A stretch of 64,000 nucleotides of DNA from contig NC_089280.1 of assembly GCF_963678975.1 (NCBI RefSeq), forward strand, positions 33,188,603 to 33,252,602, given 5' to 3'. This stretch comes from Dysidea avara (taxonomy: Eukaryota; Porifera; Demospongiae; Dictyoceratida; Dysideidae). Positions 1-64,000 of this stretch are shown piece after piece (position 1 is the stretch's first letter; each line of letters opens with the position of its first letter). The translations under genes were made by a program, and so were the position numbers. Under the pieces are notes generated by a model. That model was not told the origin of the DNA. It made no database searches and saw only the letters and a list, made by a program, of their open reading frames with translations.

Positions 1-499
1 TATTTTCTACCCGCCTATACCTTTTAAAATACACACACATACACAAAATACTTCTTTTGAAAGTGTTTGTCTACATGTTTTGCTTGTGTGTAGATGGGTA
101 TGTTTTTGTGCATGTATGCATGCATGTGTGTGTGCATGTGCATGCGTGCATGTGTGTGTGTGAGAGGTGTATGTAGGAATTTAGAAAAGGAGTTTCCACT
201 ATAGATAAATGACTGCTATATTAGAATAGTTTATTACCAGACAGCTTTATTAGAGTATCTCAATGTTTTCACCAAAATTACACTTCAGGTACAAGTGTTG
301 CTATTGTGTGAGAGACTAAGAATAATTTAAAATGTGTCCTGTTCCATGATAGATTCCGGCCTGAAGTTTCAACTTGTTAAGGTTTAAACTAAAATCAAAA
401 GAAGCTTCCTGAAATCCCCGGAACCTCCTTGGTATACCCCTGTGTGTGTGCATGCATCAGGCTATAGTCAACAAACTTTCTGATGGATAGGCATAGCTA
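1..499. other. Repeat-rich intergenic sequence, no gene seen
   Basis: AT-rich sequence with an impure TG/CATG-rich stretch around 85-170. No open frame with family resemblance and no splice-framed exon was recognised. Confidence 0.5.
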
Positions 500-724
500 C
501 AGTGGAACCTCAGTTATCCAAATCCCACTTATTTGGATTCTCAGTCAACCAAACTACAGAAATGACTGCTTTATTAGAGTAATGACTGTTCTATTAGAGT
601 AGCTGACAATACTGAAATTTAAAAAAATGTTCTTATGCAATTTTATATAGTTTCAGAGATTTGGACTTTTCAGACTTATGGACCACACATGGTGCCAAGA
701 GGTTTGGATAACTGAGGTTCCAGC
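500..724. mobile_element. pogo/Tc1-like MITE, copy 1
   Basis: The left end reads CAGTGGAACCTCAGTTATCC and follows a TA. The right end is its inverted counterpart (GGATAACTGAGGTTCCA), with the last few bases degraded. Length and both ends match the cleaner copy at 50601-50821. TA flanks and CAGTGGAACCTC-type ends are known for pogo/Tigger-like Tc1/mariner MITEs; the family call is an inference. It carries two TCTATTAGAG motifs inside. Confidence 0.7.
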
Positions 725-2130
725 TTTATACATATATAGTCATTATTGAAAAATAGTAAAATTATATACATACAAGGTCTATAACTAGCTATGCTATAAT
801 GTAAACAAATGCTGCTTGCATGGCATGCAAATTGATACACTTAACTATATTATGCTATTCTATAAGTTGTAGCCCTAGCCATGGTTTGTAGCTACAGTAT
901 CCATTGGTGACGATCGTCATAGTTGAACATCATGTGACATCACAACTAGTAAGCCTTAAACAAGTATAAAAACAAATCATCTTATCTGACTTACAAGCTA
1001 CAGTCAAATGGAAGTAGAGACCTGTGATATACTCAAATAAACATTGTGTCCTAAATGAGCATGAAGGACAGGGGTACTAATGTGTGAACCAGCAAACTCC
1101 TAGCTGGCATACTTATGCAGCATGCTGCTTAGTAAGCCTGTGACAAATATATCAGTAAAATAGGAAGCACGATAGGCTAGTGTGCTATGTCAGCATAATG
1201 CTAGCATATTAGGTAAATATTTCAAACTTAATTCCAAAGAGCAGTCATTGAAAAATGCAAACTACAATGTAGAACTCAAATATCTCCTTTGATCAATACT
1301 CTCTAATAGAACAGTAAGTGTGTAGTGAAATGCTCTAATAGAGCAATTAGAACATTCACTGATTAAAATATTATAAAATTATGGTAAAGAATGTTGTTAA
1401 CCTAGGAAGGGACACTGAAACATTTTGGGAAATTTCTGAAAGCATTTTGGGCAAAATTTTGAACATATTTGGCTCAGGCCTATTTCTTAGAAACAAATTA
1501 AGTTTGGTCCCACTGAGTTGTACCAAATGTACGCTTTGCACAGATATAGTATCTACATAAATACGGTTGGAAACCTTCACAATGACTTGATCTTCTCTCC
1601 ATTTCCTGTTCCATCCGACCCTCATGGCATATATCATAAATTGTATAGAGCAGAATTTTCTTCTTTTCCACTGACAGTCTATGTGCCTTGGGTGTGCAGC
1701 ACTTTCTGTAGTAGACTAAAGCACAGTTGAACTGAAATGTCAAGGCCAACTACTCGAAATTGAATGGTGGCAATTACGCTTTGCTTTTATATATTTCAGA
1801 CCATTACACAACACTACAAATGAAGAGTTACAGTATGTACAAAATAAAAGTGCATTTACTTGAGGTGTGAAAAGGGCTTTCCAAGAGATTCTCCTAAATA
1901 TATCATGTGATGTCAATCATGAATTCAAACCTTTGGTAAAATAATAATTCAAACAATGTGGTACATGCCATATTGCTGTCACAGGGTTGTGTGTGCTCTG
2001 CCATGAAACTAGTGTAGCATAACTAACATTAAGTTAGTTGCTTGTGATGGCTGGGTCAAGGTTAATTGATGGGAAAGGAACTACAATGGTAGGGCAATGC
2101 CTGCTCATGCCCACCCTGGCCATGGCTACG
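725..2130. other. Intergenic, no supported gene
   Basis: Short open frames on both strands around 1371-1749 overlap one another and show no family resemblance, so none is called. A TCTAATAGAG motif pair lies at about 1300-1345. Confidence 0.5.
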
Positions 2131-2370
<240 letters not shown>

Positions 2371-2578
2371 TTTTGTGCCCATATGTGTACACAGTTTAGT
2401 GGGTGGCGATGGTTTTGTGGTAGCTATAGTCTGGCTAGTAATTTTTTTGTATGATAACTGATGAAGTCCTTGGAATACATCTCAGTTTTTCTACTGGTTA
2501 TTTTGCCATTAGTTAAGTCAACCCAGCAGTAGTAATGGAAAAGTGTTGACACTAAAGAAATGATTGGCAACCTCATAC

Positions 2579-3460
2579 CAGGGCCGCCCACAGGGGGACC
2601 AACTGGGGCATTTTTCCCCGGGCTCCAGCCTGAAAGGAGCCCTAGGAGGCCCCATGAAGGTCCCCTTGAATACCTGTTTAAAAGATCGATATACTCTAAT
2701 AGAGCAGTCAGATCTAGGTACTCTAATAGAGCAGTCAGAGTATTCTTCAGAGGAGCAGCGTAGCAAGCTTATAAATAAGGAGATATGGTTGGTGAGGTCT
2801 AGCTATTGTCATTGTCAGCATGTAATGACTTTTTTTTTTGGTCTACAACTAACATCTTGGGTGAAGTTGTGATTCAGAATGGGAAACCTCCTTGCCCCTG
2901 GCAATGGCGGATCCAGGATGGGGCATTTGGGGCAAATGCCCCCCCCCCTCTCCACCTTGTGGAGGGGCCAGCCATGCTTCTGATTAAAACAGCTAGTAAA
3001 TTTTATGTCAGGCCAACCAAGATCAGTTTAAAACTTACAAAAATATGCACATTTTACTAGCATTTATTACAAATTCACCTGAGAACAAAGCGAACCGAAG
3101 TCAAACTAACTGTAAAATAGTCACCCAGCACCTTCGTGCGTACTAAGCGCCTCTAAAAAGAATTATCGTGTTGCTGTTATTTAAGACATTCAGAGCCTTT
3201 TAAACAGTTTTAAGACTTCACAACCATCTGAAAAGGCCAAAATGGCAAATATCAACAGTGAGACACCACTAAGAGGTGATTATTTGCTGCTTTAAAAAAG
3301 CAGCACTGAACTATAGAGAATATGGTTCTCCCCATGCATGCAACCACCTACAACTTACCCTGTTTGTGCCCCTCCCCTAGCCAGCTCCTGGATCCGCCCC
3401 TGCCTGGGGCCCCACTTTAACTCTTTGCCCTGGGCCCCTTAATTTCTCTGGGTGGCCCTG
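2579..3460. mobile_element. hAT-like non-autonomous element (CAGGGCCG ends)
   Basis: The ends are CAGGGCCGCCCACAGG and the imperfect inverted TCTGGGTGGCCCTG. The flanking octamers 2571-2578 and 3461-3468 agree at 6 of 8 positions, as for an aged 8-bp hAT target duplication. A short relative with a perfect duplication lies at 58919-59109. It contains two TCTAATAGAG motifs (2691-2735) and a second nested element at 2902-3402. Confidence 0.6.
2902..3402. mobile_element. Nested hAT-like element (GGCGGATCCAGGA ends)
   Basis: The left end CAATGGCGGATCCAGGA pairs with the right end TCCTGGATCCGCCCCTG. It lies inside the 2579-3460 element. No clear duplication was found. The interior has no recognisable transposase. 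Confidence 0.55.
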
Positions 3461-3560
3461 CTTCCTACATCTTAATTATTGGGCTGAAAGGAGGGGGATT
3501 TGTGCCATCATCTGTGAACCTCCTGCTGAATACTAATCTGTGATGCAGAAGTACATGGTA

Positions 3561-3685
3561 ATCAATAAATCAAAGTGTAAGATTCTCTAGTAGCAATAAA
3601 TAGTTTGAGTTTGGCCACTTTTCCATTGTACATAGCATTGCTGTATACATGGAAGGTTACCAAACTCAAATTATTTATACAAGGT
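3561..3685. repeat. Relic of the palindromic core found at 59236-59860
   Basis: A degraded inverted repeat: CAATAAATAGTTTGAGTTTGG on the left and CCAAACTCAAATTATTTAT on the right. The same core, with a matching order of short words, forms the centre of the much larger perfect palindrome near 59548, so this is a diverged copy of that unit. Confidence 0.65.
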
Positions 3686-3734
3686 AAAGGTTACCATAAA
3701 TGCTATGCAATGGTGACACAACCAGCTGATACAA

Positions 3735-3977
3735 CAGGACCTTGAATCTTGATTATCCAAACTCTTTATTATCTGAACAGTATAAGTGACAGTTATATTT
3801 GAGTATTCTGTTATTAGGTGAATGTTCTAGTAGAGTAAGTGTATGTTCTATTAGAGCAGTTGAACGGAACTTACTATATAAATGAATGGGCTTGATTTAT
3901 ACAGACGAATTCACTTATCTTAACACTTTTATAACTGAACTGGCACACAGATGCTTGGATAGTGGAGGTCCTACTGT
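3735..3977. mobile_element. Degenerate pogo-like MITE
   Basis: The left end (CAGGACCTTGAATCTTGATT) and right end (GGATAGTGGAGGTCCTACTG) are imperfect inverted repeats resembling the CAGTGGAACCTC elements at 500 and 50601. Like those, it contains internal TCTATTAGAG-type motifs (3825-3862). Strongly diverged, hence moderate confidence. Confidence 0.4.
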
Positions 3978-4060
3978 ACTTACTATACATCAGTTAGAGA
4001 AACAGAATTGAAGTTGTCTTATACCTAAACAATTTACTTGGTTATGTGTGACCCAGTCCT

Positions 4061-4088
4061 AATAATAATAATAATAATAATAATAATA
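4061..4088. repeat. (AAT)n microsatellite
   Basis: About nine AAT units directly at the left edge of the HLE-A tandem array. Confidence 0.95.
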
Positions 4089-5590
4089 CAAGTCACACTG
4101 AAGAGAGTTCAGCTATAAACAATTCGCTCTGTAGAAGTTCTGCTACAAACAAGTCTTCATGCAGAGAGTTTAACAACCAAAATCCACCATGTAAAGACTT
4201 CAGCTTTACTAACAAGTTACTCTGTATAGAGATCAGCTAGAAATAAGAGAGAGCTCAGCTAGAAAACATCACCTTGTAGAGAGTTCAGCTACAAACAAAT
4301 CACACTGTAGAGAGATCAGATAGAAGAAGCCACCTTGTAGAGGGTTCAGCTGTGAAGTGATCACCCTAGAGAGAGTTCAGCTAGAAAAAAATCACCCTGT
4401 AGAGAGTTCAGCTACAAAAAAAAACCATCCTGTAGAGAGATCAGCTAGAAACAAGTCACCTGTAGTGACATCACCTACAAAGAAACCATCCTGTAGAGAG
4501 TTCAGCTACAAACAAATCACCCTGCAGAGAGTTTGGCTACAAAAATCACCCTGTAGAGTATTCAGCTACAAACAAATCACCTTGTAGAGTGTACAACTAG
4601 ACACAAGTCACCCAGTAGAGAGATCAGCTACAAGAAGTTACATTGTAGAGAGATCAGCTAGAAGAAGTTACCTTATAGAGAGCTCAGCTACATAAAAACA
4701 CCCTGTAAAGAGTTCAGCTGCAAACAAATCACCTTGTAGAGAGTTCAGCTATAAACAAGTCACCCTGTAGAGAGATCAGCTACAAAGAAACCATCCTGTA
4801 GAGAGTTCAGCTACAAACAAGTTACCCTATAGAGAGATCAGCTAGAAACAAGTCACCGCGTAGAGAGATCAGCTAGAAGAAATTACCTTGTAGAGAGTTC
4901 AGCTACAGAAAAACCATCATATTAAGAGCTCAGCTGCAAACAAATCACCTTGTAGAGAGTTCAGCTACAAGCAAATTACCCTGTAGAGAGTTCAACTACG
5001 AAAGGATCACTGTGTTGATAGTTCAGCTATAAGAAGTCACCTTGTAGAGAGTTCAGCTACAAAGAAACCACCATGTAGAGAGTTCAGCTGCAAATAAACC
5101 ACCCTGTAGAGAATTCAGCTACAAATAAATCACCCTGTAGTAAGATCAGCTAGAAGAAGTTACCTTGTAGCGAGTTCAGCTACAAAGAAACCATCATGTA
5201 GAAAGTTCAACTGCAAACAAGCAACCCTGTAGAAAGATTAGCTGGAAGAAGTTACCTTGTAGAGAATTCAGCTACAAAGAAACCATCAAGTTGAAAGTTC
5301 AGCTACAAACAAGTCACCCTGTAGAGAGATCAGCTAGAAGAAGTTACCTTGTAGAGAGTTCAGCTACAAAGAAACCATCATGTAGAGAGTTCAGCTACAA
5401 ACAAGTCACCCTGTAGAGAGATCAGCTACAAACAAGTCACCCTAGGCCTGTACAGATATCAGCTATATACAAGTTACCGTATAGGGCTCAGCTACAAACA
5501 AATCACCCTGTAGAAATGTGTTGGAAACAAATCAGCTAGAAACAAGTCACTCTAAAAAGAGCAGCTACAAACAATGGGAGTTTCAGCTAC
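4089..5590. repeat. ~31-bp tandem repeat array of HLE-A
   Basis: Around fifty diverged units. The consensus begins TTCAGCTACAA and ends CACCCTGTAGAG. Variant units have GCTAGAAGAAGTTACC or AGAAACCATC in the middle. CTACA early in a unit can pair with TGTAG late in the same unit. Confidence 0.9.
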
Positions 5591-5801
5591 AGTTCAGTTA
5601 TGTATAAGAAGCCACCTTATTACCTGCAGTATGATTATCTTTCATTGTTAAATATACATATATTTTTATCAGACAAAAAACCGTACACAACATTTCTTCC
5701 TTTGTTCCACAATTCCTGCAGAAAAAAAAAACAAGTTAGAAGGAAGCACCAAAGCCAGTTAATGGCTGGCTTTGTGGCTTGCAGTACAAAAAGAAGTGAT
5801 A

Positions 5802-6135
5802 TCTAAATCAAAACAGCCAAGCTGTAGAAAAAGAGTGCAGCCCCCAAAAAGGCCAGGATGAAAAAAGATGTGAAATCCAAGGTGGCGGCCATGAAATGGC
5901 TGTGATGGTAGGTTAATGGCAAAAATTTTAATTACAACAATTGAGGTGAATTTGGTGCCGAATCCTAGTGGAGGTGGCAACGCAAATTCGCCTGAATTGT
6001 TGTAATTAAAATTTTTGCCATTAACCTACCATCACAGCCATTTCTTTGCCGCCACATTGGATTTCACATCTTTTTTCATCCTGGCCTTTTTGGGGGCCGC
6101 ACTCTTTTTTTACAGCTTGACTGTTTTGGTTTAGA
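5802..6135. repeat. Terminal hairpin of HLE-A (~330-bp inverted repeat)
   Basis: Two arms of about 150 bp with outer ends TCTAAATCAAAACAG and its inverse. The inner part contains GGCTGTGATGGTAGGTTAA and its inverse. The loop lies near 5955-5990. The same arms recur at 9976, 13692, 23460, 47605, 49154 and 54743 with different loop sequences. Confidence 0.9.
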
Positions 6136-6181
6136 TTTTCTTACTGTCCATGACTGATGGTGTATAAGTTCAATTGATTTG

Positions 6182-6406
6182 AGTTTTGTTTCAGTGCATA
6201 CTGAAATGATTGAAAATGCGGGACTTTTATGTAGCACACATATTTTTTACCCAATATGTTTTGACCCGCTGAGCAAAAACCAGCTGTTTTTGCAAAACTG
6301 TGCTTTGCAATAAAGATGTATTGAAATGAACTGGGTAAAAATATGTGTGCTAGATAAAACATTTATGCTCATATTAATTACATCAGTATGCACTAAAACA
6401 AAGCTC
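6182..6406. mobile_element. Imperfect inverted-repeat MITE
   Basis: GTTTCAGTGCATACTGA on the left pairs with TCAGTATGCACTAAAAC on the right. A second inner pair is GCACACATATTTTTTACCCA with TGGGTAAAAATATGTGTGC. No protein is encoded. The family is not recognised. Confidence 0.6.
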
Positions 6407-7127
6407 AAGTGTTTAATTGTGGGACATTATCTGCACAACATAATACAGATGGTCTTAAATAGTGCAAAATCTGTGTTGCTATCAGAACCAGAGTCAACTT
6501 ATAGCTTTTGCTATAGATAAACATACCCACATTATCTTGGGTTATCTCATTGCCTCACATGTAATTGCCCAAGTTGTCTAGCTCAATAAATGAACCTTAT
6601 TTGCAGTTATATACATCACAGCATAAAAATCTTAGCAGTAGTGGTTTTGTATAGAGAGGACTGAGAAGATAATATTTCATTATGATAAAATTAATGAAAG
6701 TGAAGGTGAAGCATAATTGCTTACATCCAGTACAAATAAGCATAATTGTATGTCATTTGCTAATTTTGCTTTTAAAAATATTTATGTACATTTTTCACAA
6801 TATGGATAAGGTGAGGTTGCTCCTAGCCTATACACTTCATAGAGTATGGATCCTTAGCTTTACACAGCTAATGTACCAGAAAGAAACTGACACAAGATAT
6901 AGCTATGTGTGTATGTGGTTGATTTTATGCTCATAAAAGTCCTTCAACATTTTATTTAGTCAGCAAACTTTTGATCTTCACATTCATCACCAACATAAGG
7001 TTTCATCCTTAGGGTTTTCAACACTGGTAATGCAGTCTCTCAGCCAAAACGTAAGATACACAGCACTGGACTAAAACGTTGTGATGTGAGTAGTGAGCAC
7101 TAAATGTTGTGAATATGTCTAGGAAGG
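6407..7127. other. No gene recognised
   Basis: AT-rich sequence with short unsupported open frames. A perfect 16-bp inverted repeat (7117-7132 with 7155-7170, GTCTAGGAAGGTTGTA and its inverse) lies at its right edge and overlaps the LINE relic. Confidence 0.4.
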
Positions 7128-7625
7128 TTGTACAGATTCCTTAAACGTATTATCTACAACCTTCCTAGACATCTTCATGAGCATAGCTATAAACAACTGG
7201 TTTTACCAATGCTTGATTATTGTTCCTCCATCTGGGACCCTTACCATCACAGTGCAATCAACCAACTTGAAATGATCCAGCACAGAGCTGCACGATTTGT
7301 GACAAACAACCCATGGTGAATTAGAGACCATCATGACAGTACTACTGCAATCCTACATCAGTTAAATTGGCAAACTCTACAAGATCGATGCTAAAATAAT
7401 AGACTAATCCTTTTATTTAAATTAGTAAATAATATACTTATTGTTCCGCACCACTACTTGCCATCTCCATCCTTTCCAAACACTAGAGCTAACCATCAAT
7501 TAAAATTTTCTCACTACCAATCAAGAACAGAAATCTATCAAAACTCCTTTTTTCCCCAAGACGACCATTGAATAGAATTCCTTATCCTATCCTGATCTTC
7601 ATGAGATTGACACAGACACATTTGG
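7128..7625 (+). pseudogene. Non-LTR (LINE) retrotransposon relic, C-terminal end of the RT ORF
   Basis: The open segment 7128-7319 contains YKQLVLPMLDYCSSIWDPY, then EMIQHRAARFVTN. This is the hallmark of the region just after the reverse transcriptase domain in CR1/L2/Jockey-type LINEs. Further downstream, interrupted frames still give the family's typical tail: a LFKLVNN segment, a VPHHYLP segment, an SFFP segment and a WNSL segment near the end. Stops and shifts break the frame (for example after 7319), and the catalytic RT core and endonuclease are missing. It is therefore a dead 5'-truncated fragment. The exact clade cannot be decided by eye. Confidence 0.8.
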
Positions 7626-8596
7626 GTCGTACTTATTTGCTTAATAATGGCCTGCCAATGCGTAGACTGTTTCTCATCCAGTGCTCATAACCTTTCATAA
7701 AAATAGACAAGTGCTGTGAGAGTGTGAGTGCTGTAAGAGTGTGAGATGAGTATAATTTGCTTGCAAACTTTGTCTTTGGAGTATAATCACTCAACAGTTT
7801 ATACTGTAGATTGCTTCGCAAAATGGGAAGTGGTGGTTCCTTACACTGCTGTTGTTGACTTTGCTGCTCCTTTGGTGTTCCTGCCATTTTACATTCAACA
7901 GGAGGAAATTTTGAGAGTTGATTATTCAGTGAAGTGTTTGCAGTCTTTGTATTCAAAAATGTTATGCCACTTCCAAGCTAATAGTATTATTCTTGAGTTG
8001 CTTCATTGCAACAGAAAACAATTAGGATTTTTTTTCCATTTGTGTTGTAGGTATAGTTGTAATGTCACACATTCTTTAACAAATAAATGCTTTGTGACTC
8101 AACAGTTGTTTCTAATCTAACTTGTGAATAGAACAAGCATGTACATGACAAATTTTATAGCAATTGATCTCACTACCTATAATTTTGTTCAAGAAGTGTG
8201 TATAGTAAAAGTGCTATCCATTTCAACACTATTGCACATAGTAAACCAGGGTGACATATATAATTGATTTTCCACGTTTATTGTCAATGATTCTTGTTAA
8301 TCAAGCCATTAATTAGATTTTTTAACTGAAGTGTTTTAAGGACATCATGTATATGGTACTGTTACTATAAGTTCTTATATACTGTACATAGTGTTCCATA
8401 TTTCTGTACTGAAAATGCTTTCCACTATACATAAAAGTGGCTCTGTAGCATTTGTACATAGTAGCTATACAGACCAAAAAAAATCCATCATACTTTGTTG
8501 TCCTTGAAGAAGTTTCCAAAATGGCATGCTGTATGCATCACGTATCTGACATTGTGAGTTTATAATACTTATTTTTGTTGATTCTGCACAATTTAG
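7626..8596. other. Region upstream of Calx-beta block 1, no exon recognised
   Basis: A 124-codon + frame at 7746-8120 and a 107-codon - frame at 7633-7956 overlap each other and show no domain or codon signal. Earlier exons of the Calx-beta gene, if present, were not found here. Confidence 0.4.
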
Positions 8597-9007
8597 TTCT
8601 GAGAGTTCAATTCTCATCAATAAGTTTTAGTGGACTAGAATCATCTGGCGAAGTGCTAGTGAATGTTGTGGTCTTAGGAGGGACTCCCAATAACAGAGAT
8701 GTTAACATCAAGTTAAAGTTTATAGAGATAACTGCTTCAAGTAAGTTCAACACAAAACGTAATGCAGTTTTTTTTCAGTAACATATATACGTCAATACAG
8801 AAAATCAAGACTTCACACCCATACCTGTCATTGCTACGATACCTGTTGGAACTACTACCACTACGGTGAGAGTACCAGTGATGAATGATAATATTGTTGA
8901 GGGAGATGAGATGTTTAGTATGAGCTTAAATGTATTATCACCACTTGGTCCTGGAATCATAAATGGCTCTGTTACAAATGCAACTATAACAATAATGGAT
9001 ACCTCTG
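8597..9007 (+). CDS. Calx-beta domain 1 of block 1 (exons 8597-8740 and 8801-9007)
   Basis: Exon A encodes FSGLESSGEVLVNVVVLGG and exon B encodes DFTPIPVIATIPVG, then IVEGDEMFSMSLNVLSPLG and IMDTS. The intron is 60 bp. A rival acceptor after the T-run at 8777 would put exon B out of frame, so the acceptor at 8800 is preferred. The counterpart in block 2 is 49516-49656 with 50978-51184. Confidence 0.8.
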
Positions 9008-12000
9008 GTATTAATATTTGTAATTTTTAAGTGGAATAATATGTGTACTTACAGTTATGAAGGTACATTTCACCCAAACACAATACGCTGGTTCAGAAGA
9101 TACAGGATTTGTACTGGTAACATTGGAACTAGTTGGAGGAACATCCAGTAGACCATTTGATGTCACTGTTACTCCATTAGAACAGTCACCATTGTCTTCT
9201 GAAGGTAATAGTGTGTATGATAATGTGTTGATTGAAGAGTGTTTGACTAACAGGTGGTGTTGACTTTAACAATACTACACTAACTGCTACATTTGGTAGT
9301 GGGATGACAACTAGTAGTGTTAGTGTACCAGTAGTGGATGATATGTTAACAAAAGGAAGAAATGAAACATTTGATTTGATGTTAAGTGTACCATCATCAC
9401 TTGGTCCAGCAATAACGGCAGGTGGTAAAGATAGAGCAATAGGAGTTATCATTGATACTACCAGTGAGTGTATAAAGTGATATTAGAATATGAGTAATGT
9501 GTTGTGTAGTGTTGGTAGTGGAGTTTGGATCAGATGAGTTTGTTGGTTCAGAGTCATCAGGACATGTAGAAGTTGTAATGATAATATCAGGAGGATCATC
9601 TATCACACCTATTGAAGTAGTGGTGACTTCTTCTGAACAATCACCAGTGTCAGCAAGAGGTGAGGGATACATTAACAAGTAACACAATGTATGAACTAGT
9701 GATTACTGTACTGTGATAGGATCAGGTGTAGACTTTGACTCTAATCCAATTACTATAATATTTGGTGTTGTAGAAGTTAGGAAAACAGTTAACATACCAG
9801 TGAGTTGTGATAGGAGGGTGGAAGGAGTAGAGACATTTGATATTAGATTATCACTACCAAGTAATAATCCTCAAGTATCACTAAGAAAGAGTAACAGACT
9901 GCGATCTTCTAAAGTAAGGATCACAGATAGTACAGGTCAGTAATGAAGTAGTAGTCAGTGTAGGTGATAATATTATCTAATCCAAAACAGCCAAGCTGTA
10001 AAAAAAGAGTGCGGCCCTGAGAAAGGCTATGGTGAAAAAAGATGTGAAATCCAAGGTGGCGGCCAAGAAATGGCTGTGATGGTAGGTTAATAGTAAAAAT
10101 TTTAATAACGACAATTCAGGTGAATTTTGTGCCAAGACCAAGCGGCACCAAATTCACTGAATTGTTGTTATTAAAATTTTTACTATTAACCTACCATCAC
10201 AGCCATTTCTTGGCCGCCACCTTGGATTTCACATCTTTTTTCACCATAGCCTTTCCCAGGGCCGCACTCTTTTTTTACAGCTTGGCTGTTTTGGATTAAA
10301 TTTCACTTCTTTTTGTATTTGTATACCCCAAAGCCGTCCATAGGCGGCTTTAGGGCTTTTTAACCTGTCATTTTTTTCTTTACTACAGGAAGAAGAAAAG
10401 ATGAAGCAGGGTGATTTCTTTGTAGCTGACCTCTCTGCAAGGTGATCCTTCTAGCTGATCTCTCTACCGGATGACTTGTTTGCAGCTGAACTCTCTACCA
10501 GGTAACTTCTTCTAGCTGATCTTTCTACAGGGTGATTTGTTTGTAGCTGAATTCTCTACAGGGTGATTTGTTTGCAGCTAAACTGCTGAACTCTCTACAA
10601 TGTAACTTCTTCTAGCTGAACTCTCTACGGGTGGCTTGTTTCTATAGCTGATCTCTCTGCAGGGTGACTTGTTTCTAGCTGAACTCTTTACAGGGTGATT
10701 TGTTTGTAGCTGAACTCTCTACAAGGTAACTTCTTCTAGCTGATCTTTCTACAGGATAATTTGTTTATAGCTGAATTCTCTACAGGGAGATATGTTTGCA
10801 GCTGAACTCTCTATATGGTAGTTTCTTTGTAGCTGAACTCTCTACAGTGTAACTTCTTCTTGCTGAACTCTCTACAGGTGGCTTGTTTCTAGCTGATCTC
10901 TCTGCAGGGTGACTTGTTTCTAGCTGAACTCTCTACAGGGTGATTTGTTTGTAGCTGAACTCTCTACAATGTAACTTCTTCTAGCTGAACTCTCTACAGG
11001 ATGACTTGTTTCTAGCTGATCTCTTTACAGGGTGATCTGTTCGTAGTTGAACTCTGTACAGAGTGATTTGTTTGCAGCTGAACTCTCTTACATGGTGGTT
11101 TCTTTGTAGCTGAACTCTCTACAAAGTGACTTCTTCTAGCTGATCTATCTACAGGATGACTTGTTTCTAACTGAACTATTTACAGTGTGATCTGTTCATA
11201 GCGGAACTTTCTACTGGGTGATTTGTTTGCAGCTAAACTCTTTGCATGATTGTTTCTTTGTAATTGAACTCTCTACAAGGTAACTTCTTCTAGCTGATCT
11301 CTCTACAGGATGACTTGTTTCTAACTGAACTATTTACAGTGTGATCTGTTCATAGCGGAACTTTCTACTGGGTGATTTGTTTGCAGCTAAACTCTTTGCA
11401 TGATTGTTTCTTTGTAACTGAACTCTCTACAAGGTAACTTCTTCTAGCTGATCTCTCTACAGGATGACTTGTTTCTAACTGAACTATTTACAGTGTGATC
11501 TGTTCATAGCGGAACTTTCTACTGGGTGATTTGTTTGCAGCTAAACTCTTTGCATGATTGTTTCTTTGTAACTGAACTCTCTACAATGTGACTTCTTCTA
11601 GCTGATCTCTCTACAGGATGACTTGTTTCTAACTGAACTCTCTATAGTGTGATCTGTTCATAGCGGAACTTTCTACTGGGTGATTTGTTTGCAGCTAAAC
11701 TCTTTGCATGATTGTTTCTTTTTAACTGAACTCTCTACAAGGTAACTTCTTCTAGCTGATCTCTCTACAGGGCAATTTGTTTGTAGTTGAATTTTCTACA
11801 GAGTGATTTATTTGAGCTGAACTCTCTACATGATGGCTTCTTTGTAGCTGAACTCTCTATTAGGTACCTTTTTCTAGCTGATCTGACTACAGGGTGACAT
11901 GTTTGTAGCTGAATTCCCTACAGAATAACTTGCAATGTATACATGCAGCTGAATGCTTTATTAGGGTGGCTGTTCTATTAGAGTATCTCGATCTCGCATT

Positions 12001-13628
12001 TGCTGCACGTAGTTGCGCCTTTCGAATCATAACTCAGTGATTTGTAATCCGATTCTTCTGTACTACTGCAAGAACTTTCTATGATGATTATTCCAGCTAC
12101 ATACTGATTTTCAGCTTGTTGCTCTAAGCGGTTTGCCTGGTAGACACGAAAACTTATAGTTTTTTTATTCATAAAAATCGATCGCGTAATTTTGACACAG
12201 GTTGGGTTTTGTGTCATATCTCCATGGTCTTTATCTCGATTCCTTTCAAACCACAAAAAGGCACTCCTACGATGGTTGCTCCATCTACATATCAATTTTC
12301 AACTGATTCCTCCATGGGGTTTACTCTGTAGGCGTGACAGACCTTCGACCTTATTGTACACAAATAATCGGTAATAACTCCGTGAATGTTCATCGGATTC
12401 CTACCAAAGTTGGTACGGACATCCGCCTTAATGAGCCCTTTAAGTGTGCCAAATTTCAGCCCAATCCAAGCACGCATTCGTGTTTTATGGCGAATTTAGC
12501 GAAGTGTGCGAAATGAAGAAGATGAAGAAGAAAAAAACGAAGAAATTAAAACGAAATTTTGCTCGCTCGTATCTCGGAAATGGCTGGAGCGATTTTCTTC
12601 AAATTTGGTATGTAGACTCCCCTAATTGGGCGGCACGTCTCTAGCAAATTTTGTTCCAATCGGATAAGGGATCACAGAGCTACATAGGTGTGAAAATTGC
12701 GTTTTCTTTCTTCCTGTTGATATACTCACGGTGTGGCGCGCCGGCTTCTTGGGCCGCACGACACACTATCGTGTGTCTTGATACAGTTGAGGTGAACTTT
12801 AACAAGTCATCATATGAAGTAAGGGAAGACGGTGATGAAGTGATGATAATGATAGTACTGAATCAACCATCATCCAAACCATTTGATGTGATGATCAGTT
12901 TAATGGATGTGACTACAACAGGTATATGTGCAATGTATATTGAATTAATAGAACTTAATTCTATCTCAATTTAGGAGGAGATGATTACAGAAGTCAGAGG
13001 ACTATCACTATCACTATACCAGCTAATCAGATGTTAACATCATTCACTATAAACATCATCAACAACAACATTACAGAATGTGATGAAACATTTACACTAA
13101 CACTTAGTGTTACATCTTCACCTTGTGGAGTTATTAGTGGAAGTGATGATACTAGTGAAGTGATGATAAGAGATAATGATGGTAGGAGAAGTGTTAGTGA
13201 TTATGTTGTGTTATTACTGACCAACAGGTGTAATGTTGTCATTTAACCAATCACAATATGCTATTGAAGAGAACATGACTCCATTATCAGTTGGTCTAAT
13301 ACTAAACAGGACTACCTCTGAATATGTTATAGTAGAAGTTAGTGTAAATGATGGATCAGCCAAAGGTAGTAGCGTATTAATTGTTGATGTAAAGTTGAGA
13401 GATATTCTACTACAGCTGGTATTGACTATGATAGATCAGGAGCTCCACTAGTGTTTAATGTGACTATTAGTAGTGGAATGACATCTTCATCATTTGATGT
13501 GAACATCACTGACAATATGATGCGAGATGGTGATAAGATATTCTCCATTACTATTAGACTAATATTAACTTGTTTACCAATAACCATCAAGTCTAATACT
13601 ACCTGTGTGACTATCAGGGATGACGAAA
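8597..13628 (+). CDS. Calx-beta tandem-domain protein gene, block 1 (partial, ten exons)
   Basis: Predicted exons: 8597-8740, 8801-9007, 9055-9204, 9254-9463, 9510-9659, 9720-9935, 12787-12921, 12975-13181, 13228-13365 and 13416-13628. Each has AG before and GT after it, and every junction is phase 1, so exon pairs can be added or lost without changing frame. Each pair encodes one Calx-beta domain: exon A gives the first strands and exon B starts with a G-x-D-[FY] motif, contains an E-x-x-E-x-F-type motif and ends with an acidic [IV]-x-D segment. In known proteins, Calx-beta domains are extracellular or cytosolic Ca2+-binding beta-sandwiches (Na/Ca exchangers, adhesion GPCR V1, FREM/FRAS, sponge aggregation factors). 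A sponge aggregation-factor-like adhesion protein is the likeliest class; this is inference. No signal peptide, start, stop or transmembrane segment is visible, so the block is internal. Most introns are 46-60 bp; the intron between 9935 and 12787 is enlarged by HLE-B. Confidence 0.8.
9055..9463 (+). CDS. Calx-beta domain 2 of block 1 (exons 9055-9204 and 9254-9463)
   Basis: Exon A encodes QYAGSEDTGFVLVTLELVGG. Exon B encodes GVDFNNTTLTATFGSG, then GRNETFDLMLSVPSSLGP and IIDTT. The intron of 49 bp is nearly identical to that between the block 2 counterparts. Confidence 0.82.
9510..9935 (+). CDS. Calx-beta domain 3 of block 1 (exons 9510-9659 and 9720-9935)
   Basis: Exon A encodes FVGSESSGHVEVVMIISGG. 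Exon B encodes GSGVDFDSNPITIIFGV, then VEGVETFDIRLSLPSNNP and ITDSTG. The intron of 60 bp is conserved in block 2. The following intron holds HLE-B. Confidence 0.82.
9976..10300. repeat. Terminal hairpin of HLE-B
   Basis: Inverted-repeat arms of about 155 bp (TCTAATCCAAAACAGCC.. with ..GGCTGTTTTGGATTA) enclosing a short loop around 10128-10150. Arms contain GGTGGCGGCCAAGAAATGGC and AAATTTTAATAACGACAATT, with inverse partners. Confidence 0.9.
10420..11950. repeat. ~31-bp tandem array of HLE-B with a 154-bp higher-order unit
   Basis: Units read as the inverse of those in HLE-A (TGTAGCTGAACTCTCTACA..). A block beginning ACAGGATGACTTGTTTCTAA recurs at 11151, 11305, 11459 and 11613, that is every 154 bp (five units), with near identity. 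This shows local amplification of a multi-unit block rather than single-unit slippage. Only one such block is present in the related array at about 62165. Confidence 0.88.
12787..13181 (+). CDS. Calx-beta domain 4 of block 1 (exons 12787-12921 and 12975-13181)
   Basis: Exon A starts six bases after the end of HLE-B and encodes VREDGDEVMIMIVLNQPSSK. Exon B encodes GGDDYRSQRTITITIPANQ, then ECDETFTLTLSVTSSPCG and IRDNDG. Block 2 keeps only the exon A counterpart (53116-53247). Confidence 0.8.
13228..13628 (+). CDS. Calx-beta domain 5 of block 1 (exons 13228-13365 and 13416-13628)
   Basis: Exon A encodes SFNQSQYAIEENMTPLSVGL. Exon B encodes AGIDYDRSGAPLVFNVTISS, then DGDKIFSITIRL and TIRDDE. 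It ends with a phase-1 GTATGG donor at 13629. No next exon follows before the HLE insertions at 13692; the next phase-compatible acceptor of the same type is at 49516. Confidence 0.78.
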
Positions 13629-13691
13629 GTATGGTTGTAGTAGGCGTATGTTATGTAGTGCTCTGTTAGTCTTTGTTCATTGTAATGACTA

Positions 13692-14252
13692 TCTAATCCA
13701 AAACAGCCAAGCTGTAAAAAACGTGTGCGGCCCTCAAAAAGGCCATGGTGAAAAAAGATGTGAAATCCAAGGTGGCGGCCAAGAAATGGCTGTGATGGTA
13801 GGTTAATGGTAAAAATTTTAATAACGACAATTCAGGTGAATTTTTGTGCTGCTTGGTCTTGGCACAAAATTCACCTGAATTGTCATTATTAAAATTTTTA
13901 CCATTAACCTACCATCACAGCCATTTCTTGGCCGCCACCTTGGATTTCACATCTTTTTTCACCATAGCCTTTTTGAGGGCCACACACGTTTTATACAGCT
14001 TGGCTGTTTTGGATTAGATTTCATTTCTTTTTGTATTTGTATACCTCAAAGTCGGCCTATGGCCGGCTTTGGGACTTTTTTAACCTATGTTTTTTTCTTT
14101 ACCACAGGAAGAAGAAAAGATGAAGTAGATGTACTTTAAATATTATATCAGTAAATGTACAATTATATATATAATACATATATTGATTACAGAAATCTCC
14201 ATGGTGGTTTCTTTGTAACTGAACACTCTACAAGGTGACTTCTTCTAGATCG
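13692..14252 (+). mobile_element. HLE-C: 5' half of a Helitron-like element
   Basis: Plus-oriented hairpin 13692-14019, linker with small GC-rich hairpin, AGGAAGAAGAAAAGATGAAG block, and the first two array units (..GTGACTTCTTCTAGA). It then fuses head to head with HLE-D, which lies in the opposite orientation. Body and 3' end are missing. Confidence 0.75.
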
Positions 14253-14905
14253 GCTAGAAACAAATCACCCTGGAGAGAGATCAGTTAGAAACAAGTCACC
14301 CTGTAGAGAGACCAACTGGAAACTGGAGAGAATTCAGCTACATTTTGTAGAGTGTTTCAGCTAGAAATAAGCCACCATGTGGTGAGTTCAATTATAAACC
14401 TTTTACCATGTAGTCAAAGAGTACAGTTACATTATGAGGCTCCCTGTAGAAAATAACTACATACACATTTCCCTGTAGCTGCAAACAGTTTAACCTGTGT
14501 GACTTATTTTTATGATCAATCAACAACATTAAACATTATTGCCTAAAGTACATATAGCTAAACAAATCATTAAAATCTTCTTCATAATAATCTTCTCTCT
14601 AGATCTGTGGTAAAGAAAAAGTCAAGTTAAAAGAACCTAAAGCTGGCCATAGGCTGGCTTTAGGTATGAAATTACAAAAAGAAGTGATATCCACTCAAAA
14701 ACAGCCAAGCTGTAAAAAGGGTGTTGCCTCCAAAAAAGCCAGGGTGAAAAAAGATGTGAAATCAAAGGTGGTCGCCAAGAAATGGCTGTGATGGTAGGTT
14801 AATGGCAAAAATTGCAATAGCGACAATTCAAGTGAATTTGGTGCCGACCCTAGCATTTTTGGAGGCCACACTCTTCTTTTCACGGCTTGGCTGTTTTTGA
14901 TTAGA
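14253..14905 (-). mobile_element. HLE-D: 5' part of a Helitron-like element, other subfamily
   Basis: Minus-oriented. Array remnant 14253-14480, a distinctive linker (14481-14689) shared with HLE-H, and a hairpin at 14692-14905 that has lost much of one arm. It ends TTTGATTAGA followed by T. The array edge and linker match the right end of HLE-F (38760-38870), defining a subfamily distinct from HLE-B/E/G. Confidence 0.7.
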
Positions 14906-14906
14906 T

Positions 14907-16016
14907 AGTATCTTGTCAGCAATAATTGATGCTCTTTCCCCAACATGAAGAGAACTTAAAGTATCCTGAGCAATCTTTCTCTAAACCCAGTCCAATTAAA
15001 ACATTGTCCACATATTTCAAAACATACAATGTAAGTTGTGTGCCTTTCTTCTGAAGATGTAACTTGATGGTGGTTCCTAATACAGGAAGGGCTACATATC
15101 AATCCAAAGTGGACACCACAAACCAATAGGTAATCAGATTATTTTTCAATCTCTAAATTAGAGGGATTCTTCAACTACTAAAACATATTATGTTTCTTTC
15201 AAATTCCTATATCCCAACCTGTAAAAAGACTTTCTCAATCATCTCACAAGCAGACAACACAGGTCTGGTAACATTAATATAAACATTCGTTCAGATCTCT
15301 CCTAGCTTTTGAGGAGGCATCATAATACAATTCTCAATTTAGTTGTAACCTTTTCAGAAGTTATTACTGGATGGTGGGGCAAATAGTAGTGTCAAAGATT
15401 GGTTTCCTTGGTATAGTATCCACAATTTCATTTACCCCCTGACATAGCTGCTATTTAAGAATACTATCATAACTGGGTAATAACTTACTGTCAGTACAAA
15501 ATCTTCTCATTGATGACCTCATTCAACAGCAACTTTGTATCTGTCATGGCCAAATGACATGGTAATAGCCATCAATTAACTTGACAGTTTTATTGAACTT
15601 TCTCATCATCATTAGTTCCTAAAGGATCGATGATGCCAAAATTTCCAAACTTCAAAAATTCTCCAGAGTAGGATTCTCACTTAATGCCTGAGTACTGCAA
15701 ATTGTAATCATGTGTGTCTTTGTTCAATTGAGTAACAACAAATTATGCCCAGGGTTACTCCCCTGAATATGACTGCTCTTAGGACATCTTCCAGTATCTT
15801 TATGTAGCCAAATCTTCATGGAACCTGATGTTAAAATTACCTTCTCTCCTCTAACAATATCCCAAAAATAGTCGGCTTCAACTAATAAATCAACACTTGT
15901 TGTCTCATCAGTACTTGGGACAAAATCTGTCATTGTTTCCTTTGGCAACATTCGTAAAAACTTGACATCCTTGTCATCCAAGCTGTTTCTTCTAATACTT
16001 CCAGTTATCATACACT
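14907..16016 (-). pseudogene. Old BEL/Pao retrotransposon relic (protease end and RT region)
   Basis: On the - strand, 15724-16011 encodes a segment with FLRMLPKETMTDFVPSTDE and DLLVEADYFWDIV, homologous to the protease C-terminal region of the complete BEL at residues 401-460 (for example LVGSDYFWSIV). Leftward, interrupted frames (14950-15700) align in order with its RT region. Many stops and shifts show it is inactive. It starts where the relic at 29125-30660 stops, so the two may be parts of one older insertion. Confidence 0.7.
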
Positions 16017-16753
16017 ATGGTTGGAAAAAAAGGTTAAAATTGAATAATAAATGGTACTGCTGACTTAAGATGTAGAACAGTGAAATAATAAACAATACTG
16101 AATAAAATAGTGAACTATCTACATCTGGCAAATTCTGGAATATTATTTTTTCAATCAGCGTTATTACCTCAGACTAAGATTATGATATAGGCTGTTGTAT
16201 AATTGTGACCGGATTTGCCATAATGTTAGTGCATTTTTCAAAATCCATTTTATTACATTTTCTTAGCTTAGATAGCCAAAGGGATGATAAACCAAAGTTT
16301 CAGCTGTAAAAGCCAAGACATTTTGAAGGTACAACACTACAAAGTAGCAACAACAGCAAAAAATTGATTTGTACGTGACAATACAGGAAATAAACTACAG
16401 GTGCTTAGACTATGGTACAGTTCATTTAGAGGGTTACTAAATCACTTAGTCACCTGATATGCTCATTTAGTCACCTACACATGTTCATTTAGTAACCCGC
16501 CCTCAGGCAATTTTGTACGTGAAAAACAATTATAACATGAAAGGTGCACTGGAGTACTTAATAATACTGTAATACAATTCTTCTCCGTGTTCTGCGAATA
16601 ATTCTGGACAAATAGTAGACTAAGCGGCATATCTACTGTAGCTCTAGCCGTTACTCTGGTTACCGGTCGAATAATTATTTTTGTGGGCACTGTAAGGACT
16701 TCAGGAAGAAACCGTTCTGCTGTTCTGCGTTGCTCTTTCACCCCACCCTAATG
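16017..16753. other. No gene recognised between BEL relic and BEL LTR
   Basis: AT-rich. It holds a single TGTGACCGGATTTGCC end at about 16205, resembling the TIR of the 23063-23292 element. It also holds repeated CATTTAGT(A/C)AC words around 16430-16500. An 88-codon - frame at 16475-16741 has no support. Confidence 0.4.
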
Positions 16754-16758
16754 CTCTG

Positions 16759-16942
16759 TGTCATGAAGACAGAGCGAGGTTTTAGCTGCCACTCGTACTG
16801 TGATATTGTCGAGACCATTCATATTAAAGAGCACACAGTATTTATACAATAATTGATAATTAATAATTGTTGAAATAATAATTGAAGTCCAGCTTCGTTA
16901 AATAATAAATAATAATATAAATCTCAGTCTATCTTCTCAACA
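16759..16942 (-). repeat. BEL/Pao 3' LTR
   Basis: 184 bp, + strand TGTCATGAAGACAGAG.. to ..ATCTTCTCAACA. Differs from the other LTR at 16775 (C versus T) and 16887 (G versus A). Preceded by CTCTG. Confidence 0.93.
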
Positions 16943-17422
16943 CTCCCGAGGGAAGCAAAATATAACTGTGGAAATGTTATCATTTAAATGTTTTTGAATT
17001 GCTAGTCGAGCTTGAGTGGCTGCCTTTCTTTGCTGTTTTATAGGTTCAATTTGGCTTGGAACAATACTGTTTCTAACAGCATCAATCTTGTCTACATCAG
17101 TTACAGAATTATCAAGATCCTTTGGTTTATCGTTTTTGTTTACATCTGATTCAGTAATAGAGTTATCAGGGTTTTCTGGTACTTCTAGTGGATACAAGTG
17201 GTTCACTGGTCTTGTTATAATAATGTTTCCTGGTAATTGTATTTCGGCTGATCGAATTTTTGAGTCTCTACTAACTATTAGTCTTAATATTTTGCCAATT
17301 CTCCAATTGCTTCTTGGCAAATTATCATCCTTTATGATTACGATACTGCCCTCAGTGGGTTCCTTCTCACTATGTGACCTAGGTGGTCTATGTACAAGTG
17401 GATTTCTTTCCCTTAAACTCAA
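16943..17422 (-). pseudogene. BEL/Pao pol C-terminal segment (DUF5641-like)
   Basis: The - frame contains GSIVIIKDDNLPRSNWRIGK and then RPVNHLYPLEV, the usual signature of the domain after integrase in BEL/Pao polyproteins. After it comes a low-complexity tail rich in D, N and K that runs to the LTR. The frame is offset from the integrase frame, with the shift between about 17390 and 17470. Confidence 0.85.
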
Positions 17423-17457
17423 GAGATATTCATCTCTCCAGGATTTCCAGAATATGT

Positions 17458-18629
17458 CTAGATGTTTTTGTCCTTTCTTCCAGTGTTCTTAACAACTTGG
17501 AATTCAGGATCACTATGATCGTTGCCATCACCAAAGGGACTGATACCCAGTTTTCTGTTGGATGCTAAAAAATGTGAAGGCGTTAGTACAAATCCTGACT
17601 TTAAATCTCCATAAACATACGTTAACGGTCTAGAATTAAGTACTGCTTCTATCTCAGCTATCAGGGTTATCAACTGTTCCAAAGTGAAATGTTTCCTTCC
17701 AGTAGCCTTCCTTAATGATCGTTTAACCATACCGACAAGTCTTTCATAAAAACCCCCTTGCCATGGGGCAAGAGCAGTTGTGAAGTTCCATTTAATTCCC
17801 TCCATAGAAATATAATTAAGTACATCCTTATTTTTGAACACTTGCCTCCACTGTTTATCCAAAACTGTATTTGTTAATCGAAACTGTGGGGCATTATCGG
17901 AGATAATTAGGTCTGGTCTACCCCGACGTGATACAAATCGTCTGATACAATTTAGAAACTGAGTTGCAGTCAGGTCTAGAACCCACTCCATATGGATAGC
18001 TCTAATCGACAGACAAGTGAACAAGCATATCCAGACCTTCTTAAGTCCAGTTCCTTGTTTCACATATAATGGTCCAAAGTAGTCAAGCCCAATAAACTGA
18101 AATGGGTCACTCCTTGAAACTCTCTCCCTGGGCCAGGGTGGCATGTTGGGTAACTGGAATGAAGGTCCTTCATGTCTATGACAAATCAAACATTTAGAGA
18201 TTACATGCCTTACTTGTGTCCTGCCTTGGGGAATCCAAAACTCCTCTCGTATTTGAGATAAAGTATGTGAAACTCCAGCACGAATCAATCTCTGGTGTAC
18301 TTCGCTGATTAAAAGAGCAGTAAAACGTTCATACCTTGGAAGTAGCTTGGGATTCTTAGTATCCTCATTCAAATCAGCATTACCCAACCTTCCATAACAT
18401 CTAAGCAGCCCGGCCCAATATCATCAATTTTAACACCAAGTTGTTGTTGAATACAATTCTTTCGATGTTTCTCAATATCGTTGAGCACCTCATGATATTT
18501 TCTATGTTGTATCACATAAAGCCAAAGTAGTGTAGCATTTCTAATTTCATCTGAATAAATGGAACCTTCCCTCATATTATTAAACACTTTCTCCAAAATC
18601 TTGTGTTTCCTCAGAACTCTTTCTTTCAA
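17458..18629 (-). pseudogene. BEL/Pao integrase region, frameshifted
   Basis: 18387-17458 encodes an H-H-C-C zinc region (VHQRLIRAGVSHTL .. CLICHRHEG). The catalytic core follows with D in GLDYFGPLYV, D in ISDNAPQF and E in GGFYERLVGMVKRSL. It then has the NSRPLTYV motif common to BEL and gypsy integrases. The upstream part lies in another frame at 18629-18369, with the shift near 18400. HLE-E begins 13 bases to the right of the 18629 end and separates this part from the RT/RNase H segment. Confidence 0.9.
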
Positions 18630-19513
18630 TTCCTTAGAACATCAAGACACACGGTAGTGTGTCGTGCGGCCCAAGAAGCCGGCGCGTAACACCCGTGAGT
18701 ATATTGACAGGAAGAAAGAAAACGCAATTTTCGCACCTCCGTAGCTCTGTGCTTCCTTGATGAAACAAGACGATTTTTGCTGTGGACATGCCCCCCAACT
18801 GCAGCACTCTACATTCCAAATTTGAGCGAAATCGCTTCGCGCGTTCCCTAGATATGCGACTTCAAAAATTGGCTGAGTTTCTTCGTTTTTTTTTCTTTTT
18901 CTTCTTATTCTTATTTTTCTTTTTCTTGTCGCACACTTACAAAAACTGCTATAAAACTCGAACGCGTTATCCGATTGCCTTGAAATTTGGCACACAGAAG
19001 GGGGGTATAAAGGCGCATCTCGGTACCAACTTTGGCTGGAATACCATAAACAGACAAAGAGTTATGAGCGATTATGCACGAAAAATAACACCAATATGTT
19101 GTCACGCCTACAGGGTAAACCGCGTATGGGAAGAAGCTGAAAATCGGTGGGTGAATAGGTTAACTATTGAACCTCAAACCTTTTGTGGTTTGAAAGAAAT
19201 CGAGCTAAAAACCAGGAAGATACAGCGAGAAAATCAACAGTGTGTAACAATTACGCAATCGAGATTAGCTAATTTTTAATATTTTTATTTTATTATTATT
19301 ATTATTATGCTTGCCACGCCTACCAGGTAAACCGCTTGGGGTAATGCTTTCAAAATCGCTGTACAGATGGAGTTATCATCTTAGAAAGGCTCTTCAATGG
19401 TGTAGAAGAATTAGACTTAAATCCACGGAGTTATAACACGAAATCCAACTTGGTGTAGCAAGTGCGAGATCGAGATACTCTAATAGAGCAGTCATCCTAA
19501 TAGAGCAGTCACC

Positions 19514-22500
19514 CTGAACAGAATTAAAGAGATCAGTTAGAAATAAGTAACCTGTATAGAGATCAGCTACAAACAAATCACCCTGTAGAGAGTTCAGCTA
19601 CAAACAATTCACCCTGTTAAAACATCAGTTAGAAGAAGATTTCTTGTAGAGAGTTCAGATACAAACAAATCACCCTGTTGAAAGATCAGCTAGAAGATGT
19701 CACCTTGTAGATAGTTCAGTTACAAAGAAACCACCATGTAGAGAATTCAGCTACAAACTAGTGACCCTGTAGATACATCAGCTAGAAGAAGTTACCTTGT
19801 AGAGAGTTCAGCTACAAAGAAACCATTCTGTAAAGAGCTCAGCTGCAAACAAATCACCTATACAGAATTCAGCTACAAACAAATCACCCTGTAGAGAGAT
19901 CAGCTAGAAGAAGTTACCTTGTAGATAGTTCAGCTACAAACAAATCATCCTGTAGAGAGATCAGCTAGAAGAAGTTACCTTGTAGATAGTTCAGCTACAA
20001 ACAATTCACCCTGTACAGAGCTCAGTTAAAAGAGGTTTCCTTGTAAAAAGTTCAGCTACAAACAAATCACCCTGTAGAGAGATAAGTAAGAAGAAGTTAC
20101 CTTGTAGATCGTTCTGCTACAAACAATTCACCCTGTAAAGAGATCAGCTAGAAGAAGTTACCTTGTAGAGAGTTCAGCTACAAAGAAACCATCATGTAGA
20201 GAATTCAGCCGCAAACAAATCATCTATAGAGAGTTCAGCTACAAACAAACCTCCCTGTAGAGAGATCAGCTAAAAGAAGTTTCCTTGTAGAGAGTTCTGC
20301 TACAAACAAATCACCCTGTAGAAAGATCAGCTAGAAGAAATCACCTCGTAGAGAGTTCAGCTTCAAAGAAACAATCATGTGAGAGTTCAGGTACAAACAA
20401 ATTGTCCTGTAGAGAGATCAGCTAGAAGAAGTTACCTTGTAGAGAGTTCAGCTACAAAGAAACCATCATGTAGATAGTTCAGGTACAAACAAATCACCCT
20501 GTAGAAAGATCAGCTATAGAAGAAATCACCTTGTAGAGAGTTCAGCTACAAAGAATCTATCGTGTAGAGAGTTTAACTACAAACAAATCACCCTGTAGAA
20601 AGATCAGCTATAGAAGAAATCACCTTATAGAGAGTTCAGCTACAAAGAAACCATCATGTAGAGAGTTCAGCTACAAACAAATCGGCCTGTAGAGAGATCA
20701 GCTAGAAGAAATTACCTTGTAGAGAGTTCAGCTACAAAGAAACAATCATGTAGAGAGTTCAGCTGCAAACAAATCACCTGTAGAGAGTTCAGCTAGAAAC
20801 AAGTCACCCTGTAGAGAGATCAGCTAGAAACAAGTCACCTTGTAGAGAGTTCAGCTAGAAGAAGTAACATTGTAGAGCTACAAAGAAGCTACCATGTAGA
20901 GTTCAGCTGCAAACAAATCACCCTGTATAGAACTCAGCTACAAACAAATCGCCCTGTAGAAAGATTAGCTACAAGAAGTTACTTTATAGGGAGTTCAGCT
21001 ATGAACAGATCACCCTGTAGAGAGTTCAGCTACAAACAAATCACCCTGTAGAGAGTTAAGTTACAAAGAAACCACCATGTAGAGAGTTCAGCTGCAAAAA
21101 AAATCAATCACTCTGTAGAGAGTTCAGCTAGAAGAAGTCACCTTGTAGAGAGTTAAGCTGCAAATAAATCACCCTGTAGAGAATTCAGCTACAAACAAAT
21201 CACCCTGTAGAAAGATCAGCTAGAAGAAGTTACCTTGTAGAGAGTTCAGCTACAAAGAAACCACCATGTAGAGAGTTCAGCTGCAAACAAATCACCTGTA
21301 GAGAATTCAGCTAGAAACAAGTCACCCTGTAGAGACATCAGCTAGAAACAAGTCACCCTGTAGAGAGTTCAGCTAGAAGAAGTCACATTGTAGAGAGTTC
21401 AGCTACAAAGAAACTACCACGTAGAGAATCCAGCTGCAAACAAATCATCCTGTAGAGAGTTCAGCTAGAAGAAGTCACCTTTTAGAGAGTTCAGCTACAA
21501 AGCAACCACCATGTAAAGAGTTCAGCTACAAAAAACTCAATCACCTTGTAGAAAGATCGGCTAGAAGAAGTTACCTTGTAGAGAGTTCAGCTACAAAGAA
21601 ACCACCATGTAGAGAGTTCAGCTGCAAACAAATCACCCTGTAGAGAACTCAGCTACAAACAAATATGCAGAGAAAAAGATCAGCTAGAAGAAGTTACCTT
21701 GTAGAGAGTTCAGCTACAACGAAACCACCATGTAGAGAGTTCAGCTACAAACAAATCACCTGTAGAGAGTTCAGCTAGAAACAAGTCACCCTGTAGAGAG
21801 TTCAGCTAGAAGAAGTCACATTGTAGAGAGTTCAGCTACAATGAAACTCCCATGTAGAGAGTTCAGCTGCAAACAAATCACCCTGTAGAGAACTCAGCTA
21901 CAAACAAATATGCAGTGAAAAAGATCAGCTAGAAGAAGTTACCTTGTAGAGAGTTCAGCTACAACGAAACCACCATGTAGAGAGTTCAGCTACAAACAAA
22001 TCACCTGTAGAGAGTTCAGCTAGAAACAAGTCACCCTGTAGAGAGATCAGCTAGAAACAAGTCACCTTGTAGAGAGTTCAGCTAGAAGAAGTCACATTGT
22101 AGAGAGTTCAGCTACAAAGAAACCACCATTTAGAGAGTTCAGCTGCAAACAAATCACCCAGTAGAAAGTTCAGCTATGAACAGATCACCCTGTTGAGAGT
22201 TCAGTTTGAAACAAGGAATCCTGTAGAGAAATCACCTAGAAGTATCGCCTTGTAGAGTTCAGCTACAAACAAATCACCTGTAGAGAGTTCAGCTACAAAC
22301 AAATCACCCTGTAGAGAGATCAGCTAGAAGAAGTTACCTTGTAGGGATTTCAGCTACAAACAAATCACCCTGTAGAGAGTTCAGCTACAAAGAAACTATT
22401 CTGTAAAGAGCTCAGCTGCAAACAAATCACTTGTACAGAATTCAGCTACAAACAAATCGCCCTGTAGAGAGATCAGCTAGAAGAAATTACCTTGTAGATA

Positions 22501-23040
22501 GTTCAGCTACAAACAAATCACCCTGTAGAAAGATCAGTTAGAAGAAGTTACCTTGGAGAAAGTTCAGCTACAAAGAAACCATTTTGTAAAGAGCTCAGCT
22601 GCAAACAAATCACCTGTACAGAATTCAACTACGAACAAATCACCCTGTAGAGATCAGCTATAAGAAGTTACCTTGTAGATAGTTCAGCTACAAACAAATC
22701 TCCCTGTAGAGAGATCAGCTAGAAGAAATTACCTTGTAGAGAGTTCAGCTGTAAAGAAATCACCCTGTAGAAAATTCTGCCAGAAACAAATTGCCCTGTA
22801 GAAAGATCAGTTAGAAGAAGTTACCTTTTAGAGAGTTCAGCTACAAAGAAACCATTCTGTAAAGAGCTCAGCTGCAAACAAATCACCTATACAAAATTCA
22901 GCTACAAACACATCACCTGTAGAGAGATCAGCTAGAAGAAGTTACCTTGTAGATCGTTCAGCTACAAACAATTCATCCTGTAGAGAGAGCAATTAGAAGA
23001 AGTCACCTTGTAGAGTGTTCAGTTACAAAGAAACCACCAT
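19514..23040. repeat. ~31-bp tandem array of HLE-E (~3.5 kb)
   Basis: Over one hundred units. Sub-types alternate: TACAAACAAATCACCCTG, GAAGAAGTTACCTTG, AAGAAACCACCATG and GAAACAAGTCACCCTG. Multi-unit blocks recur with high identity (for example around 21740-22140). Confidence 0.92.
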
Positions 23041-23062
23041 GGAGATTTCTGTAATCAATATA

Positions 23063-23292
23063 TGTGACCGGATTTGCGAAAAGGGGTCTTCCACACACAT
23101 CCAATTCCGTAAATGTTGGAGACCATAACTCAGTGTTCAAGTAACATAATTATTAACCTGAACATTTCACCATGTATTCAGCTATAGTGGTGCTCACCAC
23201 TGCCCAAATATCAAGGCAATAGCTCTTTCCAATCTGAAGTTATCAATTGTCAAAGTTGGCAAATTGGACCCCTTTTCGCAAATCCGGTCACA
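23063..23292. mobile_element. TGTGACC-terminal MITE nested in HLE-E
   Basis: A 230-bp element with inverted ends TGTGACCGGATTTGCGAAAA, extending over ~26 bp. It is flanked by TATA/TATG, compatible with a TA duplication. Relatives are at 51418-51656 and 53448-54737. Confidence 0.8.
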
Positions 23293-23459
23293 TATGTATT
23301 ATACAGTATATATAATTTGTACATTTACTGATAAAATATTTAAAGTACATCTACTTCATCTTTTCTTCTTCCTGTAGTAAAGAAAAAAACATAGGTTTAA
23401 AAAGTCCCAAAGCTGGCCATAGGCCGGCTTTGGGGTATACAAATACAAAAAGAAATGAA

Positions 23460-23780
23460 ATCTAATCCAAAACAGCCAAACTGTAAAAAAAGTGTGCGGC
23501 CCTCAGAAAGGCTATGGTGAAAAAAGATGTGAAATCCAAGGTGGCGGCCAAGAAATGGCTGTGATGGTAGGTTAGTCGTAAAAATTTTAATAACGACAAT
23601 TCAGGTGAATTTTTGTGAAGCGGCACAAAAATTCACCTGAATTGTCATTATTAAAATTTTTACCACTAACCTACCATCACAGCCATTTCTTGGCCGCCAC
23701 CTTGGATTTCACATCTTTTTTCACCATAGCCTTTCTGAGGGCCACACACTTTTTTTACAGGTTGGCTGTTTTGGATTAGA
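23460..23780. repeat. Terminal hairpin of HLE-E
   Basis: Inverted-repeat arms with outer words ATCTAATCCAAAACAG and its inverse. The loop lies around 23615-23622. Matches the hairpins of the other HLE copies. Confidence 0.9.
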
Positions 23781-23783
23781 TTT

Positions 23784-24143
23784 GTTTAACACCATAATGT
23801 AAATGAACTTGATACAGTAAACAGTTATGCGAAGTAACTTTCGTAAAGAGGAATATTTGAATTCATCTATTGTTAGTGGAGATGGATAATCATTGTGGAC
23901 TTGAGAACCATCGTTAACAACATTAGTAACTTCGTATATGACTTGTGAACCTTTCTTACCAATTTCCAACAAGTTATCCAGCTTATCTGGTGTAATGTCT
24001 GGCATGTTCCAACTAGGCCATGTTGTTTCTTCAGATTTCAACCATTCCGGTCCATGCCACCATAATTTACAATTGATAATTTCTTGAACAGTGAGCCCCG
24101 TGTTGCATAGTCTGCAGGGTTTTGTTTTGATGGAATATAACAA
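23784..24143 (-). pseudogene. BEL/Pao segment between RNase H and integrase, frameshifted
   Basis: This - frame carries LWWHGPEWL, the conserved motif that follows RNase H in BEL/Pao polyproteins. It picks up the reading frame lost from the 24038-27322 frame near 24096, consistent with loss of one base in CGGGGCTC. It is cut at 23781 by HLE-E. Confidence 0.85.
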
Positions 24144-27100
24144 AATGTAATGTCCTTTTCCATTCGTATCTCCTTAATTCGATTTTCAACAAACAAAGGT
24201 AACAATTTTGAACTCTTCATCCAATGTAAAATGCATTCAGAGTCAGTCCAGAGATATCTCTTATATATTGGTAGTTTAAGCTCCTGAACAATAAAATTTG
24301 CAGCACGTACTCCAATTAAGACACCTAATAATTCAAGCCGTGGCAATGTGATCTCACCAGAATTGTTGGCATTCTTCTTCTTTCCATTGCTGCTTGGTGC
24401 CAAATGCATCTTAGAAAAAACTAGGTTTACAAAAGTCCTACAACCTGTAATGACTCGTAAGTAAACTGTAGTAGCATATGACTTAATTGAGGCATCACAG
24501 AATACAAGTACCTCAAAGACCACGTCATGTTCACATGTTGCAATGAAACGTGGGATTTTTATCAATGATAGATGTTGAAATGTTCTTGTTAATTTTCGGA
24601 ATTCCTGACAAAGTGATTGTGGCAAATGTTCATCCCATGATAATTTATGTTTCCATAGACTCTGCAAGAACACTCTTCCATGAAATGAAACTGGTGTGAT
24701 CAGACCCAATGGGTCATATATCTTGGCAACAAAACTTAGTACTTCTCTTTTAGTAATGGTCACGTTTGATGAAGGGATATTAACATCAGCAATCTGGATA
24801 TAATCCTCAATTCGATTCCACAACATTCCAAACAATCCAATGACACATCCCATTACCTTCTGATCATCAGGTAAGCAATCAAGAAATTCCTGAGAATTTG
24901 AAACCCATTCACGTAAATTCATTGATGCCTTTCTGAAGATATTTCTAGATTCAACAAATATTTGGTAGGCTTCATTAACTGATTCAGATCCCATAGTAAC
25001 ATTATCCACATACAAATTCTCAAGAATTTTCTTTGCCACTAAACTGTTCTCATTTTTCAGGTGAAATTTCAAAGTTCCCTCCAGCAGAAATGGGCTACAT
25101 ACTATTCCGAATGGGACACGACAAAATCGATAAATGTCTATATTACCTTCTAGTTTATCTGGATGTTCAGGATCACGAAACCATAGAAAACGCGTCACAT
25201 CCCTTTCTTCCTGCTGGATCCCAATTTGCAGAAAGGCCTTTTCTACATCAGCCAAAATAACAATTGGGTATGTTCGTTGTCTTAATAACACTCCACACAT
25301 ATCAGGTAGGGTTATAGGTCCTCGATATAAACAATCATTTAAACAATTAGCACTCTTACTTGCCTTAGCTGAGGCATCATAAACAATTCGGACCTTAGTG
25401 GTGTTTTTAGAAGGTGTCAGTACTGGATGGTGTGGTAAATAATGCGTCTTGTGATCAATTTCTTTTTCTATAACCTTTTCAATAATTCCTTGCTTTAGTT
25501 GACTCTGTAAAATATCATCATACTGTTGTAAAAGAGTTCTGTCAGCTTGAAATCGTCGTGACAATGATTTCATTCTCCCGTAAGCCACATCAGAATTATC
25601 AGGTAAGTGAAGTTCAGGCCTCTTCCATGGCCATTTAATCTGATATCGTTCTCCATCATGATAAATTCCTTGATTGAACTGTTCTAGGGCCTTGTCATCA
25701 CCATCCATCTGTACAGGGTCACTAATACCGATTATGTCTAAACTCCACATATCAGTCAAGTTAGGATTCCTTACCACAACACTATCTGCAGCTGGAAACA
25801 AATTCAGTTCGGAAACACTTTGGTTCATCTGTGTCATAACAAAACAAGCGGCTAACTGCTGATCAACATTAACATTACTGTTAGGGTCCACAAACTTCCT
25901 TGTAAGTAAATATCCCAACTTAGATGACAACAATAATAAACCTGACGGCAGCACAATCCTCCCATTATCAACAATGCTCCAAAAGTAATCAGATCCAACT
26001 AAGATATCAATGAGAGCTGTATCTGATGGGTCCGGAATAATATCAGCCAGTTTCTCAGGTGAAATCGATTGAAGAAACTTTAAATCTGATGGTTGAAGTG
26101 GTCCTCTTCGAATGGGACTAGTGATCTGAATCAAAACATTAGCATTGAGGTCCATATTTGAATTCTCTTTTGTAATGATGGTAAAATGGACAACATATGT
26201 ATCAATGGTCTGAGGACACTGTGAACTAAACGTAGAAATAGATAATGTTTCTTTTCTTTGAGAAGGCAAACTCAATTTTTTAGCAAGTCTTTCTGTCATG
26301 AAAGTTCTCTGGCTAGCACTATCTAACAGTAGTCGAGCTGATATAATAGATCCATTGGAGCAAAAAATTGGAACTAGTGCTGTTTGGAGAATTACTCTTT
26401 CCCCATGCGTTAATAACATATGATCTGTACTTACTGCAGGTGTAACAGTGTTTGTGCTAGAAGTGGTTTCAGTGCTAACAACCAACTGGTTATCAGTAGA
26501 CGACTGGTTAACAGCTGTTGTTTCCGATGAGGAAGCAAGTCCTGGTGTTTCTGACGAAGAAGTAATTCTTGGACGTATCCTGGAAGAACCAGCAGGTAGT
26601 TGATTAACAGCTGTTGTGTCAGGTGATGGAGCAAACTTCTTGGGACATATACACCGGTTGTGGTGACCACTTGCTCTACTGTAGCAGCAAGATCTCGAGT
26701 TACCGTTAACACATTCCCTAAAAAGATGACCAATCTTGAGACATATAAAACAACGACCTTGAGAAGTAAGTAGACGTTTACGATCTGCAACAGTTTTAAC
26801 CTTATCACAATTGTCGTTAAAGTGACTACCTTTGCAGAAAATACATGGGTATGATGGCTTACGTGATTGACTCTGTTGTTTTTCAAAGTTCCTTTTACTG
26901 TCAACTAGAAAACTCTCAACTGAATGATAACCTTGTTTTTCAGCAAGTGGCTTGTAAGAGCTTTCACTTCTTCTCTGACTTCTAATTTGACTCCCCCTAG
27001 AATTAGAGTCATGCCTTTGTGCATTTTCATGAATTGAAACATATCGGTTAAGTGACTCTCTTAATAACTTTACTGTCCATGTTTGTTCAATGTCCTTTGA

Positions 27101-27322
27101 CTCTTCTAACCTTATGATTACCTCAACTGGAAATTTTGATAGTATCTGTTGTATAAGCATACGTTGCTCATTAACCCTCTCTCCCTGAGATTCCAACTGT
27201 CGCAACATCTTCTCCATCTTCTCTGTCCTTTGATTCTTCTTCATCCTGGTCACAGCACCATTTGTCATGAAGACAGAGTGAGGTTTTAGCTGCCACTCGT
27301 ACTGTGATATTGTCGAGACCAT
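24038..27322 (-). CDS. BEL/Pao gag-protease-RT-RNase H polyprotein (1094 codons)
   Basis: Regions by residue: coiled gag-like N-terminus (30-90); zinc knuckles 160-226 starting CIFCKGSHFNDNC and CFICLKIGHLFREC; DUF1758-type aspartic protease with LLLDSASQRTFMTERLAKKL at 331-350 (DSAS where DSGS or DTG is usual); RT about 610-775 with VRIVYDASA and the motif YVDN at 771-774 (usually YVDD); Pao A17-type motif FVAKIYDPLGLITPVSF at 864-880; RNase H with acidic D943 and D1027. The first ATG lies inside the 5' LTR, so translation may start there; a later start such as M19 or M27 is possible. The frame ends in a shifted tail after residue ~1075. YVDN and the shift suggest an inactive copy despite its youth. 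Confidence 0.9.
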   Translation of the reverse strand: MVSTISQYEWQLKPHSVFMTNGAVTRMKKNQRTEKMEKMLRQLESQGERVNEQRMLIQQILSKFPVEVIIRLEESKDIEQTWTVKLLRESLNRYVSIHENAQRHDSNSRGSQIRSQRRSESSYKPLAEKQGYHSVESFLVDSKRNFEKQQSQSRKPSYPCIFCKGSHFNDNCDKVKTVADRKRLLTSQGRCFICLKIGHLFRECVNGNSRSCCYSRASGHHNRCICPKKFAPSPDTTAVNQLPAGSSRIRPRITSSSETPGLASSSETTAVNQSSTDNQLVVSTETTSSTNTVTPAVSTDHMLLTHGERVILQTALVPIFCSNGSIISARLLLDSASQRTFMTERLAKKLSLPSQRKETLSISTFSSQCPQTIDTYVVHFTIITKENSNMDLNANVLIQITSPIRRGPLQPSDLKFLQSISPEKLADIIPDPSDTALIDILVGSDYFWSIVDNGRIVLPSGLLLLSSKLGYLLTRKFVDPNSNVNVDQQLAACFVMTQMNQSVSELNLFPAADSVVVRNPNLTDMWSLDIIGISDPVQMDGDDKALEQFNQGIYHDGERYQIKWPWKRPELHLPDNSDVAYGRMKSLSRRFQADRTLLQQYDDILQSQLKQGIIEKVIEKEIDHKTHYLPHHPVLTPSKNTTKVRIVYDASAKASKSANCLNDCLYRGPITLPDMCGVLLRQRTYPIVILADVEKAFLQIGIQQEERDVTRFLWFRDPEHPDKLEGNIDIYRFCRVPFGIVCSPFLLEGTLKFHLKNENSLVAKKILENLYVDNVTMGSESVNEAYQIFVESRNIFRKASMNLREWVSNSQEFLDCLPDDQKVMGCVIGLFGMLWNRIEDYIQIADVNIPSSNVTITKREVLSFVAKIYDPLGLITPVSFHGRVFLQSLWKHKLSWDEHLPQSLCQEFRKLTRTFQHLSLIKIPRFIATCEHDVVFEVLVFCDASIKSYATTVYLRVITGCRTFVNLVFSKMHLAPSSNGKKKNANNSGEITLPRLELLGVLIGVRAANFIVQELKLPIYKRYLWTDSECILHWMKSSKLLPLFVENRIKEIRMEKDITFCYIPSKQNPADYATRGSLFKKLSIVNYGGMDRNG

Positions 27323-27446
27323 TCATATTAAAGAGCACACAGTATTTATACAATAATTGATAATTAATAATTGTTGAAATAATAATTGAAATCCAGCTTC
27401 GTTAAATAATAAATAATAATATAAATCTCAGTCTATCTTCTCAACA
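27263..27446 (-). repeat. BEL/Pao 5' LTR
   Basis: 184 bp, 182 of 184 identical to 16759-16942. Followed by CTCTG at 27447-27451. The polyprotein's first ATG (27322) lies within it. Confidence 0.93.
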
Positions 27447-27489
27447 CTCTGGCTATAAAGGTATGTACTTTAAACCATAGTCTAAATAA

Positions 27490-27631
27490 GTTAGACACCG
27501 TGACCAACGGGAACTAAGTGATTTAGTAACCCCTCTGGCCCTTAGTAGCGCCCTCGCTGCGCTCGGGACGCTACAGCCTCAGGCCATCAGGGTTACTAAA
27601 TCGCTTAGTTCCCTTGGTCTTGGTGTCTAAC
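27490..27631. repeat. Hairpin inverted repeat
   Basis: GTTAGACACCGTGACCAACG.. on the left pairs imperfectly with ..CCTTGGTCTTGGTGTCTAAC on the right. Inner arms carry AGTGATTTAGTAACC and its inverse. The centre is GC-rich (CCCTCGCTGCGCTCGGG). Possibly a small MITE. Confidence 0.7.
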
Positions 27632-27648
27632 TATTATTTAATTAAATG

Positions 27649-27945
27649 TCATAACTTACAAATGCAGTCCTCTATCAAGTTGCAACATACATCATCAGGG
27701 TCTCCATGAACAAACAAATCCATTGCTGGGTAAGCTTTGTATTCCAGGCCCTTCCTACGACCAGAATGAAGGCGAAAACGTGTGGGGAAAAAGCGATAAT
27801 GAACTGCTTGTCCAATACAAGGCAGACTAACATGCATATCTTCTGTCTCCTTAGGAGTACTGACACAAAACAACGATTTGTGACCTCTCCTTGCTTGGAA
27901 GATCACAATGCTATCAAGGTTTTTGGCGTTATCACTTTCCTTCAT
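27649..27945 (-). CDS. Hypothetical 98-codon frame, uncertain
   Basis: The - frame contains IVIFQARRGHKSLFCVSTPK and SLPCIGQAVHYRFFPTRFRL. Its composition is more protein-like than most short frames here, but it has no recognised domain. A - frame at 31947-32246 ends similarly (..CICKL versus ..LCKHL) and could be a distant relative. It may be an exon of a captured or transposon gene. Confidence 0.25.
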   Translation of the reverse strand: MKESDNAKNLDSIVIFQARRGHKSLFCVSTPKETEDMHVSLPCIGQAVHYRFFPTRFRLHSGRRKGLEYKAYPAMDLFVHGDPDDVCCNLIEDCICKL

Positions 27946-28229
27946 TGTGAAACAAGCACTTAAAAATTTACAGATTTTTTATGATTTTGTAAATACTCCA
28001 CCCATTGCATTTATTGCATTCTATTGTAAAATTAGGTTTTGTGTGAACATATGGGATTCTTGCAGATGTGGTCACAATTGTATTGCCTGGTAGTTTGCTG
28101 GTGAACTTGTAATGCTGTTCTATCATTGCTGCTGTACTATATTGTTGCTGTACTATTGCTACTGTTTTATAATTAATCAGCAAAGTTGGAGTTGTGTGCT
28201 TTTTTGGTAATATCCAACAGTATATAGTA

Positions 28230-28915
28230 CTGTACTGGGGAATTGGGTTTTTTTGGTCATAAATATCATCCAAAACCCAGTTTTGCAATGCTATCCTGGT
28301 GCCTTGGCAGTATTGGTTAGATATAACCAAGCCAAAAAGTGCCTTCAGTAGCTAGACCCTAAATGCTATTACAAAATATTTATTCAATGGAATTTTCTAC
28401 TGACTAACTGCTTGATGAGTGTAACTTGATAACAACTAATGCTACAGGCTTGATTTTCCACTGTGTAACATCACTTCAGCCTGACAGGTGCCTTTTGGCA
28501 TACCGCTACAATGCACACATCATGGACTTACCTTTGTCCTCCTTTATGTCCTCATTTCTTTTTGCTGACAGCCCAAGGTGTCAATTCATGGTAGCACAAT
28601 GACATTCCTGTGTCTTAAAAAGGAATCGTCCATATTTTCTATGATGAGTGGATTGATTTCAGAGGTGCTTTTCCATTACCATTCTTTGTTTTTAGTGCTG
28701 TGTGACTGGCTGGACATAGCTGAAAACAAGGTATAATGGTCACTTCACTTTTGAGTCAGTTGGGATTTGTGAATTGTCCGTATTTTTTGTGGTGACTGGA
28801 TTGATTGCAGAGGCGCTTCTCCTACTGTTCTTCATTTGTATTGCTGTGTAACAGGCTGAGCATACGTAGCAAAGCGTAATGGCCACTTCACTTTCATCTC
28901 AGTAATAGATAGTAG
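28230..28915. repeat. Unclassified dispersed repeat, copy 1
   Basis: Shares a long ordered set of words with 49840-50410 and 63540-64000, for example GGAATTTTCT(A/G)CTGA, AGGCTTGATT and GACAGC(C/G)CAAGGTGTC. The right part also recurs at about 32930-33180. There is no terminal structure, and any coding potential is broken. Possibly a degenerate transposon. Confidence 0.65.
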
Positions 28916-29120
28916 GAATTTTAAGTTCAATTGGTGATCATAAGAAAAAAAAGATGGTGAAACAAGCTACACTTGCAGATATACTAGTGGACATTTAATC
29001 CCTAATTCAGTCATGGATATAGACTAGAGATTAAATGTCCACTAGTATTTCTGCAGATGTAAGTAACCTCCCTTGTTTCCCTACTTTTTCTGTGATCCCA
29101 AATCGAACTTAAAATTCCAA
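28916..29120. mobile_element. Modular hairpin MITE, copy 1
   Basis: The outer arm GGAATTTTAAGTTC pairs with GAACTTAAAATTCC. A middle arm has GGTGAAACAAG versus CTTGTTTCCC. The inner arm ACTAGTGGACATTTAATC pairs with its inverse. The outer and middle arms recur at 48030-48292 and 50495-50925, but inner arms differ. Confidence 0.75.
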
Positions 29121-29124
29121 ATTT

Positions 29125-30660
29125 TTCCTTATACTTGTCTGTTGTAATACATTAGCATACATTGTCACATAAGATTCATCCTTCACTTTTACTCCAAATT
29201 GAGCAACTTAGGTATCCATACTGGTGGCCTTACCTACACCAATACAGACAATAACTTTGTACCTTCTGATGTCAGTTTCAGTCCTCTAGCCAGTTGCCCT
29301 GTCATAAATGTTCTCTGGCTTGCACTATCAAGCAAGACACAAGTTACTGACTGTAACTGATCTAGGCATGAGGCTATTATGCTCCAAAAATTGAGCTTTA
29401 TGCTTTTGAGCAGTGCTCAAAAAATCACCTATTATGCTTTTGAGAATTGCCCATTATTCCCAAAATTATGCCACCATAATTGGCTAATAATGCCAGTTCA
29501 TTGCTGTATCAGGCCATTTTCATTGATGTTTAAGCTTCAAATAGTCTTGAATTTTTTAGCTGGTTGCTGTATTAGAGTATTTCATTTCAATGTGACTGCT
29601 TTATTAGAGTAACTAATATTCAGTGACTGTTCTATTAGAGTTTCTGACTGCTCTATTAGAGTATCTCGATCTTTTTTAACGGAATTGTGCAATCTGCAGA
29701 TTTTCCTACTGTTAAAGCTTTATAATCACCTCAAAATGCTAGCATAATTCCTGATTCCCACACATACCTATTATGCCCGAAATTATGCCGGCATAATCGC
29801 CGCATCCCTAAACTGATCTGTCCAAGCTTAGCAACTGGATGATTGCTGTCTGTAGCACTCTCTCACCCAATAATACAGTGTTTACTCCCACATCCTGAGT
29901 AGAATTATCAGCAGTTTTGACAACCTGGGTAGCGTTGTCCACAGAATTACTATCCATACAGTTCAGTTCAGGTGATGTGCCTGTAGCAGTGCTTCAGTTC
30001 CTTGTCTTGTTAATCTCTGAAGACACAAGCATCTGTTATGGTATTCTCACTTAACCACAATAACAACAGGATTTCATATGTGGCAGGCATTCCTTCATCA
30101 TGTGACCAATCTTTAAAGCACCTCCCTTGCTGACTAAGGCTCTGCTTCCTCTTACCCAAAGAGGAAAAACTGTTATACATATCATTGAAGTGATTACCTT
30201 TGCAGAACATACAATGTATTGTAAGCTGAAAGAAAGGATGATGATACAAGATAAGGATGCTTGGTTGGCTGTTAATACTCCAGTGGGTAGTGAACAATCT
30301 ATCCATTTATTATCCTGTTTAAATGGATAAAACTGACTTCCAACATGACTTAACATTGTTATTGTACATAAAAAATTATGTTGCCCTTTTACATGACTGG
30401 ATCAGTGTTGTTATTATCATAATGTTGCACATTTTCATGTACTGCTACGCAATGGCAAATGGCACCACTTAAGACTCCATTGTCCATGCAATAGTAGGAT
30501 CTCTTTTAGCCTTCGCAAACTTGGTAATAATCAGCATTCTCTGATTGGAAACTACTTCCCGTTGTATTTCTAACTGCCTTAGGAGCTTCTCCACAGAATT
30601 ACCAGTGCTCTTAGCTTGACTCAAACTGCTAGGCATGTTTTGAAGCTTAGAATACATTCA
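29125..30660 (-). pseudogene. Old BEL/Pao relic (gag and protease N-terminal part)
   Basis: 30657-30469 encodes KLLRQLEIQREVVSNQRML, matching the gag of the complete BEL (MLRQLESQGERVNEQRML). 30306-30010 carries the degenerate knuckle CMFCKGNHFNDMYN.. QQGRCF. The left part near 29290-29340 encodes a LLDSASQRTFMT-like protease motif in a broken frame. It is interrupted by the hAT MITE at 29363-29810 and many stops. Confidence 0.8.
29363..29810. mobile_element. hAT-like MITE with 8-bp target duplication
   Basis: The ends TAGGCATGAGGCTATTATGC and (inverted) TAGGGATGCGGCGATTATGC are flanked by perfect AACTGATC octamers (29355-29362 and 29811-29818). The 8-bp duplication points to hAT. It carries four ATTAGAG motifs (29570-29670). 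Inserted in the old BEL relic. Confidence 0.85.
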
Positions 30661-30892
30661 ATAATCACTTCTCTTACCATACCTGTCCTTCAATGACTAA
30701 CTGCTAGTGTATAATTATCACCTGTTATAGAGATTTCAGCAACAGCAGATATATGCTATACCTCTCAGTACACTCTTCAAGTACATTTGTAGATTTAGAT
30801 ATGATACAACTGGCAAGCAGCCAAAAATGTCCTGCCGTTCTAATATTCTCCCATATAATGTGTGACCTAACTTTAGAAAACCGTCGATATAT
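30661..30892. other. No gene recognised
   Basis: A short AT-rich stretch between the BEL relic and the next TIR element. A lone TGTGACC end lies at 30861. Confidence 0.4.
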
Positions 30893-31787
30893 GCACCCAG
30901 TCTGACAAAACCGGGCTTATCGCCTATTTTAAAGTATTGAGAAATGCTGGTTTTAAGTATTTAGTGTGTTGTAGCTCGCCAATGGTTGAAGCTATGTGTA
31001 CCAACTTTTCACACGTTGTACACCAATTCCTTACCTTCCAGAGCATCCACTGTGCAAGTAGCCAACAACTAAGTTTCTCGCCATTTTAGATAGTTTTTAA
31101 ACCGAGGTTGACTGTATCAGGCTAGCTGCAAATTGGGTGGGAGGCGGGGGCCCTGGAAGGCGGGCAAGATGGTATTCAAAAATTGGATAGGAAGGCCAAG
31201 GGATGAATTAGGCCAAGTTTTGAGCTAATGAGGTCTCAAAACTGGCTAGAATGAAAGGAAACTCACAACAGAGATACAGTAGGTTGCAAAATAAAGTTTA
31301 CGTTTCGTAATTATAATTACGGTGTGATTACTAAGTAATTACCATGTTTGTACTGTAATTACATTTTGACCATAATCCGTAATTATGCAAAAAAGTAGTT
31401 TTTCACCAGCCATATATACAATATACTCATAGTTACCAATAGAGCATAATTCGTAATTATGCTTTGTAATCATGCAACTATATACAGCGTAATTACAATT
31501 ACGAAACATTAACTTTTTTCTGCAGCCTACTGTACTTATTCAACACCACAGAGCTGTACAGCCATACACAGTCATTCCCAGGCTGACCAGAGTTCCATTA
31601 TGGCCCCACACCACACGTACGGATCGCCACTGGGCTTGGAAAAAGCAGCCAGCAAAACCAGACGACTCAAGTCTAGCTGATTTTAAATGTGGAATTAGAT
31701 AGTTTATTCATGTAGCTGTGTGTCCTGGGTGAAACATCGACTCTGATGGCATGGGCGATAAGACCGGTTTTCTCAGACTGGGTCACA
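30893..31787. mobile_element. TIR element related to the TGTGACC family
   Basis: CACCCAGTCTGACAAAACCG.. at the left pairs with ..CGGTTTTCTCAGACTGGGTC at the right over about 30 bp. The right end reads GGGTCACA, as in the other TGTGACC elements; the left terminus is degraded. The interior lacks a recognised transposase and contains the MITE at 31277-31532. Confidence 0.65.
31277..31532. mobile_element. TA-flanked MITE (CAGTAGG ends)
   Basis: A 256-bp element with inverted ends CAGTAGGTTGCA and TGCAGCCTACTG. It is flanked by TA on both sides (31275-31276, 31533-31534). Inner arms are rich in GTAATTA words. Tc1/mariner-like by its TA target. Confidence 0.8.
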
Positions 31788-33918
31788 TTTATCAAAAATC
31801 ATTGATTGGTTCTTTGTTGTCTACAGGGGCAGAGGAATGGATTGGCTAAGTTTCAGCTTCATAAGATAAGCAGTGTGGGGAATACAGCAGTAGACACCTG
31901 GACGAGCGAATATATCAATAGGTACAGAAGACATTGAGAAAATAATCTACAGGTGCTTACATAAACCATCATAAATTACTGACACAACAGTGTATGGAGT
32001 TGAATCTTTACTCATTGTATTTGCCATGAATTTGTGCATCCACCAAGGTATAGTTTTTGCCAAAGATATTCTTCTGTGATCTGGAAGGAAGGCGAATTCA
32101 TGAAGAAAAATTGTCATAAATTCTTTTGTCACTGCAATGTAAACAAATGTCCATAATTCAGAATCCCACCTGTATATGAAGATGGAACAAGGATGTTTGA
32201 ACTCCTCAGGAATAAGGGAACATGCTGATGCCCAGGATTTATCCACTGGAATGTCAATTCACCAACCAGCAAGGCGATAAAAACTTGCATAATTTTTTTC
32301 TGAAGCTTGCATTTTTAACCCATTGTTTTTGAATGCGTTTTATTACAAAAGTACTATTGTGCGTATATCGACGTTCATTGCATATTTTGGCAGGTTTTGA
32401 TCACAACCCACAATCGATTCTATTGTGACACATGGTGAAGTATTTCCATGATATCTCCAGGACTTGTCTGACAATTGTAACAGCAATGTTACCTTCTCCC
32501 ACCAATCATTGAAGTATTTAGATATGTCTATAAAAGCAGTCCAGTGGTAAAACTCATGTTGGCTGGGGTGACTGCGCCTGCACCAGCTTGGGTGATTAGT
32601 CGTACTGGCATGAGCGCCGTGGGCTATTAGCCTGCCTGCACTAGAGTACGTGGACAACTGTGTTTTATATTGCCTATGAAGAGCGCTTTATTGTACCGCA
32701 AAGAGTGCTTTGATCATACAATAAAGCACTCTTTGGCAATAAAACACTGTTTACCCTAAAGTGTATTTTATGAAATTAAAGTACACGTTTTCCTTTGATT
32801 TTGCCCACGTGAAGTTCTATAATAATTAAGTATGCCACTGTTTGTTTTCCATCTCCCTCTGACATCATCATCAATTGCAGGTCTTCATCTCATTGTCTCA
32901 ACATTCTTTTTGGTATATGTCAGGTGATACAATACAGACTTACCTTTGGCCTTCTTTGTGTCTAATTCCTTTTCACATCTTGCACACAATAAGGTATTGA
33001 TTCACAGGTATGTATAGTTTTTCAATGCCTTTTATTATCACACACCATAAAATTGTACTCATCTGTAAGTTTGTACTATATTTGCCACAGTGTAATTTAG
33101 TGGATTGAACTCAGACATGCTTCCTATATTGCTCCCATATATGAGGCTCAACAGAACATAGCTTGAAAATAAACTTTATGGCTACTTTATTTGCCAGTAA
33201 ATAAGTATGTGTTGCACACAATTTGTGTTACAGTACAACATATGACTTAATAAATCTGATATTCTTTGCTTTAATGTGGTACGTATAGAAATTCACTGAT
33301 AATAATCTTGACTTTTAAGCTAGCAAATGAGTGTAGGGATCATCACAATAAATGTGTAGAAAATTGTAGTCAACTGAAATGTTAATTCAATCCCAACAGG
33401 TTGCACATTAGTTACCTTGTTTCAACACATTTGTGACCAGATTTTATGAAACCAATCCTAATCGCACATCAGGCAAAATCAAACAAACACCACCAGTGGA
33501 TGACTACACTACCATATTATTGGTTTTACCCTCAGCATTACTCAATCTATGTTATTGGGGCTGTTTTTGTCAGACATCTTTCTGGGTAGTGTGGCAAGCT
33601 TGAATGGTGGTTTCTGGCCTTATGAACAGCTTAAATCCATTTATCTCAAAATTCTAATGTGTGATTTGGATTGTTTTTCCAAACTTTAGTCAAATATTCC
33701 CTACTAGGTTATTAAGATTTTCCTTGTGCTTTTTACATATAAAATGTGCTATGGTTACCAAGATATAGGCCACAAAATTTATTTAAAGCATTATCTATTG
33801 ACTATTATTTTGTTTTGTGTACCATCTTTTTATATAATGTACTGTACAACATTCATTTCCTTTTGATAACTAACTTAGTACTCACTTCTAAATGATGCAT
33901 TTTTTGGAATTTAAATGA
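31788..33918. other. No supported gene; small repeats
   Basis: - frames at 31947-32246 and 32343-32657 have no recognised domain. A small inverted repeat lies at 32697-32737 (GCAAAGAGTGCTTTG with its partner). 32930-33180 resembles the dispersed repeat of 28230-28915. A lone TGTGACCAGATTTTATG end lies at about 33430. Confidence 0.4.
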
Positions 33919-34439
33919 TCAAGACACACGGTAGTGTGTCATGTGGCCAAGAAGCCCGCATGCAACACCGTGAGTATATTGACAGAAAGAAAGAAACTGT
34001 GATTTTTGCACCTCTGTAGCTCTGTGCTGCCTTTACAAAACAAGGCGACTTTTGCTGTGGACACGTCCGCCAACATCAGTACTCCACATACCAAATTTGA
34101 GCAAAATCATTTCAAATTTTCCCCAAGGTATGTGACTTCAAAAATTGGCTTAGTTTCTTCATTTTATATTTTTCTTCTTATTACACACTTCCAAAAGCTG
34201 CCATAAAATGCGAACGCCATATCCGATTGCCACGAAATTTGGCTTACATAAGGGGGGTATAAAGGCACATCTTGGTACCAAGTTTGGCGTGAAAAGATAA
34301 ACAGTCATTGAGTTATTATTGATTATTCATGAAAATAACACCAATATTTGTCACACCTACAGGATAAACCACTTATGAGAAGAAGCTGAAAATTGGTGCA
34401 TGGATAGGTTAACTATTAAACCTCAAACCTTTTGGTATT

Positions 34440-34935
34440 AGTTAAAGCACTGCTGTGAGTGCTATATGAAAAATATAGCACGAAAAGAGTGGGTGAGAGA
34501 CAAATGTAGCACGAGGCGAAGCTGAGTGCTGTATTTCGTCTCAAGACTACTCTCTCAGTGCTATATTTTTGTAAACCAGAACAAGGCAGTGTTTTAACTG
34601 ATTTAAAGAACTTCCTAGTTGGAGCTGGAGTGCATGCACAAAAGCATTCGAAACCCACCAAGGAGCCTTCAAACAATCGACTTTGCTCTGGATAGTGAGT
34701 GGACGTACATTGAATACCCTCTGTAGTGCTTTTTCTTCTAGTTCTGGGGTGCTTCTTCTCCATTTAATTGTCCTTGTCTCCTCGATTTTCGGATCGGGCA
34801 CCATGTAACTAATTCTTTTCTGCCCATGCACAGTACTATAACTACCTGCAATATAGCACTGTGGTCGCATATATAGCACTGCGGTCACATAAACTGTTCT
34901 GTATGGTAAATATAGCACTATTTTTGCTTTGATCT
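34440..34935. mobile_element. Insertion of unknown type in the HLE-F body
   Basis: HLE-E runs without a break from ..ACCTTTTG to TGGTTTGAAAG.. at 19175-19195. In HLE-F about 495 bp separate the same words. The insert has repeated ATAGCACT words near both ends. A - frame (34918-34547) includes MVPDPKIEETRTIKWRRST. No family is recognised. Confidence 0.5.
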
Positions 34936-37310
34936 TTTACCCTAAAGTTCTTTAATAGTTTAAAAGAAATCGAGGTAAAGTCCATGAAGCTACAACAAAA
35001 AAACCAACAGTGTGTAGCAATTATGAGATCGAGATTAGCTAATAAAAACAGTTACTTTCCACACCTACCAGAAAACCTCTTGGATTAATGCTCTGAAAAT
35101 TGCTGTATAGATGGAGCAATCATTTTAGAAAGGCTCTTTTATGGTGTAGAAGAATCAGAATTAAAGCCACAGAGTTATAGTAATGATTTGAAGATCTACT
35201 GTAGCCTTATCAAGGACATCACACTTCTGTTATTCTATACCTATATGCAGTACTGTAAAGTTATAATCTAATCTAATCTATATCATGAAATCCAACTCAG
35301 TATAGCAAGTGTGCCATTGAGATACTATAATAGAGCAGTCAACTATAAGAAGTACATTAATCTATTAAAGTATTCATCTATGACTTGTAGACCCTGCAAA
35401 GTGTTAAACCACATTTCAAATCACCCTGTAGAGCATTTAGCTAGAAACAAGTCACCTTGCAGAGAAATCAACTTGAAACAAGTCATCCTGTAGAAGGATC
35501 AGCTAGAAACCAGTTGCTTCAACTATATTTCAAGTCACCCTGTTGAGAGTTCAGCTGGAAACAAGTTACCTTGTAGAGAGATCAGCTGGAAATGAGTCAC
35601 CCTGTAGAAAGATCAGCTACATAATCATCCTGTAGAGAGATCAGCTGAAAACAAATCACCTTGTAGAGCTATAAACAAGTCACTCTGTAGAAATATCAGC
35701 TAGAAACAAACAGACACCGTTTAGAAAGATAGGCTAGAAACAAGCCATCCTACAGAGAGTTCAGCTACGTTTCAAGTCATCCTGCAGAGAGTTTAGTAGA
35801 ACAAATCACACAGACTGTCTGTAGAGACATCAGCTAGAAACAAATCTCTCAATAGAGAGATCAACTGGAAATCACCTTGTAGAGAGATTATCCAGAAACA
35901 AATCACTCTTTAGAGAGATTAGCTAGAAAAAATCCACCCTGTAGTAAGATCAGCTACATTTCAAATCTTCCTGTAGAAAGAAAATTACCCTATAGAAGTA
36001 TCAGTTAGAAACAAGTTATCCTGTAGAGATCAGCTAGAAATAAATCATGCTGTAGGGAGATAAGCTGGAAACAAGGCACCTTGTGGAGAGATCAGCTTGA
36101 TTGAATCACCCTGTAGAGATTCCAACTACATTTCAGGTCACCTTGTGGGGAGTTCAGCTACAAATCTCTCAGTAGGCAGATCAGCTAAATCACCCTGTAC
36201 AACATTCAGTTAGAAACAAATCCTATTATGAGAGATTAGCTAGGCACAAATCACTCTGTAGAGGGACCAGCTTGAACTAAAATGAGAGTTCAGCAAAAAA
36301 GAAGTCGCCCTGTAAAGAAATCACCCTGTAGAGAGATCAGCCTGCAAGAAATTTGTCATCCTGTAGCGAGATCAGCTACATTTCAAATCGCCCTGTAGAA
36401 AGACCAACTTGAAACAAATCACCCCACAGAAGGATCAGTTAGATACAAGTCATCTTGCAGAGAGATCAAATAGAATCAAGTCACTCTGTAAAGAAATTGG
36501 CTAGAAACAAGTCACCCTGTAGAAAGATCAAATCATGCTGTAGAGAAATCAGCTAGAAACAATCACTCTGTTGAGAGATCAGCTACAAAAAAATCTCTCA
36601 GTAGACAGTTTAGCTAGAAACAAATCACCCTGTACAGTATTCAGTTAGAAACAATTCAACCTGTAGAGAGATCAGCTAGAAACAAGAAACCCTGTAGAAA
36701 AATCAGCTTGAAAACAGATCACCCTGTACAACGATCAGTCAGAAGCAAGTCACTGAGTAGTGAGATTAGTTACCCTGTAGAGAGATCAGCTAGAAACAAG
36801 TCACTATGTAGAAAAATCAGATACATTTCAAATCACCCTGTAGAAAGGTCAGCTTGAAACATATAACCCTGTAGAAGGAACAAACCACCCTGTAGAGAGA
36901 TCCAAGTTACCCTACAGAGAATTCAGCTAGAAACATATCACCCTGTAGAACGATCAGTTACATTTCAAATCTCCCTGTAGAAAGATCAGATTGAAACAAA
37001 TCACCCCATAGAGAGATCAGTTAGAAACAAGTCACCCTGTAGAGGGATTGGCTTGAAACAGTTACCCTGTAGGAAAAGCTAGAAACAAATCACCGTATAG
37101 AGAGATCAGCTAGAAACAAGATACCCTGTAGAGAGCTCAGCTAAAAATAAGTCACCATGTAGAAAAATCAGCTACATTTCAAATCACCCTGTAGAAAAAT
37201 CAGCTTGAAACAAATCACCCTGTACAGTGATCAGTCAGAAACAAGTCACTGTGTAGAAAAATTATATACATTTTAAATCACCCTGTAGAAAGGTCAGCTT
37301 GAAACATATC

Positions 37311-38384
37311 CAGAGGCGTAGCCAGAACCCGGGCCACCCAGGCCCAGGCCCGGGCATCAATAAGTCAAGATACTCTAATTGAGCAGTCAAGATCGAGATA
37401 CTCTAATAGAGCAGTCACAGTATTCAGAGAAACCGTGTCAGTAGCTAGCTTGTGTGTGTAGTTATAAATAAGGAGATACAGTTGGTAGAGGGCAGCTATT
37501 GTCATCCAAGGGCGTAGGCAGGGGGTTCGGATGATTCGGATAAATCCCCCTCTCACTGAGAAACAGATTTTTTTTTAAACACCCAATCTTACAGCCCTGG
37601 AGCTCTCCGGTAGCTACTTGCACACTGCTGTGGCTCTGTAGCTACTACTTTTGAGGGTCACATTGCATTTATATATGCTGAATCATCAAAGTATTGAATC
37701 ACATGATCAATTGCGCACGTGATGCACGGTGGAAATGGTGAAGGACTGTTGGTTCAGACATATTACAAGGCAGCAGCTGCAACAAACTTGGGTGGTCATG
37801 TTATACGTGTGTCAGGTTAGTACAAACCGTGAATAGTTGATGTATACTACATGGTGAATGTTTTGTTTATTTGCCACATGTTGCAGGCACGTGTTGTCTG
37901 TAAAATATTGGAGTACAAGCCAAGTCTGAAGTTCAGGGAAGACTGGGAAGTTACAGACCATCAACAGAAGGACCGGCTGAGAATAATGTATACCTGGGAG
38001 AAAGTATTGCCGACTAGGGGACTCAAATGTGGAGTGCTAAAAAAGTTTGGTGAAGTTGACTGTCAGTATGTTGCCATCTGGAAGTGAAGATTAGTATTAC
38101 AGTAGGTTTATGGTTTCTATAAGCTGCATAAACAGCAGTGTGTAGGTTTTAGCTACAGTAGTTAGATGCACAAACACAACCTTTTAATGTTATTGCCCAA
38201 GAGCACATTTTGTGTATGCATCATTTTTGTTCAAAATCTGGTTCAGGCCTTCCCCCATGCATGCTGGACTCCTTCCAGAAAATTCTGGCTATGTTCCTGT
38301 TATCAGGTAGTTACCCTTTTTATTTACTTTGTTTTTAATCTTCAGCTAGGCTCTGGTATCACCAAAAGTCTGGCTACGCCCCTG
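37311..38384. mobile_element. hAT-like non-autonomous element with 8-bp TSD
   Basis: The ends CAGAGGCGTAGCCAGAA and (inverted) CAGGGGCGTAGCCAGA are flanked by perfect AACATATC octamers at 37303-37310 and 38385-38392, so the hAT class is firm. A second pair of related ends lies inside (CAAGGGCGTAGGCAGG near 37507, TCTGGCTATGTTCCTG ending near 38299). This suggests a nested relative of the element at 39586-40638. It includes a gene-like segment at 37737-38087. Confidence 0.85.
37737..38087 (+). CDS. Possible captured exon pair in hAT element
   Basis: An ATG frame at 37737-37815 ends at a GTTAGT donor. After a TTGCAG acceptor at 37887, a frame continues with ARVVCKILEYKPSLKFRED and ends at a stop (38085-38087). 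The same ILEYKPSLK segment and flanks occur on the - strand in the related element (39867-40052), so the segment travels with the transposon. No domain is recognised. The first-exon frame is uncertain. Confidence 0.3.
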
Positions 38385-38870
38385 AACATATCACCCTGTA
38401 GGGAGATCAGATAAAACCAAGTCACCTTGTAGAGAGTTCAGCTAGAAACATGTCTCCCTGTAGAATGATCAAGTACATTTCAAATCACCCTGTACAAAGA
38501 TCAGCTTGAAACAAATCACCCCGTAGAGAGATCAGTTAGAAACAAGTCAGCCTGTAGAGAGATTGACTTGAAACAGTTACCCTGTAGAAAGAGCTAGAAA
38601 CAAATCACTCCATTTTATTTTTTATTTGTTTATTTTTTCCCGGGCTAGATGGAATGCCCTATAGAGGGTTCACCTACAAGAAAACTATCCTGTATAAAGT
38701 TCAGCTACGTATCTTACAATTCTTTCTGTAGAGTTTAGTTATGTTGCAAGTCATTCTATGGCAAGTTCAACTATGTACAACCTGTTCACCATGTAGTCTA
38801 AGAGTACAGCTACATTATGATTCCCTGTAAAAAGTTTAGCTACATACACATTTCCCTGTAGAGTATCAAA

Positions 38871-39585
38871 TGGTACGGTCATACCGTTTAACACCCTGTT
38901 CACACTAGCCCAGTAGCATGGTTCGGAACGGTATGGCTTGATAAAAAGTGCAATGTTAACACCGTCCGTACCAAGCCCAACCGAACCAAGCCAGCCCACC
39001 CGATTGAACCAGGCCAGCACGGTATGGTACGGTACGATAATTACGTCACCAGGCATACAAAATAATAAGACAATCCAATGAAGAAGGACTCAGAAACACT
39101 GTTCGATGCAAGGTTTAGCACGAAAGAAAGTCTAGTGACAGTTATGAACTACTTGTCACCGTGCCAGTTACTGTTTTACTCACTTCGATTCGTGATAGTC
39201 TCGTCCTTGCAGACCCATTCTCCTGGGTGGCGCTTATTGATTAGAGATTATAAGCGCCTCCTCCATAATCTTTAATCGATAAGCGCCAGCCCAGAGAATG
39301 GGTCTGCGAGGACGAGACTAGATTCATGACGCGAATTCTGCAGCTCCACATGGCCGCCTATCTATTTCTGTCCTGTTGAAATGAAAGAATTCCAGCACAA
39401 GAGACTTGAAGGGCAAGAGCTGCATCCAATTTTACTAAGCAAATTAATAAATATTTAATTGTGCGTTTATGGAAACCGGATTACTTACCAAGCGAGACTG
39501 CGTAGTGTGAACAGAGGCAATAATGGACTGTACCAAACCGAACCGTGCTATCGTGCCAATGTGAAAGGACTGTAAGTAAGGATCG
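38871..39585. repeat. Composite inverted-repeat region
   Basis: The left part holds GGTACGGTCATACC-type words and an ACCGAACCAAGCC word; a related ACCGAACCGTGC lies near 39540. The centre 39202-39322 is a strong palindrome (GTCCTTGCAGACCCATTCTC with GAGAATGGGTCTGCGAGGAC). Probably one or two MITEs. Confidence 0.6.
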
Positions 39586-40638
39586 CAGGGGCATAGCCAG
39601 GATTTTTTTGAAGGGGGTTCAGATTCAAACAAATGTCTTAAGGGGAAGGCCCTAGTGCTTCCCCTAGACCATGTTTGAACGAAAATGATGCATACACCAA
39701 ATGTGCCCTTTGGCAATAACATTAAAAGGTGCTGTTTGTGCATCTAACTAGCTAAAACCTACACACTGCTGTTTATGCAGCTTATAGAAACTATAAACCT
39801 ATTGTAAAACCATAAACTATATAGCTAACTAATCTTTATTTCCAGACAGTATACTGACAGCCAACTTCAATTTCCTAGTACATGGAAGCCAGCTCCACAT
39901 TCGACTCCCTTAGTTGTCAATACTTCTTTCAAGGTATACATTATTCTTGGCTGGTCTCCAGTCCTCCTGTTGATGGTCAATAACTTCAGACTTGGCTTGT
40001 ACTCCAATATGTTCGACACATCACGTGCCCACAACATGTGACAAATAAACAAACCAACATCAGCACTGCTTGAAGGTTCTTAGTTTACTAATTTGTTAAG
40101 CTGCTTTACTGTAGTTGTACTCAGTTATACTGACAGTAAAATGTTAGTAACTTTAAGTATACGGAACATAATTGTTTTACTAAGTCTTAAACTCTCAGTA
40201 AAACATCAGTGAATGCGGGTTTACTGAAAAACTACTAAAATACCAATCAATTAACTGTTCCATATACTGGAGATATACTACTCTAGTAAACTAAGAAACT
40301 TCAAGCAGTGCAGGTAAATATACATCAACAATTCGCAGTTTGTGCTAACCTGACACATGTATAACACGACCACTCAAATTTAGCAACTGCTGCCTTGTAA
40401 TATGTCTTGACCAACCAACCATTGGACAGTCCCTCGCCATCGTTTGCCATTCCACTCGCGCCATTTCAACCATGCATCACGTGCCCAATTGATCACGTGA
40501 TGCAATATATGATTTGCAATGGTTCTGACCCTCAAGAGTAGTACAGAGGAGCGCCAGTAGGCAAGTAGCTACCGGAGAGTTCCAGGGCTGTAAGATTTGG
40601 TGATTTTTAATTTAAAAAAAATCTGTCCTACGCCCTTG
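39586..40638. mobile_element. Second hAT-like element of the same family
   Basis: The ends CAGGGGCATAGCCAGGA and (inverted) CAAGGGCGTAGGACAG match the inner ends of the 37311-38384 element, and the interiors match in reverse orientation. No perfect octamer duplication is visible; GATCG is shared on both sides. Contains the nested MITE at 40064-40310. Confidence 0.7.
40064..40310. mobile_element. Nested MITE (CACTGCTTGAAG ends)
   Basis: The inverted ends CACTGCTTGAAGGTTCTTAG and its near-perfect partner lie inside the hAT element. CAG occurs on both sides. Absent from the relative at 37507-38299. Confidence 0.75.
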
Positions 40639-41363
40639 GATCGTGGTAAATGTTTTGTGTGCCACCCAAAATTCTGCCTTTAAAATCATGAGGAAAAATC
40701 ATCCTACAGACATTGTATGCTGCGAAAACCACCTTTACGGTCCGTATAATACATAAAACAGCATTAAATACAACAAAACACTTACAGGTGGCCAGATATA
40801 ATTTGTTTCGAAAAATTGCCCAAAACTCCAATTTTAGTATCACTGCCTCACTCCTCACTCACTGACCACAGTTGCAAGCCTAGAGCCCAAACGAAGCAGC
40901 GTACAGTCACCATTTTACGCTACAACAACAAACTCACCGGTGGGATGTGCCTTTTAGGGTTCCGATGAGTGTACGCCCTGTGCGGCTTGTCTTTTCTTTT
41001 GTCTTCAATCAGGCTGCTTGTCTTCTTCATCCAACGAAACCATATAGAGGCATTAATTTTCAATATCAACACTTTCTTTAAGCAGCATAATAGATGTCAC
41101 AAAATTATTTAAGGTGCTTATAGTATGCTACTGTACGGAGGTACTGGTACTCCACGATAGGTCACAAGATCATGCCCATTCTTTATTCTACGTATATCGA
41201 TCTATCTATCGAGACCACGCCCCTTTTACGCTAGCTGTATTTATGACCACACTCCTTCAAGTTGGTAGGCTGATTCGAGATACTCTAGTCTAATAATCGA
41301 TCAAAACCACGATGAACACACCCTTTTTGGGCAAGCACACATCTTTTGCAGGCTGACTGGATA
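40639..41363. other. No supported gene
   Basis: A 76-codon - frame (40628-40858) overlaps the hAT end and has no domain. A TACTCTAGTCTAATA motif lies near 41280. Confidence 0.4.
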
Positions 41364-42299
41364 TCAAGACACGCGATAGTGTGTCGTGCGGCCCAAGAAG
41401 CCGGCGCGCCACACCGTCAGTATATTAACAGGATATCAAGACACACGATAGTGTGTCGTGCGGCCCAAGAAGCCGGCGCGCAACACCGTGAGTATATTAA
41501 CAGGAAGAAAGGAAACGCAATTTTCACACCTATTTAGCTCTGTGATCCCTTATCCGATTGAACCAAATTTGCTAGAGACGTGCCGCCCAGTTAGGGGAGT
41601 CTACATACCAAATTTGAAGAAAATCGCTCCGCCATTTCCGAGATACGAGCGAACAAAATTTCATTTCAATTTCTTCGTTTTTTTTTCTTCTACTTCTTCA
41701 TTTCGCACACTTCGCAAAATCCGCCATAAAACACGAATGCGTGCTCCGATCGGGCTAAAATTTGGCACGCTTAAAGGGCTCATTAAGGCGGATCTCTGTA
41801 CCAACTTTGGTAGGAATCCGATGAACATTCACTGAGTTATGGCCGATTATTTGCGTAAAATAAGATCGAAGGTCTGTCACGCCTACAGGGTAAACTCCTT
41901 TGAGGAATCAGTTGAAAATTGATATGTAGATGGAGCAACCATCGTAGGAGTGCCTTTTTGTGGTTTGAAAGGAATCAGGATAAAGACCATGGAGATATGA
42001 CACAAAACCCAACCTGTGTCAAAATTACGCGATCGATTTTTATGAATAAAAAAACTATTAGTTTTCGTGTCTACCAGGCAAACTTCTTAGAGCAGCGAGC
42101 TGAAAATCAGTATGTAGCTGGAATAATTATCATAGAAAGTCCTTGCAGTAGTACAGAAGAATCGGATTACAAACCACTGAGTTATGATTCGAAAGACAAC
42201 TACGTGTAACAAATGCGAGATCGAGATACTCTAATAGAACAGTCACCCTAATAAAGTATTCAGCTGCATTTATAATTTACTCAATTATATTACATTGCA

Positions 42300-45200
42300 A
42301 GTTATTCTGTAGGGAATCAAGTCACCCTGTAGTCAGCCAGAAGAAGATATCTAATAGAGAGTTCAGCTACAAAGAAACCATCATGTAGAGAGTTCAGCTC
42401 AAACAAATTGCCCTGTAGAGAGATCAGCTAGAAGAAGTTACCTTGTGGAGAGTTCAGTTACAAAGAAACAATCATGCAAAGAGTGCAGCTGCAAACAAAT
42501 AACCCATTAGAAAGTTCCGCTATGAACAGATCACACTGTAGAGAGTTCAGTTAGAAACAAGTCATCTTGTAGAGAGATCAGCTAGAAGAAGTCACATTGT
42601 AGAGAGTTCAACTACAAAGAAACTACCATGTAGAGAGTTCAGCTGCAAACAAATCACCCTGTAGAGAACTCAGCTACAAACAAATATGCCCTGTAGAAAG
42701 ATCAGCTAGAAGAAGTTACCTTGTAGGGAGTTCAGCTGCGAACAGATCACCCCTAGAGAGTTCAGCTGCAAACAGATCACCCTGTAGAGAGTTCAGCTAC
42801 AAACAAATCACCCTGTAGAGAGTTCAGTTACAAAGAAATCATCCTGTAGAGAGTTCAGCTATGAAAAGATCACCCTGTAGAGAGTTCAGCTAGAAGAAGT
42901 CACCTTTTAGAGAGTTCAGCTACAAAGCAACCACCATGTAGAGAGTTCAGCTACAAAAAATCAATCACTCTGTAGAGAGTTCAGCTAGAAGAAATCACCT
43001 TGTAGAGAGTTCAGCTGCAAATAAATCACCCTGTAGAGAATCCAGCTACAAACAAATCACCCTGTAGACAGATCAGCTAGAAGAAGTTACCTTGTAGAGA
43101 GTTCAGCTACAAATAAGTCACCCTGTAGAGAGTTCAGCTACAAACAAATCACCCTGTAGAGAGTTCAGTTACAAAGAAATCATCCTGTAGAGAGTTAAGC
43201 TATGAAAAGATCACCCTGTAGAGAGTTCAGCTACAAGAAGTCACCTTTTAGAGAGTTCAGCTACAAAGCAACCACCATGTAGAGAGTTCAGCTACAAAAA
43301 AAAATCAATCACTCTGTAGAGAGATCAGCTAGAAGAAGTCACCTTGTAGAGAGTTCAGCTGCAAATAAATCACCCTGTAGAGAATCCAGCTACAAACAAA
43401 TCACCTTGTAGAAAGATCAGCTAGAAGAAGTTACCTTGTAGAGAGTTCAGCTGCAAATAAATCACCCTGTAGAGAATCCAGCTACAAACAAATCACCCTG
43501 TAGAGAGTTCAGTTACAAAGAAATCATCATGTAGAGAGTTCAGCTATGAAAAGATCACCCTGTAGAGAGTTCAGCTACAAGAAGTCACCTTTTAGAGAGT
43601 TCAGCTACAAAGCAACCACCATGTAGAGAGTTCAGCTACAAAAAAAAATCTATCACTCTGTAGAGTGATCAGCTAGAAGAAGTCACCTTGTAGAGAGTTC
43701 AGCTGCAAATAAATCACCCTGTAGAGAATCCAGCTACAAACAAATCACCCTGTAGAAAGATCAGCTAGAAGAAGTTACCTTTTAGAGAGTTCAGTTACAA
43801 AGAAACCACCATGTAGAGAGTTCAGCTGCAAACAAATCACCTGTAGAGAGTTCAGCTAGAAACAAGTTACCCTGTAGAGAGATCAGCTAGAAACAAGTCA
43901 CCCTGTAGAGAGTTCAGCTAGAAGAAGTCACATTGCAGAGAGTTCAGCTACAATGAAACTCCCATGTAGAGAGTTCAGCTGCAAACAAATCACCCTGTAG
44001 AAAGATCAGCTAGAAACAAGTCACCCTGTAGAGAGATCAGCTAGAAACAAGTCACCCTGTAGAGAGTTCAGCTAGAAGAAGTCACATTGTAGAGAGTTCA
44101 GCTACAATGAAACTCCCATGTAGAGAGTTCAGCTGCAAACAAATTACCCTGTAGAGAACTCAGCTACAAACAAATATGCCCTGTAAAAATATCAGCTAGA
44201 AGAAGTTACCTTGTAGAGAGTTCAGCTACAAAGAAACCACCATGTAGAGAGTTCAACTGCAAACAAATCACCTGTAGAGAGTTCAGCTAGAAACAAGTCA
44301 CCCTGTAGAGAGATCAGCTAGAAACAAGTGACCCTGTAGAGAGTTCAGCTAGAAGAAGTCACATTGTAGAGAGTTCAGCTATAATGAAACTCCCATGTAG
44401 AGAGTTCAGCTGCAAACAAATTACCCTGTAGAGAACTCAACTACAAACAAATATGCCCTGTAAAAATATCAGCTAGAAGAAGTTACCTTGTAGAGAGTTC
44501 AGCTACAAAGAAACCACCATGTAGAGAGTTCAACTGCAAACAAATCACCTGTAGAGAGTTCAGCTAGAAACAAGTCACCCTGTAGAGAGATCAGCTAGAA
44601 ACAAGTGACCCTGTAGAGAGTTCAGCTAGAAGAAGTTACCTTGTAGAGAGGTCAGCTATAAAGAAACCACCATGTAGATAGTTCAGCTGCAAACAAATTG
44701 CCCTGTAGAGAGTTCAGCTACAAACAAATCACCCTGTAGAGAGTTCAGCTAGAAGAAGTTACCTTGTAGAGAGGTCAGCTATAAAGAAACCACCATGTAG
44801 AGAGTTCAGCTGCAAACAAATCACCCAGTAGAAAGTTCTGCTATGAACAGATCACCCTGTTGAGAGTTTAGTTAGAAACAAGTCATCCTGTAGAGAGATC
44901 ACCTAGAAGTATCACCTTGTAGAGAATTCAGCTACAAACAAGTCATCCTGTAGAGAGATCAGCTAGAAGAAGTTACCTTGTAGGGAGTTCAGCTACGAAC
45001 AGATCACCATGTAGAGAGTTCAGCTACAAATAAATCACCTTGTAGAGAGTTCAGCTAGAAGAAGTCACATTTAGAGAGTTCAGCTACAAAGAAACTACCA
45101 TGTAGAGAGTTCAGCTGCAAACAAATCACCCTGTAGAGAACTCAGCTACAAACAAATATGCCCTGTAGAAAGATCAGCTAGAAGAAGTTACCTTGTAGGG

Positions 45201-47350
45201 AGTTCAGCTACGAACACATCACCCTGTAGAGAGTTCAGCTACAAACAAATCACCCTGTAGAGAGTTCAGTTACAAAGAAACCACCATGTAGAGAGTTCAG
45301 CTGCAAAAAAATCAATCACTCTGTAAGGGGTTCAGCTAGAAGAAGTCATCTTGTAGAGAATTCAGCTGCAAATAAATCACCTTGTAGAGAGTTCAGCTGC
45401 AAACAAATCACCTGTAGAGAGTTCAGCTAGAAACAAGTCACCCTGTAGAGAGATCAGCTAGAAACAAGACACCTTGTAGAGAGTTCAGCTACAAAGAAAC
45501 TACCATGTAGAGAGTTCAGCTGCAAACAAACACCCTGTAGAGAACTCAGCTACAAACAAATCACCTGTAGAAAGATTAGCTAGAAGAAGTTACCTTGTAT
45601 GGAGTTCAGCTACAAACAAATCACCCTGTAGAGAGTTCAGCTACAAAGAAATCATCATGTAGAGAGTTCAGCTGCAAACAAATCATCCTGTAGAGAGTTC
45701 AGCTATGAAAAGATCACCCTTTAGAGAGTTCAGCTAGAAGACGTCACCTTTTAGAGAGTTCAGCTACAAAGTAACCACCTTGTAGAGAGTTCAGCTGCAA
45801 AAACATCAATAACTCTGTAGAGAGTTCAGCTAGAAGAAGTCACCTTGTAGAGAGTTCAGCTGCAAATAAATCACCCTGTAGAGAATCCAGCTACAAACAA
45901 ATCACCCTGTAGAAAGATCAGCTAAACGAAGTTACATTGTAGAGAGTTCAGCTACAAAGAAACCACCATGTAGAGAGTTCAGCTGCAAACAAATCACCTG
46001 TAGAGAGTTCAGCTAGAAACAAGTCACCGTGTAGAGAATCAGCTATAAACAAGTTACCCTGTAGAGAGTTCAGTTATAGAGGAAGTCGCATTGTAGAGAG
46101 TTCAGCTACAAAGAAACTACCATGCAGTGAGTTCAGCTGCAAACAAATCACCCTGTAGAAAGTTCAGCTATGAACAGATCACCCTGTAGAGAGATCAGCT
46201 AGAAACAAGTCACCCTGTAGAGAGTTCAGCTAGAAGAAGTTACCTTGTAGAGAGTTCAGCTACAAAGAAACCACCATGTAGAGAGTTCAGCTGCAAACAA
46301 ATCACCCACTAGAAAGTTCAGCTATGAACAGATCACCCTGTTGAGAGTTCAGTTAGAAACAAGTCATCCTGTAGAGAGATCACCTTGAAGTATCACCTTG
46401 TAGAGAGTTCAGCTACAAACAAATCACCTGTAGGGATTTCAGCTACAAACAAATCACCCTGTAGAGAGTTCAGCTACAAAGAAGTCATTATGTAGAGAGT
46501 TCAGCTGCAAACAAATCACCCAGTAGAAAGTTCAGCTATGAACAGATCACCCTGTTGAGAGTTCAGTTGGAAGTAAGTCACCCTGTAGAGAGATCACCTA
46601 GAAGTATCACCTTGTAGAGAGTTCAGCTACAAACAAGTCATCCTGTAGAGAGATCAGCTAGAAGAAGTTACCTTGTAGAGAGTTCAGCTACAAAGAAACC
46701 ACCATGTAGAGAGTTCAGCTGCAAACAAATCCCCCAGTAGAAAGTTCAGCTATGAACAGATCACCCTGTTGAGAGTTCAGTTAGAAACAAGTCACCCTGT
46801 AGAGAGATCACCTAGAAGTATCACCTTGTAGAGAGTTCAGCTACAAACAAATCACCTGTAGGGATTTCAGCAACAAACAAATCACCCTGTAGAGAGTTCA
46901 GCTACAAAGAAATCATCATGTAGAGAGTTCAGCTGCAAACAAATCATCCTGTAGAGAGTTCAGCTATGAAAAGATCACCCTGTAGAGAGTTCAGCTATAA
47001 GAAGTCACCTTTTAGAGAGTTCAGCTACAAAGCAATCACCATGTAGAGGGTTCAGCTGCAAACAAATCACCCTGTAGAGAATTCAGCTACAAACAAATCT
47101 TCCTGTAGAGAGACCAGCTAGAAACAAGTCACCCTGTAGACAGATCAGCTAAAAGAAGTTACCTTGTAGAGAGTTCAGCTGCAAACAAATCACCCTGTAG
47201 AGAATTCAACTACAAACAGATAACCCTGCAGAGAGTTCAGCTAGAGTCAAGCCACCCTGTAGAGAGAATCCTGTAAAGAGTTCATCTACGCACAAGCAGA
47301 TCACCCTGTAGAGAGTTCAGCTACATTTCAAGTCACCCGTAGAGAGAACA
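42300..47350. repeat. ~31-bp tandem array of HLE-G (~5 kb)
   Basis: About 160 units. A marker unit (CACCTTTTAGAGAGTTCAGC followed by TACAAAGCAACC) recurs near 42901, 43241 and 43585, spacing 341-344 bp, about eleven units. Another block (TACAATGAAACTCCC) recurs at about 279 bp, nine units. This is a satellite-like higher-order organisation inside a mobile element. Confidence 0.92.
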
Positions 47351-47604
47351 GCTGCAAATTATCCTGTGGGGATTAATTGACATGTAATAAATATATGCAA
47401 GATTTCATAATATAATGAACTCTTGATATATGCATTATATATATAATTTGTACATTTACTGATAAAATCAGAATGAGTTAAAGTATTTATAAAATCTGCT
47501 TCATCTTTTTCTTTTTCCTGTGGTAAACAAAAATATATAGGTTAAAAAGCCCCAAAGCTGGCCATATGCCGGCTTTGGGGTATACAAATACAAAAAGAAG
47601 TGAA

Positions 47605-47935
47605 ATCTAATCAAAAACAGCCAAGCTGTAAAAAAAGGAGTGCGGCCCTTGAAAAGGCTATGGTGAAAAAAGATGTGAAATCCAAGGTGGCGGCCAAGAA
47701 ATGGCTGTGATGGTAGGTTAATGGTAAAAAATTTAATAACGACAATTCAGGTGAATTTTGTGCCAATTGACCAAGCGGCACCAAATTCACCTGAATTGTC
47801 GTTATTAAAATTTTTACCATTAACCTACCATCACAGCCATTTTTTGGCCGCCACCTTGGATTTCACATCTTTTTCATCATAGCCTTTTCAAGGGCCGCAC
47901 TCCTTTTTTTTACAGCTTGGTTGTTTTTGATTAGA
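47605..47935. repeat. Terminal hairpin of HLE-G
   Basis: Arms of about 155 bp, loop around 47760-47777 (GCCAATTGACCAAGCGGC), with outer words TCTAATCAAAAACAGCC and its inverse. Confidence 0.9.
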
Positions 47936-48015
47936 TACTCTAATACAGCAGTCACCCTAATAGAACAGTCACACGTTTATAGCTAGCTGTATGCTTTAAC
48001 AAAAAACTAAATGAA

Positions 48016-48292
48016 CTAGTATATTAAAAATTATGAATTTAAAAATGAAGTAGGGATCCAAGCGATAAAAAGTGGTGAAACAAGAGATGAACAATGGTAG
48101 TTATTACAGCATAGCTCAGTGGGAAATCCCTACTTTGGCATGGTATAACAATTATTTTGTGTTCAATGCCAAAGTAGGGATTTCCCATTGAGCTATGCTG
48201 TAATAACTACCATTGTTCATCTCTTGTTTCCACACTTTTTATTGCTTGCATCCCTACTTCATTTTTAAATTCATAATTTTTAATATACTAGT
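48016..48292. mobile_element. Modular hairpin MITE, copy 2 (very long perfect arms)
   Basis: The outer arm ACTAGTATATTAAAAATTAT pairs with its inverse. The middle arm AAGTGGTGAAACAAGAGATG pairs with CATCTCTTGTTTCCACACTT. The inner arm AGCATAGCTCAGTGGGAAAT pairs with its inverse. The arms total over 120 bp each with few mismatches. The loop is near 48150-48165. Confidence 0.85.
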
Positions 48293-48299
48293 TCGCATT

Positions 48300-49493
48300 G
48301 AGTTAATGATTAATCAACACTATTGTAAATAATATTGTTAAATGTGCTTGTGTAGCTAAACAATTAAACGATTAAAATAATTTTATCCTTAACCCTTAAA
48401 CCCGCAGCTGTTTTATAAAACGCAAGCACTGAAAATGCATAATCCAGTAAACTGGATCGCATGCATGCCTTGCAAAACTAAACTCTATAACACAAAAACT
48501 GTTAAAGCTATTTAAAAATGACATACACCATCGTACTCACCATTAAATGTTGGTTTAAATGGTCCCATACTTCGTCACGTTCATCCAACCCAGAGATACT
48601 TGCTTCACTTTGAAAGAGTACAAGAACTATCCCTCCGTCTTCCCCCTCTTCACATAATGATGTACAAAGGGCCATAACATGGCCGTACTTTGTCACAGCG
48701 ACTTTTGCTTGGTCTCATTTTACTCCTCACATGATGGCGATTCAGTTGATATATAGGTATCATGTAGTAACATCACTGTCGGACGAGCACAGTGGCGATG
48801 CGAATGTGGAAGGACTGAAAATGATTCAGCACATCGTAGTGGGTGAGTTCCTTGTTTGTATGTTGAAAGTTTATATACTGGCAGATAGTTTATTCTTTTC
48901 CAATTAATAAATCTGTTTTTCGAAGCAATCAGATAAATGCTTCATGAGATATGCTTGTTTGTAACCGCCTATGTAGATTGGCAAAAGTATTGTGCGTTTT
49001 CAATTCGTTTTTTATCAAATCCAGTTTTCTGGATTATGCGGGTTTAAGGGTTAATAATTGTCATTCCTATAGAAAAGAAAAAGACAAGTTAAAAGAAATA
49101 CCCAAAGCTGGCCATAGGCTGGCTTTAGGTATAAAATGACAAAAAGAAGTGATATCTAATCAAAACAGCCAAGCTGTAAAAAAAGGGTGCAGCCTCCTAA
49201 AAAGCCAAGGTGAAAAAAGATGTGAAATCCAAGGTGGCAACCAAGAAATGGCTGTAATGGTAGGTTAATGACAAAACTTTTAATAATGACAATTTAGGTG
49301 AATTTGGTGCAGAATCCTAGTGAAACTTGGAGGAGGCAACAGAAATTCACCTGAATTGTCGCTATTAAAATTTTTGTCATTAACCTACCATCGCAGCCAT
49401 TTCTTGGCTGCCACCTTGGATTTCACATCTTTTTTCATCCCGGCCTTTTGGAAGCCGTGCCCTTTTTTTACAGCTTGACTGGTTTTGATTAAA
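48300..49493 (-). mobile_element. HLE-H: 5' part of a Helitron-like element (HLE-D subfamily)
   Basis: Linker and hairpin of the HLE-D type: TAGCTAAACAATTAAACGATTAAAAT near 48353, the AAAGCTGGCCATAGGCTGGC small hairpin near 49105, and the large hairpin 49154-49493 ending GATTAAA before T. A piggyBac-like element sits in the linker (48393-49050). Array, body and 3' end are missing. Its 5' end lies only 22 bases before a Calx-beta exon. Confidence 0.7.
48393..49050. mobile_element. piggyBac-like element with TTAA target duplication
   Basis: The inverted ends CCCTTAAACCCGCA and TGCGGGTTTAAGGG are bordered by TTAA on both sides (48389-48392 and 49051-49054). Subterminal CCAG(T/A)AAACTGGA words occur on both sides. 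A - frame 48696-48508 with SISGLDERDEVWDHLNQHLM could be a first-exon remnant, but it is too short to call a transposase. It is 658 bp and non-autonomous. It splits the linker of HLE-H. Confidence 0.8.
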
Positions 49494-49515
49494 TTCTAAT
49501 TTACTCTTTAATTAG

Positions 49516-51184
49516 TTCTAAGGATTCAGTTTTCATCAACAAGTTTTAGTGGATCAGAATCATCTGGTGAAGTGATAGTGAGTATTGTGATGTCTGGAGG
49601 AACTACTGATAGAAACATTAGCATACTAATCAGATTGAATGGTATAATTGCAACAGGTCAGATATATAATTATGTACTACAAGTTAGTTTAGTAACTACA
49701 AGTAAAAGTAGCATCCTTTGCAGCTATGTTGCACATACTGTAGCAAAAGCATAGTAGTGATTTCTGTGAAACCTGTTCTTATAGAAAAACTGAAATGTTG
49801 TTAATTAGCATCATGCAGTATGATAGTACTGTACATTAGGGATCATGAAGGTTTGAGCATCACCCTAAAACCAGCTTCACAATACCTTCATGGTGGTGCA
49901 TTGGCAGTTTGTATAACCAAGCCCAAAAGTGCTTTAAGTACAACCTGAAATACATTTTAAAAATTACTTAGTGGAATTTTCTGCTGATTGACTGCTTTAC
50001 TGATGCCTTTAGACAAGCAATGACTGCTTGACTGACTGATGCCTTTAGACAAGTGAAATTCGATAATGGCTAAGGCTATAAGCTTGATTTTTTCACTGAT
50101 TGATATCACTTCAGCCCAATGGTACTTTTTTGACATGCCGCAGTACTTACAGTGCATGCTTCGTGGATGTACCTGCATTCTCCATTGTGTCTCATTTATC
50201 TTTGTTGACAGCGCAAGGTGTCGATTCACTGTGATGGCTTCCCTATATGTTTGTAATGGGAATCATCTGAGCTTTCTGTTGCAGCTGGATTGATTGAAGA
50301 TGTGCATACTTCTTGTAGTGTTATTCATTCATAACGACATGTAACAGGTTGAACATAGCTGAAAACAATGTGTTATGGCCACTTCGCTATTTCAAGTTGT
50401 GGCATGTACTCAGATGAAAATAATAAGCCTGACACCATTCTAGCTTCTAATGCACTATGCGCAGATTCACCAGTTATAATAATTTTACAAAAAATTGAAG
50501 AAAAAATTAGCAATATTAGGGATCAAGGAAGTAAAAGTAATGAAACAAGGGAGCCTGCCTGCACTTGAAGATATACCAGTGAATGATGAAATAGGGATTA
50601 CAGTGGAACCTCACTTATCCTGATTCTCGGTTAACCGAATTACGAAAATGACTGCCCTATTAGAGTAGTGACTGTTCTATTAGGGTATTTGAAAATGATG
50701 ATTTAAAAAAATTTCTTTATGCTATTTTAAGGTTATTTATACACAGTTTCAGAGGTACAGACTTCTCAGACTTATGGACCACCCCTGGTCCCAAGTGGTT
50801 CGGATAACTGAGGTTCCACTGTATATCTTAAGGCGTAGGCAACCTCCCTTGTTTCACTACTTTTATTTCCTTAATCCCTAATCAAACTTAAATTCCTCAA
50901 TAATTTTACTTTTACTTGTAAGTTTCTAAACAACCATTATGTAAAATAATTAGCAATGGGCAATGGGTAATTTACAGAAGGAACTGATTTCACCTCCACT
51001 GCTCTCACTGCTACAATTCCTGCTGGAGCCACTACCACTACAGTGAGAGTAGAAGTGATGAGTGATAATATTGTTGAGGGAGATGAGATGTTTAGTGTGA
51101 GCTTAAATGTACCATCATCACTTGGTAGCGAAATAGTAGCTGGTTCTGTTACTAGTGCAACAGGAATAATAGTGGATTCTACTA
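49516..51184 (+). CDS. Calx-beta domain 1 of block 2 (exons 49516-49656 and 50978-51184)
   Basis: Exon A encodes FSGSESSGEVIVSIVMSGG. Exon B encodes EGTDFTSTALTATIPAG, then IVEGDEMFSVSLNVPSSLG and IIVDST. The intron has grown from 60 bp (block 1) to 1.3 kb by a dispersed repeat and two nested MITEs. Confidence 0.78.
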
Positions 51185-53247
51185 GTAAGGACTGTCATAT
51201 TAATTTGTCATATCACTAAGTAATTGAAATAATGATTATTGGCAGCAGTTCATAATATCCTGCAAAAATAGGGCACGTGGGCACATGATTTTTGCCTACT
51301 TTTTTTTCAAACTTCCATCACTCATAACTTTTTATACCATTATGGTATTGCACTGCATGTTTTAAGCAACAGTAAGCATTTAATTGGCTTTATGATGCAA
51401 GTTACAGAATACACATATGTGACCGAATTTGACAAAACAAGGCTTCCACACACATCCAATTTACTTACTTTAACCAGCTGTAACTTGACTACTCAGCAAG
51501 CTATTGGCCTAAAAGTTTCACAAAGTCCTACCATAGCATAGTACAGTACCAGGTCAAAATTTGAAACTAATGGCGTACTCCTACGTTGAGTTATGGTACT
51601 TCAAAGTCATAAAAGTGGATGTGTGTGGAAGCCTTGTTTTGTCAAATTCGGTCACATATGTTGTTCCAATACTGAGATATGACCTGTAGTGCGACAGCAT
51701 GTAGTTTGTGCCCAAAAGCCCTGTTTTTGCAGGCCCGGTCACATATATATACAGAGGAGAGTATCCTACTCTCATGTACCCCTGTAGGAGGGTGTATCGT
51801 GAAGTTATGACATAACAACAAGATGTTATGGCTTGTAATATACAGACAGCCAAAAAAGTGCAAGAATTGTTAGCATCATTTCACACTCACAATGCTCAGG
51901 ATAGCCGTATTCGCAAATACCCTAGCAAGAAATGCCTACGAAGCAGTCTTAACCCATGAAGGAATGATTGCAGTTTGGTGAGAAGCACTTAGAGCTGGAG
52001 TTAATTTGGTTGCTAGCGATGTTGTTAGGCATGCGTTCAATTGAAACCATGTTAAAATAATGACATCATTAATTATACAAAGAAAAACGGGCGAAATCAG
52101 AAGTGCTATGTCATAACTTCATGATATGCCCTTCTACTAGGGTATATGAGAGTAGGATACTCTCCTTAGTATATATATTATGAACTCTTGTTATTAGTTA
52201 TAAGAGTGAGGTTTTCTCAAAGACAATACACTGGTTCAGAAGATGCAGGATTTGTACTGGTAACATTAGAACTATTTGGAGGAACATCCAGTAGACCATT
52301 TAATGTCACTGTTACTCCATTAGAACAGTCACCAGTGTCTGCTGAAGGTAATAGTGTGTTTGATAATGTGTTGATTGAAGTGTTTGACTAACAGGTGAAG
52401 TTGACTTTAACAATACTACACTAACTGCTACATTTGGTAGTTTGATGACAAGTAGTAGTGTTAGTGTACCAGTAGTGGATGATATGTTAACAGAAGGAAG
52501 AAATGAAACATTTGATTTGATGTTAAGTGTACCATCATCACTTGGTCCAGTAATAACTGCGAGTGGTAGAGATAGAGCAACAGGAGTTATCATTGATACT
52601 ACTAGTGAGTGTATAAAGTGTTATTAGAATATGAGTAATGTGTTGTGTAGTGTTGACAGTTGGATTTGGATCAAGAAGATTTGTTGGTTCAGAGTCATCA
52701 AGACATGTAGAAGTTGTAGTGATAATATCAGGAGGATCATCTATCACACCTATTGAAGTAGTGGTGACTCCTTCTGAACAATCACGAGTGTCAGCAAGAG
52801 GTGAGGGATACATTAACAAGTAACACAATGTATGAACTAGTGATTACTGTACTGTGATAGGATCAGGTGTAGACTTTGACTCTAATCCAATTACTATAAT
52901 ATTTGGTGTTGGAGAAGTTAGGAAAACAGTTAACATACCAGTGAGTTGTGATGAGGAGGTGGAAGGAGAGGAGAGTTTTGATATTAAATTATCACTACCA
53001 AGTAATAATCCTCAAGTGACATTAAGAAAAAACAGACAGACATCTATAGGAAGGATCACAGATAGTGCAGGTCAGTAATGAAGTAGTAGTCAGTGTAGGT
53101 GATAATATTATACAGTTGAGGTGAACTTTGACAAGTCATCATATGAAGTAATGGAAGACAGTGATGAAGTGATTATGATAGTACTGAATCAACCATCATC
53201 CAAGCCATTTGATGTGATGATTAGTTTAATGGATGAGTCTGCTGAAA
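49516..53247 (+). CDS. Calx-beta tandem-domain protein gene, block 2 (partial, seven exons)
   Basis: Predicted exons: 49516-49656, 50978-51184, 52198-52347, 52395-52604, 52651-52800, 52861-53070 and 53116-53247, all with phase-1 junctions and AG/GT borders. They match exons 1-7 of block 1 in order, length and sequence; several introns (52348-52394, 52605-52650, 52801-52860) are almost identical between blocks. Two introns are swollen by transposons: 49657-50977 and 51185-52197. After exon 7 the partner exon B of domain 4 is not found; a TIR element follows. The last donor (GTGTGT at 53248) is weak. No start or stop is visible. The first acceptor is phase-compatible with the last donor of block 1, so one large gene is possible. 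Confidence 0.78.
49840..50410. repeat. Unclassified dispersed repeat, copy 2
   Basis: Colinear with 28230-28915 and 63540-64000. Lies in the first intron of Calx-beta block 2. A - frame at 50229-49957 covers part of it, with a CKYCG word, but there is no clear protein family. Confidence 0.6.
50495..50925. mobile_element. Modular hairpin MITE, copy 3, split by a pogo-like MITE
   Basis: The outer arms TTAGGGATCAAGGAAGTAAA and (right side) TTTATTTCCTTAATCCCTAA, plus GAAACAAGGGAG with CTCCCTTGTTTC, match copies at 28916 and 48016. The pogo-like MITE 50601-50821 sits at its centre. Confidence 0.75.
50601..50821. mobile_element. pogo-like MITE, best copy
   Basis: A 221-bp element with ends CAGTGGAACCTCACTTATCC and GGATAACTGAGGTTCCACTG. 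It is flanked by TA (50599-50600, 50822-50823). Relative of 500-724. Two CTATTAGAGTA-type motifs inside. Confidence 0.85.
51247..51742. mobile_element. TGTGACC-family element, left end degraded
   Basis: The right end, read inverted, is TGTGACCGGGCCTGCAAAAA. The left counterpart CCTGCAAAAATAGGGC starts near 51260 and has lost its first bases. Contains the complete element at 51418-51656. Confidence 0.55.
51418..51656. mobile_element. TGTGACC-terminal MITE
   Basis: A 239-bp element with inverted ends TGTGACCGAATTTGACAAAA continuing for about 40 bp with near identity. Same family as 23063-23292. Confidence 0.8.
51752..52169. mobile_element. Long-TIR MITE (GGAGAGTATCC arms)
   Basis: About 65-bp inverted ends: GGAGAGTATCCTACTCTCAT.. 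and its inverse near 52105-52169, including GAAGTTATGACATA words. TA on both sides. It enlarges the intron before the 52198 exon. Confidence 0.75.
52198..52604 (+). CDS. Calx-beta domain 2 of block 2 (exons 52198-52347 and 52395-52604)
   Basis: Exon A encodes QYTGSEDAGFVLVTLELFGG. Exon B encodes GEVDFNNTTLTATFGS, then GRNETFDLMLSVPSSLGP and IIDTT. Nearly identical to 9055-9463, including the intron. Confidence 0.82.
52651..53070 (+). CDS. Calx-beta domain 3 of block 2 (exons 52651-52800 and 52861-53070)
   Basis: Exon A encodes FVGSESSRHVEVVVIISGG. Exon B encodes GSGVDFDSNPITIIFGV, then VEGEESFDIKLSLPSNNP and ITDSAG. Exon B is 6 bp shorter than in block 1. Confidence 0.82.
53116..53247 (+). 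CDS. Calx-beta half-domain 4 of block 2 (exon A only)
   Basis: Encodes VMEDSDEVIMIVLNQPSSK, homologous to 12787-12921. The intron before it (53071-53115) is the empty site of HLE-B. No exon B follows within the window, so the block is broken here, or it continues after more distant insertions. Confidence 0.72.
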
Positions 53248-53295
53248 GTGTGTATAACTGTGCAATGTATGTAACAAATGTATCATAGGCAGGAG

Positions 53296-53358
53296 GACTT
53301 TGCCTAATATGTATTCTTGACAGCCCAAGGGCTGAGGGCATACATATCAGGCGTGACC
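53296..53358. repeat. Short inverted repeat
   Basis: GCCTAATATGTAT pairs with ATACATATCAGGC around a CAGCCCAAGGGCTG core. Possibly an end of a small element or an old scar at the lost exon. Confidence 0.55.
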
Positions 53359-53447
53359 TATGTGATATGTATGTCCACTTCTGACCTGTAGTAGACTAAA
53401 AGATTGATCAATCACCCAAGCCGATATGAGTGCAACCTCTGGGTATG

Positions 53448-54737
53448 TGTGACCGGATCTGCGAAAACCCAACACAATTGTGCAAGCCTAAATTTACAGT
53501 ATAAAGCATTGAATACATAGGGTGAAATACTTGTATATTATTGGAAAAAATTTCATAAAATTTTTGAGCATTTTTTTTTGTTTTTTAAAGAAAGAAGAAC
53601 CGGCCCTAGTTGGCACTCCAATCCACCACACTCTACTCTACACTAAGATGTTCTATAAAATAGGTTTAGCCTATCCCTACACCTACAGAGCTACTGAAAC
53701 ACAACCTACAGAACACAGAACAGAAAAGAAAAAAGGAAATGGGGCTTAAATGGCCCCAAGACACCCCTCCCCCAGTACAAGGTCAACTGATGCTGGAACA
53801 TGACCCTTAAAGGAATGACCAGAGGAGGAGCGAGAACCCCTTATGCACATGATGGCAGAGTGCAATAAAGAGAAGCCAAGATGGCAGCGAAGCTAGCTCA
53901 TCACCCTATAGTAGAGTGATTTCCACTTACAAGATAGGAGGAAGGCCAGGGGCTTGTAAGCCACAGTGGTGGAGGTACCCATGACTCCAGAAGTTGAAAA
54001 AACAAGAGGACTAAAATTACCGTGTTCCACCTCTCGCACTCTCTCCACATACTGATGGCACTTCAAAGTTTCATGCTGGCGATAGGGATTATAATGGTTT
54101 GAAGGGGAATAAGGGTTAAATATCTAACATCAAAAAAGTAGGTTCAAACTGAGAACCCCAGAAGCCAGAAACCTTGATGTCCAAGCAAGCACCAACATGG
54201 ATATCATCAAGCGAGCTCCAACATCTCTTTCATAGTGCAGAAAGGGACTAAAAATAAAACCCTGAATATCATCTAATTCGCCTGCTCAAGAGGAGTTGGA
54301 AAATCTTTGTTTCGTTGCAGTAGACCCAAGTTATGAGCATTTGTTTACATCAAGTCAAAGCGATCTTACACAATCGATTTTTCTTCACAGATTCAGTCTT
54401 TGTATGCAGTAAAAAAAGGTGAGTAAAGAAACACTTACCCAGTAATTGATTCCCCTGTTCATGGTGGACTGATAGTGAAACTTGTAGCTCCGTACCTCAA
54501 TCTGTTGGTAAGTTACAACCATTTTTGTAAGTGCCTGTAATTTATTTTCCCTATTCATGCTGTACAAATCAGTTTTTCTGGTGTTGCTACTTTGTAGGGT
54601 TGTAACTCCCAAAGTTATTGACATATGAGGCTGAAACCTTGCCAGAAGGTATACTTGGCTAAGCAGATTATAAATATTTAATAAACAGGAATTTCAAAAA
54701 TGCGCGATTGTGTCGGATTTTTGCAGATCCGGTCACA
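53448..54737. mobile_element. TGTGACC-terminal element, 1.3 kb
   Basis: The inverted ends TGTGACCGGATCTGCGAAAA and TTTTTGCAGATCCGGTCACA are followed by subterminal ACAATTGTGC / GCGCGATTGTG words. The interior has a CCCTCCCCCAG stretch and no recognised transposase. The longest member of this family in the window, directly abutting HLE-I. Confidence 0.7.
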
Positions 54738-54742
54738 TATTA

Positions 54743-55067
54743 TCTAATCCAAAATAGCCAAGCTGTAAAAAAAGTGTGCGGCCTTTAAAAAGTCTATGGT
54801 GAAAAAAGATGTGAAATCCAAGGTGGCGGCCAAGAAATGGCTGTGATGGTAGGTTAATGGTAAAAATTTTAATAACGAAAATTCAGGTGAATTTGGTGCC
54901 ACTTGGTCTTGGCACAAAATTCACCTGAATTGCGTTATTAAAATTTTTACCATTAACCTACCATCACAGCCATTTCTTGGCCGCCACCTTGGATTTCACA
55001 TCTTTTTTCACCATAGACTTTTTAAGGGCCGCACACTTTTTTTACAGCTTGGCTGTTTTGGATTAGA
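54743..55067. repeat. Terminal hairpin of HLE-I
   Basis: Arms with outer words TCTAATCCAAAATAGCC and GGCTGTTTTGGATTAGA, loop around 54895-54915. Preceded directly by the TGTGACC element. Confidence 0.88.
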
Positions 55068-55831
55068 TTTCATTTCTTTTTGTATTAGTAATAGTATACC
55101 CCAACTATGGCCGGCTTTGAGACTTTATAACCTATCTTCTTTTTCTTTATCACAGGAAGAAGAAAAGATGAAGAAGATGTACATTAAATATTTTATCAGT
55201 AAATGTACAAATTATATCAAGACTCACGGTAGTGAGTCGCGCGGCCAGTAAAGCAGAAACGCGCGCCGCAGACAATAAATGACGCGACCACTACGTGAGG
55301 ATTTTACAAGAACGAACGTTGTCAAATTCGGCCTTCCTGTAATCCACCCGTCACTTACGCTATCCCTCTGAAACTCTGGAGTTGAACTCATCGTGTCACT
55401 AGTAACTACCACACAAGCAGTGAAGCAAATCCATGCCGATTGTTTCGTGATCGAGGTTGCCGACATCAAAGGGGAAGTTTCATTTTTTTTTTTTATCGCA
55501 TGCGGTTAGACGCAACCGCAGGTGTGTATGCCTTGCGTTCCTTTGTGCATTCCGAACATTGATCGCCCTGTTATCGCTTCGGTATTCACTCAATCACCTC
55601 AAGATTCACATCATCGATTTCACCATACATGATTACTCTACAGTCGTGATTTCAGCACCAAACGAAGTTCCAGTCGTCCTCAGTCGACCTAGAGGCCAAA
55701 TACAAATCCCAGATTGTTGTTTTCCGCAATACTCGCTTGGCATGTAGGGCAATGTGTCTTTAAACTGTTCTGAAAGTTTCGTTCAGATTGAAACATTTGT
55801 TTTCGAGAATGGCTAGTTTGAAATTTGAATT

Positions 55832-56150
55832 TAGTCGCCCCCACGTCATTTGCTCTCTAAGAATTTTACTCGGAATTTAAAGAATGACGCAGAGCACAAC
55901 TGCGGTCACTGGGTATTGATGAATTGGCGCTCTATGTAGTTAATCAGTACATATAGCCACCAAGAAGTGTGCTGCCATAGATTATAGTCCATAGATATAA
56001 TCTATGGTGCTGCATACCATCCTCCGTTTTGAAATTAGTCGCCCCCACATAATTTGTCCCCTCTAAGGGCGCGGCTTAAAGAATGACACAAGAGTACAAC
56101 TGCGGTTACCAGTTGTTGACACAAGCTGTGAGTAATTAGCACATGTAGCT
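55832..56150. repeat. Degenerate tandem pair around an inverted repeat
   Basis: TTAGTCGCCCCCACGTCATT.. (55832) recurs as TTAGTCGCCCCCACATAATT (56034), each followed by AAAGAATGAC and CAACTGCGGT words. Between them lies a perfect 12-bp stem (CCATAGATTATA with its inverse). Confidence 0.7.
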
Positions 56151-56732
56151 AGCTTAAAAGGAAGAGTGCAAAATCGCCTAATACAATTGTCACCATGCAT
56201 TATTGTATTTTATAGCACCCCCACACAAAATTACACATGTAATTACAACATACAGAGGAGACACATGAATACCAAACACTTTTCACAACAATAATGTAAG
56301 AATTGTACAATAATGACTGTAATATAACTGCTATGCAAATGTTTTCCAGTGGCCCGCCATGGTAGCAAGTCTCACATGACGGCATGTATATTCATCCAAA
56401 CACAATGGGAGTAACGAGTAAGTATGATGACAACAAGTTGGTATGACTCCATTTGTAGAATCCAGATGAGTGGGTGTGGCTCCAGTATGCCTAAACAGTT
56501 AACAAACATTCCTGTTATAAATACGTGCTAGAGTTGCAATATAATAGTATAGTATTTAAATGCAATAATACATAGTCTCCATTGCATCACTATCAAACGA
56601 CACTAAGTGGAGGATATTGTTGCATCTCTAGTATGTACACTCTATCAGTACAACCTATCTTAATGGCCACTAGTATAGAAAGACAACCACTCTTGAAAAG
56701 CCAATTCCAAATGAGAATTTATACACTGTTAC

Positions 56733-57076
56733 CTGCTGAATGAGTGAAGGTGGCAATAAACAAGTTCCACCGTAATTTATACACGTGATCTGATCCTGTA
56801 TATTCTGTCAGTGGATGAGATCCACTTGGCCAGGACAAAATGTGACTCAAGTGCCCTGGATGATCCATACTCAACCAACTTATGACCCAGTGGCACAATG
56901 GAACTGACTATTTATAGAGAATACAATTATATTTATTTCTAAGATGTGTGGATGTGTGGACACATTACAACACATTACATGTACATACAAGACATGCTAT
57001 GTACTGTTTTAGCATTTCGAGTCACCACATTATACACGTACCAGTCAACAATGCTTCATAGTGCCCATCAGTAAAC
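56733..57076 (-). CDS. Putative two-exon gene fragment inside HLE-J
   Basis: The upstream exon 57076-57042 is preceded on the - strand by TTCTTCAG and encodes FTDGHYEALLT before a GTACGT donor. The next exon 56903-56733 follows an AGTCAG acceptor and stays open for 57 codons (PLCHWVISWLSMDHPGHLSH .. YTGSDHVYKLRWNLFIATFT) up to a GTAACA donor. The phase-1 junction joins in frame. A third exon at 56490-56370, ending in a stop, would fit the phase but is weak. No domain is recognised. Codon-like composition and two matching splice borders make it more than chance. It could be captured host DNA. Confidence 0.35.
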
Positions 57077-57115
57077 CTGAAGAAAAGTTATGAAAAATAA
57101 AAATTCACATAAGTA

Positions 57116-57291
57116 CAATGAAACCTCATTAATATGGCAGGCTGTGGGACCAAATAATTTGGCCTGAATAACAAGGTGGCCTTATTAATGAGGTCATAAG
57201 TAATGCTTAGCTATATTTGGGACCTACTAGAGGTGGCCAATATAATGAGGTGGTCTTATTAAAGAGGTGACCACTAAGTGAGGTTTCACTG
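57116..57291. mobile_element. TA-flanked MITE (CAATGAAACCTCATTAATA ends)
   Basis: A 176-bp element with inverted ends CAATGAAACCTCATTAATA and (inverted) CAGTGAAACCTCACTTAGT. It is flanked by TA. Inner pairs GGTGGCCTTATTAATGAGGT and GAGGTGGTCTTATTAAAGAGG are direct-like repeats. pogo-like by its ends. Confidence 0.75.
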
Positions 57292-57442
57292 TACATATAG
57301 TTCACAATATTGTGAACAATATTAATGGTTAACAATATACACTGAAACCTGCAGGTCACTTCTTGTGGAAGATTGCTCTCTACACAAAATGACACATTCA
57401 GAGATTGTATTTAGATGGATGATACAGTGACGCATTGTGAAT

Positions 57443-58918
57443 TCAATACTCGTGATGTGTCACTGCTAGGCAGCAACCATATACACGGCACTGCCACATC
57501 GCACTTGCTCGCACACACAATTTTGCTAAAGATTTTACAAATTGATAATTAAGGGGTGTGGCAACTAGCTGTTTCGCTCGCAAGACTGTGTGGCAGCTGT
57601 TTCCCTTCTGTACAAGTGGCCACCAAGACAGGTCCGCTGTGGATGAAAGCCAGGCATTAGATATTTGGTATTTCATGTGTTGAAGACATTCCAGGGCTTC
57701 TGGTAGTCTCAAATCTCACCACAATTTAACTCAGGCAGTGTTGTGGTCACCACTAAACTACTGGAATGCTGTGTTATGTTCATCTTATGCTTGGCTACTA
57801 TATTGTAGAACTGAAATGGATACTCTGAAAAATATATCCTATGGATAATGACTTCATCACTTTCTTTATCAGGAGCTTATAAGGACCAATAGTGAAACTT
57901 TTTACACTTGGGGCTGACAGTCAACTGCCTATGTCTGAAGCAGTGCTTTTGGTGCTCTAACAGATTGGCTGCCCCCTTGCTGCCAGCACTCACTGTTTCA
58001 TACGCTGTCATACACTAAATCCGTCTCTATAGCCAGTTAGAACAGCATGCTTCTTACCTTTTGTAAAGGACGCATAATGCAGCCACCTCTTTAAAAGGCA
58101 AGGTCAGAAAATTTTGTCCCTACGGTCTGAATAATGACCAGTTTTCACTGTACTATTAGTGATTAGTGATCATGGGGGATTATTTATTAGGATACTAAGA
58201 TATACAAACGCTACAACCTCTAAATATAGCAGTAAATTTTTTACCCTGGTCCAACGTCTCGTAATAATCGTGACTTCGTGAGAGACTCTACTGTGACAAA
58301 TACATGTTTATCATGATAGCTATGTGCTAATCGCCTTTTTACAATTAAGTTTTACAACACAAATACATGTATAGTTAAACTCACCAATTGTGACTAAATC
58401 TCTTCAACACGAAAAGACAAGTAATGAGACAACCTCGGAGACAACAGCCACACAAGCCTATTCTGGTGCGTTTATTTAGTAGTAATATAAATTTTAAAGG
58501 CGTTTATTTACAACAGGACATAATTACGCACCCCTCTATTGTCTCTGTACATACTTGCCTTTTCTTTACTATTCTCATTTCATTTCACAAGATCTCTTGG
58601 CAGGGGCGTAGCTTCTTCACTTAAATTAGTCAATGCTTGAAGTAGATCGAGATACTCTAATAGAACAGTCACATTTCTACAAGTGCCATATTTTTATATT
58701 GTAAAGTCTGTAAGTAGCTAGTAATTTAAACTATACAATCCGATGCTAAGCAGAAGTTGTAACTATGCTAAATATTAATTGCTGTGTTACAGCTGTTTTG
58801 TGACTGCTCTAATAGAGTATCTTGATCATTTCAATGCAGTACAAGATGAAAGGCAAAGTGTTGTTAAGGGTTTACTAGTTAAAATGGGTGTTAGTTGACT
58901 GCAGTTGCATGCCACTAA
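57443..58918. other. No supported gene in the right part of HLE-J
   Basis: Several short frames (57443-57712 -, 58424-58624 +) lack domains. TCTAATAGAG motifs lie at 58650-58670 and 58800-58825. Confidence 0.4.
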
Positions 58919-59109
58919 CAGGGCCGTCCAGAGAAATTAAAGGGCCCAGGGAAAAGAGTTAAAGAGGGGCCCAGGGGCAAGGAAGGGTCTAGATCCTGAC
59001 TGCTCTATTAGAGTATATCGATCTTTCTTTAAACAGGTATTCAAGTGGCCCCTTTCGGGCTGTGGTAGGGGGCAAAATACCCCAGTTACCCCCAATGTGG
59101 GCGGCCCTG
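58919..59109. mobile_element. Short hAT-like MITE with perfect 8-bp TSD
   Basis: The ends CAGGGCCGTCC and GGGCGGCCCTG are flanked by GCCACTAA at 58911-58918 and 59110-59117. A relative of 2579-3460. Contains GACTGCTCTATTAGAGTAT. Confidence 0.85.
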
Positions 59110-59235
59110 GCCACTAAAATTACAGTTATATTTTAATATTCTGTCACTGTAATCTGGGGTTTCTGTCAAAACCATGGAAACTCACCTACTGTTATCAACA
59201 GTGCATTGCTTATTCTAACAAAAAGTATTGAAATC

Positions 59236-59860
59236 CCATCCAAAAACAGCTTATAGCTGTAAAAAAAGTGCGCGTCCAAGTAAAGCAGAGTTAACTGCGA
59301 CAAAAAGTAATGATATCATAATGCGGCCATGTGCGAGGTGTGCAAGTTGTAAAATTAATATTAGCTAATCAGATAATACTATGTTATTGTTAAAGTGTTA
59401 ATGAGAACTATGTGATGCTGCTAGTTTTTAAGTGTGTGAGCATCTTCATAAATGCCACATAAATTTAATTCTCAATAAAGCAATGTGTATAGATTCTCTG
59501 ATAGTAATAAATAGTTTGAGTTTGGCCGCCTTTCCTGTATACAGCAATGCTACGAACAAAGGAAAGGTGGCCAAACTCAAACTATTTATTACTATCAGAG
59601 AATCTATACACATTGCTTTATTGAGAATTAAATTTATGTGGCATTTATGAAGATGCTCACACACTTAAAAACTAGCAGCATCACATAGTTCTCATTAACA
59701 CTTTAACAATAACATAGTATTATCTGATTAGTTAATATTAATTTTACAACTTGCACACCTCGCACATGGCCGCATTATGATATCATTACTTTTTGTCGCA
59801 GTTAACTCTGCTTTACTTGGACGCGCACTTTTTTTACAGCTATAAGCTGTTTTTGGATGG
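59236..59860. repeat. Large palindrome (HLE-J hairpin), copy 1
   Basis: Two arms of about 300 bp, centre near 59548, almost perfectly complementary: identical 72-codon frames appear on both strands at 59432-59650 and 59446-59664. Outer word CCATCCAAAAACAGC. Confidence 0.92.
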
Positions 59861-59869
59861 TATATAATA

Positions 59870-62490
59870 CATATATTGATTACAGAAATCTCCATGGTGG
59901 TTTCTTTGTAACTGAACACTCTACAAGGTGACTTCTTCTAGATGCTCTCTCTACAGAGTGAATTGTTTGTAGCTGAACGATCTACAAGGTAACTTCTTCT
60001 GGCTGATCTCTCTACAGGGTGATTTGTTTGTAGCTGAATTCTGTACAGGTGATTTGTTTGCAGCTAAGCTCTTCACAGAATGGTTTCTTTGTAGCTGAAC
60101 TCTCTACAAGGTAACTTCTTCTAACTGAACTTTCTACAGGGCAACTTGTTTGTGGTTGAATTTTCTACAGGGTGATTTCTTTGCAGCTGAACTCTCTACA
60201 TGGTGGTTTCTTTGTAGCTGAACTCTCTACAAGGTAACTTCTTCTAGCTTATCTCTCTACAGGGTGATTTATTTGTAGTTGAACTCTCTACAAGGTAACT
60301 TCTTCTAGCTGATCTTTCTACAGGGTAATTTGTTTGTAGCTGAATTCTCTACAGGGCGATTTGTTTGCAGCTGAACTCTCTACATAGTAGTTTCTTTGTA
60401 GCTGAACCCTCTACAATGTAACTTCTTCTAGCTGAAGCTGAACCCTCTACTTTGTAGCTGAACCCTCTACAATGTAACTTCTTCTATTAGAGTATATCGA
60501 TCTTTCTTTAAACAGGTATTCAAGTGGCCCCTTTCGGGCTGTGGTAGGGGGCAAAATACCCCAGTTACCCCCAATGTGGGCGGCCCTGGCCACTAAAATT
60601 ACAGTTATATTTTAATATTCTGTCACTGTAATCTGGGGTTTCTGTCAAAACCATGGAAACTCACCTACTGTTATCAACAGTGCATTGCTTATTCTAACAA
60701 AAAGTATTGAAATCCCATCCAAAAACAGCTTATAGCTGTAAAAAAAGTGCGCGTCCAAGTAAAGCAGAGTTAACTGCGACAAAAAGTAATGATATCATAA
60801 TGCGGCCATGTGCGAGGTGTGCAAGTTGTAAAATTAATATTAGCTAATCAGATAATACTATGTTATTGTTAAAGTGTTAATGAGAACTATGTGATGCTGC
60901 TAGTTTTTAAGTGTGTGAGCATCTTCATAAATGCCACATAAATTTAATTCTCAATAAAGCAATGTGTATAGATTCTCTGATAGTAATAAATAGTTTGAGT
61001 TTGGCCGCCTTTCCTGTATACAGCAATGCTACGAACAAAGGAAAGGTGGCCAAACTCAAACTATTTATTACTATCAGAGAATCTATACACATTGCTTTAT
61101 TGAGAATTAAATTTATGTGGCATTTATGAAGATGCTCACACACTTAAAAACTAGCAGCATCACATAGTTCTCATTAACACTTTAACAATAACATAGTATT
61201 ATCTGATTAGTTAATATTAATTTTACAACTTGCACACCTCGCACATGGCCGCATTATGATATCATTACTTTTTGTCGCAGTTAACTCTGCTTTACTTGGA
61301 CGCGCACTTTTTTTACAGCTATAAGCTGTTTTTGGATGGTATATAATACATATATTGATTACAGAAATCTCCATGGTGGTTTCTTTGTAACTGAACACTC
61401 TACAAGGTGACTTCTTCTAGATGCTCTCTCTACAGAGTGAATTGTTTGTAGCTGAACGATCTACAAGGTAACTTCTTCTGGCTGATCTCTCTACAGGGTG
61501 ATTTGTTTGTAGCTGAATTCTGTACAGGTGATTTGTTTGCAGCTAAGCTCTTCACAGAATGGTTTCTTTGTAGCTGAACTCTCTACAAGGTAACTTCTTC
61601 TAACTGAACTTTCTACAGGGCAACTTGTTTGTGGTTGAATTTTCTACAGGGTGATTTCTTTGCAGCTGAACTCTCTACATGGTGGTTTCTTTGTAGCTGA
61701 ACTCTCTACAAGGTAACTTCTTCTAGCTTATCTCTCTACAGGGTGATTTATTTGTAGTTGAACTCTCTACAAGGTAACTTCTTCTAGCTGATCTTTCTAC
61801 AGGGTAATTGTTTGCAGCTGAACTCTCTACATAGTAGTTTCTTTGTAGCTGAACCCTCTACAATGTAACTTCTTCTAGCTGAACTCTCTACGGGTGGCTT
61901 GTTTCTAGCTGATCTCTCTACAGGGTGGCTTGTTTCTAGCTGATCTCTCTACAGGGTGACTTGTTTGTAGCTGAACTCTCTACAGGGTGATTTGTTTGTT
62001 GCTGAACTCTCTACAAGGTAACTTCTTCTAGCTGATCTTTCTACAGGGTAATTTGTTGGTAGCTGAATTCTCTACAGGGTGATTTGTTTGCAGCTGAACT
62101 CTGTACATGGTAGTTTCTTTGTAGCTGAACTTTCTACAATGTAATTTCTTCTAGCTGAACTCTCTACAGGATGACTTGTTTCTAACTGAACTCTCTACAG
62201 TGTGATCTGTTCATAGCGGAACTTTCTACTGGGTGATTTGTTTGCAGCTAAACTCTTTGCATGATTGTTTCTTTTTAACTGAACTCTCTACAAGGTAACT
62301 TCTTCTAGCTGATCTCTCTACAGGGTAATTTGTTTGTAACTGAATTCTCTACAGGGTGATTTATTTGAGCTGAACTCTCTACATGATGGCTTCTTTGTAG
62401 CTGAACCCTCTATAAGGTACCTTCTTCTAGCTGATCTGACTACAGGGTGACTTGTTTGTAGCTGAATTCTCTACAGAATAACTTGCAATG
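59870..62490. repeat. ~31-bp tandem array of HLE-I (interrupted by the duplication)
   Basis: Units in the + element orientation (GTAGCTGAACTCTCTACA..). Array at 59890-60480, then again 61369-62490 after the duplicated palindrome. Confidence 0.9.
60715..61339. repeat. Large palindrome (HLE-J hairpin), duplicated copy
   Basis: Appears identical to 59236-59860, displaced by 1479 bp as part of the tandem duplication. Confidence 0.92.
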
Positions 62491-62499
62491 TAATATTAC

Positions 62500-63355
62500 T
62501 GAGTAAATTATAAATGCAGCTGAATGCTTTATTAGAGTGACTGTTCTATTAGAGTATCTCGATCTCGCATTTGCTGCACGTAGTTGCCTTTCGAATCATA
62601 ACTCAGTTATTTGTAATCCGATTCTTCTGTACTACTGCAAGGACTTTCTATAATGATTATTCCAGCTACATACTGATTTTCAGCTCGTTGGTCTAAGCGG
62701 TTTACCTGGTAGACACGAAAACTAATAGTTTTTTATTCATAAAAAATCGATCGCGTAATTTTGACACAGGTTGGGTTTTGTGTCATATCTCCATGGTCTT
62801 TATCCCGATTCCTTTCAAACCCCAAAAAGGCACTCCTACAATGGTTGCTCCATCTACATATCAATTTTCAACTGATTCCTCCAAGGGGTTTACCCTGTAG
62901 GCGTGACAGACCTTCGACCTCATTTTACGCAAATAATCGGTCATAAATCCGTGAATATTCATCGGATTCCTACCAAAGTTGGTACGGAGATCCGCCTTAC
63001 TGAGCCCTTTAAGTGTGCCAAATTTCAGCCCAATCCGAGCACGCATTCGTGTTTTATGGCGAATTTTGCGAAGTGTGCGAAATGAAGAAGATGAAGAAGA
63101 AGAAGAAAAAAACGAAGAAATTAAAACGAAATTTTGTTCACTCGTATCTCGGAAATGGCTGGAGCGATTTTCTTCAAATTTGGTATGTAGACTCCCCTAA
63201 CTGGGCGGCACGTCTCTAGAAATTTGGTTTCAATCGGATAAGGGATCACAGAGCTACATAGGTGTGAAAATTGCGTTTTCTTTCTTCCTATTAATATACT
63301 CACTGTGTGGCGCGCCGACTTCTTGGGCCGCACGACACACTACCGTGTGTCTTGA
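62500..63355 (+). mobile_element. HLE body and 3' terminus of HLE-I
   Basis: Closely similar to 11950-12781 (HLE-B) and, inverted, to 41436-42250 (HLE-G). Ends with the GC-rich GGCGCGCCGACTTCTTGGGC, stem GACACAC-TACC-GTGTGTC and TTGA. Small frames here shift between copies, so no protein is inferred. Confidence 0.8.
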
Positions 63356-63539
63356 TATATACGCATGCCTGAAAATTTAGATTATAGGTCAGCAGTTAGT
63401 ACATTCTGGCTGTGTTTAGCTATGGCGAATGGACAAACCCAAGTTTAATGTGTTGTTGAATTATTTATGGAAAAAATTATGGAGTTTACTGAATGGATAA
63501 GCTTGCGGTTATTTTGTGTGTACATGTATTTCATGTTAT

Positions 63540-64000
63540 CATATAATCGTACTGTATAGTAGAGACTACAAGGTTTGGGCATGGCACATGAGAAAACATC
63601 ACCCACAAACCAGCCTCTCTTTTCCCTAATGACAATGAGGCAGTATTGTGTAGGCCCAAACAAGCCTTCAGATTGACTTGAAACATTTTCAAGGAATTTT
63701 TTTTAATTATTAAACAGAATTTTCTAGTGACTGACTGACTGATTTCTTCAGACAAGTGTAACTTGATAACAGCTGAGACTACAGGCTTGATTCTTTCACT
63801 GTCCAACATTGCTTCAGCTGGACACATGCCTTTTTGGCATATTGCAGCACAAACAATGCATTCTTTATGGACTTACCAGTGTCCTCCTTTTGAGTCCCAT
63901 TCATCTTAGCTGACAGCGAAAGGTGTCAATTTGGTGGTAGCGCGAGATGGCTTCCCTTTGCAATGGAAACCATCTGTGTTTTTTAATAGTGGCTACTTTA
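63540..64000. repeat. Unclassified dispersed repeat, copy 3 (cut by window end)
   Basis: Colinear with 28230-28915 and 49840-50410 (GAATTTTCTAGTGACTGACT, AGGCTTGATTCTTTCACTGT, GACAGCGAAAGGTGTCAATT). Overlapping - frames are not conserved between copies. Confidence 0.6.

Follow-up and report, generated by a model that had tools for sequence, protein, structure and literature searches.

The systems closest to the locus treated here are Helitron1, the Helentrons with their HINE/DINE-1 relatives, and Helitron2. Helitron1 elements (Helraiser/Helibat) start with 5' TC, insert at A^T without duplicating it, carry a 3' hairpin whose stem lies 10-12 nt from a CTRR-3' terminus, and have non-autonomous relatives in very high copy number. 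Helraiser itself is described with a CTAG-3' terminus and, 11 nt upstream of it, a 19-bp palindrome; the same paper mentions CTTG-3' ends in maize and in Helraiser after deletion of the hairpin or of the RTS (PMC4778049). Helentron, HINE and DINE-1 elements of mite, Drosophila and oyster (Cg_HINE) are described as two modules around a satellite-like tandem array, with a 3' stem-loop and no target duplication (PMC4067079, PMC7492417). Hairpins at both termini are described for some members of Helitron2 (e.g. Fusarium FoHeli), a group with other targets, whose terminal inverted repeats are asymmetric and about 12-16 bp long (PMC5148889). Our search of the literature returned no Helitron with a 5'-terminal palindrome of ~330 bp, a weak statement that extends to titles and abstracts.

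We analysed a window of 64,000 bases (NC_089280.1, 33,188,603-33,252,602), the whole stretch of DNA under study, which belongs to an assembly of 550.8 Mb. The window contains copies of a family in which the element consists, in order, of 5'-TC, a hairpin of ~326 bp, a linker, an array of 31-bp units, a non-coding body of ~0.86 kb and a stem-loop with a CTTGA terminus. This unit is seen directly, and its parts were checked by tandem-repeat and self-similarity analysis together with reading of the window sequence. The copies and their parts are as follows, in window coordinates.

4083..6138, minus strand: older partial copy without a body (array, linker, hairpin)
9976..12781, plus strand: copy A, complete (hairpin 9976-10301, linker, array 10407-11932, body, 3' stem-loop with CTTGA); empty site at window 53043-53179
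9976..10301, plus strand: giant hairpin (5'-terminal palindrome) of copy A, -184.2 kcal/mol, z -33
10302..10412, plus strand: linker of copy A, with a small GC-rich hairpin inside, spotted by eye
12759..12781, plus strand: 3'-terminal stem-loop of copy A, GACACAC-TATC-GTGTGTC-TTGA
13692..14905, no strand assigned: double-headed copy E, without a body (hairpin, linker and array, then array, linker and hairpin in inverted orientation)
18642..23780, minus strand: copy D, complete, within a BEL/Pao pol reading frame, with a divergent body (~71% identical to A)
33919..38866, minus strand: older copy without a hairpin (3' end, broken body, arrays)
41364..47935, minus strand: copy B, complete; empty site in locus L023
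49064..49495, minus strand: partial old copy (linker and hairpin), initial bases altered
54742..55176, plus strand: partial copy (hairpin, linker), cut short by a second-family insertion
55217..55239, minus strand: 3' end of the second family (stem GACTCAC/GTGAGTC), with the TTGA end of the main family and a different body
59225..60487, plus strand: tandem duplicate of the copy F hairpin and array start, 1479-bp shift
60713..63355, plus strand: copy F, array and body as in the family, hairpin different (~0.64 kb); 5' end set by eye

The full order of parts is found in three window copies (A, B and D), to which copy F, with its different 0.64-kb hairpin, and at least five partial copies are added. 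Thus, the preliminary description's count of nine copies sharing one order holds only when partials are included; otherwise there are three, or four with copy F. The family occupies 26,146 of the 64,000 window bases (41%), where about half had been estimated, and position 47935, previously given as the limit of the feature, is the 5' end of copy B. The central proposal, that hairpin, array and stem-loop make up one mobile unit, was borne out, as the parts stand in this order in the window and hairpin, linker and body do so in all 20 copies fetched from the genome by head similarity.

Several other features were noted in the window. An insertion flanked by inverted repeats TGTGACCGGATTTGCGAAAAG, probably a MITE, lies inside copy D at 23063-23292, and the 3' end of copy B carries a 72-bp tandem duplication that takes in the flanking TATCC (41359-41505). 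The 1479-bp tandem duplication with the alternative 0.64-kb hairpin spans 59225-62476; its two stretches differ at 117 of 1,260 positions in an ungapped comparison, though by eye the two hairpins resemble each other. A short repeat around CTCTAATAGAGCAGTCAC occurs near many elements (e.g. at 561-601, 2683-2739, 29565-29666 and 50649-50687) and also where the transposon body begins, and the copy B insertion adjoins one. Repeated exons, which we take to resemble Calx-beta domains, are present at 12785-13700 and from 53043 onwards, and one of them provides the empty site of copy A.

Across the 550.8-Mb assembly, with up to three mismatches allowed, we obtained 11,482 matches to the 3' end, 22,512 to the hairpin arms and 9,712 to the hairpin/linker junction, while reversed control patterns of the 3' end, arm and junction gave 0 matches each. 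The arm matches correspond to about 11,256 hairpins if each hairpin has two recognisable arms, and hairpins and 3' ends are therefore close to 1:1, a ratio that is approximate as the patterns are unequal in length and decay rate. At the same threshold, the 3'-end motif has seven matches in the window and none in 100 shuffles, and all eight window hairpins of the common type adjoin a linker match. In the part of C1 covered by the exact-match lists of both patterns, an exact hairpin/linker junction lies within 10 kb upstream on the same strand for 18 of the 54 exact 3' ends, at distances of 2.9-5.6 kb. For the same 54 ends, junctions were found upstream on the other strand in 0, downstream on the same strand in 3 and downstream on the other strand in 0, and 1,000 random placements linked at most 5 ends. 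The fraction 18/54 is a lower bound, for both lists hold exact matches only, and exact junctions are ~30% of those with up to three mismatches by our own arithmetic (C1 density against genome). The expected genome-wide co-occurrence of hairpin and stem-loop is thus seen both in the counts and in the strand-specific linkage. Of the 20 fetched copies, 16 show two recognisable ends, L010 with its altered start among them; L015, L022 and L028 reach the end of the fetched DNA and the match of L017 ends ~20 bp before the 3' end. The mean element length is 4.6 kb over 19 copies (16 chosen by head similarity, and A, B and D), and multiplying it by the 11,482 ends gives a family total of very roughly 50 Mb.

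The ends of the family and its insertion site can be read directly from the copies. At the 5' end an A precedes TCTAATC, and at the 3' end CGACNCACTANCGTGNGTCTTGA is followed by T. The 5' flank is A in all 42 counted sites (19 fetched copies, window copies A, B, D and E, and 19 further heads), a count that omits L010, whose start is altered, and three older heads in the window (5801, 49154, 54742); those at 5801 and 54742 are also preceded by A, and the start of 49154 is altered. The 3' flank is T in 15 of the 16 fetched copies with a visible 3' end, L012 having C, and in L025 the terminus is TTAA, then T. In a further sample, drawn at intervals of about five from the first 100 exact 3' ends, T follows in 20 of 20 sites. 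The A and T borders proposed earlier are thereby upheld. With an A just before the start and another as the last base of the 3' end, the letters alone would equally allow both ends to be placed one base over (ATC...CTTG).

Empty sites were found for four insertions, all paralogous. Window 53043-53179 matches the flanks of copy A at 94% over 137 bp, ungapped, and a site in L023 matches those of copy B at 89% with no gap at the junction. The L014 empty site, in L039, shows 83% identity across 78 bp, a 2-bp gap lying four bases past the junction, and that for L021, contained in copy E, is 90% identical with an 8-bp gap in a TA-rich stretch past the junction. Two further spanning matches, L027 against the window (70%, junction gap) and L021 against L026 (68%, gapped), were not counted. 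At none of the four sites is the A^T target duplicated. Copy D agrees: it is flanked by a Peptidase_A17/RVT_1 ORF on one side and an Integrase_H2C2 ORF on the other, and the two open frames are in register at the junction of NK and CSKEL with 0 bp duplicated. The split gene, at 17458-18387 and 24038-27322, is the pol of a BEL/Pao retrotransposon, a eukaryotic marker. These results support the earlier expectation of empty sites lacking a target duplication. Since many sites read TA-element-TA, duplication of TA was considered and rejected: the empty site of copy A reads ...ATATTATACAG..., and copy D has the flanks AA and TG with the frame kept.

The unit might instead be an accidental or secondarily amplified composite, in which the hairpin is a separate foldback or MITE-type transposon lying next to satellite and body. 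On the other strand, A followed by TC is read at the inner hairpin end too, so that by eye the hairpin resembles two back-to-back 5' ends, and array and body are common to two different hairpins. However, hairpins and 3' ends are nearly equal in number, the hairpin is joined to the linker at thousands of places and in every common-type window hairpin, and the empty sites connect the outer hairpin end with the 3' stem-loop end. Target-site duplication, as expected of foldback elements and MITEs, was not found at the empty sites. We regard a composite origin as hardly credible, and a solo hairpin transposon was rejected on the genome-wide counts of ends, arms and junctions.

At the 3' end, both the main and the second family have a 7-bp stem, a 4-nt loop and TTGA, and the stem differs between them on both sides (GACACAC/GTGTGTC and GACTCAC/GTGAGTC). 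Folding of the last 60 nt returned the 7-bp stem in copy F and nearly so in copy D and the second family. In copy A, whose last 61 nt were folded, a longer alternative pairing has the lowest energy, and the z-scores for folding of the 3' ends are only -2.5 to -3.4. The exact 3'-end pattern gave 0 matches in viral contigs and prokaryote genome contigs. The second family has 1,252 3' ends genome-wide (up to one mismatch), and its window copy, running rightwards from 55217, sits in the linker of the copy at 54742. Near the termini of the main family lies a 9-bp subterminal inverted repeat, GTGCGGCCC at +34 and GGGCCGCAC at -31, with the 5' copy in 18 of 19 and the 3' copy in 19 of 19 elements; it may be coincidental. 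By our own estimate, about 0.03 nine-bp matches are expected by chance in the search space.

This repeat bears on the possibility of a Helentron-derived, HINE/DINE-1-like element whose ends have drifted. The central tandem array, the 3' stem-loop, the absence of a duplication and the 9-bp repeat itself are all in keeping with such a descent. Yet insertion is at A^T and not at TT, and exact matching of the first 40 against the last 200 nt of one copy found no inverted match of 10 bp or more. A Helentron origin is accordingly improbable in our judgement, and the resemblance to HINE/DINE-1 remarked on in the preliminary description holds for the layout but not for the target or the subterminal repeats, which do not exceed 9 bp.

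Taking the part order, the ends and the empty sites together, the family is most probably a non-autonomous rolling-circle transposon of Helitron type, to which we assign a probability of roughly 0.85; membership in a named Helitron class is unproven. We infer a single-strand step and an enzyme acting in trans. A Rep-helicase would nick the junction between A and TC and peel off one strand, stopping at the 3' stem-loop (CTTGA before T), and the freed strand would be inserted at another A^T, leaving that dinucleotide unduplicated. The 5' hairpin is the left end of the element and would fold once single-stranded, and the satellite array is carried along, its length changing in blocks between closely related copies. 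A precedent is Helraiser, whose 3' hairpin serves as terminator (PMC4778049).

The Rep domain PF14214 scored at 150 places in the genome. Thirty of these hits were viewed with about 1.5-kb flanks, which need not span to the element ends, and four loci were viewed beyond the Rep core (two past the ORF, both with TC...CTAG ends, and two within 9-10 kb). Among these four, no Rep-helicase with the family ends was found, so the autonomous partner anticipated in the preliminary description did not come to light there. The candidates L059-L062 are canonical Helitron loci with TC...CTAG ends by eye, L063 and L064, of other Rep classes, match the family ends only weakly, and the seeming Rep inside a family element at L043 belongs to a piece of canonical Helitron that inserted between the body and the array. 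Two autonomous Helitrons of the genome have, by eye, TC...CTAG ends and likewise the flanks A and T.

Movement by a tyrosine recombinase (Crypton-like) or by IS200/IS605-like single-strand transfer was also considered. Both of these mechanisms likewise leave no duplication, as found here, and hairpins are present at both ends of the family. The TC start and the strict A^T target are nonetheless the pattern of Helitrons, a pattern of flanks that the Helitrons of the same genome share, and we consider either mechanism very unlikely.

The 5' hairpin of copy A (9976-10301) has a folding energy of -184.2 kcal/mol against a mean of -36.4 for 100 shuffles (z -33), and its pairing begins at the third base. 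When left arms were compared with right arms for seven window hairpins, the true pairing averaged 94.55% identity, against 91.09% over the full set of 5,040 permutations, of which the true pairing alone reached the observed value. For six of the seven left arms the best match is its own right arm. Derived sites in these hairpins are mirrored in both arms in 30 cases and confined to a single arm in 51, and in a tree that also includes L019 each copy's two arms pair up, the close relatives A and L019 being the exception. The two arms of each hairpin thus evolve in concert, as the arms themselves record. Pairing between arms or repair, as we infer, would keep them alike. In young copies the private arm changes are few and by eye look unmirrored, which implies that the arms become homogenised either slowly or in connection with the source lineage.

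The arms might be kept alike without any DNA folding in transfer, through selection on an RNA hairpin (e.g. a small-RNA precursor) or through ordinary gene conversion acting on a palindrome in the chromosome. An RNA copy would fold into a near-perfect hairpin too, and mirrored changes are the expected product of compensatory selection or of arm-to-arm conversion. The palindrome stands, however, at the extreme end of the transposon, where DNA structure matters (in copy A it pairs from the third base), and the unmirrored look of the private changes counts against fast conversion after insertion. We therefore see this explanation as possible, if doubtful. A bolder suggestion is that the 5' palindrome acts as a working DNA hairpin end: the single-strand intermediate would be folded and self-primed, one arm would template the other, and the array would be re-sized in that replication step. 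The element would then be a cross of Helitron and hairpin-ended replicons, a scheme that we put forward as speculative and on balance unlikely.

The array contains 44 to 190 units of 31 bp by monomer count in 19 copies. Its length was compared among seven copy pairs from the alignments listed. L026 and L024 are 99.5% and 99.3% identical on either side of a 1.7-kb block of array, with one more small shift near the 3' end, and L020 and L027 (98.5-98.9% identical) differ by a single 31-bp step. Copies also combine parts in different ways: in copy D the hairpin is of the common type (about 91% to A) and the body reaches only about 71% identity, copy F has the common body (95%) with the alternative hairpin, and copy E holds an inverted array between two hairpins. 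From these mixtures of hairpin and body, the shared array probably serves as homology that allows exchange of the 5' and 3' halves. As the copies were chosen by head similarity, slower evolution of the head than of the body is not claimed. A coding body was rejected: when the top four ORFs of each of 21 bodies were compared, none was conserved in all 21, the longest stop-to-stop ORFs being 67-171 codons and some of them shared by close copies.

Compared with the known systems, the family follows the Helitron rules set out in the preliminary description (TC start, A/T target, 3' stem-loop, no duplication), as flank counts, empty sites and end motif agree. It resembles Helitron1 in all four and in the very high copy number of non-autonomous elements. 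It differs from Helitron1 in lacking the CTRR-3' end, having CTTGA (or CTTG if shifted by one) instead, and in its 7-bp stem, which lies 4 nt from the terminus and not 10-12 nt. These departures, together with the hairpin of ~326 bp, match the unusual traits pointed out at the start, namely the TTGA end, the abutting stem and the very large 5' hairpin. If the A at both sides is assigned to the other side, the family reads ATC...CTTG, which may be compared with the CTTG-3' ends mentioned in PMC4778049. With Helentron and HINE elements it shares the 3' palindrome and the central tandem repeats, but it inserts at A^T and not TT and has no subTIR of 11-15 bp, the longest exact match being 9 bp in the one copy compared. 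Its arrays of roughly 44-190 units of 31 bp also contrast with the oyster main clusters, which average up to 5 monomers, mostly of 140-180 bp (PMC7492417). Like some members of Helitron2, the family has hairpins at both termini; its 5' hairpin is far longer, and it has at most the 9-bp subterminal inverted repeat GTGCGGCCC/GGGCCGCAC, which may or may not correspond to the asymmetric repeats there. A TC start and an A^T target combined with another 3' end and a giant 5' hairpin widen the search scope for end-based Helitron finders, and the co-evolving arms would be a genomic trace of a folded state that is open to testing. The family further illustrates one way in which a 31-bp satellite is spread over chromosomes and re-sized.
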